Below, piece by piece: positions 1-64,000 of a DNA stretch of 64,000 bases. The position numbers were made by a program, and so were the translations under genes. Numbering within the stretch: the first letter of the stretch is position 1; each line of letters opens with the position of its first letter. Source of the DNA: Yersinia mollaretii ATCC 43969 (GTDB taxonomy: Bacteria; Pseudomonadota; Gammaproteobacteria; Enterobacterales; Enterobacteriaceae); assembly GCF_013282725.1 (NCBI RefSeq), contig NZ_CP054043.1, positions 2,418,001 to 2,482,000 of the forward strand. The letters are read 5' to 3'. The notes beneath the pieces are model-generated. The model made no database searches and was not told the DNA's origin. It saw nothing but the letters and a program-made list of their open reading frames with translations.

Positions 1-949
1 CGCCGCTGTCACAGAGTAATGTCACAATCGCCCCCGTTTTGCCCTGCTCGCGCATCTGTTTGGCTAATTGTAGTGCGCCCCAGACGTTAGTCCCCGTCGA
101 TGCCCCCACTTTCCGCCCCAGAATGCCCTCCAGCCAATGGATGGTTGCCACACTGGCGGCATCCGGTACGCGTAACATACTATCGATCACCTCGGGAATA
201 AATGAAGGTTCAGCCCGTGGGCGGCCTATCCCTTCAATGCGGCTACCACAACTGCCAGTGACTGTGCGATCACGGTTGCAGAAACAGTCATAAAATACCG
301 AGTTTTCCGGATCGACAACCACCAGTTGGGTATCATGTCCTTGATAGCGGATATAGCGCCCTAATGTGGCGGAAGTCCCGCCCGTACCTGCGCTCATCAC
401 AATGTAGTTAGGGACAGGAAAAGGTTCGCGAGCCATCTGGCGGAAGATACTGTCGGCAATATTATTATTGCCGCGCCAGTCTGTTGCTCGTTCCGCATAA
501 GTGAACTGATCCATGTAGTGGCCGTTCAGTTCACGCGCTAATTGCTCTGATGCCGCATAGATTTGCCCTGCATGGTCAACAAAATGGCAGCGACCTCCAT
601 AGAAAGTGATTTGTTCAACTTTTCGCCTCGCGGTGCAACTCGGCATGACTGCAATAAAGGGCAAGCCAATCAGGCGAGCAAAATAGGCTTCAGATACCGC
701 AGTGCTGCCTGAGGAGGCTTCAATTATTGTGGTTCCTTCGGTAATCCAGCCGTTACATAAGCCATAGAGGAACAACGAGCGGGCCAAACGGTGCTTTAAG
801 CTGCCGGTAGGATGGGTGCTCTCATCTTTCAAATAGAGATAAATGCCGGGAAAAGCAGGCAGATTTAGGCGGATCAGGTGGGTATCAGCGGAGCGTTGAA
901 AATCAGCTTCTATTTCACTGATAGCATTTTTTACCCAGATGTTGGTCAT
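1..949 (-). CDS. cdsH: PLP-dependent cysteine desulfhydrase / cysteine-synthase family enzyme, partial at left edge
   Basis: The gene reads leftwards from an ATG at 949 and runs off the window, leaving 316 codons and no stop. It is a fold-type II PLP enzyme. Residues 47-52 read PTGSLK, placing the Schiff-base lysine at about Lys52; an SSGST loop (near residue 77) and a glycine-rich [10 protein letters not shown] stretch suit substrate and phosphate binding. It is divergent from decR, whose product controls cysteine-detoxifying genes in E. coli. In Salmonella the gene next to the decR orthologue encodes the cysteine desulfhydrase CdsH, which degrades cysteine to pyruvate, ammonia and sulfide. 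I infer the same role here. A cysteine synthase-like activity cannot be excluded from sequence alone. The shared 125-base intergenic region suggests joint control by DecR. Confidence 0.75.
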
Positions 950-1074
950 TTGGTGGCCTGCGATATAAATAGTAATCTAATGATTGCTATATTATCGGTT
1001 ATCAAAGAAAAAAACGTTGCCATTTTTGCTTCTTTATCGCCAAATGGTAGAAAATTATTCTATGGATAATGGTT

Positions 1075-1536
1075 ATGTTAGATAAAACAGACCGCAAGCT
1101 ACTCTGTATGTTGCAAAAAGATTGCACGCAATCACTGCAAGTCTTGGCTGAGGCAGTCAATTTGACCTCCACGCCCTGCTGGAAACGTCTAAAGCGCCTT
1201 GAGGATGAGGGGTTTATTCGTGGGCGAGTGGCGTTACTGGACAGTGAAAAGTTAGGATTAGGGTTGACGGCATTTGTGCTGATCAAGACGCAGCAGCATA
1301 ATAGCGATTGGTATCAGGCATTCGTCGAGTTCACCAAGAAAATGCCTGAGGTACTGGCGTTCTATCGTATGGCGGGTGAATATGATTATCTGATGCAGGT
1401 CGAAGTTGCCGATATGAAAAGTTACGACAGTTTTTACAAACGTATGGTTAATGGTGTGCCGGGATTGATTGATGTGACCTCGAGCTTTGCGATGGAAAAA
1501 ATCAAATACACAACAATGTTGCCTGTTCCAGAGTAA
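1075..1536 (+). CDS. decR: Lrp/AsnC-family transcriptional regulator DecR (YbaO), cysteine-responsive
   Basis: This is a 153-residue Lrp/AsnC regulator. The N-terminal helix-turn-helix contains [20 protein letters not shown] (about residues 23-42). The C-terminal ligand-sensing domain includes the [11 protein letters not shown] strand. It closely matches the recalled E. coli YbaO/DecR sequence, which also begins MLDK, so I use the ATG at 1075 rather than the in-frame ATG at 1069. In E. coli DecR activates cysteine-degradation genes when cysteine is high. Here it is divergent from a cysteine desulfhydrase-like gene, its probable target. The intergenic stretch 950-1074 should hold both promoters and the DecR site. 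Confidence 0.9.
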
Positions 1537-1650
1537 AAAAGTTTTTTTGAGTAAAAATCATTTTAATGAGGGTATCCTTCTCCCTTATTGATTACGTATA
1601 GCAAGAAGCATATTGATGCTATTCAGTGTCAGACCATGGAATAAAACTGC

Positions 1651-3411
1651 GTGAGATTGTTTGCACAATTAGGCTGGTATTTCCGCCGAGAGTGGCGTCG
1701 CTATGTGGGTGCGGTGTTGCTGCTGATCATTATTGCTATCCTGCAATTATTGCCGCCTAAGTTGGTCGGGGTGATTGTGGATGGCATCAGTACAAAGCAG
1801 ATGTCGACCGACATGCTGCTGGTGTGGATCGCGGTGATGCTGGTGACGGCAATCGTGGTCTACCTGCTGCGCTATGTCTGGCGCGTTTTACTCTTCGGCG
1901 CATCCTATCAATTGGCAGTGGAGTTGCGGTCAAACTTTTATCGCCAACTCAGCCGCCAGGCCCCCGGTTTTTACTTACGTCACCGCACCGGTGATTTAAT
2001 GGCGCGCGCCACAAATGATGTCGATCGCGTGGTTTTTGCCGCAGGCGAGGGCGTTTTGACATTAGTGGATTCGCTGGTGATGGGGTGCGCTGTGCTGATT
2101 GTGATGAGCACCCAAATTAGCTGGCAACTGACGCTATTATCACTGTTACCCATGCCGGTGATGGCAATAGTGATCAAATATTATGGCGACCAACTGCATC
2201 AGCGCTTTAAATCGGCGCAGGGCGCATTTTCTAACCTTAATAATCAGGCGCAAGAAAGTCTGACCAGCATCCGCATGATTAAAGCCTTTGGTCTGGAAGA
2301 TAATCAATCGCAGCAATTTGCGCAGGTCGCCGCCGAAGCGGGGGCGAAGAATATGTATGTCGCACGTATTGACGCCCGTTTTGATCCCACCATTTATATT
2401 GCTATCGGCATCGCTAATTTATTAGCTATCGGCGGGGGTAGCTGGATGGTGGTTAACCACAGCATTACTTTGGGGCAGTTGACCAGTTTTGTGATGTATC
2501 TGGGATTAATGATCTGGCCAATGCTGGCGCTGGCGTGGATGTTTAATATCGTCGAACGTGGCAGTGCAGCTTATAGCCGCATCCGCAGTTTGCTGGAAGA
2601 AGCGCCGGTGGTGAAAGATGGTGAGATCGAATTATCTAACGAGCGCAGTACATTAGCGGTAAGTATTCGCCATTTCTATTATCCGGGGGCAGAACAGCCC
2701 GCATTGCATGATGTCGCGCTGAAGTTAGCGCCGGGGCAGATGTTGGGGCTGTGTGGGCCAACGGGGTCGGGCAAGAGCACCTTGCTGGCCTTAATTCAGC
2801 GGCAATTTGATGTGGATGATGGCGCTATCTGTTATCAGGGACATGTGCTGTCGGATATCCGTCTCCATGACTGGCGCGGGCGTTTATCTGTGGTCAGCCA
2901 GACCCCCTTCCTCTTCTCTGACACCGTGGCGGGCAACATTGCGCTGGGTAAACCCGAGGCCACTCAAGAGCAGATTGAGCGGGCCGCGCGTTTAGCCAGT
3001 GTGCATGATGATATTTTGCGCCTGCCTCAAGGGTATGACACTGAAGTGGGTGAGCGCGGCGTGATGCTCTCCGGCGGCCAGAAACAGCGGATCTCCATTG
3101 CCCGAGCGCTGCTGTTGGAGACTGAAATTCTGATTCTTGATGATGCGCTTTCTGCGGTTGATGGTCAGACCGAACATGAAATCTTAAAAAATCTGCGCCT
3201 CTGGGGTGAGCATCGCACAGTGATTATCACCGCACATCGTCTTTCTGCTTTGACGGAAGCGAGCGAGATTCTGGTGATGCAACACGGTAGTGTGATGCAG
3301 CGCGGCACACATAATTTATTGGTCAATCAATCGGGTTGGTATCGCGAAATGTACCGCTATCAACAGCTGGAAGCAGCGTTAGATGATGGTGAGCCGGAGG
3401 CCAAAAACTGA
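1651..3411 (+). CDS. mdlA: ABC exporter half-transporter MdlA (multidrug resistance-like)
   Basis: The 586-residue protein has the ABC exporter layout: about six membrane helices in residues 1-310, then a nucleotide-binding domain. Walker A is GPTGSGKS (near residue 369), the signature is LSGGQKQR (near 474) and Walker B is LILDDA. The residue after the Walker B aspartate is Asp, not the usual catalytic Glu, so one ATP site is probably degenerate. The start is GTG at 1651, which gives the family length (E. coli about 590). The stop overlaps the mdlB start by one base (TGATG), so the two are translated together and should form a heterodimer in the inner membrane. The natural substrate is unknown. 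Confidence 0.93.
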
Positions 3412-5189
3412 TGAGTAAACCTCAGCAACTTTGGCCAACACTCAAACGCCTGCTCTCTTATGGTTCTCCCTATCGCAAGCCATTAGGGCTGGCGGTGGTG
3501 ATGCTCTGGGTTGCCGCCGCCGCAGAAGTCAGCGGCCCGCTGCTGATCAGCTATTTTATTGACCATGTCGTGGCGAAAGGGACGTTGCCGCTCGGTTTGG
3601 TGAGCGGGCTGGCATTAGCCTATCTGCTGCTGCAATTACTGGCGGCGACCTTGCACTATTTTCAAGCATTGCTGTTTAACCGTGCTGCGGTTGGCGTGGT
3701 CCAGCGGCTGCGTATTGAAGTGATGGATGCAGCTTTACGCCAGCCGCTCAGTGCTTTTGATACCCAGCCTGTCGGGCAATTGATCTCCCGCGTCACCAAT
3801 GACACTGAAGTCATCAAAGACCTCTATGTGATGGTGGTGTCCACGGTGCTAAAAAGTGCCGCGTTAATTGGCGCAATGCTGGTGGCGATGTTCAGTCTGG
3901 ATTGGCGCATGGCGCTGATTTCAATCTGCATCTTCCCTGCGGTACTGGTCGTCATGGCCATTTACCAGCGCTACAGCACACCCGTGGTGCGGCGGGTTCG
4001 GGCCTATCTGGCCGATATCAACGACGGCTTTAATGAAGTGATCAATGGCATGGGTGTCATTCAACAGTTTCGTCAGCAAGCGCGTTTCGGGGAGAGGATG
4101 GAGTCTGCCAGCCGCGCGCATTATCGGGCGCGGATGCAAACGCTGCGCTTGGAAGGTTTTCTGTTACGCCCGCTGTTGAGTCTGTTCTCTGCCATGGTGC
4201 TATGCGGTTTGTTGCTGCTTTTCGGTTTCAGCCCAGAAGGTTCCGTCGGGGTGGGGGTGTTGTATGCATTCATTAACTATCTGGGGCGCTTAAATGAGCC
4301 ATTGATTGAGCTAACATCCCAGCAATCCATCCTGCAACAAGCGGTGGTGGCGGGGGAGCGTATTTTCGATCTGATGGATCGCGCTCAGCAAGGCTATGGC
4401 ACCGATGACCGCCCACTGACCAGTGGCCGTATTCAGGTAAATAATGTCAGCTTTGCTTATCGTCACGATAAAATGGTGCTGCAAAATATCTCGCTTGATG
4501 TGCCGTCGCGTGGATTTATCGCCTTGGTCGGGCATACCGGCAGTGGCAAGAGCACGCTGGCTAACCTGCTGATGGGCTACTACCCGGTGCAGCAAGGGGA
4601 GGTTCTGCTTGATGGCCGACCGCTGCCAGAGTTATCTCATCAGACACTGCGCCAAGGGGTTGCCATGGTGCAACAAGATCCGGTGGTGTTAGCCGACTCT
4701 TTCTTTGCCAATGTGACTTTAGGCCGTGATATCAGTGAACAGCAAGTTTGGGAAGCTTTGGAGACCGTGCAACTTGCGCCATTGGTCCATGCGCTACCTG
4801 ACGGGCTGCACAGCTTGCTCGGGGAGCAGGGTAATACCTTGTCTGTCGGGCAAAAACAGCTACTGGCGATGGCTCGAGTATTGGTACAAGCACCGCAAAT
4901 TCTGATTTTGGATGAAGCGACCGCAAATATTGACTCGGGTACTGAACAGGCGATTCAGCGGGCATTGCAGCTCATCCGCAAAAATACCACTCTGGTCGTG
5001 ATTGCTCACCGCCTCTCAACTATTGTTGATGCTGATAGCATCTTGGTATTGCACCGTGGTGTGGCAGTTGAGCAAGGCAAGCATCAAGAGCTACTCGCCG
5101 CCCACGGGCGCTATTATCAGATGTACCAGTTGCAATTAGTCAGCGAAGATTTAGCGGCTATCGACCAAGTGGAGAGTGCGGTGAATTAA
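3411..5189 (+). CDS. mdlB: ABC exporter half-transporter MdlB
   Basis: This 592-residue partner of MdlA has the same transmembrane plus ATPase architecture. Walker A is GHTGSGKS (near residue 374). The signature motif is LSVGQKQ (near 477), not LSGGQ. Walker B is ILILDEA, with the catalytic Glu present. The changed signature here and the Asp in MdlA's Walker B would lie in the same composite ATP site of a heterodimer, leaving the other site canonical. This pattern is known from other heterodimeric exporters. The start overlaps the mdlA stop by one base. No regulatory site was seen within the pair. Confidence 0.93.
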
Positions 5190-5354
5190 GGGATAATCTG
5201 CGGGGCCAAGCGGCCTCGCACTATTTCCACCGCTCTTTTCCTGATTAGCCTTTTACCCTAATGACCCATTAACTCCCATCTGCGCATGCGCCCGCACCAT
5301 AATCTTGCAATGCCACTAGGGGCTGATGCGCTAGTGCACTTTTGTGACGCGTAT

Positions 5355-5371
5355 CGCACTAATTTAGTGCA
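5355..5371 (+). promoter_or_regulatory. NtrC (GlnG) enhancer site upstream of glnK
   Basis: The 17-mer CGCACTAATTTAGTGCA is close to the NtrC consensus TGCACYNNNNTGGTGCA as I recall it. It lies about 105 bases upstream of the sigma-54 promoter, a normal enhancer distance. Confidence 0.75.
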
Positions 5372-5477
5372 CAAAAAACACTCAACACGATCGATTCAGC
5401 CAGATAAGGGCTGACTTGATTATCTCAACCGCCCTCTGTTCGCCATTTTTATATTAAATCTCCGCTATCTTTATTTA

Positions 5478-5492
5478 TGGCATAGCCTTTGC
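5478..5492 (+). promoter_or_regulatory. Sigma-54 (RpoN) promoter of glnK-amtB
   Basis: TGGCATAGCCTTTGC has GG at -24 (5479-5480) and GC at -12 (5491-5492) separated by exactly 10 bases, the sigma-54 spacing. It lies 52 bases before the glnK ATG and downstream of an NtrC-like site, so nitrogen limitation should switch the operon on. Confidence 0.85.
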
Positions 5493-5544
5493 TTTATCTG
5501 TTTCGTGGAGACATAAATTCGACTTAATTCGAGAAGGGGCAAAT

Positions 5545-5883
5545 ATGAAGCTGGTTACCGTGGTGATAAAACCATTCAAGCTGGAGGATGTGCGTGAAGC
5601 CTTGTCCTCTGTGGGTATTCAGGGGCTGACCGTAACCGAAGTAAAAGGATTTGGTCGCCAGAAAGGGCACGCCGAACTCTATCGTGGAGCTGAATACAGC
5701 GTCAATTTCTTACCTAAAGTAAAAATAGATATCGCGATTGCCGACGATCAATTAGATGAGGTGATTGACGTGATCAGTAAGGCCGCCTATACCGGAAAAA
5801 TTGGTGATGGCAAAATTTTCGTTGCTGAATTGCAACGTGTTATTCGCATCCGTACCGGCGAAACAGACGAAGCAGCACTGTAA
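5545..5883 (+). CDS. glnK: PII nitrogen signalling protein GlnK
   Basis: This 112-residue PII protein has the T-loop with Tyr51 (RGAEYSVNF), the site uridylylated by GlnD. The B-loop region is TGKIGDGKIFV. GlnK senses ATP/ADP, 2-oxoglutarate and glutamine. It plugs the ammonium channel AmtB when nitrogen becomes plentiful, and also acts on NtrB and GlnE. The start is ATG at 5545 after a purine-rich GAGAAGGGG. amtB follows within 40 bases, the classic glnK-amtB operon, under the sigma-54/NtrC control seen upstream. Confidence 0.97.
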   Translation: MKLVTVVIKPFKLEDVREALSSVGIQGLTVTEVKGFGRQKGHAELYRGAEYSVNFLPKVKIDIAIADDQLDEVIDVISKAAYTGKIGDGKIFVAELQRVIRIRTGETDEAAL

Positions 5884-5919
5884 TTTGCAGGCTCAAATTT
5901 AGTGAATAGGGATGGGTTG

Positions 5920-7212
5920 ATGATGAAAAAACTTTTATCCGTGTTGGGCCTAAGTTCGGTAGCGATGCTGCCCTCTTTGGCAATGGCTGCTGTACCGGCT
6001 GTAGCTGACAAAGCTGATAATGCTTTTATGATGATTTGCACCGCCTTGGTGCTGTTTATGACCGTGCCCGGTATTGCCCTGTTCTACGGCGGCTTGCTGC
6101 GTTCCAAAAACGTATTATCGATGATGACTCAGGTCACCGTGACCTTCGCGCTGATCTGTGTGCTGTGGATTCTCTACGGTTATAGTCTGGCTTTCAGTAC
6201 GGGTAACGCCTTCTTCGGCAGCTTCGATATGGCGATGCTGAAAGGCATTGGCCTAACGAGCTTGAGTGGTACTTTCTACCAATATATCCATGTGGTGTTT
6301 CAGGCTTCATTCGCCTGTATCACGGTCGCACTGGTGGTGGGTTCATTCGCCGAACGTATTCGTTTCTCTGCGGTATTAATCTTCGCCGTGCTGTGGTTCA
6401 CCTTCTCCTACCTGCCAATGGCGCACATGGTATGGGGCGGCGGCTTCCTGGCAATGGACGGCGCGCTGGACTTTGCGGGCGGTACAGTGGTGCATATTAA
6501 CGCCGCCATTGCAGGTTTAGTTGGTGCTTACTTACTGGGTAAACGCGCTGGCTTTGGCAAAGAAGCCTTCAAACCACACAACTTGCCGATGGTGTTTACC
6601 GGTACGGCGATTCTGTATATCGGCTGGTTTGGCTTCAACGCGGGTTCAGCCAGTGCCGCTAACGAAATTGCCGCACTTGCCTTCTTGAATACGGTGGTCG
6701 CAACCGCAGGTGCCATTCTCTCTTGGGTCTTTGCTGAGTGGATTTTACGCGGCAAACCCTCCTTACTGGGTGCGTGCTCCGGTTGTATCGCCGGTCTGGT
6801 GGCGATTACACCTGCGGCAGGGACTGTCGGTGTGGGGGGCGCATTGATTATCGGTCTGGTCGGCGGTGTGGCGGGTCTGTGGGGGGTGGTACTGCTGAAG
6901 AAATGGCTGCGAGTTGATGATACTTGTGACGTGTTCGGTGTCCACGGTGTGTGCGGGATTGTCGGTTGTATCCTGACCGGTGTCTTCACCTCTGCTTCAC
7001 TGGGCGGCACGGGCTACGCGGCGGGTGTCACCATGGGTCATCAGGTTGGCGTTCAGTTGTTCAGCGTCGGCGTGTGTCTGGTCTGGTCTGGTGTTGTTGC
7101 CTTCGTTGCCTTCAAAATTGCTGATCTGGTTGTCGGCCTGCGAGTACCGGAAGAGCAAGAGCGCGAAGGTCTGGATGTTAACAGCCATGGCGAGAATGCT
7201 TACAACCAATAA
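5920..7212 (+). CDS. amtB: Ammonium channel AmtB
   Basis: The 430-residue protein is an Amt/Rh ammonium channel. It has a cleavable signal peptide (MMKKLLSVLGL to AMA, about residues 1-24) and about 11 membrane helices. The twin pore histidines appear in VVHINAAIAG and GVHGVCGIVG. It conducts ammonium/ammonia into the cell as a trimer and is blocked by GlnK. I chose the ATG at 5920 (5923 is equally possible). An upstream in-frame GTG at 5902 would lengthen the protein ahead of a normal signal peptide, so it is less likely. An intrinsic terminator follows at 7303. Confidence 0.95.
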   Translation: MMKKLLSVLGLSSVAMLPSLAMAAVPAVADKADNAFMMICTALVLFMTVPGIALFYGGLLRSKNVLSMMTQVTVTFALICVLWILYGYSLAFSTGNAFFGSFDMAMLKGIGLTSLSGTFYQYIHVVFQASFACITVALVVGSFAERIRFSAVLIFAVLWFTFSYLPMAHMVWGGGFLAMDGALDFAGGTVVHINAAIAGLVGAYLLGKRAGFGKEAFKPHNLPMVFTGTAILYIGWFGFNAGSASAANEIAALAFLNTVVATAGAILSWVFAEWILRGKPSLLGACSGCIAGLVAITPAAGTVGVGGALIIGLVGGVAGLWGVVLLKKWLRVDDTCDVFGVHGVCGIVGCILTGVFTSASLGGTGYAAGVTMGHQVGVQLFSVGVCLVWSGVVAFVAFKIADLVVGLRVPEEQEREGLDVNSHGENAYNQ

Positions 7213-7302
7213 GCTAGATAAGTATAAAACGAGATAAGTAAGGCGTTAAGTGGCCAAAATAGGCTGAGATGTTAGAAAACAAATAATAATGATGATAAGC
7301 AG

Positions 7303-7336
7303 CAGGGGTGATGGAGACATCACCCCTGTTTTATTT
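7303..7336 (+). terminator. Intrinsic terminator of glnK-amtB
   Basis: CAGGGGTGATG (7303-7313) pairs perfectly with CATCACCCCTG (7318-7328) across a GAGA loop and is followed by TTTTATTTT. It separates amtB from the convergent tesB. Confidence 0.92.
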
Positions 7337-7358
7337 TGGAAATGCGTTTGTGGTGATA

Positions 7359-8219
7359 TCACCGATGCAAACGGATAACCCCTTCCTGCACTGTCGATGC
7401 TACCAGCACGCCCTGCTGGTTGTAGATCTGCCCACGGACAAAGCCCCGAGCACCTGAAGCAGAGGTGCTTTCTACGGCATACAGCAACCAGTCATCCAGA
7501 CGGAATGGCCGATGGAACCACATTGAATGGTCAATTGTGGCAATCTGCACACCCGGTTCAAGGAAGCCAATCCCGTGCGGCTGCAAAGCGGTTGGCAGGA
7601 AATTGAAGTCGGAAGCATAGCCCAGTAAATATTGGTGGACCCGCAAGTCATCCGGTATTGCGCCATTGGCGCGGAACCAGACATAGCGATTTGGCTCTTC
7701 GACCGAACCTTGTAGCGGGTTATGGAATTTCACCGGGCGCATTTCAATGGGCTGGTTGCCAATAAACTTATCTCGCACTTTTTCGGGGATCAAATGTGCG
7801 AATTTACGGGCAATCTCCGTTTCTGACATCAATCCATCCGGTGAAGGGACGTCCGGCATGCTGTTTTGGTGCTCAAATCCCTCTTCTTGACTCTGGAACG
7901 ACGCCGTCATGTAGAAAATGGGTTTACCATTCTGAATGGCGCTGACCCGACGGGCACTGAAACTGGTGCCATCGCGTAATGTTTCGACGTCATAGATAAT
8001 AGGCTTACTGCTATCCCCTGGGCGCAAAAAATAGCTGTGGAATGAGTGGACGATTCGATCCACGGGGACAGTCTGTTTTGCTGCATAGATAGCCTGACCG
8101 ACTACCTGCCCCCCAAATACCTGACGCAAGCCCAGATCTTCACTTTGGCCACGAAAGATCCCTTCTTCAATTTTTTCCAGATGGAGTAGATCGAGCAGTT
8201 TTTCTAATGGCTGGCTCAT
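7359..8219 (-). CDS. tesB: Acyl-CoA thioesterase II
   Basis: This 286-residue double-hotdog thioesterase hydrolyses a broad range of acyl-CoAs in the cytoplasm. The catalytic triad residues known for E. coli TesB can be placed: Asp in [12 protein letters not shown], Thr in [12 protein letters not shown], and Gln in STVQEGVIR. The start at 8219 gives the exact family length and begins MSQ as in E. coli. It has an AGGGG ribosome site about 10 bases upstream. An upstream ATG at 8246 would add nine unsupported residues. It is convergent with amtB and divergent from ybaY. Confidence 0.95.
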
Positions 8220-8475
8220 GTTGTGGCCCCTGATTGTTGAGTTCACCTACAGTGTGCTGAATCTGTTAGGCAGGCGTCAATCTATTGCTGCAATCCCAGC
8301 CGCGCTAATAATCCTATTTTAAGGAATAGTCTGATAAATGGCTGAATCTGGAGGTGAACGAAAAATCTCAGCATATTATGCTATAATTAGCATGCTAGGT
8401 GGTTAAAGCCACTTGTTTAAAGCGTGCCTATTCTGTGAATAGTCAGCATCTTAATATTAGGAAGGAGTGCAGCCT

Positions 8476-9003
8476 ATGGAACCTTGGCAATCAATGAAAT
8501 TTTGGCAAATAGCGGGTGGGGCAGTGTTAATGGCCAGTCTGGCTGGGTGTGCTCACCAAGGGGCTGATGTGCCAACTTCAGGGCCAGCGGGAGTGAGCGC
8601 TGCTGTGGCACCTATTGCGCAGCCTGCGGTGCAAGGGACAGTAAACATCCGCGAGCGCATTGCATTACCACCCGATGCCGTTGTTACGGTAACACTATCG
8701 GATGCCTCTCTGGCTGATGCGCCATCACGAGTCATTGCTCAGAAAGCGGTACGCACTGAGGGCAAGCAGGCACCATTTACCTTTACCCTGCCGTTTAACC
8801 CATCAGATATCCAGCCAAATGCGCGCATCATTGTGAGTGCGGCGATCACCCATAATGGTCAGCTAATGTTTATCACTGATACCATTCAGGAAGTGATCAA
8901 CCGTGGTGCCGGTACTCAGGCTAATTTACTGCTGGTGCCAGTGACTTCCGTCGCGATAGAGACTGCCCCGACGACGACATCGGGCGCTGCGACTATACAG
9001 TAA
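8476..9003 (+). CDS. ybaY: YbaY family outer-membrane-type lipoprotein
   Basis: The 175-residue protein starts MEPWQSMKFW and has a lipoprotein signal peptide ending in the lipobox LAGC, so Cys24 would be lipidated. The mature part is Ala/Pro/Gln-rich, then forms a beta-rich YscW-like domain (VQGTVNIRERIALPPDAVVT onwards). Its biochemical function is not established. The start is the ATG at 8476, nine bases after the strong GGAAGGAG (8459-8466). A GTG at 8467 would begin directly behind that ribosome site. Position next to atl and tesB matches E. coli. Confidence 0.88.
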   Translation: MEPWQSMKFWQIAGGAVLMASLAGCAHQGADVPTSGPAGVSAAVAPIAQPAVQGTVNIRERIALPPDAVVTVTLSDASLADAPSRVIAQKAVRTEGKQAPFTFTLPFNPSDIQPNARIIVSAAITHNGQLMFITDTIQEVINRGAGTQANLLLVPVTSVAIETAPTTTSGAATIQ

Positions 9004-9019
9004 ATAGTCACTATCAAGC

Positions 9020-9048
9020 CGCCACAGCATAACCGTTATGCTGTGGCG
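9020..9048. terminator. Bidirectional terminator between ybaY and atl
   Basis: CGCCACAGCATAAC (9020-9033) pairs with GTTATGCTGTGGCG (9035-9048), a 14-base perfect inverted repeat centred on one base. It is followed by CTTATATT on the plus strand and sits exactly between two convergent stop codons. Confidence 0.75.
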
Positions 9049-9054
9049 CTTATA

Positions 9055-9474
9055 TTAACGGTACTGCCAACGATATTGCTGTAAATCAATTCTGCCCGTC
9101 ACATCTATTTCAATCTCTTCTGCTAATAACGCCTTTTTCTGCCTCAGATAATCATCACCAATTAATGATATTTCACCATGGCGATTAATAACCCGATGCC
9201 AAGGCAGTGTAGATCCTTCCGGTAATCGCTTCAGAACGCCACCGACTTGCCGTGCTGCTCTAGGGGAACCAATCAGCCGCGCAATATCACCATAAGTCGT
9301 GACCTTCCCATAGGGGATAGCGGCCACCACCTGAAAAACCCGCTGGCGAAAACTGTCCACTATGGGCGGACTGTCCTGCTCATCCTGATACTCTGTCGCC
9401 GTAGGTTCATCCTGATTTTTGGGGGCGGTTTCTGGTGATGTCACTGCATCCTCTTCTGGCTCTATTATTTGCAT
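9055..9474 (-). CDS. atl: Alkyltransferase-like DNA-repair protein Atl (YbaZ)
   Basis: This 139-residue protein is related to the DNA-binding domain of O6-alkylguanine-DNA methyltransferases. The active-site PCHR is replaced by PWHR (residues 91-94), the hallmark of Atl proteins. These bind O6-alkylguanine lesions without repairing them and pass them to nucleotide excision repair. The helix-turn-helix and arginine finger lie in YGDIARLIGSPRAARQVGG (about 61-79). The first 38 residues are an acidic, probably disordered extension. The true start could be internal, but no better ATG with a ribosome site was evident. Confidence 0.92.
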   Translation of the reverse strand: MQIIEPEEDAVTSPETAPKNQDEPTATEYQDEQDSPPIVDSFRQRVFQVVAAIPYGKVTTYGDIARLIGSPRAARQVGGVLKRLPEGSTLPWHRVINRHGEISLIGDDYLRQKKALLAEEIEIDVTGRIDLQQYRWQYR

Positions 9475-9593
9475 TAAGGATAGCGTCGCACGCTATAAAT
9501 AACATCGTCGATTATTTTTTTGCTCGAGGAAAATAGATTTAGCACTAACCGGAGTCGGTGTGTGCAATAAACCACCGGTTAGCTTGTGTTACC

Positions 9594-9622
9594 TTGCTAT
9601 TTGGCGGGGCATGGTCGATAAT
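9594..9622 (+). promoter_or_regulatory. Promoter of ffs (4.5S RNA)
   Basis: TTGCTA (9594-9599) and GATAAT (9617-9622) are separated by 17 bases and followed by a GC-rich discriminator (GCCCACCGC) of the kind found at growth-rate-controlled stable RNA promoters. Transcription would start near 9630, giving a precursor with a 5' leader of about 30 bases before the mature RNA. Confidence 0.65.
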
Positions 9623-9661
9623 GCCCACCGCTCCAGAGTACAAGGAGCCGTTAACGTCAAT

Positions 9662-9774
9662 GGAGGTCCTGTTGGTTCTCCCGCAACACTAACTTGTGAA
9701 CTCGGTCAGGTCCGGAAGGAAGCAGCCGCAGCAGGCGAGGTGTGTGCCGGGATGTAGCTGGCAGGGCCTCCACC
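9662..9774 (+). ncRNA. ffs: 4.5S RNA, signal recognition particle RNA
   Basis: The stretch matches the bacterial 4.5S RNA. The terminal stem pairs GGAGGTCCTG (from 9662) with CAGGGCCTCC (to about 9771). The highly conserved apical domain contains GGTCAGGTCCGGAAGGAAGC with the GGAA tetraloop, matched by GTGTGCCGGGATGTAGCTGGC. Length is 113 bases (114 in E. coli). It assembles with Ffh to target membrane proteins to FtsY. It lies just after atl, as in E. coli. Any ORF across it is spurious. Confidence 0.97.
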
Positions 9775-10253
9775 ATTTCTGATGTAGCGATGTTTTATCT
9801 TGTTGAGTTCGTCTGCTTATCCGAAGTCTTTCACCTCCTGATAGCGCTCTGCTTTAAATCTTCGTAGCCAGTCCGTCAGGTATAGCTGCACAGGCTGAGC
9901 GTTGAACAGATAAATAAGATTTATCTCGTTTCTCATTAGTCTGAACTTTCTATTTACACATTCAATCTGACATATGATTAATAATGTCATGAAACTATTA
10001 GTGGTCAGACAAAATTTTAATAAATAGAGAACTGAATCATTTTTACTTAAATGCTTTTATATAATCCTGATAAATAACAGGATTTCACCTAAGTACTGGT
10101 GTGCAATGTCGCGGGATTAAAGTTAGCCTTCAATACCGTCGTTTTATCTAAGAAACTTACCTCAAATTAGCACAGACACAAATCACCTGGCGCATTGAAG
10201 CCGATAGCAGTTATCGGCTCAACGTTGTTGTGTCTTAACCAGCGTTAAGCGGA
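9775..10253. other. ffs-ymoA gap; synteny break relative to E. coli
   Basis: In E. coli this interval holds ybaA, ylaB, ylaC and maa. None of them is recognisable here. The only coding-like stretch is a 39-codon minus-strand ORF at 9817-9936. A short hairpin, GCCGATA (10200-10206) with TATCGGC (10212-10218), lies downstream of ymoA on the minus strand and could help end its transcript, though it has no T-run. Confidence 0.6.
9817..9936 (-). CDS. Small ORF or gene remnant, 39 codons, unrecognised
   Basis: An ATG-initiated minus-strand ORF reads MRNEINLIYLF and ends RYQEVKDFG. The second half (LTDWLRRFKAERYQEVKDFG) looks like real protein, amphipathic and with few rare residues. There is no good ribosome site and no family I recognise. 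It could be the C-terminal stump of a lost gene in this synteny break, or chance. Confidence 0.2.
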   Translation of the reverse strand: MRNEINLIYLFNAQPVQLYLTDWLRRFKAERYQEVKDFG

Positions 10254-10457
10254 CTATTTCACATGCTGCCAAACTGTAGGTGGAATTTTATCATAAAGCT
10301 TATTCATTGTGAGTTCAGCCAGGCGATGATCAGCCGCTGAGTAAAATAATTCCAGCTCATCGTCGGAGAGTTCGTATTTATTCTTTTCAATTACACGTTC
10401 TAGCGTATCAATAGTCGTACACTTTCTTAAACGCATCAGGTAGTCAGTTTTTGTCAT
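10254..10457 (-). CDS. ymoA: Hha/YmoA-family modulator, partner of H-NS
   Basis: This 67-residue protein begins [20 protein letters not shown] and matches recalled Yersinia YmoA along its length. YmoA/Hha proteins have no DNA-binding domain of their own. They bind the H-NS oligomerisation region and strengthen silencing of horizontally acquired genes. In Yersinia YmoA represses the Ysc-Yop virulence regulator lcrF in a temperature-dependent, Lon/ClpXP-degraded manner. The start at 10457 gives the known length; an upstream ATG at 10475 is rejected. It lies 47 bases downstream of tomB, in the same order as tomB-hha of E. coli. Confidence 0.97.
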
Positions 10458-10504
10458 GGTGGTTTTTCTTCTCAATATACAAATTAATATAGGGAAACTA
10501 TCCC

Positions 10505-10873
10505 TTAAGTTTTCATCAGGGTACAGATGTATTCTCCTGAGAAAAGTCTGAATAAACGCTCTTTGGTTTTTTGCCAGCGACGCAATTCAGGATCATTGAT
10601 CCCGTAACTACTAAACAGAGTATATGTATCGTCTAAATATTCTTCCACTAACTCTGAGAAGTCGCCGTCGTCTGGGTATTTTATTTTAAAACTCATCACA
10701 AATGAAGCTATATGCTCGATCAAATCGTTGAGTTGCAGATTTACGGCTGCTGTGGGGTCATTGACCCACCCATGGTGGCTATCACCAAGCGTAGCAATGC
10801 CTTCATCATACAAACTCTCACAGAGAAACTTCAACTGGGCAATATCATGCCGCTTAGGCGAGTACTCATCCAT
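10505..10873 (-). CDS. tomB: TomB/YmoB family protein, Hha toxicity modulator
   Basis: This 122-residue acidic protein has the conserved N-terminus [19 protein letters not shown] and the central [20 protein letters not shown] of TomB. In E. coli TomB counteracts Hha; the pair has been described as toxin-antitoxin-like, with TomB promoting oxidation-dependent Hha inactivation. The Yersinia name is YmoB. It is transcribed just ahead of ymoA and probably in one operon with it. The C-terminal 25 residues differ from E. coli, as is usual in this family. Confidence 0.93.
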
Positions 10874-11031
10874 ATCATCCCCTCCGTAAAGTCTTAATTC
10901 GGTGTTGATAACACAATGTGAGTAGATTGATAATCATATAAACGCAGAAGCTTATCGTTAACCTAAATAAGCTTTCCTTGCTATGAATATAAATCATTTC
11001 TTCGTTCACCGCGCAACTTTATTACTTAATC

Positions 11032-11385
11032 TTACAATTCGTCAGCGGTTGATGGCCGATCATTGTTAATTATATCAAAAACGATTTTTTCCGGATGTAC
11101 AATAAATGTTACAGCATTTGTTAGTGACTCTTCAGTATTGATATCCAAGCATGGGTTAAAGATATGCCACTGATAGCAGTAACTCATTGAATAATGGTTG
11201 TCTTCCAACTGAAAAATATCAAGGATTTCTAATGAACCCGCTGTGTAGCGGGCATTTTCCGAATAATACATTAAGCCGGAAACCAAACTTCCTTCAATTT
11301 CTCGGATATTATTGTCGATTACACTCTTCAGTAATGAAATTGGGTAACACCCTGAGGTGAAGTCGCCAGCTATTTCATTGTTCAT
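11032..11385 (-). CDS. Hypothetical protein, 117 residues, upstream of tomB
   Basis: I do not recognise this family. The predicted protein is soluble and acidic, with no signal peptide or membrane segment. It has two cysteines near YCYQWHIFNPCLD and a strand-rich C-terminal half (TFIVHPEKIVFDI). The ATG at 11385 has a GCGGA-like ribosome site seven bases upstream. It points the same way as tomB-ymoA but is separated from tomB by about 158 bases, so it probably has its own promoter. Composition is AT-rich like the surrounding accessory DNA. Confidence 0.6.
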   Translation of the reverse strand: MNNEIAGDFTSGCYPISLLKSVIDNNIREIEGSLVSGLMYYSENARYTAGSLEILDIFQLEDNHYSMSYCYQWHIFNPCLDINTEESLTNAVTFIVHPEKIVFDIINNDRPSTADEL

Positions 11386-11991
11386 TAATTGTCCGCTTAT
11401 GGTGGTAACATTAATTTATTATTGCATGTTCAGGGGCGCAAAAAATGCGATGCCATTGTGTTTCTACAACTATTCGCATGATTTGAATGAAAAAAACGCA
11501 CTTAATGCGGTTTTAAACCAATATGACGAGTTAACATGTCGTGAAGTTATTTGGACCATAAAGTTTCAATAACACAATTTGGCAATAAAATAACAACCCT
11601 TAACGAGGATTTCTCATATTTAGGATTATTACTTACGATTAATCTAACAACAGTCTATTAATCTAGAATGCTCTTCGGGTTTGATCAAGAGGAGGGCTGC
11701 TGTATTACTTGTTTTCTATTGTGTTATTTATCGTTTTGACTGCGTTAACGAGTCATTCTGATACTAGAGTACCAAATCCTAGCCAGCAATCACCAGTAAA
11801 GTATCAGTAAGGAAAGTTTAATTTACTGTAACTAATGATGTAAAGACTGCCTGTTTTGACGTCAGCAGAAGGCCTATTTGCGCCTATGGGTTCGCGTTGC
11901 TCGGGTATACCGTCAGAATTTGTTATTTTTGATGTCGATTTTGAGGCAGATAAAGCGCAGATGTTTGCTTGAATTCAATATCTATATGTGA
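11386..11991. other. Gene-poor interval between the unknown gene and the zinc operon
   Basis: About 600 bases with no firm gene. It contains a strong Shine-Dalgarno-like AGAGGAGGG at 11688-11696 leading into a short hydrophobic ORF (11697-11810, listed separately). A 30-40 codon open stretch around 11846-11971 has no recognisable family. The first may be a small membrane peptide; the second looks like decayed sequence. Confidence 0.45.
11697..11810 (+). CDS. Possible small hydrophobic peptide, non-ATG start
   Basis: Directly behind AGGAGG (11690-11695) a 37-codon frame opens with CTG CTG TAT TAC TTG and ends TAA at 11808. The peptide has a hydrophobic stretch (YYLFSIVLFIVLTALT) and a polar Pro/Gln tail (PNPSQQSPVKYQ), the layout of a single-pass small membrane protein or short lipidless signal peptide. 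The start is uncertain: the CTG codons sit very close to the ribosome site and the TTG at 11709 lies 13 bases away. No family recognised. Confidence 0.25.
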   Translation: MLYYLFSIVLFIVLTALTSHSDTRVPNPSQQSPVKYQ

Positions 11992-12006
11992 TGTTATAAT
12001 ATATCA
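11992..12006 (+). promoter_or_regulatory. Zur box / promoter of the zinc transporter operon
   Basis: TGTTATAATATATCA matches the enterobacterial Zur core TGTTATANTATAACA (as I recall it) at every specified position but one. It contains a perfect -10 hexamer TATAAT (11995-12000), so zinc-loaded Zur would occlude the polymerase. Transcription would start near 12007, about 25 bases before the 48-codon ORF. A perfect copy of the box lies upstream of rpmE2. Confidence 0.8.
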
Positions 12007-12031
12007 CAAAATACATGTGCTCTTCTCTGAT

Positions 12032-12178
12032 ATGAATAAATACTCTTTTCTTACCCGGCTGAATCCTTTTCCTGCCTGGACGTTGTTCTCACTCTCTTCA
12101 CTACAGCGCATCGGCGGGGCTAGCCTGCTTTGCCTATTATTGTGGGGCGCGATTTATTGGGCGAATGTACTGCCATGA
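12032..12178 (+). CDS. 48-residue single-pass membrane protein, first gene of the zinc transporter operon
   Basis: The frame starts ATG at 12032, just behind the Zur-controlled promoter, and ends at 12178. Its TGA overlaps the ATG of the ATPase gene (ATGA, 12175-12178), which implies translational coupling. Residues 1-26 are a Pro- and aromatic-containing amphipathic segment (LTRLNPFPAWTLFSLSSLQR). Residues 28-46 form one hydrophobic helix (GGASLLCLLLWGAIYWANV). The ribosome site is weak. I know no function; likely roles are a small accessory subunit of the transporter or a translational lead peptide. An upstream TTG at 11969 would start before the promoter and is rejected. Confidence 0.6.
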   Translation: MNKYSFLTRLNPFPAWTLFSLSSLQRIGGASLLCLLLWGAIYWANVLP

Positions 12179-12912
12179 TAAATCTGAGCAAAGTTGAAAT
12201 CGGATATGACCGAAATCCACTGACGACGCCGATTGATGGCTGTTTTGCCGCAGGCTCCCTCACTGCCATTATTGGCGCAAATGGGGCCGGTAAATCCACG
12301 CTGCTGAAAACATTGGCAGGTTTGCAGCCGGTGGTGGCCGGGCAATTAACCTTCGTCGATGGGCGCACTCCTCAAATGGCCTACCTTCCCCAACAGGCTG
12401 AATTAGATAGACAGTTTCCGATCGCGGTTGAGGATCTGGTCGCAATGGGATGCTGGCCGCAAAGTGGGTTACTCGGCAGGATTAATCATCAATCGCGCCA
12501 GCGAATAAAACAGGCACTCAATATGGTTGGTATGCAGGACATGGCACGCCAGCCCGTGGGGGAGCTTTCTGGTGGACAGTTGCAAAGAGTGTTGTTTGCC
12601 CGTCTTTGGGTGCAGCAAGCACAACTGATTTTGTTGGATGAGCCTTTTACCGGCATCGACAGCCAAACGGTGCAGCTTCTCCTTGAGGTGATTCACCAGT
12701 TGCATGATGAGGGCCGAACCATTATTGCGGTCTTGCACGATATGTCGATGGTGGCTGAACACTTCCCCTCTGCATTGTGGCTAACCCCACAGGGGTATTG
12801 TTGGCAGCATTCAGAGCACGTTTTAGCCGAATTACATCACTCACACAGTACTTCATGTGCACTTTCCTCTGTGCAGCAACAGCCCGCTCCGCTGAGGATG
12901 ATCAATCTATGA
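12175..12912 (+). CDS. Zinc (manganese/zinc-type) ABC transporter ATP-binding protein, AztA-like
   Basis: This 245-residue ABC ATPase has Walker A GANGAGKST (near residue 36), the signature LSGGQLQR (near 131), and Walker B LILLDEP followed by an H-loop histidine in VLHDMSM. It belongs to the metal-type ABC ATPases that pair with ZnuB/AztB-like permeases. The start is the ATG at 12175, overlapping the small ORF's stop; the downstream permease ATG overlaps this gene's stop (ATGA at 12909-12912). It would energise zinc uptake across the inner membrane. The zinc assignment rests on the Zur box and the zinc-type neighbours rather than on the ATPase itself. Confidence 0.85.
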   Translation: MINLSKVEIGYDRNPLTTPIDGCFAAGSLTAIIGANGAGKSTLLKTLAGLQPVVAGQLTFVDGRTPQMAYLPQQAELDRQFPIAVEDLVAMGCWPQSGLLGRINHQSRQRIKQALNMVGMQDMARQPVGELSGGQLQRVLFARLWVQQAQLILLDEPFTGIDSQTVQLLLEVIHQLHDEGRTIIAVLHDMSMVAEHFPSALWLTPQGYCWQHSEHVLAELHHSHSTSCALSSVQQQPAPLRMINL

Positions 12913-13766
12913 CATTGATCCATTTGCTTTTTGATCCTTTTATGGACTTCGGCTTTATGCGGCGGGCATTAGTGGCTTGTCTGGCGCTCTCGCTCAGCTC
13001 GGCCCCTTTAGGCGTTTTCTTATTATTACGGCGAATGAGTCTAGTCGGGGATGCCCTGTCTCACGCGGTATTACCGGGGGCGGCGATAGGTTACTTGATT
13101 TCAGGGATGTCACTGGTTGCGATGGGGGTCGGTGGTTTTATTGCTGGGCTGGCGGTTGCCGTGATGTCGGGTTGGGTCAGCCGTCGAACACTGTTAAAAG
13201 AAGATGCCAGTTTTGCCGGTTTCTATCTGGGGTCGCTGGCATTAGGGGTCACGCTAGTCTCACTGCGGGGTTCTAGTATGGATCTGCTCCATGTGTTATT
13301 CGGTTCTATTTTGGCAGTTGATACCAACGCCATGACCATGGTGGGGGCTATCACTACATTCTCGATGTTGGCTTTAGCGGCCATTTACCGTGCGCTGGTG
13401 GTTGAGTCTTTCGATCCCGTCTTTCTACGGGTCAGCATGGGCCGCTGGTTGATGGTAGTTCACGCACTATTTTTATCATTGGTGGTTCTCAATCTGGTGG
13501 CGGGTTTTCAGATCCTCGGCACCCTGATGTCGGTCGGGCTGATGATGTTACCTGCTGCCAGCGCCCGTTTTTGGGCCAAGAATCTACCTCAGACACTGGG
13601 TATTGCCATGATGATTGGCATGATTGCCAGTCTTGTTGGCTTGCTGTGGTCCTATTACGCCTCGTTACCTGCCGGTCCGGCGATTGTGCTCAGCGCCAGT
13701 CTGATTTTCTTTCTGTCTATCTTATTTGGAACGCGGGGTGGCGTTTTAGTCACCGCGCGCCGTTAA
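12909..13766 (+). CDS. Zinc ABC transporter permease, AztB/ZnuB-like
   Basis: This 285-residue integral membrane protein of the ABC-3 (ZnuB/MntB/SitC) family has about eight hydrophobic helices. It carries the family motif MSLVGDALSHAVLPGAAIGY (about residues 40-59), which includes the cytoplasmic coupling region. I use the ATG at 12909 (MTLIHLLF), coupled by ATGA to the ATPase stop. Longer in-frame starts would lie inside the ATPase gene. The protein forms the membrane channel of the zinc importer. Confidence 0.88.
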   Translation: MTLIHLLFDPFMDFGFMRRALVACLALSLSSAPLGVFLLLRRMSLVGDALSHAVLPGAAIGYLISGMSLVAMGVGGFIAGLAVAVMSGWVSRRTLLKEDASFAGFYLGSLALGVTLVSLRGSSMDLLHVLFGSILAVDTNAMTMVGAITTFSMLALAAIYRALVVESFDPVFLRVSMGRWLMVVHALFLSLVVLNLVAGFQILGTLMSVGLMMLPAASARFWAKNLPQTLGIAMMIGMIASLVGLLWSYYASLPAGPAIVLSASLIFFLSILFGTRGGVLVTARR

Positions 13767-13794
13767 GCAGTACCTGTTAATAAAGGAGAGTTAA

Positions 13795-14673
13795 ATGAAG
13801 CGTTTATCGATTAGTTTGGCGGTAGCTGCCCTGCTGTCAAGCCCCTTGGCGATGGCTAAAACCGTTGACGTTGTTGCCAGTTTTTCTATTTTGGGTGACA
13901 TCGTTCAGCAAGTGGGGGGAGAGCATGTCAATGTGGTGACTTTGGTCGGGCCGAATGGTGATCCCCATGGTTTCGAACCCACACCGAAAAATAGTCAGCA
14001 GTTGTCCAAAGCCGATATGGTGTTTGTCAGTGGGTTAGGGCTGGAAGGGTGGTTGGAACGGCTGATCAGTGCTTCCGGTTATAAAGGGCAAGTCGTCATC
14101 GCTTCCACTGGGGTAGATACCCGTAAAATGGATGAAGAGGGCAAGAGGGTGACAGATCCCCATGCATGGAACAGCATGGCGAATGGTATTAAATATGCTA
14201 ACAACGTAATGAATGCATTGATTGTTGCTGATCCTGAAGATGCGGATTATTTCCGTAAACGGGGTGGGGAGTATATTCAGCAGTTGGAAAAACTGGATGC
14301 TTATGCGAAAGCGCAGTTTGCCGCAATCCCCGTCGGGCAGCGAAAAGTTCTGACCAGTCATGATGCTTTCGGTTATTTTAGCCAAGAGTATGGGGTTAAC
14401 TTCTTGTCTCCAGTGGGTTTTTCAACCGAGTCTGAAGCCAGTGCCAGCGGTGTGGCGGCGTTGATTAATCAAATCAAGCAAGAGAAAATAAAAACCTACT
14501 TTATTGAAAATCAGACGGACCCGCGTTTGGTGAAACAGATTGCCGCCGCCAGTGGCGCGAAAGCGGGGGGAGAACTCTATCCTGAAGCATTGTCTCCAGC
14601 CGGTGGCCCAGCAGCGACTTATGCCGACGCTTTCAAACACAATGTCGATACCCTTGTGGGCAGCATGAAATAG
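13795..14673 (+). CDS. Zinc ABC transporter periplasmic binding protein, AztC/ZnuA-like
   Basis: This 292-residue cluster A-I metal-binding protein has a signal peptide (MKRLSISLAVAALLSSPLAMA, cleavage near residue 21). Putative metal-ligand histidines occur in DPHGFEP, DPHAWNS and TSHDAFGY. It lacks the long His/Asp-rich loop of ZnuA, which is why I compare it with AztC. It should capture zinc in the periplasm and deliver it to the permease. A good ribosome site (AAAGGAGAG) precedes the ATG. The operon ends at the bidirectional terminator at 14775. A manganese substrate is possible from family alone, but the Zur box argues for zinc. Confidence 0.87.
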   Translation: MKRLSISLAVAALLSSPLAMAKTVDVVASFSILGDIVQQVGGEHVNVVTLVGPNGDPHGFEPTPKNSQQLSKADMVFVSGLGLEGWLERLISASGYKGQVVIASTGVDTRKMDEEGKRVTDPHAWNSMANGIKYANNVMNALIVADPEDADYFRKRGGEYIQQLEKLDAYAKAQFAAIPVGQRKVLTSHDAFGYFSQEYGVNFLSPVGFSTESEASASGVAALINQIKQEKIKTYFIENQTDPRLVKQIAAASGAKAGGELYPEALSPAGGPAATYADAFKHNVDTLVGSMK

Positions 14674-14774
14674 TGGCATTGACCCGATAGTGGCAACAAG
14701 TACCGCTCAGCCTCTGATTTTTAGTGGAGGTTGAGTTCGCAACTCCTTTTAAGACAGTTTTTCGTCAGCAGAAA

Positions 14775-14805
14775 AAAAGCCCCGTTGGGCAGCAACGGGG
14801 CTTTT
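14775..14805. terminator. Bidirectional terminator between zinc operon and rpmE2-rpmJ2
   Basis: GCCCCGTTG (14779-14787) pairs with CAACGGGGC (14793-14801). A T-run follows on the plus strand and an A-run precedes it, which reads as Ts on the minus strand. It serves both convergent operons. Confidence 0.9.
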
Positions 14806-14830
14806 AGGAGAGGTGATACCGAACTCATTC

Positions 14831-14974
14831 TTAACGCTTCTTATGGGTTCCACCTTGAACCGCTTTAAAACGGGGATTGCTTTTACAAATCACATACACC
14901 CGACCACGGCGACGGACGATCTTGCAATCTGGATGACGATTTTTTGCTGAACGTAATGAACTCAATACTTGCAT
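14831..14974 (-). CDS. rpmJ2: Ribosomal protein L36 paralogue, zinc-independent type (RpmJ2/YkgO)
   Basis: This 47-codon gene encodes a basic protein starting [20 protein letters not shown] and ending GGTHKKR. It matches the alternative L36 (YkgO type), which lacks the complete four-ligand zinc ribbon and has only two cysteines. During zinc starvation it replaces the zinc-containing L36 in the ribosome. It lies 15 bases downstream of rpmE2 and shares its Zur-controlled promoter. Confidence 0.95.
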
Positions 14975-14989
14975 GATTAACTCTCAGAA

Positions 14990-15250
14990 TTAGCTGGCTT
15001 TTTTGGTCAGGAAACTGCCAAAACGCTGCTGGAAACGTGCGGTACTGCCCTCTTTGGAGAACTCTTTCTGTTTACCGGTGTAATACGGATGCGAAGCCGA
15101 AGAGATATCCAGTGTGACATAAGGGTAGGTTTGACCATCGCGTTCAATCGTGCGCGCGGTGGCAATGGTTGAACCTACAGTGAAATAGGTATCTGCACTG
15201 GTGTCGTGGAAAACCACGGTCCGATAGTTAGGATGAATGCCAGGTTTCAT
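14990..15250 (-). CDS. rpmE2: Ribosomal protein L31 type B, zinc-independent paralogue (RpmE2/YkgM)
   Basis: The 86-residue protein ([18 protein letters not shown]...) is the type B L31, lacking the CxxC zinc motif of RpmE. Replacing L31 with this form releases ribosome-bound zinc when the metal is scarce. The ATG at 15250 has GGAG eight bases upstream. A perfect Zur box lies 18-32 bases before the start. It forms an operon with rpmJ2 and is convergent with the zinc transporter operon. Confidence 0.96.
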
Positions 15251-15267
15251 AGAAGCTCCAATTGTTA

Positions 15268-15282
15268 TGTTATACTATAACA
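15268..15282 (-). promoter_or_regulatory. Zur box upstream of rpmE2-rpmJ2
   Basis: TGTTATACTATAACA is a perfect 15-base palindrome matching the enterobacterial Zur core. It sits directly before the rpmE2 ribosome site, so Zur with bound zinc should repress the alternative ribosomal proteins. Confidence 0.92.
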
Positions 15283-15407
15283 ATAATTATGCGCTTTTCA
15301 TTTTCCTGTTTCAAGATCCGAATGAAGAAAAACTCACCAACCGAAATTAGCGGGTTTTTCATGCGCCATGATCAAAGAGGCGTTTGAGGTTCGCTGGCGG
15401 CGTGATT

Positions 15408-16676
15408 CTATTCTTGACGGGCACGGATGAGTTGTTGCCAGAAGGAGTGGCCGTTTTGGGGCGCAGGTGCAGCGAAGAATTCGCAGACAGTTGCGCCAAC
15501 ATCAGACATCGTTTTGCGGATACCAAGGCGAACAGCTTGCGGCTGTGCATTTGTCACCCCTGCGAGATAAACCAGCAGGGGGACTTGTTCCCGCGTGTGT
15601 TTACTGTGGCCGATGGTTGGGTCATTGCCGTGGTCAGCCATGACGACCAGACAATCGCCTGCTGCCATTGCCGCCTGCATCTCGCCTAGCATGTGATCGA
15701 CCAATTGCAGGCGTTCAGCATAGCGGGCGACATCTTGCCCGTGGCCTGCAAGGTCAGTTTCCTGAATATTGGTACAGATAAAGGCACTGCCAGCGCGTTG
15801 GATTTCTGTCAGCGTGATATCAAAAATAGTTTTTGAATCAACTAATTGCTGATAATTTTCCCCTGCGGGGTTCGCCACAATGTCGGCGACTTTACCGACC
15901 AGTACGGTTGGGATGTTCACTTTCTCAAGTTGGTGAGGAACCTGCACTTCGGCGTCAACACCATAGCCCAAATGAATAACCTGAAAACCACGGTCGTAAA
16001 CACCGGATTTTGGGCTATTAATGCCAATGTACTGCTGCTGTTTTACCTCCACCGCATCAATGATGGCTTGGCTATCCGCCAGTTGCCCGCCATAGGCGAT
16101 AACGCGGTTCACCGCCACACAATGGCGAACTATCCGGCCAATCTTCTCAACCGACGCAAAATCGATGGCACTTAAATTGGCACAAATATTAAAAACTTGG
16201 CCTAAATCAGCTTCAAGATTATCACCAATAGCCACCGCGTCATTGACCCAAAGGAGTTGCAGCTCGCTGCTATCGCCAACTGCACTGCGCGGCTCAACCT
16301 GATAGCCCTGTTGACGTAATGCATCAGCCACTTGCGATTTTACGGTGGAAAATGGCATCGATAAGGGCGCGCGGGGCAGGGTGCCCATGATCTCCTGATG
16401 GCCCATAAAGGTGTCGCCGCCCTCATGCTGTAGCAGGGCAACGCCAAAACTTGCCTGCGTACTCTCTTGCATGATGCTCTCTTTGAAATCCGGCGAGCCG
16501 ATATGCAGCGCATTGAGCAACCCTAATTTCTCCAGATGGGGTAAATGCATCTCAGGATAAGTTTGCAAAATGTGGGCGCAGGTATTGGCAGTGATATCCT
16601 GTGGCCGAACTTCAGCGACATCCGGCATAGCCCCAACACCAAAGCTGTCGATGACCAGTACAATAAACTTACTCAT
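15408..16676 (-). CDS. yhfW: Phosphopentomutase-like metalloenzyme, YhfW family
   Basis: This 422-residue alkaline-phosphatase-superfamily protein is related to DeoB. Metal and active-site motifs are kept: [12 protein letters not shown] (Asp10), [13 protein letters not shown] with the phosphorylatable Thr89, and [20 protein letters not shown] near the C-terminus. The overall sequence fits the YhfW group rather than true DeoB. The substrate of YhfW is not known; by family it should move or transfer a phosphate on a sugar phosphate. Its start overlaps the yhfX stop by four bases. E. coli has these two genes inside the larger yhfSTUVWXYZ cluster; here only the pair is present. Confidence 0.8.
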
Positions 16677-17848
16677 AACCCCTCCTGTCCGGTAGACGCG
16701 GGAATGGTATTACCCTGACTATCATAAATTCCGAGTAATCTGGGCTGGCCTGAATGAATCCCTGCAACTAGCGCCACATCACTGCGGGTGGCAAAAATTT
16801 GGGTACGAAAACACATCACCACCGCACAACCGACGGCAAAAGGTTCCGTGAGGCTTAGGCAGTAGTCGATGCTGTCAGTGGGGTGATTGAGCACTTTGCT
16901 CGAATGCCACTGCTGGTCATACACTAATGCATGGTTCAAATGGCCGCGCCGATAGTATCCGCCACCGTAGCAATAGCTTTTGCCTTGATGTTGATGAGAA
17001 ATTTCAGTCAGATAGAGCATAGCGACATGCTCAGGCTGGTCCCCAGATTGATTGGATGGCATGGTGCCGGTCAACGAGTGCCCCGGCTCAGCATGGGTCA
17101 CACCATAGCGCGCGAGCAGCGGAATACTTTCGACACAGGTCGCGGAAGGGCCATTGACCTGCTCCACGCGGATACCTTCCCGCTCAAGAATACCTTTTGC
17201 CTCAATCAAGGTATTGAGATTCGGGCTAGGTAGTGTTTTTCCTTTCTCGCTATCAAACAACATGCAAGGGAAGTGTGTCACGCCAACCAAACGGACACCG
17301 CCTAATATTTTGATTTCATTGATCACCACGGGAAGTTCATCCAGCGAAAACCCCGCCTCTTGCCCCGGATAGATAAGATCATTGGGGTGCCACACTTTTA
17401 ACAGTAATGCTTGTTCTGTCTGCTGGCGCAGGGCTGCGGCGGAAATTTCGCGCGCTTTGGCGATGCTGTAGACCGTGATGACTTCTGGCTGGCGAGAAAT
17501 AACTTCATCCACCATTCCGCTGGGTATTTGCACCAAATGGCCCACGTGGGCGACGGGTAAATTATGTTGATAGAGCTGGCGCGCTTCTTTGTAATCCACG
17601 GCCACGATGCCTTGATAGCCACACTCCAGCAGCAGTTTGCAGAGCTGCGGGTTGCGGCCAAACTGTTTGCTCATAAGGTAAAGTGTCATGCCATGGCGAA
17701 TGGCCGTTTCGAGCAATAAACTTGCATTTTGTCTGACCTGATCGACGTCAATAACATAGCTATCAGGTTTTATCGCCCCTTGCTGCCACAGTAAAAGAGC
17801 CGCATCCATCAGTGCTGGATTCTGTTTTTGTAACGCTTTTAGTAGCAT
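16673..17848 (-). CDS. yhfX: PLP-dependent racemase-like enzyme, YhfX family
   Basis: This 391-residue fold-type III (alanine racemase-like) PLP protein has a probable Schiff-base lysine at Lys61 in [14 protein letters not shown], preceded by YVIDVDQV. The [12 protein letters not shown] region near residue 257 fits the phosphate-binding part of the barrel. By family it would racemise or otherwise rearrange an amino acid, but the YhfX substrate is not established. It is translationally coupled with yhfW (ATGA overlap), so an amino-acid/sugar-phosphate pathway step shared by the two is likely. The 5' region 17849-18100 should contain the promoter. Confidence 0.8.
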
Positions 17849-18200
17849 TCAAATCCCTTAAATTACGCCATAATTTTCATTTATTTGAATATTTAATTTA
17901 TGGCAATGCGATCAATATTCCGTTGGCTGAACAAGATACAGAGTTCTATGCTCTCGATTTATCTTCATTTTAATGAATATTTGTATGATAGTAATTTACC
18001 GCTGCGCTGCAAATGCGCCAAGAGCTATTTGATAGATTGATCACAATATAATCATATTGACCGAATCAGCTGCTTTACCTTGATGATAAGACCCTGTTTT
18101 CTGCTGGCTCAATGCGGGGGGCAGTGGGAGACAAAATAAAAGGCCGCAGCTCATTGTGAGTGCGGCCTTTAAATATCAGATCATTTGTGGCTAATAAGTT
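17849..18200. other. yhfX-acrB intergenic region
   Basis: These 352 bases contain no gene that I can support. The half next to yhfX is AT-rich and should carry its promoter; the half next to acrB holds the acrAB terminator at 18139-18170. Confidence 0.6.
18135..18170 (-). terminator. Intrinsic terminator of acrAB
   Basis: AAAGGCCGCA (18139-18148) pairs with TGCGGCCTTT (18161-18170), with further pairing CTCA/TGAG inside. On the minus strand the stem is followed by TTTTATTTT, which ends the acrAB transcript. Confidence 0.9.
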
Positions 18201-21200
18201 TTACTTCGCCTTATGATCAACAGCATGTGCGTGTTCGACATCTTCGTTTCTTCGGCTAAAGCGGCGGCGAACCACCACGAAGAAGACAGGAACGAAGAAG
18301 ATAGCCAATACGGTTGCGGTGACCATCCCACCCATTACACCCGTACCGACCGCGTTCTGTGCACCAGAACCGGCACCACTACTGATAACCAGCGGCATAA
18401 CCCCAAGGATAAAGGCCAGTGAGGTCATCAGAATTGGGCGCAGACGCATACGCACCGCTTCCAATGTTGACTCCACTAACCCCTTGCCTTCTTTGTCCAT
18501 CAAGTCCTTAGCGAACTCAACAATCAAGATGGCGTTTTTGGCCGATAGCCCAATGGTGGTCAACAAGCCAACCTGGAAGTAAACGTCGTTATTCAGGCCG
18601 CGCAGTGAGGCTGCCAATAACGCACCAACTACACCCAGTGGTACCACCAACATTACGGAGAATGGAATCGACCAACTTTCATATAGTGCAGCCAGACACA
18701 AGAAGACCACAATCAGCGAGATGGCGTACAGTGCGGGTGCTTGGTTACCCGACAGTCGTTCCTGATAGGACATACCCGTCCAGTCATAGCCGATACCGCT
18801 TGGTAACTTAGCCGCCAACTCCTGCATCAGATCCATTGCTTCACCGGTACTTTTCCCCGGTGCTGCTTGACCCAGAATCTCCATGGATGGTAAGCCGTTA
18901 TAACGTTCCAGTCGTGGTGAGCCATATTCCCATTTTGCGCTAGAGAAGGTGGCAAATGAGACCATTTGACCTGCGTTATTACGAACATACCACTTATCAA
19001 TATCACCCGGCAGCATACGGAATGGTGCACCAGCTTGTACGTAAACTTTCTTCACGCGACCACGGTCGATAAAGTCGTTTACATAGCTGCCGCCCATGGC
19101 AGAACCGAGGGTGGTATTGATATCAGAAATTGCGACGCCAAGTGCCTGCGCTTTTTCCTGATCAACTTCCACTTTGAACTGAGGTGTGTCTTCCAGTCCG
19201 TTAGGACGCACACCGACCAGCATATCCGGATGTTGCGCTACCATACCAAGCAGTTCGTTACGCGCTGCAGTTAATTTCTGATGCCCCACGTTACCCTGAT
19301 CAATCAACTGGAAGTCGAAGCCGGTTGCTGTACCCAATTCCACAATCGCTGGCAAGTTAAAGGCGAAAACCAAGCCGTCTTTAATTTGCGAGAAAGCCGC
19401 AGATGCGCGACCCACGATCGCAGGAACTTTGTTTTGCTCGCCCGGACGCTCATCCCAGTTTTTCAGACTAACGAATGCCAAACCGGTGTTCTGACCCTGA
19501 CCACTGAAACCGAAGCCGTTAACGGTAAATACTGAGTTAACCACGTCTTTTTCTTTGTCGAGATAGTAGTCAGTGACCTGATTCAACACTTTCTGCGTAC
19601 GTTCTTGTGTCGCGCCTGCAGGCATTTGCACCATGGTCAGGAACACGCCCTGATCTTCTTCCGGCAAGAATGAGGAAGGTAAGCGCAAGAACAACACGCC
19701 CATACCAATCACAATCACCAGATAGATCACCAGATAACGGCCAGTGCTGCGCAAAATATTGGCAACGCTGTCGGTGTAGTGGTGGGTGCTTTTCTCGAAC
19801 ATGCGGTTAAACCAACCGAAGAAGCCGGTTTTCGGCCCATGTTCGCCTTTGGCGATAGGTTTCAGCATCGTTGCGCACAATGCGGGTGTCAGAATCAATG
19901 CCACCAACACCGAGAGCACCATCGCCGAAACGATAGTGATGGAGAACTGACGATAAATCGCCCCCGTAGCGCCGCCGAAGAAGGCCATCGGGATAAATAC
20001 CGCAGACAGAACCATCGCGATCCCCACCAATGCACCCTGGATCTGCTCCATGGATTTTTTGGTGGCTTCTTTCGGCGGTAGCCCTTCCTCCTGCATAACA
20101 CGTTCGACGTTCTCGACGACCACAATGGCGTCATCCACCAATAGCCCTATCGCCAACACCATCCCGAACATCGTTAGGGTGTTTATCGAATAGCCAAAGG
20201 CCGAGAGAATAGCAAATGTCCCCAGCAACACGACCGGCACTGCAATCGTTGGAATCAACGTTGCACGGAAGTTTTGCAGGAACAGATACATCACCAAGAA
20301 CACCAAAATAATGGCTTCTACTAGCGTTTTAACCACTTCGTTAATCGAGATTTTAACGAACGGTGTGGTGTCATACGGGTAAACGACTTTCAACCCAGCG
20401 GGGAAAAATGGCTGCAATTTTGCCAGCTCAGCTTTTACCGCAGCCGAGGTGTTCAGGGCGTTAGCCCCTGTCGCCAGCTTGATACCGATACCTGCTGCCG
20501 GTTTACCGTTATAACGGGCAATGATGTTATAGCTTTCAGCACCCAGTTGAACGATAGCCACATCTTTTAGGCGAACCTGCGAACCATCAGTGTTCACTTT
20601 CAGCATGATCTGGCTGAACTCTTCAGCATTGGTCAAACGAGTCTGCGCAATGATGGATGAGTTCAGTTCCTGACCCGGTACAGGAGGTGTCCCGCCCAAC
20701 TGGCCAGCGGCAACCTGATTGTTTTGTACTTTAATCGCATTGATAACATCAACCGGCGTCAGGTTGTAGTTATTCAGTTTGTGCGGGTCCATCCAGATAC
20801 GCATCGCATATTGGGAACCAAACAGCTGAACATCACCTACACCCGTGGTACGGCTGATGGGATCTTTAACGTTAGAACCCACATAGTCAGCGATATCTTC
20901 TTGCTGCATGGTGCCGTCTTCAGAAATAAAGCCGGCCACCATCAGGAAGCTACTACTGGACTTTTCAACGCTCACACCTTGCTGCTGCACTTCTTGCGGC
21001 AGCAACGGCATGGCTAATTGCAGTTTGTTCTGGACCTGAACCTGAGCGATATCCGGGTCAGTGCCTGAGTTAAAGGTCAACGTCAACTGAACATTACCGG
21101 AGGAGTCACTGCTGGAAGACATATACAGCAGGTTATCGATACCGTTCATGTTCTGTTCGATAACCTGCGTCACTGTATTCTGAACAGTAGTCGCATCGGC

Positions 21201-21353
21201 GCCAGGGTAGTTGGCGGAGATTGAAATGGCCGGAGGCGCAATGGTCGGATATTGCGCAACAGGTAATTTCATGATCGCGAGTATACCGGCCAACATCAAA
21301 ATGATGGCGATAACCCAAGCGAAAATAGGGCGATCTATAAAGAACTTAGCCAT
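18201..21353 (-). CDS. acrB: RND multidrug efflux pump inner-membrane subunit AcrB
   Basis: The 1050-residue protein is a hydrophobe/amphiphile-efflux RND transporter with 12 membrane helices and two large periplasmic loops. It starts [20 protein letters not shown] as AcrB does. The proton-relay Asp pair lies in [18 protein letters not shown] and the relay lysine in [17 protein letters not shown]. With AcrA and TolC (not in this window) it exports antibiotics, bile salts, dyes and detergents using the proton gradient. It lies 16 bases downstream of acrA in one operon and has its own terminator downstream. Confidence 0.97.
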
Positions 21354-21369
21354 GAATTACCGGCTCCTT

Positions 21370-22557
21370 TTAAGACTTCTTCGCTGTATCAGCTGGGGCT
21401 GCTTCTGGTGCTGGAGTAGTAATTTCCTGCACTTTTACCTGTACGCCCGGTCTGATTTTTTGCAAGCCGGAAACAATAAGACGATCGCCTGCTTTCAACC
21501 CTTCAGTAACCAACCACTTATCACCAATGGCCTGATTAGCAACCAGCGTACGCAATTCAACTTTGTCATCGGCACCGACAACCATTGCTGTTGCTTCACC
21601 ACGTGGGTTACGTGTCACACCTTGTTGAGGCACTAACAGTGCGTCAGGTCTAACACCTTCATCCAGACGAGCGCGGACAAACATCCCCGGCAGCAAGGCT
21701 TCATTCGGGTTAGGGAAGATGGCACGAATGGTAATCGAACCTGTGGTTTCATCTACGGTTACACCAGAGAATTCCAGCGTACCGGTTTCAGCGTACTCAG
21801 TACCGTTTTCCAGTAACAAGCGAACCTTGGCTTTACCGTTTTCTTGTTTGAGCGTGCCATCAGCCAGCTCTTTTTTCAGACGTAAAAACTCATCGCTTGA
21901 TTGCGTTACGTCGACATACATCGGATCAAGCTGCTGAACCGTGGTCATCGCCGTTGCCTGACCACTGGTGACCAGCGCACCTTCAGTCACTGAAGATTTA
22001 CCGGTACGGCCACTGATTGGCGAGGTCACTTGAGTGTATGCCAGATTAATACGTGCCGTTTCTACTGCGGCTTTTGCGGCGAGAACCGTCGCATTAGCTT
22101 GCATGGCACTCGATACCGCCTGGTCATACTCTTGTTTACTGATGTAGTTAGTACCCAGTAATGGTTTGTAGCGATTCACTGTCAGACGTGCAATTTCAGC
22201 GGCAGCTTGTGCTTTGGCTAAATCACCTTTTGCGCTGTCATAAGCGGCCTGATAAGTGGCTGGGTCAATTTGATAAAGTGATGTTCCGGCGGTGACATCA
22301 CTGCCTTCAACATAGTTACGTTTAAGAATAATTCCGCTAACTTGCGGACGAACTTCTGCAACACGGAATGCGGACGTGCGGCCCGGTAGTTCGGTTGTGA
22401 TATTTAGTGGTGCCGCTTTCAATGTCACAATGCCGACTTCAGGTGCCTGTTGAGCATGGGCTTGCGCCGCATCTTTGTCATTACATCCTATAAGTACTAA
22501 GCTGCCTGAAAGTACCAGAATTGCAGCCAGAGGCATTACCCCTCTGTTTTTGCTCAT
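21370..22557 (-). CDS. acrA: RND efflux periplasmic adaptor AcrA
   Basis: This 395-residue membrane-fusion lipoprotein has a signal peptide ending in the lipobox LIGC (Cys25). It continues with the beta-barrel/lipoyl and alpha-hairpin regions (AAYDSAKGDLAKAQAAAEIARL) typical of AcrA. It bridges AcrB and the outer-membrane channel TolC. It is divergent from acrR, with an AcrR operator between them. Length and start agree with E. coli AcrA (397). Confidence 0.96.
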   Translation of the reverse strand: MSKNRGVMPLAAILVLSGSLVLIGCNDKDAAQAHAQQAPEVGIVTLKAAPLNITTELPGRTSAFRVAEVRPQVSGIILKRNYVEGSDVTAGTSLYQIDPATYQAAYDSAKGDLAKAQAAAEIARLTVNRYKPLLGTNYISKQEYDQAVSSAMQANATVLAAKAAVETARINLAYTQVTSPISGRTGKSSVTEGALVTSGQATAMTTVQQLDPMYVDVTQSSDEFLRLKKELADGTLKQENGKAKVRLLLENGTEYAETGTLEFSGVTVDETTGSITIRAIFPNPNEALLPGMFVRARLDEGVRPDALLVPQQGVTRNPRGEATAMVVGADDKVELRTLVANQAIGDKWLVTEGLKAGDRLIVSGLQKIRPGVQVKVQEITTPAPEAAPADTAKKS

Positions 22558-22649
22558 AGATAAACCTCAAGTGTCCGATTTTTAATTTAATTCAATGGAT
22601 CACAAGCTTTAAAACCCATTGCTGCGTAAATTATATGTGCGTGCTATGG

Positions 22650-22673
22650 TACATACATTCGTGAATGTATGTA
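22650..22673. promoter_or_regulatory. AcrR operator between acrA and acrR
   Basis: Arms TACATACATTC (22650-22660) and GAATGTATGTA (22663-22673) form a near-perfect 24-base palindrome with a GT centre, almost the same as the E. coli AcrR operator. It lies 28 bases before the acrR start and should control both divergent promoters. Confidence 0.92.
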
Positions 22674-22701
22674 AATCGCACCCCCTCGAAAAAACAACGC
22701 T

Positions 22702-23352
22702 ATGGCACGAAAAACCAAACAGCAAGCCGAAGAGACCCGGCAACAAATTCTAGATGCCGCAGTGCGGGAATTTTCTGCGCATGGCGTTTCCGGCACCTCG
22801 CTTACAGATATTGCTGCTGCCGCAGGTGTCACCCGTGGCGCAATTTACTGGCACTTCAAGAATAAGGTAGACCTGTTTAACGAAATTTGGGAGTTATCAG
22901 AGTCTAAAATTGATCAGCTCGAATCAGAGTATCAGGTAAAATATCCTGATAATCCACTCCGAATCTTACGTGAAATACTTATCTATGTTCTTGTTTCAAC
23001 GCGTGAGGATTGTCGACGCCGCGCATTGATGGAAATTGTCTTCCATAAATGTGAGTTTGTCGGTGAAATGTCCTCCGTCCATGATGCACGTAAAGTTCTT
23101 GATTTAGCTAGTTATGAGCGAATTGAAGCTGTTTTGCAAGGCTGTATTAATGCGAATCAATTGCCCGTCAATCTTGATACTTGTCGTGCTGCGATTATCA
23201 TGAGAGCTTATATTACAGGCTTGATGGAAAATTGGCTCTTTATGCCAGAAAGTTTTGATATAAAACAAGAGGCACCGATATTAATTGATGCTTATTTGGA
23301 CATGCTAGCCCACGGCCTTTCATTGCGTAAAGAGACTAATAGCAAGGTATAG
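22702..23352 (+). CDS. acrR: TetR-family repressor AcrR of the acrAB pump
   Basis: This 216-residue TetR regulator has the N-terminal helix-turn-helix [20 protein letters not shown] (about residues 34-53) and an alpha-helical ligand-binding domain. It represses acrAB and itself and is released by drugs and dyes that the pump exports. Its operator is visible upstream. The protein matches E. coli AcrR in length (215) and in the [14 protein letters not shown] start. Confidence 0.95.
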
Positions 23353-23386
23353 GATTATCTGGAATGGCTTATATGAGGAGTGCGTT

Positions 23387-23740
23387 ATGAGTTCACTGGT
23401 TGTGATTGCCAATGGTGCCGCTTATGGTCATGAGTCATTATTTAATGCCCTGCGTCTATCCATTACCCTGAAAGAGCAACAAACCGATCTCGATTTACGC
23501 CTATTCTTGATGTCGGATGCTGTTATCGCCGGTATTCACGGGCAACAACCACGAGAAGGTTATCATCTGCAGCAGATGCTGGAAATTCTTACGGCACAAA
23601 ATGTCCCTGTTAAATTATGCAAAACCTGCGCCGATGCCCGTGGTGTGAGTGGATTAACACTAGTTGATGGTGTGGAAATTGGTACCTTGATAGAGCTGGC
23701 GCAGTGGACGCTGGCTGCCGAGAAAGTGCTAACATTCTAA
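23387..23740 (+). CDS. DsrE-family sulfur-relay-like protein, YchN type
   Basis: The 117-residue protein matches E. coli YchN in length and in motifs such as LDLRLFLMSDAV and AQNVPVKLCKTCADARG. The CKTC cysteine pair (about residues 77-80) is the likely active site of the DsrE/DsrF fold. These proteins form hexamers and carry or reduce sulfur species; the exact partner of YchN is unknown. A GAGGAG ribosome site precedes the ATG. It lies 34 bases behind acrR, an arrangement not found in E. coli, and could be cotranscribed with it. Confidence 0.85.
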   Translation: MSSLVVIANGAAYGHESLFNALRLSITLKEQQTDLDLRLFLMSDAVIAGIHGQQPREGYHLQQMLEILTAQNVPVKLCKTCADARGVSGLTLVDGVEIGTLIELAQWTLAAEKVLTF

Positions 23741-23927
23741 ATCACGAGGGTGACAGTGAATTGTCCTCCCAATCAATGTGAATGGCTGGTGGTTACATCC
23801 TATTCAATAACAATTGCGTAACTGCCCGCATAATTGCAGCTATTCGCGCGCTGAAAGACTTTTATTATTATGGCCCGAGACTGAACGTGATAGGATTTCA
23901 GCCTCTCTGTTGAAATGAAGTTCAATT

Positions 23928-26900
23928 ATGAACAGCAGATTTCGCAATCAATACGCCATACCACTCTCTTTGCCAATGATGGTGCCAGCAGGTCTATTTC
24001 TCTTGCGGCTCCGGGCAATGGTGATTCTGCTTATAATTTTGTTGTTATCCTCGCCACTCACGCTGGCATCAAGTATCAACATTGATGTGCCGACTCGCAG
24101 TGAAGTGCTCAGTCAGTTGGATGCATTATCAAAACAAAAAATATTGTCACCAGCGGAAAAACTCGCTCAGCAAGATCTGACTAAAACGCTGGAATACCTT
24201 GATACGATTGAGCGTACCAAACAGGAAGCTAATCAGCTTAAACAACAATTGGCGCAGGCCCCGGCGAAGTTGCGACAGGCAACCGAAGCACTGGATTCGC
24301 TTAAAGACAGTTCAGCAGATACTTTGACCCGCGAGTCACTGGCTAACTACTCATTGCGCCAGTTGGAGTCGCGTCTGAATGAAACGCTGGATGATTTGCA
24401 ATCCGCGCAGGAAGATCTCTCCGCTTATAACAGCCAGCTTATTTCCCTACAAACACAGCCGGAACGGGTACAGAGTGCGATGTACAACGCTTCGATGCGT
24501 TTGATGCAGATTCGCAATCAACTCAATGGGTTATCGCCAAATCAAGACGTTCTGCGCCCAAGTCAGCAGCAAGAGTTATTGACTGAACAGGTGATGCTAA
24601 ATGCACAGCTGGATTTGCAGCGTAAAAGTCTGGAAGCCAATACTACCCTACAAGATTTGCTGCAAAAACAACGGGATTACACCACTGCGCACATTAACCA
24701 ACTGGAGCGTTATGTCCAGATACTGCAAGAGGTGGTCAGTGGTAAACGGTTAATTCTCTCAGAGAAAACAGCCAAAGAAGCACAAGCACCTAATGATGCA
24801 ACGGACATCCAAAATGACCCGTTAGTCAGCCGTGAATTGGCGATTAACAAAGAGCTGAGCCAGCGGTTGATTAATGCCACGAAAGAGGGCAACACGCTGG
24901 TACAACAGAATATCAGGGTTAAAAACTGGCTGGACCGTGCTTTGCAATCTGAACGCAATTTAAAAGAGCAGATCACTGTATTACGCGGTAGCCTGCTACT
25001 TTCACGTATTCTCTACCAGCAGCAACTCAATTTACCGGCGTCTGGCTTAATGACCAATATGACGTCACGTATTGCTGACTTGCGGCTCGAACAATTTGAA
25101 ATTAATCAGCAGCGTGACAAGCTATTTCAGGGGGATGACTACATTCAAACCCTGATGAGCGACAGCAAAGAGAAGATCAGTCCTGATGTGGAAGATGCAC
25201 TCGGGCAAATTGTTGATATCCGGCGTGAACTACTGGACCAATTGAACAAGCAGTTAGGCAACCAACTAACACTGGCTATTAATCTGCAAATCAATCAACA
25301 GCAGCTACTCAGCGTCAATGAATCATTGCAACATACACTGACGCAGCAGATCTTTTGGGTTAGCAGTAATAAACCGATGGATTGGTCTTGGCTGAAAGCC
25401 TTACCGGGCGCGCTTAAAGCTGAACTAAGCAATTTCCACTTTACCCTGTCACTGGGGGATGTGGTGGCTGGTCTGATCAAATCACTGGTATTTCTGATCC
25501 CCATGCTGATTGCGGTGGGGGTGATCCGATCGCGCTATAAAATCATCAACAAACAGCTGGATAAGCTCGCCGCCGATGTCGGGCAATTAAAACACGACAG
25601 CCAAATGCATACACCCCATGCCATCATGCTTACTTTGCTGAAGGTGTTACCGGGGAGCTTAATCATCTTAGGCATCGGTTACTGGTGCCTGCGTTCAGAC
25701 TTCAATCTCAGTGAGTTCTTCTGGAGCTTCTTCCAACGTCTGGCCCTGTTCTGGCTGATATTTGACCTGACTTATCGCATGCTCTCGCCGGGTGGCATCA
25801 CTGAGCGACATTTTATGATCGCAGCCGATAGATGTGCGCACTATCGCCGTCAAATGGTGCGCTTGGGGGCGGCATTATTGCCAGTGATCTTCTGGTCTGC
25901 ATTGGGGGAGAAAAGTCCACTTCGGCTGGTCGATGATGTCATCGGGCAGGTTGTCATTGTGATCGCGCTGGCATTGCTGGCCTTGTTTGTCTTTCCATTC
26001 TGCCGTAATAGTTGGCGCGAAAAAGATTCCCATGCGGTACGGTTGCTTATTATTACCGCAGTAGCCGCAACCCCTATAATATTGATTGGTTTAATGGTTG
26101 CTGGCTATTTCTATACCACACTGCAACTGGCGGGGCGTTGGATTGATAGCCTGTACTTGCTGTTCTTGTGGAATATCGTTTATCTGACGGCGATTCGTGG
26201 GTTAGGGGTCGCGGCGCGGCGTCTGGCCTATCGGCGGGCGATAGCACGGCGGCAAAGTTTGGTGAAAGAGGGGGCTGAAGGCGGCGAACCTGTTGAAGAG
26301 CCGCCACTGGCTTTGGACCAAATTAACCAACAATCATTGCGTTTGACCACCATGGCGCTGTTCGTGATTTTCGCCACTTGCTTCTACTGGATATGGGCTG
26401 ACCTGATAACTGTTATCTCCTATCTGGACAGCATTTCGTTGTGGCACTACACCACAACAGTCGCGGGGGCGAGCGTTACACAGGCTGTGACATTGGGGAA
26501 TATGCTGGTGGCCTTAATGGCATTGGTGGTCGCCTATATTCTGACGCGTAACCTACCCGGTTTGCTGGAAGTGGTGGTGTTGTCGCGTCTACAATTGCGT
26601 CAGGGCACCTCCTACGCCATCACCACCATACTGACCTACCTTATTACCGCCATTGGGGGGATAACCGCGCTCAGCTCACTTGGGGTTTCGTGGGATAAAC
26701 TGCAATGGCTGGTGGCGGCGCTCTCTGTGGGTTTAGGATTTGGTTTACAGGAAATTTTTGCCAACTTTGTCTCCGGCTTGATTATTCTGTTCGAACGCCC
26801 TGTGCGTATCGGCGATACCATCACCATTGGTACCTTCTCGGGGAATGTCAGCAAAATACGTATTCGCGCGACAACTATTACTGATTTTGACCGCAAAGAA

Positions 26901-27380
26901 GTCATTATTCCGAACAAGGCGTTCGTGACTGAGCGGCTGATTAACTGGTCACTGTCAGATACGATTACTCGCATCATCATTAAAGTTGGCGTGGCGTATG
27001 GCTCTGATTTAGCGAAAGTAAAAGAGGTGCTCTTACAAGCCGCCCATGAAAATCCAAGGGTAATGACTGACCCTGAACCGCAGGTCTTCTTCCTGGACTT
27101 TGGCTCCAGCACTCTTGATCATGAGTTACGCTTGTATGTCCGTGAACTGCGAGATCGCAGCTATACGGTAGATGAGTTGAATCGGGCAATTGATAAATTA
27201 TGTCGCGAGAATGACATCAATATCGCGTTCAACCAGTTGGAAGTCTATTTGCATCAGCCTAACGGTACGCAAATTCAGGAAGTGAATCGCCCAATTGAAG
27301 CGAAAGAGTTACCTGTCGCGCAATCTAAACTGGGGGATACACAACCCGACTTACCTGATATCAATAAGCCACTCGCATGA
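23928..27380 (+). CDS. mscK: Mechanosensitive channel MscK (KefA)
   Basis: This 1150-residue inner-membrane protein has a signal peptide, a long periplasmic coiled-coil-rich region (about residues 50-480), about eleven membrane helices, and the MscS pore/beta domain near the C-terminus (GLGFGLQEIFANFVSGLIIL, then RPVRIGDTITIG). It opens under membrane tension and is modulated by external potassium, protecting cells against hypoosmotic shock. It is slightly longer than E. coli MscK (about 1120), mostly at the N-terminus, where the ATG at 23928 may be one of several possible starts. Position after acrR matches E. coli. Confidence 0.95.
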   Translation: MNSRFRNQYAIPLSLPMMVPAGLFLLRLRAMVILLIILLLSSPLTLASSINIDVPTRSEVLSQLDALSKQKILSPAEKLAQQDLTKTLEYLDTIERTKQEANQLKQQLAQAPAKLRQATEALDSLKDSSADTLTRESLANYSLRQLESRLNETLDDLQSAQEDLSAYNSQLISLQTQPERVQSAMYNASMRLMQIRNQLNGLSPNQDVLRPSQQQELLTEQVMLNAQLDLQRKSLEANTTLQDLLQKQRDYTTAHINQLERYVQILQEVVSGKRLILSEKTAKEAQAPNDATDIQNDPLVSRELAINKELSQRLINATKEGNTLVQQNIRVKNWLDRALQSERNLKEQITVLRGSLLLSRILYQQQLNLPASGLMTNMTSRIADLRLEQFEINQQRDKLFQGDDYIQTLMSDSKEKISPDVEDALGQIVDIRRELLDQLNKQLGNQLTLAINLQINQQQLLSVNESLQHTLTQQIFWVSSNKPMDWSWLKALPGALKAELSNFHFTLSLGDVVAGLIKSLVFLIPMLIAVGVIRSRYKIINKQLDKLAADVGQLKHDSQMHTPHAIMLTLLKVLPGSLIILGIGYWCLRSDFNLSEFFWSFFQRLALFWLIFDLTYRMLSPGGITERHFMIAADRCAHYRRQMVRLGAALLPVIFWSALGEKSPLRLVDDVIGQVVIVIALALLALFVFPFCRNSWREKDSHAVRLLIITAVAATPIILIGLMVAGYFYTTLQLAGRWIDSLYLLFLWNIVYLTAIRGLGVAARRLAYRRAIARRQSLVKEGAEGGEPVEEPPLALDQINQQSLRLTTMALFVIFATCFYWIWADLITVISYLDSISLWHYTTTVAGASVTQAVTLGNMLVALMALVVAYILTRNLPGLLEVVVLSRLQLRQGTSYAITTILTYLITAIGGITALSSLGVSWDKLQWLVAALSVGLGFGLQEIFANFVSGLIILFERPVRIGDTITIGTFSGNVSKIRIRATTITDFDRKEVIIPNKAFVTERLINWSLSDTITRIIIKVGVAYGSDLAKVKEVLLQAAHENPRVMTDPEPQVFFLDFGSSTLDHELRLYVRELRDRSYTVDELNRAIDKLCRENDINIAFNQLEVYLHQPNGTQIQEVNRPIEAKELPVAQSKLGDTQPDLPDINKPLA

Positions 27381-27423
27381 GACTATCTGGTAGGCGGAGA
27401 GAGAGGAGGTACAATGCTTGATT

Positions 27424-27456
27424 ATCTATAGGGTAAATTCTTCATACCCTATAGAT
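27424..27456. terminator. Stem-loop between convergent mscK and rsmS
   Basis: ATCTATAGGGTA (27424-27435) pairs perfectly with TACCCTATAGAT (27445-27456) around a 9-base loop. It lies between two convergent stop codons. There is no long T-run, so it may act partly as an RNA 3'-end stabiliser. Confidence 0.6.
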
Positions 27457-27457
27457 T

Positions 27458-27613
27458 TCAATCTGAGGTTTGATGGCGGAGCTTACGCTGATAATCAAGT
27501 TGCACGATCTCTAACGCCTTTAGTGCTGTTTCTGGCGCTATCTCATTGCATTCCAGCAGGTAGATAAGATCTACTGCCAGTTGTAATTCTGGTGACGCTT
27601 TTTCAACTGACAT
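27458..27613 (-). CDS. rsmS: Small conserved protein RsmS (YbaM), DUF2496
   Basis: This 51-residue gene starts MSVEKASPELQLAVDLIYLL and continues with a leucine/glutamate-rich helix (ETALKALEIVQLDYQRKLR). It matches E. coli YbaM in size and pattern (LAVDLI.LLE....P..ALRALDIV..DY..KL). In Serratia and Pectobacterium the homologue RsmS affects secondary metabolism; the molecular activity is unknown. It lies between mscK and priC as in E. coli. Confidence 0.85.
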   Translation of the reverse strand: MSVEKASPELQLAVDLIYLLECNEIAPETALKALEIVQLDYQRKLRHQTSD

Positions 27614-27804
27614 AATGTGACCAACACTTGGTTTTCAGTTAATGAGGAAAGTCTGGTGAGAATATCGCTTCGCGACAAAATTCCACCTGACTTGATTCAA
27701 TCCATCTCGCCAACATGCCTACGATTTGGATGGCGACGGTATAAAACATTATAGAAAACTATTCGCTGTCGAAACCCTAACGATTCAAAAAATGTGACAA
27801 ATAT

Positions 27805-28341
27805 TCAAAAACCGTTCTCTTTTTTCTCAATACTGCGCTCTATTCTGATCAACGCTTGTCGACAACGCATTAAACGGCCCTCCAGCGCCGCGAGCTCTTT
27901 TTGTATCTTTTGCTGCTCGGAGAGCAAGCTTTGTCGACCAAGTTGACTCTCTCTATCCTGAATCATGGCCAGTATACGCCGCTCATAATCCTGATGTTCA
28001 GCTAACTTATGATAAGGGTCCAATTTACTGTCTCTGGGTTCAGGATTGGATTTCCTTAACTTTTGAGTCGCCAACTCTCTTTGCAGGGCGGAGATTTGTG
28101 CAACCAACTTCTCAGCCAAAAAAGCGACCTGCTGAGTGCGATTCTCTGCCACTACTTGTTTCAGTTGCGCCATGTTTTTGCGCACTTCCTGTAGATAGTC
28201 GCGGAAACGGTTACCATGATTGCCAAAGAGATTCAGATCAAAACGGGCCTGCTGAGAGGGGGTGTTAGCTTGAGGGCCAACCTGAGTGGACAACGCTTCA
28301 ATTTGGCTTTCAAGCACCTGCAATAATTTTTCTGTACTCAT
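27805..28341 (-). CDS. priC: Primosomal replication protein PriC
   Basis: The 178-residue protein is helical and basic at its C-terminus. It shares PriC patterns such as ARFDLNLFGNHG, VAFLAEKLVAQISAL and EHQDYERRILAMIQDRESQL. PriC helps reload the DnaB helicase at stalled forks in the pathway that does not use PriA. The start is the ATG at 28341, eight bases behind CAGGAG, giving the family size (E. coli 175). A start further upstream at 28479 would add 46 unsupported residues. Confidence 0.9.
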   Translation of the reverse strand: MSTEKLLQVLESQIEALSTQVGPQANTPSQQARFDLNLFGNHGNRFRDYLQEVRKNMAQLKQVVAENRTQQVAFLAEKLVAQISALQRELATQKLRKSNPEPRDSKLDPYHKLAEHQDYERRILAMIQDRESQLGRQSLLSEQQKIQKELAALEGRLMRCRQALIRIERSIEKKENGF

Positions 28342-28532
28342 GCTGCTGCTCCTGGGCATTTTCCCGTCAGCTTGCCTTCGAATGGTTGCAGTTACAAGTA
28401 AGCGGGCGCTTAAATAAAATGGATATACAGAGATTGTGCGCATAATGGCAAGAATATCTGTTGATGATAACCAGTGCATGCGCTAATGATAAGTCATGGT
28501 AATGAGTGTTATAGTGTACGCAAAGGGAGTAT

Positions 28533-28913
28533 ATGTCTCGTTGGTTATTAATCATTTTAGGGTGGCTAGCGGTGGTATTGGCGACCTTGGGTGTCGTGCT
28601 TCCTCTTTTGCCCACTACGCCATTTTTGCTATTGGCCGCGTGGTGTTTTGCACGTTCCTCCCCCCGCTTTCATCATTGGTTGCTCTATCGCTCATGGTTT
28701 GGTAGTTATATCCGCACTTGGCAGCAACATCGTGCTTTGCCGCCGGGCGTTAAGTGGAAAGCAATATTAGTTACCGTGCTGACTTTCGCTATCTCACTCT
28801 GGTTAGTGAAAATTTGGTGGGTCAGGGGCTTATTACTGGTGATATTAACGGTGCTGTTGACCTTTATGTTGCGGATGCCAGTTATTGACCTATCGCAACA
28901 AAATAAGCGCTGA
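28533..28913 (+). CDS. ybaN: Inner-membrane protein YbaN (DUF454)
   Basis: This 126-residue protein has hydrophobic helices at about residues 4-38 and 75-115 and the DUF454 pattern LPLLPTTPFLLLAAWCFARSS followed by a basic loop. The function is unknown. The ATG follows AAAGGGAG. It is divergent from priC and lies upstream of apt as in E. coli. Confidence 0.92.
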   Translation: MSRWLLIILGWLAVVLATLGVVLPLLPTTPFLLLAAWCFARSSPRFHHWLLYRSWFGSYIRTWQQHRALPPGVKWKAILVTVLTFAISLWLVKIWWVRGLLLVILTVLLTFMLRMPVIDLSQQNKR

Positions 28914-29127
28914 GCCGTTCACACTAGTTGCATTTTAGTGTCAGTTTGCATAGATTTGAGCGTTTTCGTGCGCGGGGTGATCCCTCGTGGCGTCCTTAGG
29001 GTTAAGGATGCAGTAACTTGCGCTATCAGGGCATCATCGGTAGATAGAATAAGTTACTCAACTGATGCGATATGAGTATCAGTTGGCCGCGCTTTAGTAT
29101 GTACAGCAGTTTTATCAGGCACAAATT

Positions 29128-29691
29128 ATGACCGCTACTGCACCTAATACAGCACAACAGCTTAAATATATTAAAGACAGTATCAAAACCATCCCCGATT
29201 ATCCAAAAGCGGGAATACTGTTTCGTGATGTGACCAGCTTGCTGGAAGATCCGTTAGCCTATGCCTCTAGCATCGAAATGCTGGTTGAGCGCTATCTGGA
29301 TAAAGGCGTGACCAAAGTAGTGGGTACAGAAGCCCGCGGCTTTTTGTTTGGTGCGCCAGTGGCTTTGGCTCTGGGTGTGGGTTTTGTTCCCGTACGCAAG
29401 CCGGGCAAGTTACCCCGTGCAACCATCAGCGAAAGCTATGAATTGGAGTACGGCACTGACAAACTCGAGATCCACACGGACAGCATTCAGCCGGGCGATA
29501 AGGTGTTGGTCATCGACGATTTGCTGGCTACCGGCGGAACCATCGAAGCAACGGTTAAGTTGATTCGTCGACTGGGTGGTGAAGTGACTGACGCGGCGTT
29601 TGTCATTGATTTGCCTGAACTTGGGGGCGAAGCTCGCCTCACTCAGCAAGGGATTACTTGCTACAGCCTGGTCTCCTTCAGCGGGCATTGA
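29128..29691 (+). CDS. apt: Adenine phosphoribosyltransferase
   Basis: This 187-residue type I phosphoribosyltransferase makes AMP from adenine and PRPP in purine salvage. The PRPP-binding motif is [16 protein letters not shown] (about residues 127-142), and the adenine hood region lies in [20 protein letters not shown]. Length fits the family (E. coli 183). dnaX follows after an 83-base gap with a GC-rich stem-loop. Confidence 0.96.
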
Positions 29692-29708
29692 TTGTATTGA
29701 AAATATCG

Positions 29709-29730
29709 GCCTCGCCGTCAGTGGCGAGGC
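29709..29730 (+). terminator. Stem-loop between apt and dnaX
   Basis: GCCTCGCC (29709-29716) pairs with GGCGAGGC (29723-29730) over a 6-base loop. The following TGTGTTAGC is a poor T-tract, so it could be a leaky terminator or attenuator between apt and dnaX. Confidence 0.4.
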
Positions 29731-29774
29731 TGTGTTAGCATGACCCTCTAGATTATCCAACTTCTCCGGTATTA

Positions 29775-31742
29775 ATGAGCTATCAGGCCCTTGCCCGTAA
29801 GTGGCGACCCCAAACGTTTGCAGATGTCGTTGGTCAGGAGCATGTTCTGACGGCGCTAGCCAATAGCCTTTCACTAGGACGAATTCATCACGCCTATCTA
29901 TTCTCCGGCACCCGTGGTGTTGGTAAGACCTCTATTGCGCGATTATTAGCCAAGGGGCTCAACTGCGAAACAGGCATTACCGCCACACCGTGCGGCACTT
30001 GCGCAAACTGCCTTGAGATCGAGCAAGGCCGTTTTGTTGATCTGATTGAGATAGATGCCGCCTCGCGGACGAAAGTCGAAGATACCCGAGAGTTGCTGGA
30101 TAATGTGCAATATGCCCCCGCCCGTGGCCGCTTCAAGGTCTATTTGATCGATGAAGTACATATGTTGTCGCGCCACAGTTTCAATGCGCTGTTAAAAACG
30201 CTTGAAGAGCCGCCAGCACATGTGAAGTTCCTGCTGGCGACAACGGATCCGCAGAAGTTGCCGGTGACTATCCTTTCCCGCTGTCTGCAATTCCACCTCA
30301 AAGTGATCGATGTTGAAGTTATCCGTGCGCTGCTAGAAAAGATATTGCAGCTCGAGCACATCAGTAGTGATGCTCGCGCATTGCAATTACTGGCGCGGGC
30401 TGCCGATGGCAGTATGCGTGATGCACTTAGCCTGACGGATCAAGCGGTTGCCATGGGTGATGGAAGCATCACGACTGCCACTGTCAGCCAGATGCTCGGC
30501 ACGTTGGATGATGAGCAACCGTTGGCGATTATCGAAGCTTTGGTCAGCGCTGATGGTGCGCGGGTGATGGCGCAGGTAGAACAAGCGGCATCACGTGGTG
30601 TCGATTGGGAAAACTTACTGGTTGAGACCTTAAGTTTGCTTCACCGTATTGCGATGGTGCAGTTGCTGCCATCCATGCTGGATAATCATTACGCGACGAT
30701 CGAGCCACGTTTACGTGAACTTGCTCGTACATTACCGCCTGCGGACATTCAACTCTATTATCAAACACTGCTAGTGGGCCGCAAAGAGCTGGCCTACGCA
30801 CCGGATCGCCGCATGGGGGTTGAAATGACCTTATTGCGGGCGCTGGCTTTTCACCCTAAAGCGATCATTGCTGAATCCCAGATTATACCCGCGTCAATGC
30901 CAGCAGCCACGGGCAACAGCGTGCCAGCCGCTCAGCGCGATCAAAACAGGCAAACTGTTCAAGCAGAGCCGCAGCAAGATGCCCCTCCACTCGGGGTTGC
31001 CGCGACAGTGAGTGCTCAGTTACCCGACTCTACCGCGCAGCTTCTTCAAGCGCGAACGCAGTTGCTGCGACAGTCGGGGACGACCACCACAAAAAAGAGT
31101 GAACCGGCGGCGTCAGGAAAAGCGCGGCCGGCAAATTCAGCACTTGAGCGCTTAGCGTCGGTGACTGAGCGTAGCCAGCAGCGGCTGGCCGCCAAATCCA
31201 CGGAAGAGAAGAAACCCGCGAAGAAAGAAGCTTATCGCTGGGTTGCACAAAATCAGCCTGATGCTGTCGTTGAGCCTGTAGCCACACCTAAGGCTCTGCG
31301 TTCGGCGTTAGAACATGAAAAAACGCCAGAGCTTTCGATGAAATTAGCTGAAGAAGCCATGGTGCGGGACCCTTGGGCGGCTGAGATCAATAAGCTACAA
31401 ATTCCCAAATTGGTGCAGCAACTTGCGCTGAATGCATTTAAAGAAGAAATAGAACCGGGTAATATTTGCCTTCACCTGCGTTCTGCTCAGCGCCACTTAA
31501 ATTCGCCATCGGCACAAAAGGCGCTGGCGGAGGCACTGAGTGAATTACAAGGCAACACGGTTACACTCACTGTTGTTGAAGATGATAATCCAGCGGAGCG
31601 TACCCCGTTGGAGTGGCGGCAGGCCATTTATGAAGAAAAACTGGCGCAAGCGCGTCAGTCAATTATCGCGGATAATAATATTCAGACACTGCGTCGTTTC
31701 TTCGACGCCGAGCTGGATGAAGAGAGTATCCGACCAGTTTAA
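29775..31742 (+). CDS. dnaX: DNA polymerase III subunits tau and gamma
   Basis: The 655-residue tau protein is the clamp-loader ATPase. Walker A is GTRGVGKTS (near residue 45), zinc cysteines lie in CGTCANC, Walker B is LIDEVHML, and the sensor region is LSRCLQFH. The C-terminal third is the linker and the DnaB/alpha-binding domains IV-V. A programmed -1 frameshift site at codons 439-441 should yield the shorter gamma form ending at 31102 (442 residues). ybaB and recR follow as in E. coli, probably in one transcript. Confidence 0.96.
   Translation: MSYQALARKWRPQTFADVVGQEHVLTALANSLSLGRIHHAYLFSGTRGVGKTSIARLLAKGLNCETGITATPCGTCANCLEIEQGRFVDLIEIDAASRTKVEDTRELLDNVQYAPARGRFKVYLIDEVHMLSRHSFNALLKTLEEPPAHVKFLLATTDPQKLPVTILSRCLQFHLKVIDVEVIRALLEKILQLEHISSDARALQLLARAADGSMRDALSLTDQAVAMGDGSITTATVSQMLGTLDDEQPLAIIEALVSADGARVMAQVEQAASRGVDWENLLVETLSLLHRIAMVQLLPSMLDNHYATIEPRLRELARTLPPADIQLYYQTLLVGRKELAYAPDRRMGVEMTLLRALAFHPKAIIAESQIIPASMPAATGNSVPAAQRDQNRQTVQAEPQQDAPPLGVAATVSAQLPDSTAQLLQARTQLLRQSGTTTTKKSEPAASGKARPANSALERLASVTERSQQRLAAKSTEEKKPAKKEAYRWVAQNQPDAVVEPVATPKALRSALEHEKTPELSMKLAEEAMVRDPWAAEINKLQIPKLVQQLALNAFKEEIEPGNICLHLRSAQRHLNSPSAQKALAEALSELQGNTVTLTVVEDDNPAERTPLEWRQAIYEEKLAQARQSIIADNNIQTLRRFFDAELDEESIRPV
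31076..31131 (+). promoter_or_regulatory. Programmed -1 ribosomal frameshift signal in dnaX
   Basis: The slippery heptamer A AAA AAG lies at 31091-31097 in frame (ACA AAA AAG AGT). A Shine-Dalgarno-like GGGGA (31076-31080) ends ten bases before it. A stem follows, pairing 31104-31112 with 31123-31131 (8 of 9 pairs, 10-base loop). In the -1 frame the ribosome reads GAG then TGA at 31100-31102, producing gamma. All three elements match the E. coli arrangement. Confidence 0.92.
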
Positions 31743-31788
31743 CCGCTGCGATAAGTGCATGGTGCACTGACGCGGCCCCTTGCTATGA

Positions 31789-32129
<341 letters not shown>

Positions 32130-32130
<1 letters not shown>

Positions 32131-32735
32131 TGCAAACCAGTCCACTCCTTGAATCATTAATGGAGGCGTTGCGCTGCTTGCCGGGTGTTGGCCCGAAATC
32201 AGCGCAACGTATGGCATTCCAGCTGCTACAGCGTGACCGTAGCGGTGGAATGCGCTTGGCACAGTCTTTGACCCGTGCGATGTCCGAAATCGGCCACTGT
32301 GCTGACTGCCGTACATTTACCGAGCAAGACCGCTGCACTATTTGCTCCAATCCTCGTCGTCAGCAAAATGGCCAAATCTGTGTGGTCGAAAGCCCAGCAG
32401 ATATCCATGCTATCGAACAAACTGGCCAATTTGGTGGGCGCTATTTTGTACTCATGGGGCATTTATCCCCTATGGATGGCATTGGTCCGGGTGATATTGG
32501 TTTGGATTTGCTAGAAAAACGGCTTGAATCTGAAACCATTACGGAAGTTATTCTGGCAACCAACCCGACTGTCGAGGGGGATGCCACTGCCAACTATATC
32601 GGCCAAATGTGTGGTCAGTATGGGGTATTAGCCAGCCGGATTGCACATGGTGTACCAGTCGGCGGCGAGCTGGAAATGGTTGATGGTACGACACTATCCC
32701 ATTCATTAGCCGGGCGTAATCCCATTAAGTATTAA
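32130..32735 (+). CDS. recR: Recombination mediator RecR
   Basis: This 201-residue protein has a helix-hairpin-helix ([14 protein letters not shown], residues 16-29), a Cys4 zinc finger ([16 protein letters not shown], near 57-72) and a Toprim domain ([13 protein letters not shown]). With RecO and RecF it loads RecA on SSB-coated gaps. The ATG overlaps the ybaB stop (TAATG), so the pair is translationally coupled. Confidence 0.96.
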
Positions 32736-32844
32736 TCTCATGCCATCGTGCGGGCGATTGTTTTGTTATTGATTATCATATGAATAATTTTATTTGTGAT
32801 ACTCAATGAATCGCCCCTGATTCTCTGTTTTTTCTGTATTGAGA

Positions 32845-32873
32845 CTTGAAACCCCCTCCTATTGGCCCCACTT
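32845..32873 (+). promoter_or_regulatory. Sigma-32 heat-shock promoter of htpG
   Basis: CTTGAAA (32845-32851) and CCCCACTT (32866-32873) are separated by 14 bases, matching the RpoH consensus CTTGAAA-N11-16-CCCCATNT. The promoter lies about 110 bases before the htpG ATG. Confidence 0.88.
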
Positions 32874-32898
32874 AATCCTCATTGTTCGATTTTATCTG

Positions 32899-32952
32899 TA
32901 CCCGTCATCTTTCAAGTTTGCCGCTCTCCTGCACCTTGAAATCTATTGGGTA
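32899..32952. repeat. Short palindromic repeat in the htpG leader
   Basis: TACCC (32899) and GGGTA (to 32952) flank an imperfect inverted repeat containing TTTCAAG on the left and CTTGAAA on the right. It resembles the small dispersed palindromes with TTCAAGTTGC-type cores that I recall from Yersinia and Serratia genomes. It lies in the transcribed leader between the heat-shock promoter and htpG. Confidence 0.4.
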
Positions 32953-32983
32953 TGACTATCGGTAATTTGGATTGAGGTAATTA

Positions 32984-34858
32984 ATGAGTATGAAAGGCCA
33001 AGAAACCCGTGGATTCCAGTCTGAAGTTAAACAACTTCTCCATTTGATGATTCACTCGCTCTACTCCAATAAAGAAATTTTCTTGCGCGAGCTGATCTCC
33101 AATGCCTCTGATGCGGCAGATAAATTGCGTTTCCGCGCGCTGTCTCACCCTGAGTTGTTCGAAGGTGACGGCGAGCTGCGTGTACGTTTATCTTTTGATA
33201 AAGAAAAACGGACTTTGACCCTAAGTGATAACGGCATCGGTATGAGCCGTGAAGAAGTCATAGATAATCTCGGTACTATCGCGAAATCAGGGACCAAAGC
33301 ATTCCTTGAGTCTATTGGTTCAGATCAAGCCAAAGATAGCCAACTCATTGGTCAGTTTGGTGTTGGTTTCTATTCTGCCTTCATCGTGGCGGATAAAGTC
33401 ACTGTGCGCACCCGGGCTGCCGGTGCCCCAGCGGATGCTGGCGTGTTCTGGGAATCAGAAGGTGAGGGCGATTACACCATTGCCGATATCACCAAAGAGG
33501 AGCGTGGTACTGAAATTACCCTGCACCTGCGTGAAGGTGAAGACGAATATCTTGACGATTGGCGTCTGCGTTCTGTTATCAGCAAATACTCAGACCATAT
33601 TGCGTTACCGGTTGAAGTTCAAAGTGAAAATGAAGAAGACGGCACCATTACCTGGGAGAAAATCAACAAAGCTCAGGCATTGTGGACCTGCAATAAAGCC
33701 GATATCACGGACGACGAATACAAAGCATTTTATAAGCATATCGCCCATGACTTTACCGATCCCTTAATCTGGAGCCACAACCGCGTCGAAGGTAAGCAGG
33801 AGTACACCAGCTTGTTGTATATCCCGGCACAAGCTCCGTGGGATATGTGGAATCGTGATCACAAGCATGGCTTGAAACTTTACGTTCAGCGCGTATTCAT
33901 CATGGATGACGCAGAGCAGTTCATGCCGAACTACCTACGGTTTGTTCGTGGCTTAATCGATTCTAATGATCTACCGCTCAACGTCTCGCGAGAGATTCTG
34001 CAAGATAGCCGTGTGACTCAGAATCTACGCAGTGCGTTGACCAAACGTGTGCTGCAAATGCTGGAGAAACTGGCTAAAGACGATGCTGAAAAATATCAGC
34101 AGTTCTGGCAGCAGTTTGGCATGGCGCTGAAAGAGGGGCCGGCTGAAGACGGTAGCAATAAAGAAACCATCGCCAAGTTACTGCGCTTTGCTTCAACACA
34201 CACTGACAGCTCAGCACAGACGGTGTCATTGGAAGAGTATGTCAGCCGTATGACCGAAGGGCAGGAGAAGATCTATTACATCACTGCTGACAGCTATGCG
34301 GCGGCGAAGAACAGCCCACATTTGGAACTGTTCCGCAAAAAAGGCATTGAAGTTCTACTGCTATCCGATCGTATTGATGAATGGATGATGAGTTACCTGA
34401 CTGAATTTGACGGCAAGATTTTCCAGTCAGTCAGTAAAGCTGATGATTCGCTGAATAAGCTGGCAGATGAAGAGCGCCCAGAGCAGCAAGAAGCTGACAA
34501 AGCACTGGAGCCATTCGTCGAGCGTGTTAAAACCCTGCTGGGTGAGCGAGTGAAGGATGTGCGTCTGACACATCGCCTGACCGATACACCGGCAATTGTC
34601 ACGACAGACGCCGATGAGATGAGTACGCAGATGGCGAAATTATTCGCCGCTGCGGGTCAGCAAGCGCCTGAAGTGAAGTACATTTTCGAACTGAATCCAG
34701 AACATGGCTTAGTAAAACGAGCTGCTGATGTGACGGACGACGCCCAGTTTGCTGAATGGGTAGAGTTATTGCTGGATCAAGCGCTGTTAGCTGAGCGGGG
34801 AACACTAGATGACCCTAACCAGTTCATTCGCAGAATGAATCAGTTATTAACGGCTTAA
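32984..34858 (+). CDS. htpG: Hsp90-family chaperone HtpG
   Basis: This 624-residue ATP-dependent chaperone has the GHKL ATPase motifs [21 protein letters not shown] and [11 protein letters not shown] in the first 130 residues, then the middle and C-terminal dimer domains. It helps late folding and remodelling of client proteins with DnaK. The ATG at 32984 lies behind TTGAGG; the ATG at 32990 would match the E. coli start exactly and cannot be excluded. A heat-shock promoter lies upstream and a strong terminator downstream. Confidence 0.97.
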
Positions 34859-34870
34859 TTGCGTCATGAG

Positions 34871-34908
34871 AACGTCTCTGGCATTTAGTTCGCCAGAGAC
34901 GTTTTTTT
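34871..34908 (+). terminator. Intrinsic terminator of htpG
   Basis: AACGTCTCTGGC (34871-34882) pairs with GCCAGAGACGTT (34892-34903), running into a tract of seven Ts. Confidence 0.95.
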
Positions 34909-35048
34909 ATTTATTTCAGCATCTTATATTATATTATCCACTTGGTGCTACTGAACCCATCCCGCCAATCCACCTCGCACTCCTTGAGCCAACCCCCCTG
35001 AAAATGGTATGGTTGTTCGTTTTCCGCATTTTCGTTTTATTTAAGTAA

Positions 35049-35732
<684 letters not shown>

Positions 35733-35750
35733 TTCTGAATGGTAAGATAG

Positions 35751-35782
35751 CGAAGGCGGCCTGAGGTCGCCTTTCGTATTTT
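35751..35782 (+). terminator. Intrinsic terminator of adk
   Basis: A stem based on AAGGCG-GCC and GGT-CGCCTT (about 35753-35774) is followed by TCGTATTTT. The pairing has one mismatch. Confidence 0.75.
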
Positions 35783-35850
35783 ACGGATCTTATTGAAAGT
35801 TTAATGATTAGCTCGAATAATACGCGTGAAAGCCAAACAAGGACTTGTGC

Positions 35851-36813
35851 ATGATGCAAACTAAGCTCGGTGTACTGATGGTCAATCTGGGGACACCAGA
35901 TGCTCCTACGTCGCAAGCGGTCAAACGCTATCTGGCTGAGTTCCTGAGTGACCGCAGGGTTGTTGACACATCCCCATTGCTTTGGTGGCCTCTATTACGC
36001 GGTGTCATTCTGCCAATTCGATCGCCTCGTGTCGCCAAACTCTATCAATCCGTTTGGATGGAAGAGGGTTCACCTTTATTGGTCTATAGCCGGCGGCAAC
36101 AGAAAGCGTTGGCGGCGCGTATGCCAGATATTCCTGTCGAGTTAGGGATGAGCTACGGCTCGCCAAATCTGCCAGATGCTATTGATAAACTGCTCGCGCA
36201 AGGTGTGACTAAATTGGTGGTATTGCCGCTTTATCCGCAATACTCCTGCTCAACCAGCGCCGCTGTTTGGGATGCTGTTGCTCGGATTCTGAAAGGATAT
36301 CGCCGCTTACCCTCAGTTTCGTTTATTCGCGATTATGCGGAGCACCCAACTTATATTTCAGCATTAAAACAAAGTGTTGAACGCTCTTTTGCACAACATG
36401 GTAAGCCAGACCGGTTAGTGATGTCATTTCATGGCATTCCTAAGCGCTATGCCCAATTGGGTGATGACTATCCTATCCGTTGTGAAGAGACCAGCCGCGC
36501 GTTACAGGCTGAACTAACACTGCCGCCAGAACAAATCATGATGACATATCAATCTCGATTTGGCCGTGAACCTTGGCTCACCCCCTATACCGACGAAACA
36601 TTAAAAAACCTGCCTGCTCAGGGAGTTGAACATATTCAACTCATCTGCCCTGGCTTCTCTGCCGATTGTCTAGAAACTCTAGAAGAGATCAAAGAGCAAA
36701 ATCGCGAAATTTTCTTGCATGCGGGGGGCAAAAAGTTCGAATATATCCCAGCGCTGAATGATGACGTAGGGCATATAGACCTTTTAGAACAATTAGTTAG
36801 AGAGTATATGTAG
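35851..36813 (+). CDS. hemH: Ferrochelatase
   Basis: This 320-residue enzyme inserts Fe2+ into protoporphyrin IX, the last step of haem synthesis. The catalytic His lies in [10 protein letters not shown] and the acidic metal-path residues in CLETLEEI. I use the ATG at 35851, seven bases behind AAGGA, giving the exact E. coli length. A GTG at 35845 is also in frame but close to the ribosome site. In Yersinia hemH marks the left border of the O-antigen locus, which begins directly downstream here. Confidence 0.95.
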
Positions 36814-37382
36814 TGTTAATGGTTGGATAATCAAACAGCTACGATATTGATTTTTATTGAAATAATTGCATATGAATAAATGCCCCTCTAATCTAATAAA
36901 GTAGAATGATGTTTTTCTATTTTTGAAATCAGAATAAACCGAATTGATATTTTTATAATCTAGTGTAGGAAATTAGTTGTGTATTGAGAAATGTTCAAGA
37001 ATGATATGTTTCACATTTTTCTTGTAATGATAGGTTATATGTTAGAAAATTAGCCATAATATTAGTACTTAGTAGCTATTTTTGCTTAACTGAAAATGCG
37101 GTGAGTTTTTTTCATCTCTTTTGGTCAGGCCAGTAGGTTACATAAATGCAGGTGCTACGTGGTGTTACATGCCTATGTTATTTATCAGTGCATTGGTTAC
37201 TGCAAGCCAAGGGCGGTAGCATTGCTTTTAATCTAGTGAATTTATCTAGCCATTGATATTTTCGTAACAACTAAGTTTTATAATTAATTTATTTCATTTC
37301 ACTTTAATCTCAGCTTAAATAATCTATTTTGAGATGATATAAAAACATTCCCCACTAAATCTATTTTAGTCAGGCTTAAAAT
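36814..37382. other. hemH-ddhD intergenic region with O-antigen promoter region
   Basis: These 569 AT-rich bases hold no gene I can support. The JUMPStart/ops element lies at 37186-37222, so the operon promoter must lie upstream of it. The last 160 bases form the leader of ddhD. Confidence 0.7.
37186..37222 (+). promoter_or_regulatory. JUMPStart element with ops (RfaH recruitment), unit 1
   Basis: The sequence starts CAGTGCATTGG and ends with the ops core GGCGGTAGCAT (37212-37222). RfaH binds ops on the paused polymerase and lets it read long, weakly translated surface-polysaccharide operons. It precedes the whole ddhD-wzz unit. Confidence 0.92.
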
Positions 37383-38366
37383 ATGCCCTTCAATATAAAG
37401 CTACAACCATCAGGAGTTATTTTTGATGCTGAAGGATCTAAAACGATCTTAGATTCAGCTTTAGAAAATAACATCAATATCGAATATGGTTGCAAAGATG
37501 GTACCTGCGGTTCCTGTAAGGCAAAGTTAATTTCTGGTGAAATAGAACAGGATGATAATACGTCTTTGACCAATGAGGATGTTTCTAACGGATTTATTCT
37601 TACTTGTTGTTCCAAACCTAAAAGTGATATAGAAATCAATGTAAAATATTATCCAGAGCTAAGTCATATAACGGAAAAAACGTATCCATGTAAACTCGAT
37701 AATATTGAATTTATTGGCAATGATATAGCCATTCTAACATTACGCTTACCTCCAGCATCTAAGATAGAATATTTGTCAGGTCAATTTATTGATTTAATCA
37801 TTAATGGTCAGAGACGTAGTTATTCTATTGCTAATGCACCCGATAAAAAAATCGAGTTACATATAAGAAAAGTCCCAAATGGTCTTTTCAGCGAAATCAT
37901 TTTTAATGAGCTTAAGCTACAGCAGCTTCTTCGCATTGAGGGCCCGCAAGGCACGTTTTTTGTCCGCGATAATAGCCGACCGCTCATCTTCTTAGCGGGA
38001 GGGACGGGCTTCGCACCGGTTAAGGCAATGGTTGAGGAACTCATAAGTAAGAATGATAAACGTCCCATTCATATTTACTGGGGAATGCCTGAAAGCAAAC
38101 TTTTCTATTCTGATATAGCCCAAAAATGGGTGGCAGAATATCCACATATTCAATATGTCCCTGTAGTTTCGGGGGAAGATAGATCTTGGCATGGTCAAAC
38201 AGGGTTCGTTCATAAGGCTGTTATTAACGATTTCCCTGAGCTAAGTCACTACAGTATTTATGCTTGTGGTTCACTTGCTATGATCTCAGCCGCACATCAG
38301 GAATTTATTCAATATGGACTGGCTGAAGACCAATTCTTCTCTGACGCCTTTGTACCATCAAAGTAA
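37383..38366 (+). CDS. ddhD: CDP-6-deoxy-delta-3,4-glucoseen reductase (E3)
   Basis: This 327-residue flavoprotein has a plant-type [2Fe-2S] domain at the N-terminus ([12 protein letters not shown] with a fourth Cys in LTCCSK), a FAD domain ([10 protein letters not shown]) and an NAD domain ([12 protein letters not shown]). It supplies electrons to DdhC for C-3 deoxygenation in the synthesis of CDP-3,6-dideoxyhexoses. It is the first gene of the O-antigen cluster, as in Y. pseudotuberculosis. It is probably cytoplasmic. Confidence 0.95.
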
Positions 38367-38383
38367 TTAATATGGAGAGTAAA

Positions 38384-39157
38384 GTGAAAGCAGTTATTCT
38401 TGCCGGTGGTTTAGGTACTCGTCTTAGTGAAGAAACGGTAGTTAAACCGAAACCGATGGTAGAGATCGGTGGGATGCCTATTTTATGGCACATTATGAAA
38501 CTTTACTCTGCTTATGGGATTAATGATTTTATCATCTGCTGTGGTTACAAAGGCTATGTAATAAAAGAATATTTCGCTAATTACTTTATGCATATGTCCG
38601 ATATCACTTTCTCTATGCGTGATAATGAAATGAAAGTACATCACAAACGAGTAGAACCGTGGAATGTCACACTTGTTGATACTGGTGAACATTCAATGAC
38701 CGGTGGTCGTTTGAAGCGTGTCAAGGATTATGTAAAAGATGATGAGGCGTTTTGCTTCACTTATGGTGATGGTGTTAGTGACGTTAATATTGCTGAATTA
38801 ATTGAATTCCATAAAAACCATGGCAAGCAAGCAACATTAACTGCTACTTATCCACCAGGCCGCTTTGGTGCATTGGATATTCAGAATCAGCAGGTACGTA
38901 GCTTTAAAGAAAAACCGAAAGGTGATGGTGCATTGATCAATGGTGGATATTTTGTTTTATCACCTAAAGTAATCGATCTTATTGATGGTGATAAATCAAC
39001 TTGGGAACAAGAACCATTAATGACGTTAGCTGAACAAGGTGAGTTAATGGCTTTTGAACATACCGGTTTTTGGCAGCCAATGGATACCTTACGCGACAAA
39101 GTCTACCTGCATGAATTATGGGAAGCGGGTCGAGCTCCTTGGAAAGTCTGGGAATAA
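38384..39157 (+). CDS. ddhA: Glucose-1-phosphate cytidylyltransferase
   Basis: The enzyme makes CDP-glucose from CTP and glucose-1-phosphate, the entry step to 3,6-dideoxyhexoses. The nucleotide-binding motif is [13 protein letters not shown] and the sugar-site residues include KPMVEIGG. I prefer the GTG at 38384 (VKAVILAGG), with GGAG six bases upstream, because it gives the family's 257 residues. An ATG at 38372 would add four residues and lacks a ribosome site. It lies 17 bases behind ddhD and five before ddhB. Confidence 0.93.
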
Positions 39158-39162
39158 ATATC

Positions 39163-40236
39163 ATGATTGATAAACGCTTTTGGCAAGGTAAACGTGTTTT
39201 TATTACCGGACACACTGGTTTTAAAGGGGGGTGGTTGAGCCTATGGCTGCAAAACATGGGAGCAACGGTAAAAGGCTATGCTCTGGTTGCACCAACCGAG
39301 CCAAGTCTGTTCGAAACCGCACGCATTGCCGATGGTATGATTTCGGAAGTGGGTGATATTCGTAATTATGACCAGCTACTAAAATCAATTAGCGACTTTA
39401 AACCTGAAATTGTTTTCCATATGGCCGCGCAACCTTTAGTGCGATTATCCTACTCAGAACCCGTTGAGACATACTCTACTAATGTGATGGGTACTGTTTA
39501 TCTGCTAGAAGCTCTTCGGCATGTTGGTGGTACCAAAGCCATTATTAATATCACCAGCGATAAATGTTACGACAATAAAGAATGGGTTTGGGGATACCGT
39601 GAAAATGAAGCTATGGGAGGATATGATCCCTATTCAAACAGCAAAGGTTGTGCCGAGTTAGTCACATCTTCCTACCGAAACTCCTTCTTTAACCCTGCTA
39701 AATACGGGCAGCATGGTACAGCATTAGCAACTGTGCGTGCTGGTAATGTGATTGGTGGCGGAGATTGGGCATTAGATCGTGTCGTCCCTGATATTTTACG
39801 TGCATTCGAAAGATCATCGCCGGTTATTATTCGCAACCCACATGCAATTCGCCCATGGCAGCATGTGCTAGAACCCCTATCTGGTTATTTGTTGCTGGCA
39901 CAAAAAATGTATTGTGAAGGAGCCAAATTTGCTGATGGTTGGAATTTTGGACCTAATGATACCGATGCAACACCAGTACAGAATATCGTAGAGAAAATGG
40001 TGTCATTCTGGGGGCAAGATGCCAGTTGGCAGTTAGACGGCAATGAGCATCCTCATGAAGCACACTATTTGAAACTTGATTGTTCTAAAGCAAAAATGCA
40101 ATTAGGTTGGCACCCTCGATGGAGTCTCGATACAACATTAGCTCGTATTGTTGACTGGCATCAGGCTTGGCTGTCAGATACTGACATGCATGATTACAGT
40201 ATTAACGAAATTAATAGCTACATGAACACTAAATGA
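39163..40236 (+). CDS. ddhB: CDP-glucose 4,6-dehydratase
   Basis: This 357-residue short-chain dehydrogenase/reductase has the NAD motif TGHTGFKGGW and the catalytic YDPYSNSKG (Tyr-xxx-Lys). It converts CDP-glucose to CDP-4-keto-6-deoxyglucose. The start is the ATG at 39163 (MIDKRFWQGKR), right behind ddhA. A longer frame from 39118 would overlap ddhA and is rejected. Confidence 0.95.
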   Translation: MIDKRFWQGKRVFITGHTGFKGGWLSLWLQNMGATVKGYALVAPTEPSLFETARIADGMISEVGDIRNYDQLLKSISDFKPEIVFHMAAQPLVRLSYSEPVETYSTNVMGTVYLLEALRHVGGTKAIINITSDKCYDNKEWVWGYRENEAMGGYDPYSNSKGCAELVTSSYRNSFFNPAKYGQHGTALATVRAGNVIGGGDWALDRVVPDILRAFERSSPVIIRNPHAIRPWQHVLEPLSGYLLLAQKMYCEGAKFADGWNFGPNDTDATPVQNIVEKMVSFWGQDASWQLDGNEHPHEAHYLKLDCSKAKMQLGWHPRWSLDTTLARIVDWHQAWLSDTDMHDYSINEINSYMNTK

Positions 40237-40253
40237 TTTGAGGTCATAGATAA

Positions 40254-41567
40254 ATGAGTCAAGAACAATTACGTCAACAGATTGCTGAGTTAGTGGCTCA
40301 GTATGCTGAAACGGCTATGGCCCCAAAGCCATTTGAAGCAGGTAAGAGTGTTGTGCCTCCATCAGGCAAAGTTATTGGCGCTAAAGAATTACAACTGATG
40401 GTTGAAGCATCCTTGGATGGATGGTTAACCACTGGGCGTTTTAACGATGCTTTCGAAAAGAAATTGGGTGAGTATATTGGCGTCCCTTATGTGTTGACGA
40501 CCACTTCAGGTTCCTCTGCCAACCTACTTGCACTGACCGCATTAACATCCCCTAAATTAGGAGCTCGTGCTCTCAAGCCTGGTGATGAGGTTATTACTGT
40601 TGCTGCGGGATTCCCGACAACAGTAAACCCAACCATTCAAAATGGCTTAATTCCCGTATTTGTTGATGTTGATATTCCAACGTATAACGTCAACGCCAGC
40701 CTAATCGAAGCTGCTGTTAGCGATAAAACTAAAGCAATCATGATTGCGCATACTTTAGGCAACTTATTTGATCTGGCTGAAGTTCGTCGAGTAGCAGATA
40801 AATATAACCTATGGCTGATTGAAGACTGTTGTGATGCTTTAGGCTCCAAATATGATGGAAAAATGGCCGGAACGTTTGGTGATATCGGTACTGTCAGTTT
40901 CTATCCAGCTCACCATATTACAATGGGTGAGGGCGGTGCGGTATTTACAAAATCAGCCGAACTTAAATCTATTATCGAGTCATTCAGGGATTGGGGACGT
41001 GACTGTTATTGCGCACCAGGCTGTGATAATACCTGTAAGAAGCGCTTTGGCCAGCAACTAGGTTCTCTACCATTTGGTTATGATCATAAATATACCTATT
41101 CACACTTGGGTTATAACTTAAAAATTACCGATATGCAGGCGGCATGTGGTTTGGCTCAACTCGAACGTGTGGAAGAGTTTGTTGAAACACGTAAAGCAAA
41201 CTTTAAGTATCTCAAAGAAGCACTTCAATCATGTGTAGATTTTATTGAGTTACCTGAAGCCACTGAAAACTCAGATCCATCATGGTTTGGTTTCCCGATA
41301 ACTCTGAAAGAAGATTGCGGGATTAGCCGTATTGATCTGGTTAAATTCCTTGATGAAGCTAAAGTGGGAACTCGACTACTATTTGCCGGTAACTTAACTC
41401 GCCAACCCTATTTCCATGATGTGAAATATCGTGTTGTTGGTGAATTGACAAATACCGATAGAATTATGAATCAAACTTTCTGGATTGGTATCTATCCAGG
41501 ACTGACACATGATCACTTAGATTATGTAGTGAGTAAGTTTGAAGAGTTCTTTGGTTTGAATTTCTAA
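40254..41567 (+). CDS. ddhC: CDP-4-keto-6-deoxyglucose 3-dehydrase (E1)
   Basis: This 437-residue aspartate-aminotransferase-fold enzyme uses PMP and a [2Fe-2S] cluster to remove the C-3 hydroxyl. The PLP-binding lysine of normal aminotransferases is replaced by histidine ([12 protein letters not shown]), the mark of this family. Cluster cysteines lie in [13 protein letters not shown]. It works with DdhD. Confidence 0.95.
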
Positions 41568-41600
41568 TTAGGTAAGAGGTATTTAATACCTCATTTTATT

Positions 41601-42452
41601 ATGAAAATTCTTATTACTGGTATTAGTGGCTATTTGGGGAGTCAATTAGCTAATGCTTTAATACAAGAGCATGACGTCACTGGAACAGTACGTTCAGGAT
41701 CTGTATGTGGACGTATCTCTGATGTCAGAGATATTAATTTTATTAATGTTTCTGATAGTAATTGGTTAGATAAGATTGTATCACTTTCTCCTGATGTAGT
41801 TATTAATACCGCCGCATTATATGGACGGAAAGGGGAGCTACTTTCAGAGCTAGTAAATGCTAATATCCAATTTCCATTACGGATACTGGAAGCATTAGTC
41901 TCAACAGGAAAATGCCTATTTCTCCAATGCGGAACTTCTCTACCTGCGAATGTTAGTCAATATTCTTTGACTAAGAGCCAATTTAGCATTCTCGCCAAAG
42001 AATATTGCAGTAAGTCTAGCTGTAAATTTATAGACTTGAAGTTAGAGCATTTTTTCGGTCCTTTTGATGACTTAACTAAATTTACAACTTATGTCATTAA
42101 TAGCTGCAGAAATAATGTTGATCTAAAACTAACGACTGGTTTACAGCAGCGTGACTTTATTTATATCACTGATCTTATTAGTGCCTTCAAAACTCTCATT
42201 TCAAAATCAGAATATCTCATATCAGGTGAGAGTATTTCTATTGGGTCTGGACAAGCAATAACAATTAGAGAATTCGTTGATACTGTGATTGAAATTACTA
42301 ATTATCAAGGTGATGTTCAATTTGGCGCAATACCATCTAGAAAGAATGAAATTATGTATAGCTGTGCAACGTTAGAACGGCTGCATGAGCTTGGATGGGA
42401 GTGTGAATATTTATTGGATAATGCAATAAAAGATATTTTAATTAAGGAATAA
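41601..42452 (+). CDS. prt: CDP-paratose synthase
   Basis: This 283-residue NAD(P)-dependent reductase has the Rossmann motif TGISGYLGS and the catalytic YSLTKSQF. It matches the recalled Salmonella RfbS pattern (for example KLEHFFGPFDD, TGLQQRDFIYI and NEIMYSCA), which reduces the 4-keto group to give CDP-paratose. This is the last shared step before tyvelose. Composition is more AT-rich than ddhABC. tyv starts two bases after its stop. Confidence 0.9.
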   Translation: MKILITGISGYLGSQLANALIQEHDVTGTVRSGSVCGRISDVRDINFINVSDSNWLDKIVSLSPDVVINTAALYGRKGELLSELVNANIQFPLRILEALVSTGKCLFLQCGTSLPANVSQYSLTKSQFSILAKEYCSKSSCKFIDLKLEHFFGPFDDLTKFTTYVINSCRNNVDLKLTTGLQQRDFIYITDLISAFKTLISKSEYLISGESISIGSGQAITIREFVDTVIEITNYQGDVQFGAIPSRKNEIMYSCATLERLHELGWECEYLLDNAIKDILIKE

Positions 42453-42454
42453 AA

Positions 42455-43477
42455 ATGAAGCTTTTAATCACTGGGGGCTGTGGTTTTCTAGGTAGCAATT
42501 TAGCATCACACGCTATCCAATTAGGTATGGAAGTTGTTGTATTTGATAACTTATCACGCCATGGTTCATATGAGAACCTTAGATGGCTAGAGTCTATTGG
42601 TAAATTTACACATGTACATGGTGATATTCGTAATAAGAATGATGTAGTTAAATTGATTCAGCAGTATCAACCACATAATATCTTCCATCTAGCTGGCCAA
42701 GTTGCAATGACAACATCTATCGATAATCCCCAAAAGGACTTTGATATCAATGTTGGTGGTACATTCAATTTGCTTGAGGCAATACGCTTATTTAATCCAA
42801 ATTGCGGTGTTATTTATTCTTCAACTAACAAAGTATATGGAGATTTAGAGCAGTTCACATATAGGGAGACAGATACGCGCTATGAATGTATCGAAATGCC
42901 TGATGGGTTTGATGAGAATGTCCAGTTAACTTTCCATTCACCTTATGGCTGCTCTAAGGGGGCTGCGGACCAATATATGCTTGATTATGCACGAATATAC
43001 GGACTTAAAACTGCAGTTTTTCGTCATTCTTCAATGTATGGTGGACGCCAGTTTGCAACAGTAGATCAAGGTTGGGTTGGTTGGTTTTGTCAACAAGCTA
43101 TAGAGACTTCCAAAAATAATGTAATTACGCCATTTACAATATCAGGCACAGGCAAGCAAGTTAGAGACCTTTTGCATGCGGATGATATGATTAAACTTTA
43201 TTTCTCAGGGATGAGGAAGATCGATAAAATTTCGGGTGAAGTATTTAATATTGGCGGAGGGATTGTCAATAGCCTGTCACTCTTAGAACTATTTAAGATC
43301 TTAGAGAATAATACTAGTACTAAACTGATATATAAAAATTTACCAGCCAGATCAAGTGATCAAAGAGTCTTTGTGGCAAATATACGGAAGGCATCAGAAG
43401 CCTTTAATTGGGTACCAACAGTCTCATCCGAAGAAGGAGTAAAGAAAATGTTGGAGTGGTGCAAGAATTGCGCCTAA
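42455..43477 (+). CDS. tyv: CDP-paratose (CDP-tyvelose) 2-epimerase
   Basis: The 340-residue epimerase has TGGCGFLGSNLAS, the NAD-binding motif, and the catalytic YGCSKGAADQYMLDY. It closely resembles Salmonella RfbE, including VAMTTSIDNP and SSTNKVYGDLEQ. It turns CDP-paratose into CDP-tyvelose. The presence of an apparently intact tyv means the side sugar is probably tyvelose, as in Y. pseudotuberculosis O:4 and Salmonella group D. Confidence 0.93.
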   Translation: MKLLITGGCGFLGSNLASHAIQLGMEVVVFDNLSRHGSYENLRWLESIGKFTHVHGDIRNKNDVVKLIQQYQPHNIFHLAGQVAMTTSIDNPQKDFDINVGGTFNLLEAIRLFNPNCGVIYSSTNKVYGDLEQFTYRETDTRYECIEMPDGFDENVQLTFHSPYGCSKGAADQYMLDYARIYGLKTAVFRHSSMYGGRQFATVDQGWVGWFCQQAIETSKNNVITPFTISGTGKQVRDLLHADDMIKLYFSGMRKIDKISGEVFNIGGGIVNSLSLLELFKILENNTSTKLIYKNLPARSSDQRVFVANIRKASEAFNWVPTVSSEEGVKKMLEWCKNCA

Positions 43478-43540
43478 TAAGCGTATGTAACTCCTATGGC
43501 TAACTGTACAAACATTGTTCAATGGTGACGTGGTAAAATA

Positions 43541-44386
43541 ATGGAATTATCAATTTGTATTCCGACTTATAATCGAAGTGGTAGCTTAATAAAACAAATT
43601 AATTTTGTATTAGAGGATGCTATATCAATAATGTCAGATGATATGTTTGAAATTATTATTTCTGATAATAAATCTGATGACGAACATCATAAGAAAATAA
43701 TTAAAGAAATAGAGGGGCTCAAACAAAAATACCCTACAGTTAATTTATATTATTTTTCTAATAAAGAAAATGTTGGCTTAGTTAGGAATTTAAAGGTATT
43801 GGCAAATATTGCAAAAGGTAAATACATTTGGTTTGTGGGTGATGATGATGAAATCCATAAAGGTATTATTAGTAAAATATTGCCATTATTGAATGAGAAT
43901 AAAGGGATGGTTTTTATAAACCACAGAGCTGTAGATAAAGATAATAATATTTTAATGGACAAAGCTTTCATTGGAAATAAGCATAAATCATTGTATGAAA
44001 TATTTAAACATAGCAATACGACGATGATGTTTATAACAGCATGTGTATATAAGAAAGAGTTTGTTGATGAAGTCTTTGAAAATGAAGATAGTCGATTATC
44101 ACTCCCCTTTTACCTGTCATTTTATTGTTTTGAAAAGTCAGGTGCTACATTAGTTAATGATATTATGATAGATAATTATTGGGGGGACACATCTTGGAGT
44201 GATAGTTCTTGGATTGTATTTAATAATCAGATACCAAGGGATATATTTAAGATAATAAAGGAAAGTAAGAATAAAAAAGATGCAGTTTTTGCTTTTTATC
44301 CATTTTTGATTAAGACATTTGTGTCGATTGCAAAACATAAAATATTTAAATTTATAAAATTTTTTTTGAAAAAAAATGATAAATAA
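43541..44386 (+). CDS. GT2 glycosyltransferase, candidate dideoxyhexosyl (tyvelosyl) transferase
   Basis: This 281-residue GT-A family protein starts MELSICIPTYNRSGSL and has the acidic metal site VGDDDEIH (residues about 99-106). A C-terminal basic helix (IFKFIKFFLKK) could hold it to the membrane. It sits where Salmonella rfbV and Y. pseudotuberculosis wbyH-type genes are, behind the dideoxyhexose genes, so transfer of tyvelose is a reasonable inference. It overlaps wzx by 11 bases. Very AT-rich. Confidence 0.75.
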   Translation: MELSICIPTYNRSGSLIKQINFVLEDAISIMSDDMFEIIISDNKSDDEHHKKIIKEIEGLKQKYPTVNLYYFSNKENVGLVRNLKVLANIAKGKYIWFVGDDDEIHKGIISKILPLLNENKGMVFINHRAVDKDNNILMDKAFIGNKHKSLYEIFKHSNTTMMFITACVYKKEFVDEVFENEDSRLSLPFYLSFYCFEKSGATLVNDIMIDNYWGDTSWSDSSWIVFNNQIPRDIFKIIKESKNKKDAVFAFYPFLIKTFVSIAKHKIFKFIKFFLKKNDK

Positions 44387-45689
44387 CTCAAATAAAATTG
44401 CGCTGCTATCAATAATATCCCAGATAGTGAGAGTGTTTTCTGGCCCTTTAGTTATTATTGTGGTTGCAAAAACTCTCACTACAGGGGAAATGTCCCTGTA
44501 CTATGCGTTTTTCAATGTTATTGCTCTGCAGCAGATAATGGAAATGGGGATTGGGTTTACAATAAAGCAATATATATCACATTCTTATAAACTCACGGAA
44601 AAAAACGAATGGGGCCAAGAATCAAAAGCTAATATAATATCTTATATGAAATTTTCGTTTTTGTGGTATTTGGTTATTTCTCTTTTTATATTTTTTATAC
44701 TTGGTTATGTTGGTAGTGTATTTTTCAGTAGCTATAAAGGAAGTACAGACTGGAAAGGTGCATGGTGGATGTTGGTATTTATAACTGGATTCTTTACAAT
44801 AGTAACACCTTTTCAGTTTTTAATTGAGGGATGTCAGCGACAAATCTCAATATATAAGTCCAGACTTCTATCTGGTATATTTTTATCATTAGTTTTAGGT
44901 TTAAGCTTATATTATGGTGCGGGATTGTATAGTATTGCGATTGCCGTTTTCATTTCAAATTTAATTTTTTATCTATACTTGTTTAAAACAATTAAGGAAT
45001 TAGTCAGCGAACTGATTGGTGTTAAAACTAAAAAAAATATAAAAACAACATTTATTGAAGTCTGGGATATGCTTTCTAAAATATCTGTAACATGGATTTT
45101 AGGATACTTCTTTTGGAACTCATTTAATCTTATAGCCTTTAAAATGCTCACCAATGACTTAGCAGGTAGATTTGGTTTTACTCTTAGTTTAGTTCGTGCA
45201 GGATATTCAATTGCAGAATCTATAGTTGCAAGCCAAACAACTATCTATGCGTCCTATATCAGTGCAGGGGAAGTTAAGCTAGCAAGAAGACAGTTTGAAA
45301 AATCAATGTATATATCTATGGCATTACTAATTTCGGGATATTTTTTATATATAGCCGTTTATAAGATATTGCCAGGATTATTTATTTTTGATAAAACGTT
45401 AAATTTAACTTATACGATAGAAATGTTTCTATATTTTGTTCTATTGCTACCTGTAACATCTCAGGCTAATTATTGTCGCTGTTTTAAAAATGAGCCATAT
45501 TTTAAATTATCACTGTTTATGAATATTCAGGTGCCGATAGTTTTTTATCTAACATGTTATTATGTCGGTGAGCCTAACTTCATATATTTACTGCCATTTA
45601 GCATGTTGTCACTTATATGGTCTTGCTATATATATTATGATACTGAGAATAGATATAAAATTAAGTGCCGCCAAGAGAATATGAAATGA
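44376..45689 (+). CDS. wzx: O-antigen flippase Wzx
   Basis: This 437-residue polytopic protein has about twelve hydrophobic helices, starting near residues 12-32 and 42-60. It is of the polysaccharide-transporter (MOP) family. It should flip the undecaprenyl-linked repeat unit across the inner membrane. The identification rests on topology, size and its place among glycosyltransferases and a polymerase. The start overlaps the preceding gene; the stop overlaps the next ATG (ATGA at 45686-45689). Confidence 0.85.
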   Translation: MINNSNKIALLSIISQIVRVFSGPLVIIVVAKTLTTGEMSLYYAFFNVIALQQIMEMGIGFTIKQYISHSYKLTEKNEWGQESKANIISYMKFSFLWYLVISLFIFFILGYVGSVFFSSYKGSTDWKGAWWMLVFITGFFTIVTPFQFLIEGCQRQISIYKSRLLSGIFLSLVLGLSLYYGAGLYSIAIAVFISNLIFYLYLFKTIKELVSELIGVKTKKNIKTTFIEVWDMLSKISVTWILGYFFWNSFNLIAFKMLTNDLAGRFGFTLSLVRAGYSIAESIVASQTTIYASYISAGEVKLARRQFEKSMYISMALLISGYFLYIAVYKILPGLFIFDKTLNLTYTIEMFLYFVLLLPVTSQANYCRCFKNEPYFKLSLFMNIQVPIVFYLTCYYVGEPNFIYLLPFSMLSLIWSCYIYYDTENRYKIKCRQENMK

Positions 45690-46624
45690 ACGATTTAAAA
45701 AAGAGTGTAAGTATAAGTATTTTAATTTGTTGTTATAATAGCGAGTCTAGAATAAAACAAGTATTAAGTTCACTAGAAAAACAAAAAATATCAACGAATC
45801 TACTAGAGGTTATTATAATCGATAATGCTTCCTTAGATACGACTTATTCTGTTTCCACATCCTATATTGATAGTTTCCCGTTTAAACTTAGTGTTTTTAA
45901 AGAGCCTATTTCAGGATTGATGAATGCAAGAATTAGAGGAATAAAAGAGGCTAAAAATGATTTAATTATATTTGTTGATGATGATAATCTTCTTGATACA
46001 GATTACTGTTATAAGGCTCATCAGCTTTTTTCGGAAAAAACAGATATTGCGTTTGCAGGGGGAGAATCAAGGCTTCCACTGTATATATCACCTCCTACGT
46101 GGTTTGATAAATATTCTAAATGCTATGCTGTAGGGCCTCAATATAATGAGTCTCGATATCTTTGTGGTGCCGAAATATTATGGGGAGCAGGTTTAATCGT
46201 TAGAAGAGAGATGTTACTAACTATTATAAATTATGATTTTAAGTGCGTAGGAAGAAAAGGCAACATCCAATTGTCAGGCGATGATAGTGAGTTATGCTAT
46301 CTTCTTATATTGAATGGTGGGATCGGATACTATTATTCTGAATTAAAATTACAGCATGCAATAGATACCTCAAGATTTAATATCGATAAGTTGTTGCAAG
46401 TTTATCGAGGCTTTGGTCAAAGCTTTCCTATACTAGTAAAATATAGAATGAGAATAGTGACTGGTAATAATCTAGGAAAAATAAAAAATATAATTTATTC
46501 AAATCGGAAGCTATTTGTTTTTTATTCATACATTCGCAGGTATGAGGCTATTTGTAGGGGCAATAAACTAATGATTGAATATTGGAATGGGTGCTTAAAA
46601 ACATTAAATAATTTGCCTAATTAG
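45686..46624 (+). CDS. GT2 family glycosyltransferase
   Basis: This 312-residue GT-A protein has SISILICCYNSESRI at the N-terminus, the acidic motif FVDDDNLLD (about residues 94-102) and a later GDDSELCYLL. It adds one sugar of the O-unit; the donor cannot be read from sequence. The ATG at 45686 overlaps the wzx stop by four bases with AAGAG upstream, so I prefer it to the GTG at 45665. Confidence 0.82.
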   Translation: MNDLKKSVSISILICCYNSESRIKQVLSSLEKQKISTNLLEVIIIDNASLDTTYSVSTSYIDSFPFKLSVFKEPISGLMNARIRGIKEAKNDLIIFVDDDNLLDTDYCYKAHQLFSEKTDIAFAGGESRLPLYISPPTWFDKYSKCYAVGPQYNESRYLCGAEILWGAGLIVRREMLLTIINYDFKCVGRKGNIQLSGDDSELCYLLILNGGIGYYYSELKLQHAIDTSRFNIDKLLQVYRGFGQSFPILVKYRMRIVTGNNLGKIKNIIYSNRKLFVFYSYIRRYEAICRGNKLMIEYWNGCLKTLNNLPN

Positions 46625-46685
46625 TGGTGTGCTGATTTATCAAGATGACTTCGATTTCAATATGATTTACTATTAATGAGGCAAA

Positions 46686-47465
46686 ATGGGGCAATCATTT
46701 TTTTTTCAAAATTTTAAAATAAGCATAATTACTATTGTATATAATGCGGCATCTGAGTTAAAAGAAACAATTGATTCAGTAAGATCGCAAAAGTATGCAG
46801 ATATAGAATATGTCGTTATTGATGGTGATTCAAAAGATAATACTATTAAAATAATTCAAGCTAATACAGATATAATAAACATATGGATCAGTGAATCAGA
46901 TAAAGGCATTTATGATGCAATGAATAAAGGTGTCAAGTTATGTTCGGGAGATTACATCATCTTTATGAATGCGGGCGATACCTTTTATGACCAGAATTCC
47001 ATTGCAAATGCAATGTCACAGCCTAATATCCATATGTATGATGTAATCTATGGTGATTATAGCGTAATAAATGCATATAGAAGAAATGGACACCGGAAAG
47101 CAAAAGATATTAATGAGCTATGGAAGGGTATGCCAACATCTCATCAAGCAATGTTTTTTAAACGATTATCGAACACCCCAGTTATATATAATTTAGAGTC
47201 AGGGCTTGCGGCCGATCATGATCTAGTGGTTAGAAAATTCCTAGCTAATGAAAAATTTTTGCGTTTAGATAGTATACTAATTGCAAATTATTCTGGAGGC
47301 GGAATTTCCGATAAAAAAAGAACGGATGTGTATCGTTCTTTATATAAAAATTCAAAACTACTTAATAAAAATCACTTTCAACTATCTTCCTATTATGGTT
47401 ATATGTTTTTAAGAACATTAATAAGAACGACTATTTTAAATGTTTCCCAGTATTTTAAAAGATAA
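46686..47465 (+). CDS. GT2 family glycosyltransferase, WcaA/WbyL-like
   Basis: The 259-residue protein has the N-terminal donor fold ISIITIVYNAASELKETI, the motif VVIDGDSKDNT and the acidic FMNAGDTF. It is close in type to the gene at 53779. This subgroup often transfers the first or second sugar to lipid-linked GlcNAc, and mannose or fucose is likely from the precursors made here. No overlap with its neighbours. Confidence 0.8.
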   Translation: MGQSFFFQNFKISIITIVYNAASELKETIDSVRSQKYADIEYVVIDGDSKDNTIKIIQANTDIINIWISESDKGIYDAMNKGVKLCSGDYIIFMNAGDTFYDQNSIANAMSQPNIHMYDVIYGDYSVINAYRRNGHRKAKDINELWKGMPTSHQAMFFKRLSNTPVIYNLESGLAADHDLVVRKFLANEKFLRLDSILIANYSGGGISDKKRTDVYRSLYKNSKLLNKNHFQLSSYYGYMFLRTLIRTTILNVSQYFKR

Positions 47466-47533
47466 ATTCATATGATTAGTTTTGGCTAATGTAGCATCTA
47501 TTAAACAAAAATAAATTAAAAGTGCCAACTATA

Positions 47534-48760
47534 ATGTCATATAATAAATTTGCTCACATACTGATTTTTATTGGAATAGCGATTACTCCATTACTTAATT
47601 CATCAGAAGTAATTGCATTATTTACAAGAAGCAGTTCTAATAATATTAACCTAAATGTAACCATACTAACATCTATTTACTTAAAGATATTTAAGGATAT
47701 TGTTTTTTCTCTTATATTCGTTGTGTTCTTACTAGCTGTTGCTTATGGGAGAAGTTTAAAAAAATTTCAAATATCCTTCCTTTATATAGTTATTTTCCTT
47801 ATGGGAGGGGCATTGTTAAACTCCATGTTTTATTATCCCTTTCCCATTTTACTCTCCGGCATCAGATTTCTATTTCCATTGCTTGTTTTCGTTGCCATAT
47901 ATCGTGAAATAGATACTGAAACAATGTTGAATATAACTAACATAATTAATTATGTTTTTATATTTCATTTGGTTATGCAGATTATTGAGTTTTTCTTCTC
48001 TGGTGACTACTACGGAATTTTTCTGGGAAGTTATGCATTACGTAATCCTGGTGTGTTTTTAATTCCTTCATCAGGGGCGATATTCTCACTTTGCGCGTAT
48101 ATATTTATGTATTACTTTGGCCAGAGTAATAAGATATTTTTGTTCTCTAGTGTTTTGTTAAGTGTTCTTCTTACAACTAGTGTTACAGGGTTAGGTATTT
48201 TTATTTTCATTTCTCTATTCCAGATCTTTCGGCATTTTCGATTTTCACCTTTTCTAGCTTTATCGACAGTTCTTATCATTATTATTATCAGCGCTCCTGC
48301 TATATTTGAACTTATCAGGCATTTTGGACGCGGTGATGATTTAATAAAAATATCTGGTGGCACTAGATTAAATATATTTCTGGATGAGTTAAAATTAGAA
48401 AACTATATATCTAATAAATTTGGATCTGCAACAAATACTGGTCATTTGGTTGGGTTAGCTTTTGGGCTGAAAGGAACTGAAATTGCGGATTCTACATATG
48501 CTAGTATGATTATGAATCTAGGATATATTGCCCTTGTAATTTACACTGGTTTCTTAAGTTACTTAATATATTCAGGTCTTCGATATAAAAATGATTTTTT
48601 ATTTTTAATTTCAATATTTACTTTCCTGATTTCGTTTTCAACCATATGGCTTGAGTTATATCCAATAAATCTTTTGATTATAATTGCCATCTCGTACTGC
48701 TTAAATTATCAACTGTCAGCGGACAACGGTATGGATATAAAATCATCTAATAATAAGTGA
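47534..48760 (+). CDS. wzy: O-antigen polymerase Wzy
   Basis: This 408-residue protein has about ten membrane helices and a large hydrophilic loop (about residues 270-320, with GGTRLNIFLDELKLENY). The topology is typical of Wzy, whose primary sequence is poorly conserved. It should polymerise O-units on the periplasmic side. I use the ATG at 47534; a GTG at 47522 is an alternative. Extremely AT-rich, as is usual for wzy. Its stop touches the next gene. Confidence 0.78.
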   Translation: MSYNKFAHILIFIGIAITPLLNSSEVIALFTRSSSNNINLNVTILTSIYLKIFKDIVFSLIFVVFLLAVAYGRSLKKFQISFLYIVIFLMGGALLNSMFYYPFPILLSGIRFLFPLLVFVAIYREIDTETMLNITNIINYVFIFHLVMQIIEFFFSGDYYGIFLGSYALRNPGVFLIPSSGAIFSLCAYIFMYYFGQSNKIFLFSSVLLSVLLTTSVTGLGIFIFISLFQIFRHFRFSPFLALSTVLIIIIISAPAIFELIRHFGRGDDLIKISGGTRLNIFLDELKLENYISNKFGSATNTGHLVGLAFGLKGTEIADSTYASMIMNLGYIALVIYTGFLSYLIYSGLRYKNDFLFLISIFTFLISFSTIWLELYPINLLIIIAISYCLNYQLSADNGMDIKSSNNK

Positions 48761-48765
48761 TAATT

Positions 48766-50031
48766 ATGAAAGTTTGCGTTATTTCGTTTTCAGATAATAG
48801 AGGTGGGGCAGCTAAAGCGGCAAATCGTCAAGTTAAGGCAATAAAAAAATACTGTCCTGACTGGTCTGTTAATTTTCTTGTAGCAGAAAAAATCAGTAAC
48901 GATGATTCGATCATAGGGCCTAATAAACTAGATAAAACAATCCATTTTTTTCTTAGAGTAATGTCATTTTTAATAACAAAGCTACAAATAACTAAAAATA
49001 AGTCCAAACACTCATTAAATATCTTTAGTTCTCGACATGTAATTAATTCAATTGATTATAGTTCTGATGTAATCCACCTTCACTGGTTCAATAATGATAC
49101 TATCTCACTTAGTAAGTTAATGGGAATACTATCTGAATATAAAGGCAAGATTGTAATAACAATGCATGACGATTGGCTATTTTGTGGTTTAGAGCACTCA
49201 TCTTATGAGAGTGTTAGGTTTATTGATGGCTATCATGCTAACAATAGTGATAATTTACTGCTGGATCTAGATAGAGCTATTTTCAATAAAAAATTAAAAA
49301 TAAAATCTCTTTTAGAAAGGAAAAAAGTCATTTTAACGACTCCATCTTTATGGATGTTAAAGCGAGCATCTAGTAGCTTATTATTACGTAATGCCAATTT
49401 AAAATATGTTCCTAATATTATTGATTGCGACTTATTTAAACCATATCCTAAATTAGGATGTCGCCATAAGTTAGAAATATCAAATGAGAGTTTTGTTATA
49501 TCCTTCGGTGCTGTTGGTGGAGTGTCAAATCCACTCAAGGGGTATGATCTTTTGATTCGTGTTTTAAATCATCTCAACAAAAACTATACAGAAATGAAAT
49601 GCGTTGAATTACTTGTTTTTGGTGGAGATACCCAATGCAAAGAAAGCCTTTGTGGTTTCAATATTACTTATACTGGTGTGATTGAGTCGACAGAAGATAT
49701 GGCAATGCTATATTCATCAGCTGATTTGGTTTTAGTTCCTTCTCTAATCGAATCTTTTGGTCAGGTTGCCGCAGAGAGTTTAGCTTGTGAGACCCCTGTG
49801 ATTGCATTTGATAATTCTGGAGTCTCGGAGGTTATTAGGGATAATGGTGGTATTATTATAGATGCATTCGATATTGAAGAATTTAGTAAGAGTATATTTT
49901 CATTTTACTCATTATCAGAGCTTGAACGTAGATCTATGGGCAGGAAAGGTAGACTGGCAATGATAAAAAAATATAGCCCGGAAACTGTATCTGCAAAATG
50001 GAAGGATGTTTACTGTGATGATAACAAATAA
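48766..50031 (+). CDS. GT4 family glycosyltransferase, WbyK-like position
   Basis: The 421-residue GT-B protein starts MKVCVISFSDNRGGAAKAAN and has the GT4 donor motif PSLIESFGQVAAESLACE (EX7E) near residue 335. Such enzymes are retaining transferases; GDP-mannose or GDP-fucose is a likely donor given the adjacent gmd-fcl-manC. The GTG at 48757 overlapping the wzy stop is a possible start; the ATG at 48766 fits the family N-terminus better. Confidence 0.82.
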   Translation: MKVCVISFSDNRGGAAKAANRQVKAIKKYCPDWSVNFLVAEKISNDDSIIGPNKLDKTIHFFLRVMSFLITKLQITKNKSKHSLNIFSSRHVINSIDYSSDVIHLHWFNNDTISLSKLMGILSEYKGKIVITMHDDWLFCGLEHSSYESVRFIDGYHANNSDNLLLDLDRAIFNKKLKIKSLLERKKVILTTPSLWMLKRASSSLLLRNANLKYVPNIIDCDLFKPYPKLGCRHKLEISNESFVISFGAVGGVSNPLKGYDLLIRVLNHLNKNYTEMKCVELLVFGGDTQCKESLCGFNITYTGVIESTEDMAMLYSSADLVLVPSLIESFGQVAAESLACETPVIAFDNSGVSEVIRDNGGIIIDAFDIEEFSKSIFSFYSLSELERRSMGRKGRLAMIKKYSPETVSAKWKDVYCDDNK

Positions 50032-50150
50032 ATATTAAAATCTGTTGTTAATAAGATTTTTTCAAAACACTACTAATACACTGATGTGTATAGTGCTATT
50101 GATTTCCATCAAGTGTGGAATGTGAATTATTGTTGGGTGATTATAACATT

Positions 50151-51269
50151 ATGAAAAAAGCATTAATTACTGGTGTTACCGGTCAAGATGGCTCTTATTT
50201 AGTAGAGTTGCTATTGAGCAAAGGATATGAGGTTCATGGTATTAAACGCCGTTCATCTTCTTTTAATACCAGCCGTATTGATCATATTTATCAAGACCGC
50301 CATGAAGAAAATCCTCGTTTCTTTTTACATTATGGCGATTTAACTGATACGTCGAATCTAGTTCGACTTATCCAGGAAATTCAACCGGATGAAATTTATA
50401 ATTTGGGGGCCCAGTCCCATGTGGCAGTTTCATTTGAATCGCCAGAATACACTGCGGATGTTGATGCTATGGGTACACTGCGCTTACTAGAGGCTATTCG
50501 TATCAATGGTCTCGAAAAGAAGACTCGTTTCTATCAAGCTTCAACTTCAGAGCTTTATGGTTTAGTGCAAGAAACCCCACAACGTGAAACAACACCATTC
50601 TACCCGCGCTCTCCTTATGCTGTGGCTAAAATGTATGCTTACTGGATTACAGTAAACTATCGCGAATCATATGGCATGTATGCTTGTAATGGCATCTTAT
50701 TTAACCATGAGTCTCCTCGTCGTGGTGAAACATTTGTTACTCGGAAAATTACTCGAGCTGTTGCAAATATTGCATTAGGTCTGGAAAAATGCCTTTATCT
50801 AGGCAATATTGACTCACTGCGGGATTGGGGTCATGCAAAAGATTACGTGCGCATGCAATGGATGATGTTGCAACAAGACAAACCAGAAGATTTTGTTATT
50901 GCTACTGGCAAGCAAATTACTGTTCGTGAGTTTGTGCGTATGTCGGCGAGAGAAGCTGGGATTGAATTGCAGTTTAGTGGTGAAGGTGTTGAAGAGATTG
51001 CTACTGTTGTTGCAGTTAATGGTAGCCATGCATCTTCAGTTAACATTGGGGATGTCATTGTTCGCATAGACCCACGTTATTTCCGTCCTGCTGAAGTTGA
51101 AACATTGCTAGGTGATCCAACGAAAGCTAAGAAAATATTGGGTTGGGTGCCTGAAATTACCGTCGAAGAAATGTGCGCAGAAATGGTTGCTAGCGATTTA
51201 GAACAAGCTAAGCAATATGCACTGTTAAAAGCTAACGGCTTTGACGTATCCATTTCATTGGAGAGTTAA
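50151..51269 (+). CDS. gmd: GDP-mannose 4,6-dehydratase, copy 1
   Basis: The 372-residue enzyme makes GDP-4-keto-6-deoxymannose. The NADP motif is [12 protein letters not shown] and the catalytic site is [10 protein letters not shown]. The start is the ATG at 50151; earlier in-frame starts (50115) have no homology support. fcl follows four bases after the stop. A second, diverged gmd lies at 58064. Confidence 0.96.
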
Positions 51270-51273
51270 TAAC

Positions 51274-52239
51274 GTGGATAAGAAACGCGTATTTGTCGCT
51301 GGGCATCGTGGTATGGTGGGTTCTGCCATTGTACGTCAACTTGAAAAACGCAACGATATTGAATTGATTGTTAGGACTCGAACTGAACTCGAACTCATGT
51401 CCCAATCAGCGGTACAAGAATTTTTTGCCTCCGAAAAAATTGATGAAGTCTACTTAGCGGCTGCAAAAGTAGGAGGAATTCAGGCGAATAATAATTATCC
51501 GGCAGAGTTTATCTACGAAAATTTAATGATTGAATGTAATATCATTCATGCGGCTCACCTAGCTGACATTCAGAAGCTATTGTTTTTGGGTTCATCCTGC
51601 ATCTATCCAAAATTTGCTGTACAACCAATGACAGAGGAAACTCTGTTGACCGGTGTTTTGGAACCGACTAATGAACCTTATGCAATTGCTAAAATTGCGG
51701 GTATTAAACTGTGTGAATCTTATAATCGACAATATGGCCGCGATTATCGCAGTGTTATGCCAACTAACCTTTATGGTGAAAATGATAATTTTCATCCCGA
51801 AAACTCCCATGTTATTCCTGCCTTATTGCGTCGCTTCTATGAAGCTAAAATGCGTGATGATAAAGAAATGGTTGTGTGGGGAACGGGCAAACCAATGCGT
51901 GAGTTTCTACATGTAGATGATATGGCTGCTGCCAGTGTGCATGTTATGGAGCTGTCTGATCAAATTTATCAAGCTAATACTCAACCGATGCTTTCTCATA
52001 TTAACGTTGGTACGGGGGAGGATTGCACCATCCGCGAATTGGCAGAAACTATGGCTAAAGTGATCGGTTTTAGCGGTAATTTAGTCTTTGATTCGACTAA
52101 GCCAGACGGAGCTCCTCGAAAACTGATGGACGTAAGCCGTCTGGCTAAGTTGGGCTGGCACTATCAGATCTCGCTTGAGAAAGGTTTAATGATGACTTAC
52201 CAATGGTTCTTGGAGCATCAGAATAATTTCAGAAAATAA
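51274..52239 (+). CDS. fcl: GDP-L-fucose synthase
   Basis: This 321-residue epimerase/reductase converts GDP-4-keto-6-deoxymannose into GDP-L-fucose. Motifs are [12 protein letters not shown] and [13 protein letters not shown]. The start is GTG at 51274 with GGAGAG about ten bases upstream, giving exactly the E. coli length. It is coupled to gmd. Confidence 0.95.
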
Positions 52240-52369
52240 TATAGTCTGATATGAATTATCCTTTGGTAACTACTGATAGAGATCTTATTGATCAGTTCCT
52301 GGCTATAAGCTAATAATCAGGTCTATTTCAAGTACCAAATTCTATTTTCACGATAGGACGTAATTGCTT

Positions 52370-53776
52370 ATGCTATTACCTGTAATTATGGCTGGAGGTG
52401 CTGGTAGCCGTTTATGGCCATTATCCCGAGCTCTTTATCCTAAGCAATTCTTAGCGCTCACATCAGATTCGACGATGCTACAAGAAACCCTATTGCGCTT
52501 AGAAGGCCTTCCACATCTTGCACCACTAGTCATTTGCAACGAAGATCATCGCTTCATTATTGCTGAACAGTTACGTCAGAAGGGTCTGGTTCATAGCGGA
52601 ATAGTACTAGAGCCAGTTGGGCGTAATACTGCGCCAGCTATAGCACTAGCAGCGTTGCATGCAACCATGGATGGAGAAGATCCTCTGTTGCTGGTCTTAG
52701 CGGCTGATCACGTAATTCAGGATAAGCCAGCATTTATTCGTGCAGTCCAATGTGCTGAACCGCTTGCAAATGCGGGGAAACTGGTCACTTTTGGTATCGT
52801 ACCGAATAGCCCAGAAACAGGATATGGATATATTCGTCATGGAGGGCAGGTTGCTGATGGTGCTTATAAGGTTGCTGCTTTTGTTGAAAAGCCTGACCTG
52901 ACGACAGCAGAACAGTATTTATCTTCGGGCAACTATTATTGGAATAGCGGCATGTTTGTATTTAAAGCATCTCGCTACTTAGAAGAGTTAGGATTGCATC
53001 GCCCTGATATTTTGGCTGCCTGTAAGCGAGCAATAGCGGGTCAACATGCAGATTTAGACTTTATCCGTATCAATAAAGAGGCTTTCTCTAGTTGCCCTGA
53101 CGAGTCTATTGATTATGCTGTGATGGAAAAAACGTGTGATGCAGTCGTAGTCCCAATGGATGCACAATGGAGTGATGTTGGGTGCTGGTCAGCTCTTTGG
53201 GAGATTAATGCTAAAGATGATCACGGGAATGTAATACGTGGTGATGTATTAATGGAAGATACGAACAACAGTTACGTATATTCCCAAAATAGACTCGTTG
53301 CAACTGTAGGAATTAACGAGTTAGTCATTGTTGAAACTAAAGATGCTATTTTAGTTGCTCATAAAGATAAAGTACAAAACGTCAAAGAGATTGTTGGACA
53401 GCTTAAACTTGAATCTCGATGTGAATATCTACAGCACCGAGAAGTGTACCGCCCTTGGGGATCACACGATGCTATAGCTGAGGGGGTTCGTTACCATGTT
53501 CAGCATGTAACCGTGAAACCGGGCCAACGGATAGCGACTCAGATTCATTACCACAGAGCTGAACATTGGATTGTAGTTTCTGGTATTGCTAAAGTTCATT
53601 ATGGTAATGAAACTTATCTCGTTAATGAAAATGAATCTACTTATATACCTGTTGGTGTCGCACACTCTATTGAAAACCCAGGAAAGATTCCTTTGGAAAT
53701 AATAGAAGTCCATACAGGAAACTACCTTTCAGAGAATGATGTAGAACGAATTGATAATTTAGGTGTAGGGTATTAA
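52370..53776 (+). CDS. manC: Mannose-1-phosphate guanylyltransferase (ManC)
   Basis: The 468-residue bifunctional-type protein has the nucleotidyltransferase motif [14 protein letters not shown] at its start and a C-terminal cupin (phosphomannose isomerase-like) domain with [14 protein letters not shown]. It makes GDP-mannose, the precursor for both gmd enzymes. I prefer the ATG at 52370; an in-frame TTG at 52364 is closer to the AGGA ribosome site. Confidence 0.95.
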
Positions 53777-53778
53777 GT

Positions 53779-54522
53779 ATGAAAGTAAGCATTATTACCG
53801 CTACATATAATAGCGAGAAGACAATATCTGATACTTTATTATCTTTAGAAAATCAAACTTATAGAGATATTGAATATATCATTGTTGATGGTGCATCAAA
53901 GGATCGTACATTAACTGTTATTAATCAGGACTCAACACGAGTTACTAAAGTTATTAGTGAGCCTGATGATGGTATTTATGATGCACTGAATAAAGGAATT
54001 GATGCCGCAACAGGTGATATTGTTGGTTTTTTACATTCTGATGATTTATTTGCTTATCCAGATGTCTTGACAGATATCGTGGCAATTTTCGAAAAAAAAC
54101 AATGTGACGCTGTATATGGTGATTTGCAATATGTCGCAAAAAATGATTTAACTAAAGTCATTAGGTGTTGGGAAAGTGGTTTTTTTAACCATAGAAAAAT
54201 GAAATATGGTTGGATGCCTCCTCATCCTACATTTTATATGAAACGAGACCTTTATGTGAGCTTGGGGGGATTTGATTTGAATTATAAAATATCAGCTGAT
54301 TATGATTCTCTCACTCGTTATATAATTAATCATCAAATTAAAATATCCTATTTGCCTAAAGTTCTTATTAAGATGAGAGTCGGAGGGATTAGTAATCGTT
54401 CATTTAGAAGTATGTTATTAAAGTCTAAAGAAGATATTAAAATAATGAGAGTGCGCGGGCTGTTTTGGCCTGTTTCATTGTTATGCAAGAACTTATCTAA
54501 ATTCCCCCAGTTTATAAAGTGA
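53779..54522 (+). CDS. GT2 family glycosyltransferase, WbyL-like
   Basis: The 247-residue protein has [32 protein letters not shown] and the acidic FLHSDDLF (about residues 89-96). It sits between manC and manB, just where Y. pseudotuberculosis clusters carry wbyL. It probably adds the sugar next to the initiating GlcNAc, but the donor is not readable. It starts two bases after the manC stop. Confidence 0.83.
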
Positions 54523-54526
54523 TAAC

Positions 54527-55897
54527 ATGTCTAAACTAACCTGTTTCAAAGCTTATGATATTCGTGGCCGACTAGGTGATGAATTAAATGAAGATATAGC
54601 TTATCGTATAGGTCGTGCTTATGGTGAGTTTGCTAAACCTAAGAAGGTTGTAGTTGGTGGTGATGTTAGATTAACTAGTGAAAATCTTAAGTTAGCTTTG
54701 AGCAAAGGCTTGCAGGATGCGGGAACTGATGTTTTTGATATTGGTTTATCAGGCACGGAAGAAATGTATTTTGCTACCTTCCATCTTGGAGTTGATGGTG
54801 GTATCGAAGTCACTGCTAGCCATAATCCAATAGATTACAACGGAATGAAACTTGTTCGTGAGGATTCTAGGCCCATCAGTGGAGATACAGGATTGCTGGA
54901 TATTCAATATTTAGCTGAGCAGAATGAATTTCCAATCGTAGATAGTAATAAAATAGGTAGTTATAAAAAGATATCTATTCTTGATGAGTATATCGATCAT
55001 TTAATTAGTTATATATCTCCACCTAATTTTAAGCCTTTAAAATTAGTGATTAACAGTGGTAATGGTGCTGCTGGTCATGTTATTGATGCATTGGAAAAAC
55101 GGTTTTCTGAATTAACTATTCCGATAACTTTGATAAAAATAAATCATGAACCAGATGGGACATTCCCTAATGGTATCCCAAATCCATTATTACCTGAGTG
55201 TCGGCAAGATACCACTGATGCCGTTTTAGCATATGGCGCGGATATGGGGATTGCTTTTGATGGTGACTTTGATCGTTGTTTTTTCTTTAATAACAAAGGT
55301 GAATTTATCGAGGGATACTATATTGTTGGACTTTTAGCCGAGAGCTTTTTGCAGAAAAATGCTGGCGCTAAAATTATTCATGATCCTCGTTTGAGTTGGA
55401 ATACTATAGATATAGTTAATACCTTAGGTGGGAAACCTATAATGTCCAAAACCGGACATGCGTTTATTAAAGAACGTATGCGAAAAGAAGATGCAGTTTA
55501 TGGTGGTGAAATGAGTGCTCATCATTATTTTCGCGATTTTTCTTATTGTGACTCAGGAATGATTCCATGGTTGCTTATCTCTGAAATTATATCCGTCAAA
55601 GGGAAAAGTCTGGAACAATTAGTTAAAGAGCGTATGCTCGCTTACCCTGCATCTGGAGAAATAAACTCTAAGTTAATCGATCCAATCTCTGCAATAGCAA
55701 GAGTTCGTTCTGCATATGAAGATAGAGCTATTAGTATTAATGAAATTGATGGGATTAGTATGGAGTTTTCTGAGTGGCGATTTAATTTGCGCAGCTCAAA
55801 CACCGAGTCTGTTGTACGATTAAATGTTGAATCAAAGCGTGATAAACAGCTAATGGAAATAGAAACATCGAATATTTTAAGAATATTAAGGAAGTGA
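54527..55897 (+). CDS. manB: Phosphomannomutase (ManB)
   Basis: This 456-residue phosphohexomutase has the phosphoserine loop [14 protein letters not shown], the metal loop [10 protein letters not shown] and the sugar loop [10 protein letters not shown]. It converts mannose-6-phosphate to mannose-1-phosphate for ManC. Confidence 0.95.
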
Positions 55898-56183
55898 TTT
55901 TTTATAACTATATGACTTAATACAGTACTATCAGAAATGATAGTATAGAAAATACTAGAATAAATTACTTTTAACTTGTCCGGATGTTTTAATAATAGTG
56001 TATAGCTGAGTGCTGAGCAAGCCCTAAACTTGCTAAGAGAAAGTTGGGCTGGTAAGCGAAAAAGGATTTATCTGACATACTTCAAAATGCCTGAGATGGT
56101 AAAATCTGCATCAGAACAGCTATAACTGATAGCTCTTTCTTCGTAATTAATAGTTACTACTCTAATAGAAATGGATAAAATTG

Positions 56184-57227
56184 ATGAATGGCAGATCTAT
56201 AGATGATAAGAAGTTATCTTCCTTTGAGCAATATAAGTTATCTTCTAATAAGGATGAAATAGATCTCATAGAACTAGTATCTATTGTGTTAAATTCATAT
56301 AAGTCAGTTGTTTTTATTACCCTAGCGTTTGTTTTTTTTGGGGGGTGTACTATATTTTTCTCTCCAAAAAACTGGGTCAGTTCTGCGGCTGTTTCTCTCC
56401 CTTCCGATCTTCAACTTCAATCTCTAGAAACTGTAAATACCTCACTGTTGTTATTAAATATTGATATTAATATTAGTCAAGAGGATGTTTTTGGGGTATT
56501 TAGAAAGTATTACTCATCTCAGGATCTATTTAATAAGTACTTAGATACTCTGAAGGTTAAGCCGGTAGGGAGTGTGTCGGTTACAGGAATTGTTACAGAT
56601 AAAAATGCTTATATTCTCAGTTACAATTCTAGTATAGATTCTGGTATGAAAGAAATATTGTCTGGCTACATTGATTATGTTAACAGACAAGTGAGTAATA
56701 ATATAAATTATAATATTGAACTTATATTAGATACTTCCAAAAAAACAGCGAATGAAGAGTATCAGCTTGCTTTACAGCAAGCTGAAAATGAGCAGAAGGT
56801 TAAAATACAACGATTGGAATATGCTGCGTTAATAGCTAAAGCCGCTGGATTGCAAAAACCAATTAACAATGAGTTTGAGAGTCTTGATAAAATTTCGAGT
56901 TATCCTATTTCATTGGGTTATGATGCATTAGATAAGCAATTAGAAATTGAAAAATCAATATCAGATCTAACGACAATTAATGCTGAGTTACTTAATAAAA
57001 AACTCTATCTAGATAAAATTAATGCACTTCAGCCAGTGATCATTCATCTTGATGCATTCGAATATTTACAGTTCCCTTCTGAACCAGTGCAGCAAGATGC
57101 TAAAAAGCGTCTTCTCACAATAATTATATTTGGCTTTATTGGCTTTGTTAGTTCTATTGGATTTGTCTTGGTTCGTCATTATATTCGTGAACGACAGGCT
57201 GCATTACTTAAATTGCCGAACGAATAA
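56184..57227 (+). CDS. wzz: O-antigen chain-length determinant Wzz
   Basis: The 347-residue protein has an N-terminal membrane helix (about residues 40-58), a long periplasmic helical region, and a C-terminal proline-containing stretch FPSEPVQQDAKKR before the second membrane helix (about 308-330). It sets the modal length of Wzy-made chains. The ATG at 56184 is used; a TTG at 56181 abuts it. It is last in unit 1 and is followed by a terminator. Between manB and wzz lie 286 bases with no gene seen. Confidence 0.92.
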   Translation: MNGRSIDDKKLSSFEQYKLSSNKDEIDLIELVSIVLNSYKSVVFITLAFVFFGGCTIFFSPKNWVSSAAVSLPSDLQLQSLETVNTSLLLLNIDINISQEDVFGVFRKYYSSQDLFNKYLDTLKVKPVGSVSVTGIVTDKNAYILSYNSSIDSGMKEILSGYIDYVNRQVSNNINYNIELILDTSKKTANEEYQLALQQAENEQKVKIQRLEYAALIAKAAGLQKPINNEFESLDKISSYPISLGYDALDKQLEIEKSISDLTTINAELLNKKLYLDKINALQPVIIHLDAFEYLQFPSEPVQQDAKKRLLTIIIFGFIGFVSSIGFVLVRHYIRERQAALLKLPNE

Positions 57228-57254
57228 TATCTTTGCTTTATCCTCTTCATGATT

Positions 57255-57298
57255 AGGGCGATGGTGTAGTTTAAGCCATCGCCCTTTCTGTTTTTGTG
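57255..57298 (+). terminator. Intrinsic terminator after wzz
   Basis: AGGGCGATGG (57255-57264) pairs with CCATCGCCCT (57276-57285) and is followed by TTCTGTTTTT. It closes unit 1 and makes unit 2 dependent on its own promoter. Confidence 0.92.
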
Positions 57299-57791
57299 AC
57301 CTCTTTGTATTAGTCCTATTCCCCAGAGAACTTCCAACCGATTTTGTAATATTTCCGTTACTGACATACCTCACATTTTGTTTGGAGAGTAGTCAAAAAG
57401 ACTAAAGCAAACCTCGGTTCTGTGTTCCAAAGATTTCATCCCGCCATATTTCGATTCCAGTTATAGTCACTGGCTTTCGACACACCACTCTCGTAGCAAA
57501 TATTCCCCCACATGTTAGTCACCTGAAACTTCCTCTAAGGCCGCAGAATATTAATTGTCGTAACACGAAGCTACAGCATAAAACCACTGCTAACTGATTG
57601 TATTTTAATCAGGTAATGATGGGGTGTGGTATGGGAAATCTAGGTGAGGCAATAAGTTATGTACAAAATTAGTACAAATAAATGGCGGTTTTTCCATATC
57701 TATGATTAGTTAATACTACTAACTAAAGGTAATTTTTGGAAATAACCTGTCGATTTATGAATTTATGGCTAAGCTTTACCTTGTAAAATGT

Positions 57792-57828
57792 CAGTGCATT
57801 GGCTGCTGTGAGCCAAGGGCGGTAGCGT
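57792..57828 (+). promoter_or_regulatory. JUMPStart element with ops, unit 2
   Basis: The 37-base element starts CAGTGCATTGG and ends with the ops core GGCGGTAGCGT (57818-57828). It differs from the first element (37186) at only four of the first 35 positions. It lies downstream of a terminator, so a second RfaH-controlled transcript is expected. Confidence 0.92.
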
Positions 57829-58063
57829 TCTATTAGTCTCCCCAGTGTCAGGATTGTTTGATTTCACTCATAAACGATTGGCACGGTTGTCTAAAATTTT
57901 TTGGGGAATTTGACACGACAAAAACGTTCCACACTGTCTCTGGCACAATCCATATCCGTGATTTGATATTATTGTTGCTACAGCACGAGAGCTTCATATC
58001 TCATGATGACAATCTCAGAATTTGCCATGAATCTTTTAAGATCAAAGTACGATTGGGACTAAA

Positions 58064-59182
<1,119 letters not shown>

Positions 59183-59187
59183 TTGCG

Positions 59188-59357
59188 ATGAATGAAAAAT
59201 GTTTGTTTGTCTCGGGTCATCATGGAGTGGTAATACCTGCTGTTGTTTGCCGACTAGTCAATGTACAAGATATTTAATAAGTGCTAGCTATATTTCTTCT
59301 GGCATCATTCATGTTATTGGTAATGCTGAATTAGCTCCATTTTTGTTTGTGTGTAAG
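59188..59357 (+). pseudogene. Remnant of a second fcl (GDP-fucose synthase)
   Basis: An ATG at 59188 opens a 29-codon frame (MNEKCLFVSGHHGVV, ending at TAA 59275). It aligns with the fcl N-terminus ([15 protein letters not shown]) in the NAD-binding loop. Just downstream, the frame at about 59301-59357 reads GIIHVIGNAELAPFLFV, resembling the later fcl stretch [17 protein letters not shown]. The roughly 80 residues between are deleted and the rest of the gene is gone. It lies five bases after gmd copy 2, where fcl lies after gmd copy 1. Confidence 0.75.
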
Positions 59358-59653
59358 CATTTAAATTAAAATGGTTTTATAGGACTAGAAAAGTCAGGAG
59401 TAAGTTTTTAAGCCCTGGGTTTTTTACTGAGTAGGTTTTGAATAAATATAACTATTACTCTTGAGTATTCCTGTTGATGAAACCTATTTCCATAATGTGA
59501 TTTATTTAATAGGGCGGTTTTATTTAATTATTTCCTATATTCAGACTAAATGTTTGAAGTGCAAACCCTCGACACCAAATATGAATCATTCCAACGAAGA
59601 CAATAATATCAGTTTTCAAAGCACCGCTGGGTGTCTGATTGGAGTAAACTAAA
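59278..59653. other. Gap between the fcl remnant and wzm
   Basis: 376 bases with no intact gene. The first 80 carry the second fcl fragment; the remainder is AT-rich sequence without a recognisable frame, presumably scar DNA from loss of fcl and any genes between it and wzm. Confidence 0.55.
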
Positions 59654-60439
59654 TTGTTTTTATCTCTTTGGCGCCATCGCAGTTTGGTTATTGAACTGAC
59701 AAAACGAGAGTTTTCCGGAAAATATCGTGGCTCTTTCGGGGGGGCTATTTGGTCTCTGATACAGCCTCTATTTATGCTTGCAGTTTATACCGTTGCCTTT
59801 GGTGTTATTCTCAAAGCAAGATGGGGATTTTCTGGTTCGACGGTGGACTATGCCCTTATGCTATTTGCAGGTTTGATTGTTTTTAATCTATTTTCTGAAG
59901 TTCTTACTAAATCAACAATGCTGATTGTCGGGCAACCCAACTTTGTCAAAAAGGTGGTTTTTCCTTTGGAGTTGCTGCCCGTAATTACGGTGTTCACAGC
60001 ATTGGTTCATGCTTTTATTGGTATTGCTGTATGGTTGGTAGGATATCAGTTGCTGATAGGTACACCAAAGCTGACGATACTATATTTCCCTCTGGTTTTA
60101 TTCTGTTTTTTGCCGGTTTTATTAGGTGTGGGATGGCTACTTTCATCGATTGGAGTGATTTTTCGTGATATTAGCCAGATAACTAGCATGCTTAATCATG
60201 TATTACTTTTTTTGACCCCAATTTTTTTTAGTATTGAAGCCGCCCCCCCCTTGTTACAAAAATTTCTGCTGTTAAATCCATTGACCTTTATTGTCGAACA
60301 ATTCCGCCTGATCTTGTTTTATGGAGAAATACCTATGTTCAATGGCCTGGCTATATATTTTGTGTTGGCAACGCTATTTGCCTGGCTCTCGTTTATGTTG
60401 TTCAGACGTTTGCGTCCCAACTTTGCAAACATGGTGTAA
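59654..60439 (+). CDS. wzm: Polysaccharide ABC transporter permease Wzm
   Basis: The 261-residue ABC-2 type permease has six hydrophobic helices and the N-terminal amphipathic pattern LTKREFSGKYRGSFGGAIWSLIQP typical of Wzm/KpsM-like exporters. The start is TTG at 59654, nine bases behind GGAG. With Wzt it exports completed lipid-linked polysaccharide across the inner membrane, an alternative to Wzx/Wzy. wzt starts directly behind its stop. Confidence 0.92.
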   Translation: MFLSLWRHRSLVIELTKREFSGKYRGSFGGAIWSLIQPLFMLAVYTVAFGVILKARWGFSGSTVDYALMLFAGLIVFNLFSEVLTKSTMLIVGQPNFVKKVVFPLELLPVITVFTALVHAFIGIAVWLVGYQLLIGTPKLTILYFPLVLFCFLPVLLGVGWLLSSIGVIFRDISQITSMLNHVLLFLTPIFFSIEAAPPLLQKFLLLNPLTFIVEQFRLILFYGEIPMFNGLAIYFVLATLFAWLSFMLFRRLRPNFANMV

Positions 60440-61750
60440 ATGATGACCAATGTCGCCATTTCAGTTCGTAATGTCAGTAAATGTTACCGTGTATTTGATG
60501 ATCAACGCTCTCGATTGCTACACGCTATTTGGCCCAAATATGTAAATGGCATGCAAGATGTTTGGGCCTTGAAAGATATTAACTTTGAGGTACAGCGGGG
60601 GGAAGCTATTGCGCTTATCGGCCGCAATGGTGGTGGCAAAAGTACTCTGCTTGAAATATTGACAGGCACGCTGACGCCCACGACAGGAGAGGTCAATGTC
60701 AACGGCCGCGTCTCCGCCTTGTTGGAACTCGGTAGTGGTTTTAATCCTGAATATTCAGGAAGGGATAACGTCATATTAAATGGTTTGCTATTGGGATTAA
60801 GCAAACAGGAAATAGTGGAGCGTTTTGATGAAATTGAGGCTTTTGCAGAAATAGGTACGGCTATTGAACGGCCTGTCAAAACCTATTCCAGTGGCATGAT
60901 GATGCGTTTGGCTTTCTCGGTACAAGTCCTTTGTGAACCGGATATTCTCATTATTGATGAAGCACTTAGTGTGGGAGATTTTTTCTTTCAGCAAAAGTGT
61001 TTTAGCTATATTCGGGGGTTGCGTACTAAAGGCGTTACGCTGCTATTCGTTTCACATGATATGGGTACAGTGCGGGATCTGTGTAGCCATGCACTCTATC
61101 TGCAACAAGGGCAGTTGGTGTGGAATGGCGAGGTTAATGCGGCAATTCAGCGCTATCTTGGTGGGGAGTCATCGGTGAAAACGTCGGTGGATACAGTATG
61201 TCCCCCAGACAATCTCATATCTGCAAAAGATCTTAGCTCAGAAAACCCATGGGGAAACGTGGCCTTATGGCAGAGAGCAAGAAGGGCGGATCAGATGACA
61301 CAAATTGTGGCCGTTGTGATAGAGGATATTGTCGGTAATGCCACACAGGTGATACGACTCGGAGAAACACTACGTTTGATAGTGTGGTATCAGGCCAACG
61401 AAGTTGGGCCCGTGCATGTTAGCGTGCTGATAAAAAATGCTTATGAACAACTGGTTAATTGCACCAGTTCTTACACGTTAGGCATCCCAATGCTGGCGAG
61501 TACTGGCTGTCATCTTGCTACTTTTACGCTTGATCTTGACTTCAATCTTGAGGCTGGACAGTACTCGCTCATGGTCAGTTTAGGGGTGATCGGTGAGCAG
61601 CCCAATCAAGGGACGATACTGGATGAAACACCTTATTTGGGACCATTAACTGTCCGTTGGGACTATTCAGTCGATATTCCACCATTTTTAGGCATGTTCG
61701 GAGTGCCAGTTCGTGCCAATTCTCCTGTGCTTTACCAAGAAGAGATTTAG
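60440..61750 (+). CDS. wzt: Polysaccharide ABC transporter ATPase Wzt with C-terminal carbohydrate-binding-like domain
   Basis: This 436-residue protein has an ATPase domain (Walker A GRNGGGKST near residue 67, signature YSSGMMMRLAF near 150, Walker B ILIIDEALSVGD). It then has an extra domain of about 170 residues (about 265-430) rich in beta strands. The family has two forms; those with this extension, such as Wzt of E. coli O9a, bind the modified non-reducing end of the finished chain. I therefore expect a terminal modification of the exported glycan. Confidence 0.92.
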   Translation: MMTNVAISVRNVSKCYRVFDDQRSRLLHAIWPKYVNGMQDVWALKDINFEVQRGEAIALIGRNGGGKSTLLEILTGTLTPTTGEVNVNGRVSALLELGSGFNPEYSGRDNVILNGLLLGLSKQEIVERFDEIEAFAEIGTAIERPVKTYSSGMMMRLAFSVQVLCEPDILIIDEALSVGDFFFQQKCFSYIRGLRTKGVTLLFVSHDMGTVRDLCSHALYLQQGQLVWNGEVNAAIQRYLGGESSVKTSVDTVCPPDNLISAKDLSSENPWGNVALWQRARRADQMTQIVAVVIEDIVGNATQVIRLGETLRLIVWYQANEVGPVHVSVLIKNAYEQLVNCTSSYTLGIPMLASTGCHLATFTLDLDFNLEAGQYSLMVSLGVIGEQPNQGTILDETPYLGPLTVRWDYSVDIPPFLGMFGVPVRANSPVLYQEEI

Positions 61751-62081
61751 TCGTTATGGATATTCCAAAAAATATGGGATTTACATAGTTCTGCTTTTCC
61801 AAAATAGTTGGTTTATCTGCGGACATCCTTTTTGCATTATTACCGCCTAAGAGATTCTTAATACCAGATTTTTATCTGGTACGAGAGAGGTTAGTGTAAC
61901 GCGGAGAAAAATGGAGAGTGTCTTCACGATTTTTTATTGAATAAGTGGTGTAGACTTTGAACTATTATCTAAATATGTGTCAATACTGTCTTTTCCTCGC
62001 CACTCACTAATAATCATGTACCCGATGGTCGGTAGAAACTAAAAGGTATATTTAAGAAAATGGAAAATTCTTGGGGGCTCT
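61751..62081. other. wzt to methyltransferase-glycosyltransferase gap
   Basis: 331 bases with no gene seen. A small perfect hairpin, TACCAGAT (61862-61869) with ATCTGGTA (61874-61881), lies inside without a following T-run. The AT-rich remainder may hold an internal promoter for the next gene. Confidence 0.5.
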
Positions 62082-63767
62082 ATGGGAGCGGTAAATTTCT
62101 CTATTGATCCAAATTTGGTTAGCATATTAAAGAAGGCAATTCCGCTGGATATTTTTGTCGAAACAGGAACTTTCAAGGGAGATACTATTGAGTCGGTTCG
62201 GGATCAGTTCAGCGAGATCTATTCTGTAGAATTATCACGTGAATATTATGATACGGCAGTACAACGTTTTGATGGCGATGTGCACATAAATTTGGTTCAT
62301 TCGGACTCTCCTTCGGCAATGCAGGTGTGGGGACCAAAATTAAGTGAGCAATCGGTGTTGTATTTTCTTGATGCACATTGGTGCGCTGCAGAAAATACAG
62401 CGAGTATCTCGTCTCAGTGCCCATTGCTGGAAGAAATAAAAGCGATTGGCAGACTCAATATTGAAAGTGTTATTGTTATTGACGATGCCCGTTTATTTCT
62501 GGCTCCACCATTAGCACCGCACGAAATATCTCAATGGCCTAGTTTTCATCAGATTGTTTCTAGTCTCCTTTCAATGAGTTGCAATCATGAATTAATGGTT
62601 GTTAATGATGTCATTGTTTTTTATCCCAAACAGTCCAACATTGCGATGCAAAATTACGCACAAACTTACGGGATCGATTGGCTGATAGCAGCACAAAGTA
62701 TTCGTAATGAATGGTTGGCAGAGGCTGAGAAAAAGGAGCATGTGATACAGCAACTGAGTCAATCTTTATCTGACAAAGATATTCTGCTTGAAAAGCAATA
62801 TAAAACAATTCATGCTTATCGTGCTGCATATGGCAGCCTTGCCCTGCTTGGGCCTGTTGCTCGAGTCATTCGTAGACTATATGAAATAGCCAGACCTCGA
62901 TTAGGTAATCTTAATCAATATGCACCTAGGGAAATGAGTATCGGGCTTTATCAAACAAATAAAAATCTTAATTACTACCCATTAATCTCAATCGTGACAC
63001 CTTCATACAATCAAGGTGAATTTATTGAGAGAACAATTACCAGCATCCTCGATCAGCAATATCCCAAGTTAGAGTATTACGTTCAGGATGGTGGTTCAAC
63101 AGACCGTACTGTCGAGGTACTGAAGCAATATCAGGCTAGACTTTCTGGCTGGGCTTCGGAACCAGATAGCGGACAATCGCAAGCCATCAATCGCGGGTTA
63201 TCGAAAACCAGTGGTGAAATTATGGCTTGGCTCAATTCCGATGATTTACTGTTGCCGGGCGCTTTGCATGTCGTGGCTGATTATTTTAACCGCCATCCAG
63301 ACATTGATGTTGTATATGGTAACCGATTGCTGATAGACGAAAACGATAAGGAAATTGGCCGCTGGATCCTACCGGGACATAATAATGAAGTCTTATCGTG
63401 GACAGATTATGTCCCACAAGAAACCTTATTTTGGCGGCGAAGTATCTGGGAGAAAGCCGGTGGTGAAATTGATGAGTCATTCCGTTTTGCCATGGATTGG
63501 GATCTATTAGTGCGCTTTAGGGATGCTGGTGCCCACTTTGGGCATATTGACCAATTCTTGGGCGCATTCAGGATTCATGCATCTCAGAAAACATCATCTG
63601 AAATAAATGAAGTCGGTCATCAAGAAATGGACCGAATCCGTATGCGTGTTCTGGGTTCAGTTCCGGATCAGAAAGCGATCCGTAAAGCTATTTTCCCCTA
63701 CTTGATTAAACACATCGCGATGGATATGAATTACCGAATTAGAACCCGGTTGGGAATGAAAGTATAA
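62082..63767 (+). CDS. Fusion of SAM-methyltransferase-like domain, coiled coil and GT2 glycosyltransferase
   Basis: The 561-residue protein begins with a class I methyltransferase-like domain (about residues 1-190): LDIFVETGTFKGDT (SAM-loop-like), IYSVELSREYY and YFLDAHW. Residues about 205-245 form a charged helical stretch (EAEKKEHVIQQLSQSLSDKD). From about 300 there is a GT2 domain: ISIVTPSYNQGEFIERTI, QDGGSTDRTVEV and the acidic WLNSDDLLLPG. A methyltransferase fused to a chain-building enzyme next to an extended Wzt suggests it ends or caps the chain. Activity of the methyltransferase part is not proven; some such domains serve other roles. Confidence 0.75.
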   Translation: MGAVNFSIDPNLVSILKKAIPLDIFVETGTFKGDTIESVRDQFSEIYSVELSREYYDTAVQRFDGDVHINLVHSDSPSAMQVWGPKLSEQSVLYFLDAHWCAAENTASISSQCPLLEEIKAIGRLNIESVIVIDDARLFLAPPLAPHEISQWPSFHQIVSSLLSMSCNHELMVVNDVIVFYPKQSNIAMQNYAQTYGIDWLIAAQSIRNEWLAEAEKKEHVIQQLSQSLSDKDILLEKQYKTIHAYRAAYGSLALLGPVARVIRRLYEIARPRLGNLNQYAPREMSIGLYQTNKNLNYYPLISIVTPSYNQGEFIERTITSILDQQYPKLEYYVQDGGSTDRTVEVLKQYQARLSGWASEPDSGQSQAINRGLSKTSGEIMAWLNSDDLLLPGALHVVADYFNRHPDIDVVYGNRLLIDENDKEIGRWILPGHNNEVLSWTDYVPQETLFWRRSIWEKAGGEIDESFRFAMDWDLLVRFRDAGAHFGHIDQFLGAFRIHASQKTSSEINEVGHQEMDRIRMRVLGSVPDQKAIRKAIFPYLIKHIAMDMNYRIRTRLGMKV

Positions 63768-63827
63768 AAACAGTTTTCCCTTTTATCGTTGGCACGTTGC
63801 AAAACAGAATTAAGGAAAATGCTTATT

Positions 63828-64000
63828 ATGTCTGCTTTCTTATTTACCTTGGGTATTTTTGCCTTCTGGGCGATGCTTGGTTATGCAGTTATTACGGTTT
63901 TTCAGCCTCGATTACGCATACTTCAAGGGATATTAATATCACCAGCCGTTGGTATCGCTGTTACCGTACTCGCTGTTTTTTTTATTAATCGGGCTGGAAT
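63828..64000 (+). CDS. Membrane protein, partial at right edge
   Basis: A frame opening at ATG 63828 (or the in-frame ATG at 63819) behind AAGGA runs off the window. The visible residues contain two hydrophobic helices (AFLFTLGIFAFWAMLGYAVI and the stretch ILISPAVGIAVTVLAVFFI). The type resembles polytopic membrane proteins of polysaccharide loci, such as polymerase- or glycosyltransferase-like membrane enzymes, but too little is seen to name it. Confidence 0.6.
   Translation, partial: MSAFLFTLGIFAFWAMLGYAVITVFQPRLRILQGILISPAVGIAVTVLAVFFINRAG

Follow-up and report, generated by a model that had tools for sequence, protein, structure and literature searches.

The hemH–gsk interval of Yersinia mollaretii ATCC 43969 holds two polysaccharide clusters in tandem (units 1 and 2), each with its own JUMPstart element upstream. 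Features are listed below by position in the window (the whole stretch of 64,000 nucleotides that was analysed), and those past its end are in extended coordinates.

35845..36813, + strand: hemH, bordering the O-antigen locus on the left (open reading frame, matched in 25 of 25 genomes of the genus)
37186..37223, + strand: JUMPstart 1 (Rfam RF01707, 46.6 bits, E 8.7e-8), with an ops-like element, GGCGGTAGCAT, found by pattern at 37212
37383..41567, + strand: genes for CDP-3,6-dideoxyhexose precursors, which we take to be ddhD, ddhA, ddhB and ddhC (identity to counterparts in loci L101, L103 and L104)
41601..43477, + strand: a prt-like SDR gene and tyv, CDP-tyvelose 2-epimerase (similarity)
43541..44386, + strand: GT2 glycosyltransferase of unit 1 (PF00535)
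44376..45689, + strand: wzx, O-unit flippase-like (NF041503, 60.1 bits, below the cut-off of 300; seven transmembrane segments by a simple hydropathy rule)
45665..47465, + strand: two GT2 glycosyltransferases of unit 1 (PF00535)
47522..48760, + strand: wzy, candidate O-antigen polymerase (ten transmembrane segments by the same kind of rule, position, exclusion)
48757..50031, + strand: GT4 glycosyltransferase of unit 1 (PF00534)
50115..55897, + strand: gmd, fcl, manC, a GT2 gene and manB, for GDP-mannose and GDP-fucose precursors plus one glycosyltransferase (Pfam for gmd and manB)
56181..57227, + strand: wzz, chain-length regulator (PF02706, 38.5 bits, cut-off 25.5; NF007699 Wzz(fepE), 257 bits, below the cut-off of 300)
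57255..57298, + strand: intrinsic terminator at the end of unit 1 (MFE -21 kcal/mol, z -5.67, 0 of 200 shuffles equal or better)
57792..57829, + strand: JUMPstart 2 (Rfam RF01707, 52.8 bits, E 1.5e-9), with an ops element, GGCGGTAGCGT, at 57818
58064..59182, + strand: gmd2, GDP-mannose 4,6-dehydratase (TIGR01472, 590 bits)
59654..60439, + strand: wzm, ABC transporter permease (PF01061, 84 bits)
60440..61750, + strand: wzt, ABC ATPase with a C-terminal glycan-binding domain (PF00005; PF14524)
62082..63767, + strand: methyltransferase (MT)-like domain, helical linker and GT2, a predicted polymerase-terminator fusion (open reading frame, domain matches)
63789..64000 in the window, ending at extended position 66617, + strand: GT-C membrane glycosyltransferase gene
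77469-78773 in extended coordinates: gsk, right border

Unit 1 appears to be an ordinary Wzx/Wzy/Wzz O-antigen cluster with a tyvelose-, mannose- and fucose-type repeat. Its ddhD, ddhA, ddhB and ddhC are 71–83%, 93–94%, 85–88% and 96–97% identical to the counterparts in L101, L103 and L104, the prt-like SDR gene is 66% identical to that of L101, and gmd, fcl, manC and manB are 81–92% identical to those of L101 and L103. The tyv product matched a CDP-tyvelose-2-epimerase (1orr) with 544.5 bits, against 129.9 bits for the best differently named entry. A Pfam search with the Wzx product gave no match and the Wzy candidate had no family match in Pfam or NCBIfam; the latter has an 83% homologue in Y. 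enterocolitica. The glycosyltransferase within the gmd–manB segment had NCBIfam glycosyltransferase matches, all below cut-off.

The boundary between the two units agrees with the sequence-only reading, which had placed a terminator at 57255–57298 followed by a second JUMPstart, gmd, wzm, wzt and a glycosyltransferase fusion; fold energy, Rfam, the open reading frames and Pfam/NCBIfam matches all confirm this order. A simple terminator scanner found nothing in 57200–58100, missing this hairpin because its loop is 9 nt and the scanner allows at most 8. Promoter-like sites in the same segment were at chance level (three found, 2.5 expected). Both JUMPstart elements exceed the Rfam cut-off of 35 bits and their flanking sequences differ; the JUMPstart 2 region is 83% identical across 172 bp (blastn) to that of Y. 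alsatica (genome G016), where the JUMPstart-like element falls below the Rfam cut-off and is visible only by a relaxed pattern and blastn.

Followed to gsk, as the sequence-only reading had suggested, unit 2 runs for a further 13.4 kb past the window, ends at 77394 (extended coordinates) and comprises 18 intact genes, which include gmd, wzm, wzt, the MT-like/helical-linker/GT2 fusion, a GT-C gene accompanied by gtrA and gtrB, a cassette for heptose-type precursors and two further glycosyltransferases. The wzm and wzt genes, with PF01061 and PF00005 respectively, abut. The ATPase part of Wzt resembles 8dku, and its residues 282–394 match Wzt_C (PF14524; 37.8 bits, cut-off 30.4), a domain typical of end-capped systems. 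Pfam recognises three cytoplasmic glycosyltransferase domains in the unit (the fusion GT2, a GT2 and a GT4), for which a polymerising role is predicted. A putative GtrABC-type trio is encoded together, assigned from PF04138 above cut-off for GtrA, from PDB relatives for GtrB and from the predicted fold for the GT-C protein. The HddA, HddC, GmhA and GmhB products are all (four of four) below their NCBIfam cut-offs; the best PDB matches of HddA and GmhA are heptose enzymes and that of HddC is MurU. The gmd2 product shares 329 of 372 residues with that of the unit 1 gmd. We considered whether gmd2 is a recent copy of that gene, a possibility set aside since the two are only 88% identical while gmd2 is 84–90% identical to gmd in L089, L094, L101 and L103.

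The N-terminal MT-like domain of the fusion had no family match, and a fold search with the fusion recovered only its glycosyltransferase domain. The linker is predicted to be helical and is variable, with a heptad signal in only three of the six linkers examined. A search of genome contigs with the fusion protein gave 50 loci, none of them titled Yersinia, in a search that may omit the source and very near genomes. More than one unit 2-like gene lay above the limits in 41 of the 50, many being general GT2 matches; wzm was found in 8, wzt in 17 and the GT-C gene in none.

The hemH–gsk interval here is 40.7 kb, compared with 1.5–19.8 kb in the 19 other genomes of the genus with a measurable interval. 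From the 24 other genomes, four with hemH and gsk on separate contigs were left out, giving 20 intervals, of which that of Y. alsatica was compared as two contig pieces and those of L089 and L101 stop within gsk; one JUMPstart above the Rfam cut-off was found in 19 of these 20 and none in the other (G012). A wzm homologue (89%) occurs only in Y. alsatica among the 24 genomes. The GT-C product has an 82% homologue in Y. enterocolitica, and a protein search across the class found it in one of 369 genomes, the source genome alone. Part of 57200–64000 found a match in 337 of 5,426 E. coli genomes, which for the 20 listed was confined to the surroundings of gmd (75.8–77.2%).

Unit 2 is a clean insertion of approximately 20.2 kb between wzz and gsk, with no shared repeats of at least 10 bp at its ends. 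In Y. alsatica the unit (contig 10, L084) likewise follows wzz with gsk next, and tblastn finds there, in the order seen here, wzm, wzt, the fusion, GT-C (75% identical to that here), gtrB, epi, sdr, gfo, hddA, hddC, gmhA, gmhB, tal, GT2 and GT4; by eye, gtrB and epi are separated by a GtrA-like ORF. It differs in that no gmd2 counterpart was found and in having two methyltransferase-like ORFs of other sequence (by eye). The unit 2 spacers (four here and one of Y. alsatica) held no remnants of unit 1 genes below E 0.2, with one exception in Y. alsatica, a 22-amino-acid manC-like scrap (E 3e-4). All 18 unit 2 genes are open, and all 14 tested genes common to the two species are under purifying selection, with dN/dS of 0.014–0.13 averaged over their entire separation, such that a very recent loss would stay hidden. 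Elsewhere, the genome has two PF00953 and two PF04932 proteins above cut-off. One of the former adjoins wzzE and is read as WecA, and one of the latter adjoins an LPS heptosyltransferase-like gene and is read as WaaL; both are intact. A separate locus near 4.31–4.32 Mb encodes an ABC exporter, two Capsule_synth proteins and one Poly_export protein (Kps-type).

The claim that two differing assembly systems lie in tandem is borne out by gene content, two JUMPstarts and the terminator between them. The accompanying statement that known Yersinia hemH–gsk loci carry one cluster is outdated, as Y. enterocolitica O:7/O:19 has both wzm/wzt and wzx/wzy inside hemH–gsk, according to the available parts of a 2024 paper (PMC11380512). 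The hemH–gsk strains in that paper are also described as starting, on the 5' side, with 3,6-dideoxyhexose genes, as in unit 1, a likeness in gene content as described; the available text gives neither a mechanism for the ABC part nor chemistry for O:7/O:19. No other Yersinia precedent was found among the top-ranked literature matches. Elsewhere, Haemophilus parainfluenzae isolates use one or other mechanism, and neither that abstract (PMC3989065) nor the one on the Burkholderia cenocepacia O-locus (PMC5462993) reports both in one locus. The predicted architecture of the fusion recalls ORF6-O7 of Klebsiella pneumoniae O7, described as joining N-terminal methyltransferase, coiled-coil and C-terminal GT2 modules in one protein, in a paper whose available text also notes that Wzt of end-capped systems bears a glycan-binding domain (PMC11231755). 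ORF6-O7 differs by its kinase, its CBM and a second GT2 module, whereas the fusion here has a short linker, one GT2 and no kinase that we could see; WbdD of E. coli O9a lacks a polymerising glycosyltransferase. The O1/O2 polysaccharides of Citrobacter youngae, as far as the available text goes, combine ABC export and end-capping with a three-component periplasmic glycosylation that likewise uses a polyprenyl-phosphate sugar synthase, a flippase and a GT-C enzyme with a beta-strand-rich CBM domain, but with a MATE flippase and a pentofuranose in place of the GtrA-type flippase here (PMC11127046).

We propose, with a probability of about 0.7, that hemH–gsk carries two tandem O-polysaccharide systems, unit 1 being the Wzx/Wzy/Wzz cluster described above and unit 2 an inserted ABC-dependent cluster with its own JUMPstart. 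Unit 2 most likely yields a second O-polysaccharide, exported by the ABC system, whose chains bear an end cap, are recognised by Wzt and are decorated in the periplasm. WecA would prime undecaprenyl phosphate, on which the cytoplasmic fusion GT2, GT2 and GT4 would build a chain containing heptose, supplied by the hddA, hddC, gmhA and gmhB cassette plus the transaldolase. The MT-like domain, spaced by a putative helical ruler, may then cap the chain; recognition of the cap would fall to the C-terminal domain of Wzt, and export of the chain to Wzm/Wzt. A side sugar would be attached in the periplasm by GtrB, GtrA and the GT-C enzyme, and WaaL would ligate the chain onto lipid A-core.

Another explanation is that the conditions for expression differ between unit 1 and an intact, selected unit 2, with a JUMPstart/promoter switch and one polymer per cell at a time. 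The differing flanks of the two JUMPstart regions and the terminator that closes unit 1 would fit this, but there is no sequence sign of opposite regulation and ops-like elements, which in known systems serve one common factor, RfaH, are present in both units; we regard such a switch as unlikely. A capsule or exopolysaccharide that is not LPS-linked is less probable again. ABC exporters are also used for capsules, and a Vibrio cholerae strain is described, in the available parts of the source, as having O-antigen and capsule genes co-located with both transporter types (PMC11380512). However, Wzt carries PF14524, and PF05159 (Capsule_synth, KpsC/KpsS) and PF02563 (Poly_export) had no match among the unit 2 proteins, these families and an ABC exporter being found at the separate locus; the capsule-like alternative left by the sequence-only reading is therefore weakened.

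That reading had also regarded unit 2 as a remnant should initiating and polymerising glycosyltransferases be lacking beyond the window or the unit not be transcribed; on the first of these points, the unit carries further glycosyltransferases there, and WecA and WaaL are in the genome. Most of a Y. alsatica methyltransferase-like ORF is absent here, which could equally be a gain in Y. alsatica, and gmd2 seems unpaired. Against these hints of decay, the open genes, clean insertion and purifying selection, with wecA and waaL intact, indicate that the unit is probably not a remnant, and decay seems to us very improbable. It is scarcely credible that the units form one hybrid pathway, in which the GT-C, GtrA/B and methyltransferases of unit 2 decorate the unit 1 polymer. 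In Salmonella and Shigella, Gtr systems are described as decorating O-antigens that are already polymerised (PMC11127046, available text), yet unit 2 comes with an exporter and cytoplasmic glycosyltransferases of its own, and Y. alsatica keeps the unit while the glycosyltransferase genes on its hemH-side contig piece are at best 59% identical to those here.

With two tandem O-polysaccharide systems as the preferred reading, we tentatively suggest, as a possibility at somewhat less than even odds, that a single locus provides one cell with two O-polysaccharides, assembled in two unrelated ways, and that the ABC-made polymer is a new one, heptose-containing, end-capped and decorated in the periplasm, its terminator a compact MT-ruler-GT2 enzyme related to proteins of several proteobacterial lineages. 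Pseudomonas aeruginosa offers a parallel in its A-band and B-band LPS, where the two O-polysaccharides of one strain, one ABC-made and the other Wzy-made, share a core, although the two clusters lie at separate loci there. If the suggestion is true, and with the capsule locus counted in, the strain would have three surface polysaccharides, each exported separately, in addition to ECA. Yersinia O-serotyping takes one polymer from hemH–gsk; two intact systems could mean a double O-specificity in one strain, making serotype results confusing and giving phages two receptors. The locus would also provide a natural case for how Wzy-made and ABC-made chains share WecA, WaaL and the lipid carrier.

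Two polysaccharide assembly systems lie in tandem between hemH and gsk, as the sequence-only reading had held: a Wzx/Wzy/Wzz set (unit 1), then a second JUMPstart with a wzm/wzt set (unit 2) that runs up to gsk. The genome is a single contig of 4.60 Mb, of which the window is bases 2418001-2482000; since the 3' part of the locus falls outside the window, the next 20 kb were added, and coordinates above 64000 carry on the window numbering. Extension to gsk, a check that the same reading had proposed, gave 18 unit 2 genes, from gmd2 to GT4, followed by gsk.

Features of the hemH-gsk locus (window numbering)
35845-36813, hemH, upstream of unit 1
37186-37223, JUMPstart 1, between hemH and the unit 1 genes
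57792-57829, JUMPstart 2, heading unit 2
58064-59182, gmd2
59654-60439, wzm
60440-61750, wzt
62082-63767, fusion (predicted methyltransferase-like domain, linker and GT2)
63789-66617, GT-C gene (TTG start, 942 aa; P0121, its database entry, has a later start and 929 aa)
66619-67590, gtrB
67695-68435, methyltransferase
68416-68817, gtrA
68814-69779, epimerase (epi)
69974-70822, SDR
70807-71829, Gfo/Idh oxidoreductase (gfo)
71813-72796, hddA
72818-73522, hddC
73519-74118, gmhA
74133-74672, gmhB
74669-75385, transaldolase (TIGR02134, over cut-off)
75490-76230, GT2
76255-77394, GT4
77469-78773, gsk, after GT4

Unit 1 contains ddhD, ddhA, ddhB, ddhC, a prt-like SDR, CDP-tyvelose 2-epimerase (1orr, 544.5 bits; top entry under another name, 129.9), wzx, wzy, gmd, fcl, manC, manB, wzz and five glycosyltransferases. 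Wzx scored below its NCBIfam cut-off and Wzy had no family match in the family search; both are candidate assignments from membrane pattern, position and exclusion. Downstream of wzz comes a strong hairpin whose tail is T-rich. The GC content of unit 1 (35.7%), unit 2 (42.8%) and window positions 1-35000 (48.8%) suggests that the two units have different histories.

Compared with the nearest intervals, which belong to genus genomes G005 and G020, left-hand homology stops at the wzz stop (57227) and restarts at 77406, 11 bases from the final unit 2 gene. In G005 the two flanking blocks are 126 bp apart, with a wzz-gsk gap of 190 bp. These breaks and the short gap make unit 2 a clean insertion of ~20.2 kb. 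Comparison across Yersinia, likewise proposed beforehand, gave a hemH-gsk distance of 40.7 kb here versus 1.5 to 19.8 kb in the other genus genomes whose hemH and gsk share a contig, 19 in number (a further four lay outside the comparison and a fifth entered it in two pieces). The shortest interval, in G012, holds a wzz-like gene without a JUMPstart, and its gsk match is split into two overlapping pieces (G012:C1:1714984-1716323). The G020 interval has an Rfam isrN sRNA match (126.9 bits, L086:3587-3730) amid partial ddh gene matches. The 20 kb unit 1 is flanked by the two JUMPstarts (37186 and 57792), which repeat each other in direct orientation with 84% identity over 50 bp; if they recombined, unit 1 could be swapped or lost.

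The alternative set out in the sequence-only reading, that unit 2 is a remnant, does not fit its genetics, as all 18 genes are open, selection is purifying in the genes compared and functions it would need are encoded elsewhere. Comparison of this unit 2 with its Y. alsatica (G016) counterpart gave dN/dS of 0.014 to 0.132 over 14 shared genes (gfo 0.060; gmd2, methyltransferase, gtrA and GT4 lie outside the set), values that are rough with dS of 0.6-1.3, close to saturation, yet clearly below 1. Spacers from the GT-C gene onward measure -20 to 194 bases. A WecA gene adjoins wzzE elsewhere in the genome and a WaaL-type ligase gene adjoins an LPS heptosyltransferase-like gene (both named from sequence, not family search), so that initiation and ligation would be available to unit 2; a further PF04932 protein lies at 2185110-2185529. 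Between epi and SDR, ~117 bp here (69795-69911; L052:5795-5911) correspond to ~0.8 kb in Y. alsatica that holds most of a methyltransferase-like ORF (L084:11748-12698), whose final 19 codons still find a match in our sequence (89%); this modifying gene was either lost here or gained in Y. alsatica. In the Y. alsatica wzz-wzm gap (L084:618-1739), where our strain has gmd2, the minus strand encodes a 22-aa fragment resembling manC (E 3e-4), perhaps a vestige of an older cluster. Its hemH match contains one internal TAA stop (G016:C24:6801-7763).

In a search of 60 genomes, including 25 of the genus, a close Wzm was found in two genus genomes, our own and Y. alsatica (89% identity). Of the 25 genus genomes, these two also have the HddA-like kinase, and no other does. 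A remoter Wzm relative (29-33%) occurs in nine other genus genomes, more than 350 kb from gsk in six and on a different contig in three. Fusion or GT-C homologues are also listed under Y. enterocolitica and Y. mollaretii, and unit 2 genes are thus common to several species. Homologues of epi, gfo and sdr (45%, 42% and 29%) lie together on a Peregrinibacteria contig (L013); the module for this sugar may therefore be widely mobile.

The claim that known hemH-gsk loci carry a single cluster has to be withdrawn. According to PMC11380512, most Y. enterocolitica O-clusters are hemH-gsk Wzx/Wzy types or ABC types elsewhere; O:7/O:19 holds both wzm/wzt and wzx/wzy in hemH-gsk, by that account the first such Yersinia report. 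The likeness to our locus lies in this joint presence. Homologues of Wzy (P0242, 83%) and GT-C (P0124, 82%) are both assigned to Y. enterocolitica and have an identical longest-contig value, 266176, so both units very likely share one Y. enterocolitica contig. The tandem arrangement is thus already of a known kind.

Our genome also has a group 2-like (Kps-type) capsule locus (G000:C1:4311399-4321681; L116:7399-17681) encoding an ABC-2 permease, an ABC ATPase, a GT2, a Stealth-type protein, two Capsule_synth (KpsS/KpsC-type) proteins, Poly_export and a 390-aa protein with no Pfam match; Capsule_synth matches occur in 6 of the 25 genus genomes. What is added to the precedent is the complete gene list, the clean insertion, the evidence of selection and a proposed mechanism for the ABC unit, together with the presence of unit 2 in Y. 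alsatica and the Kps-type capsule locus that our genome also carries.
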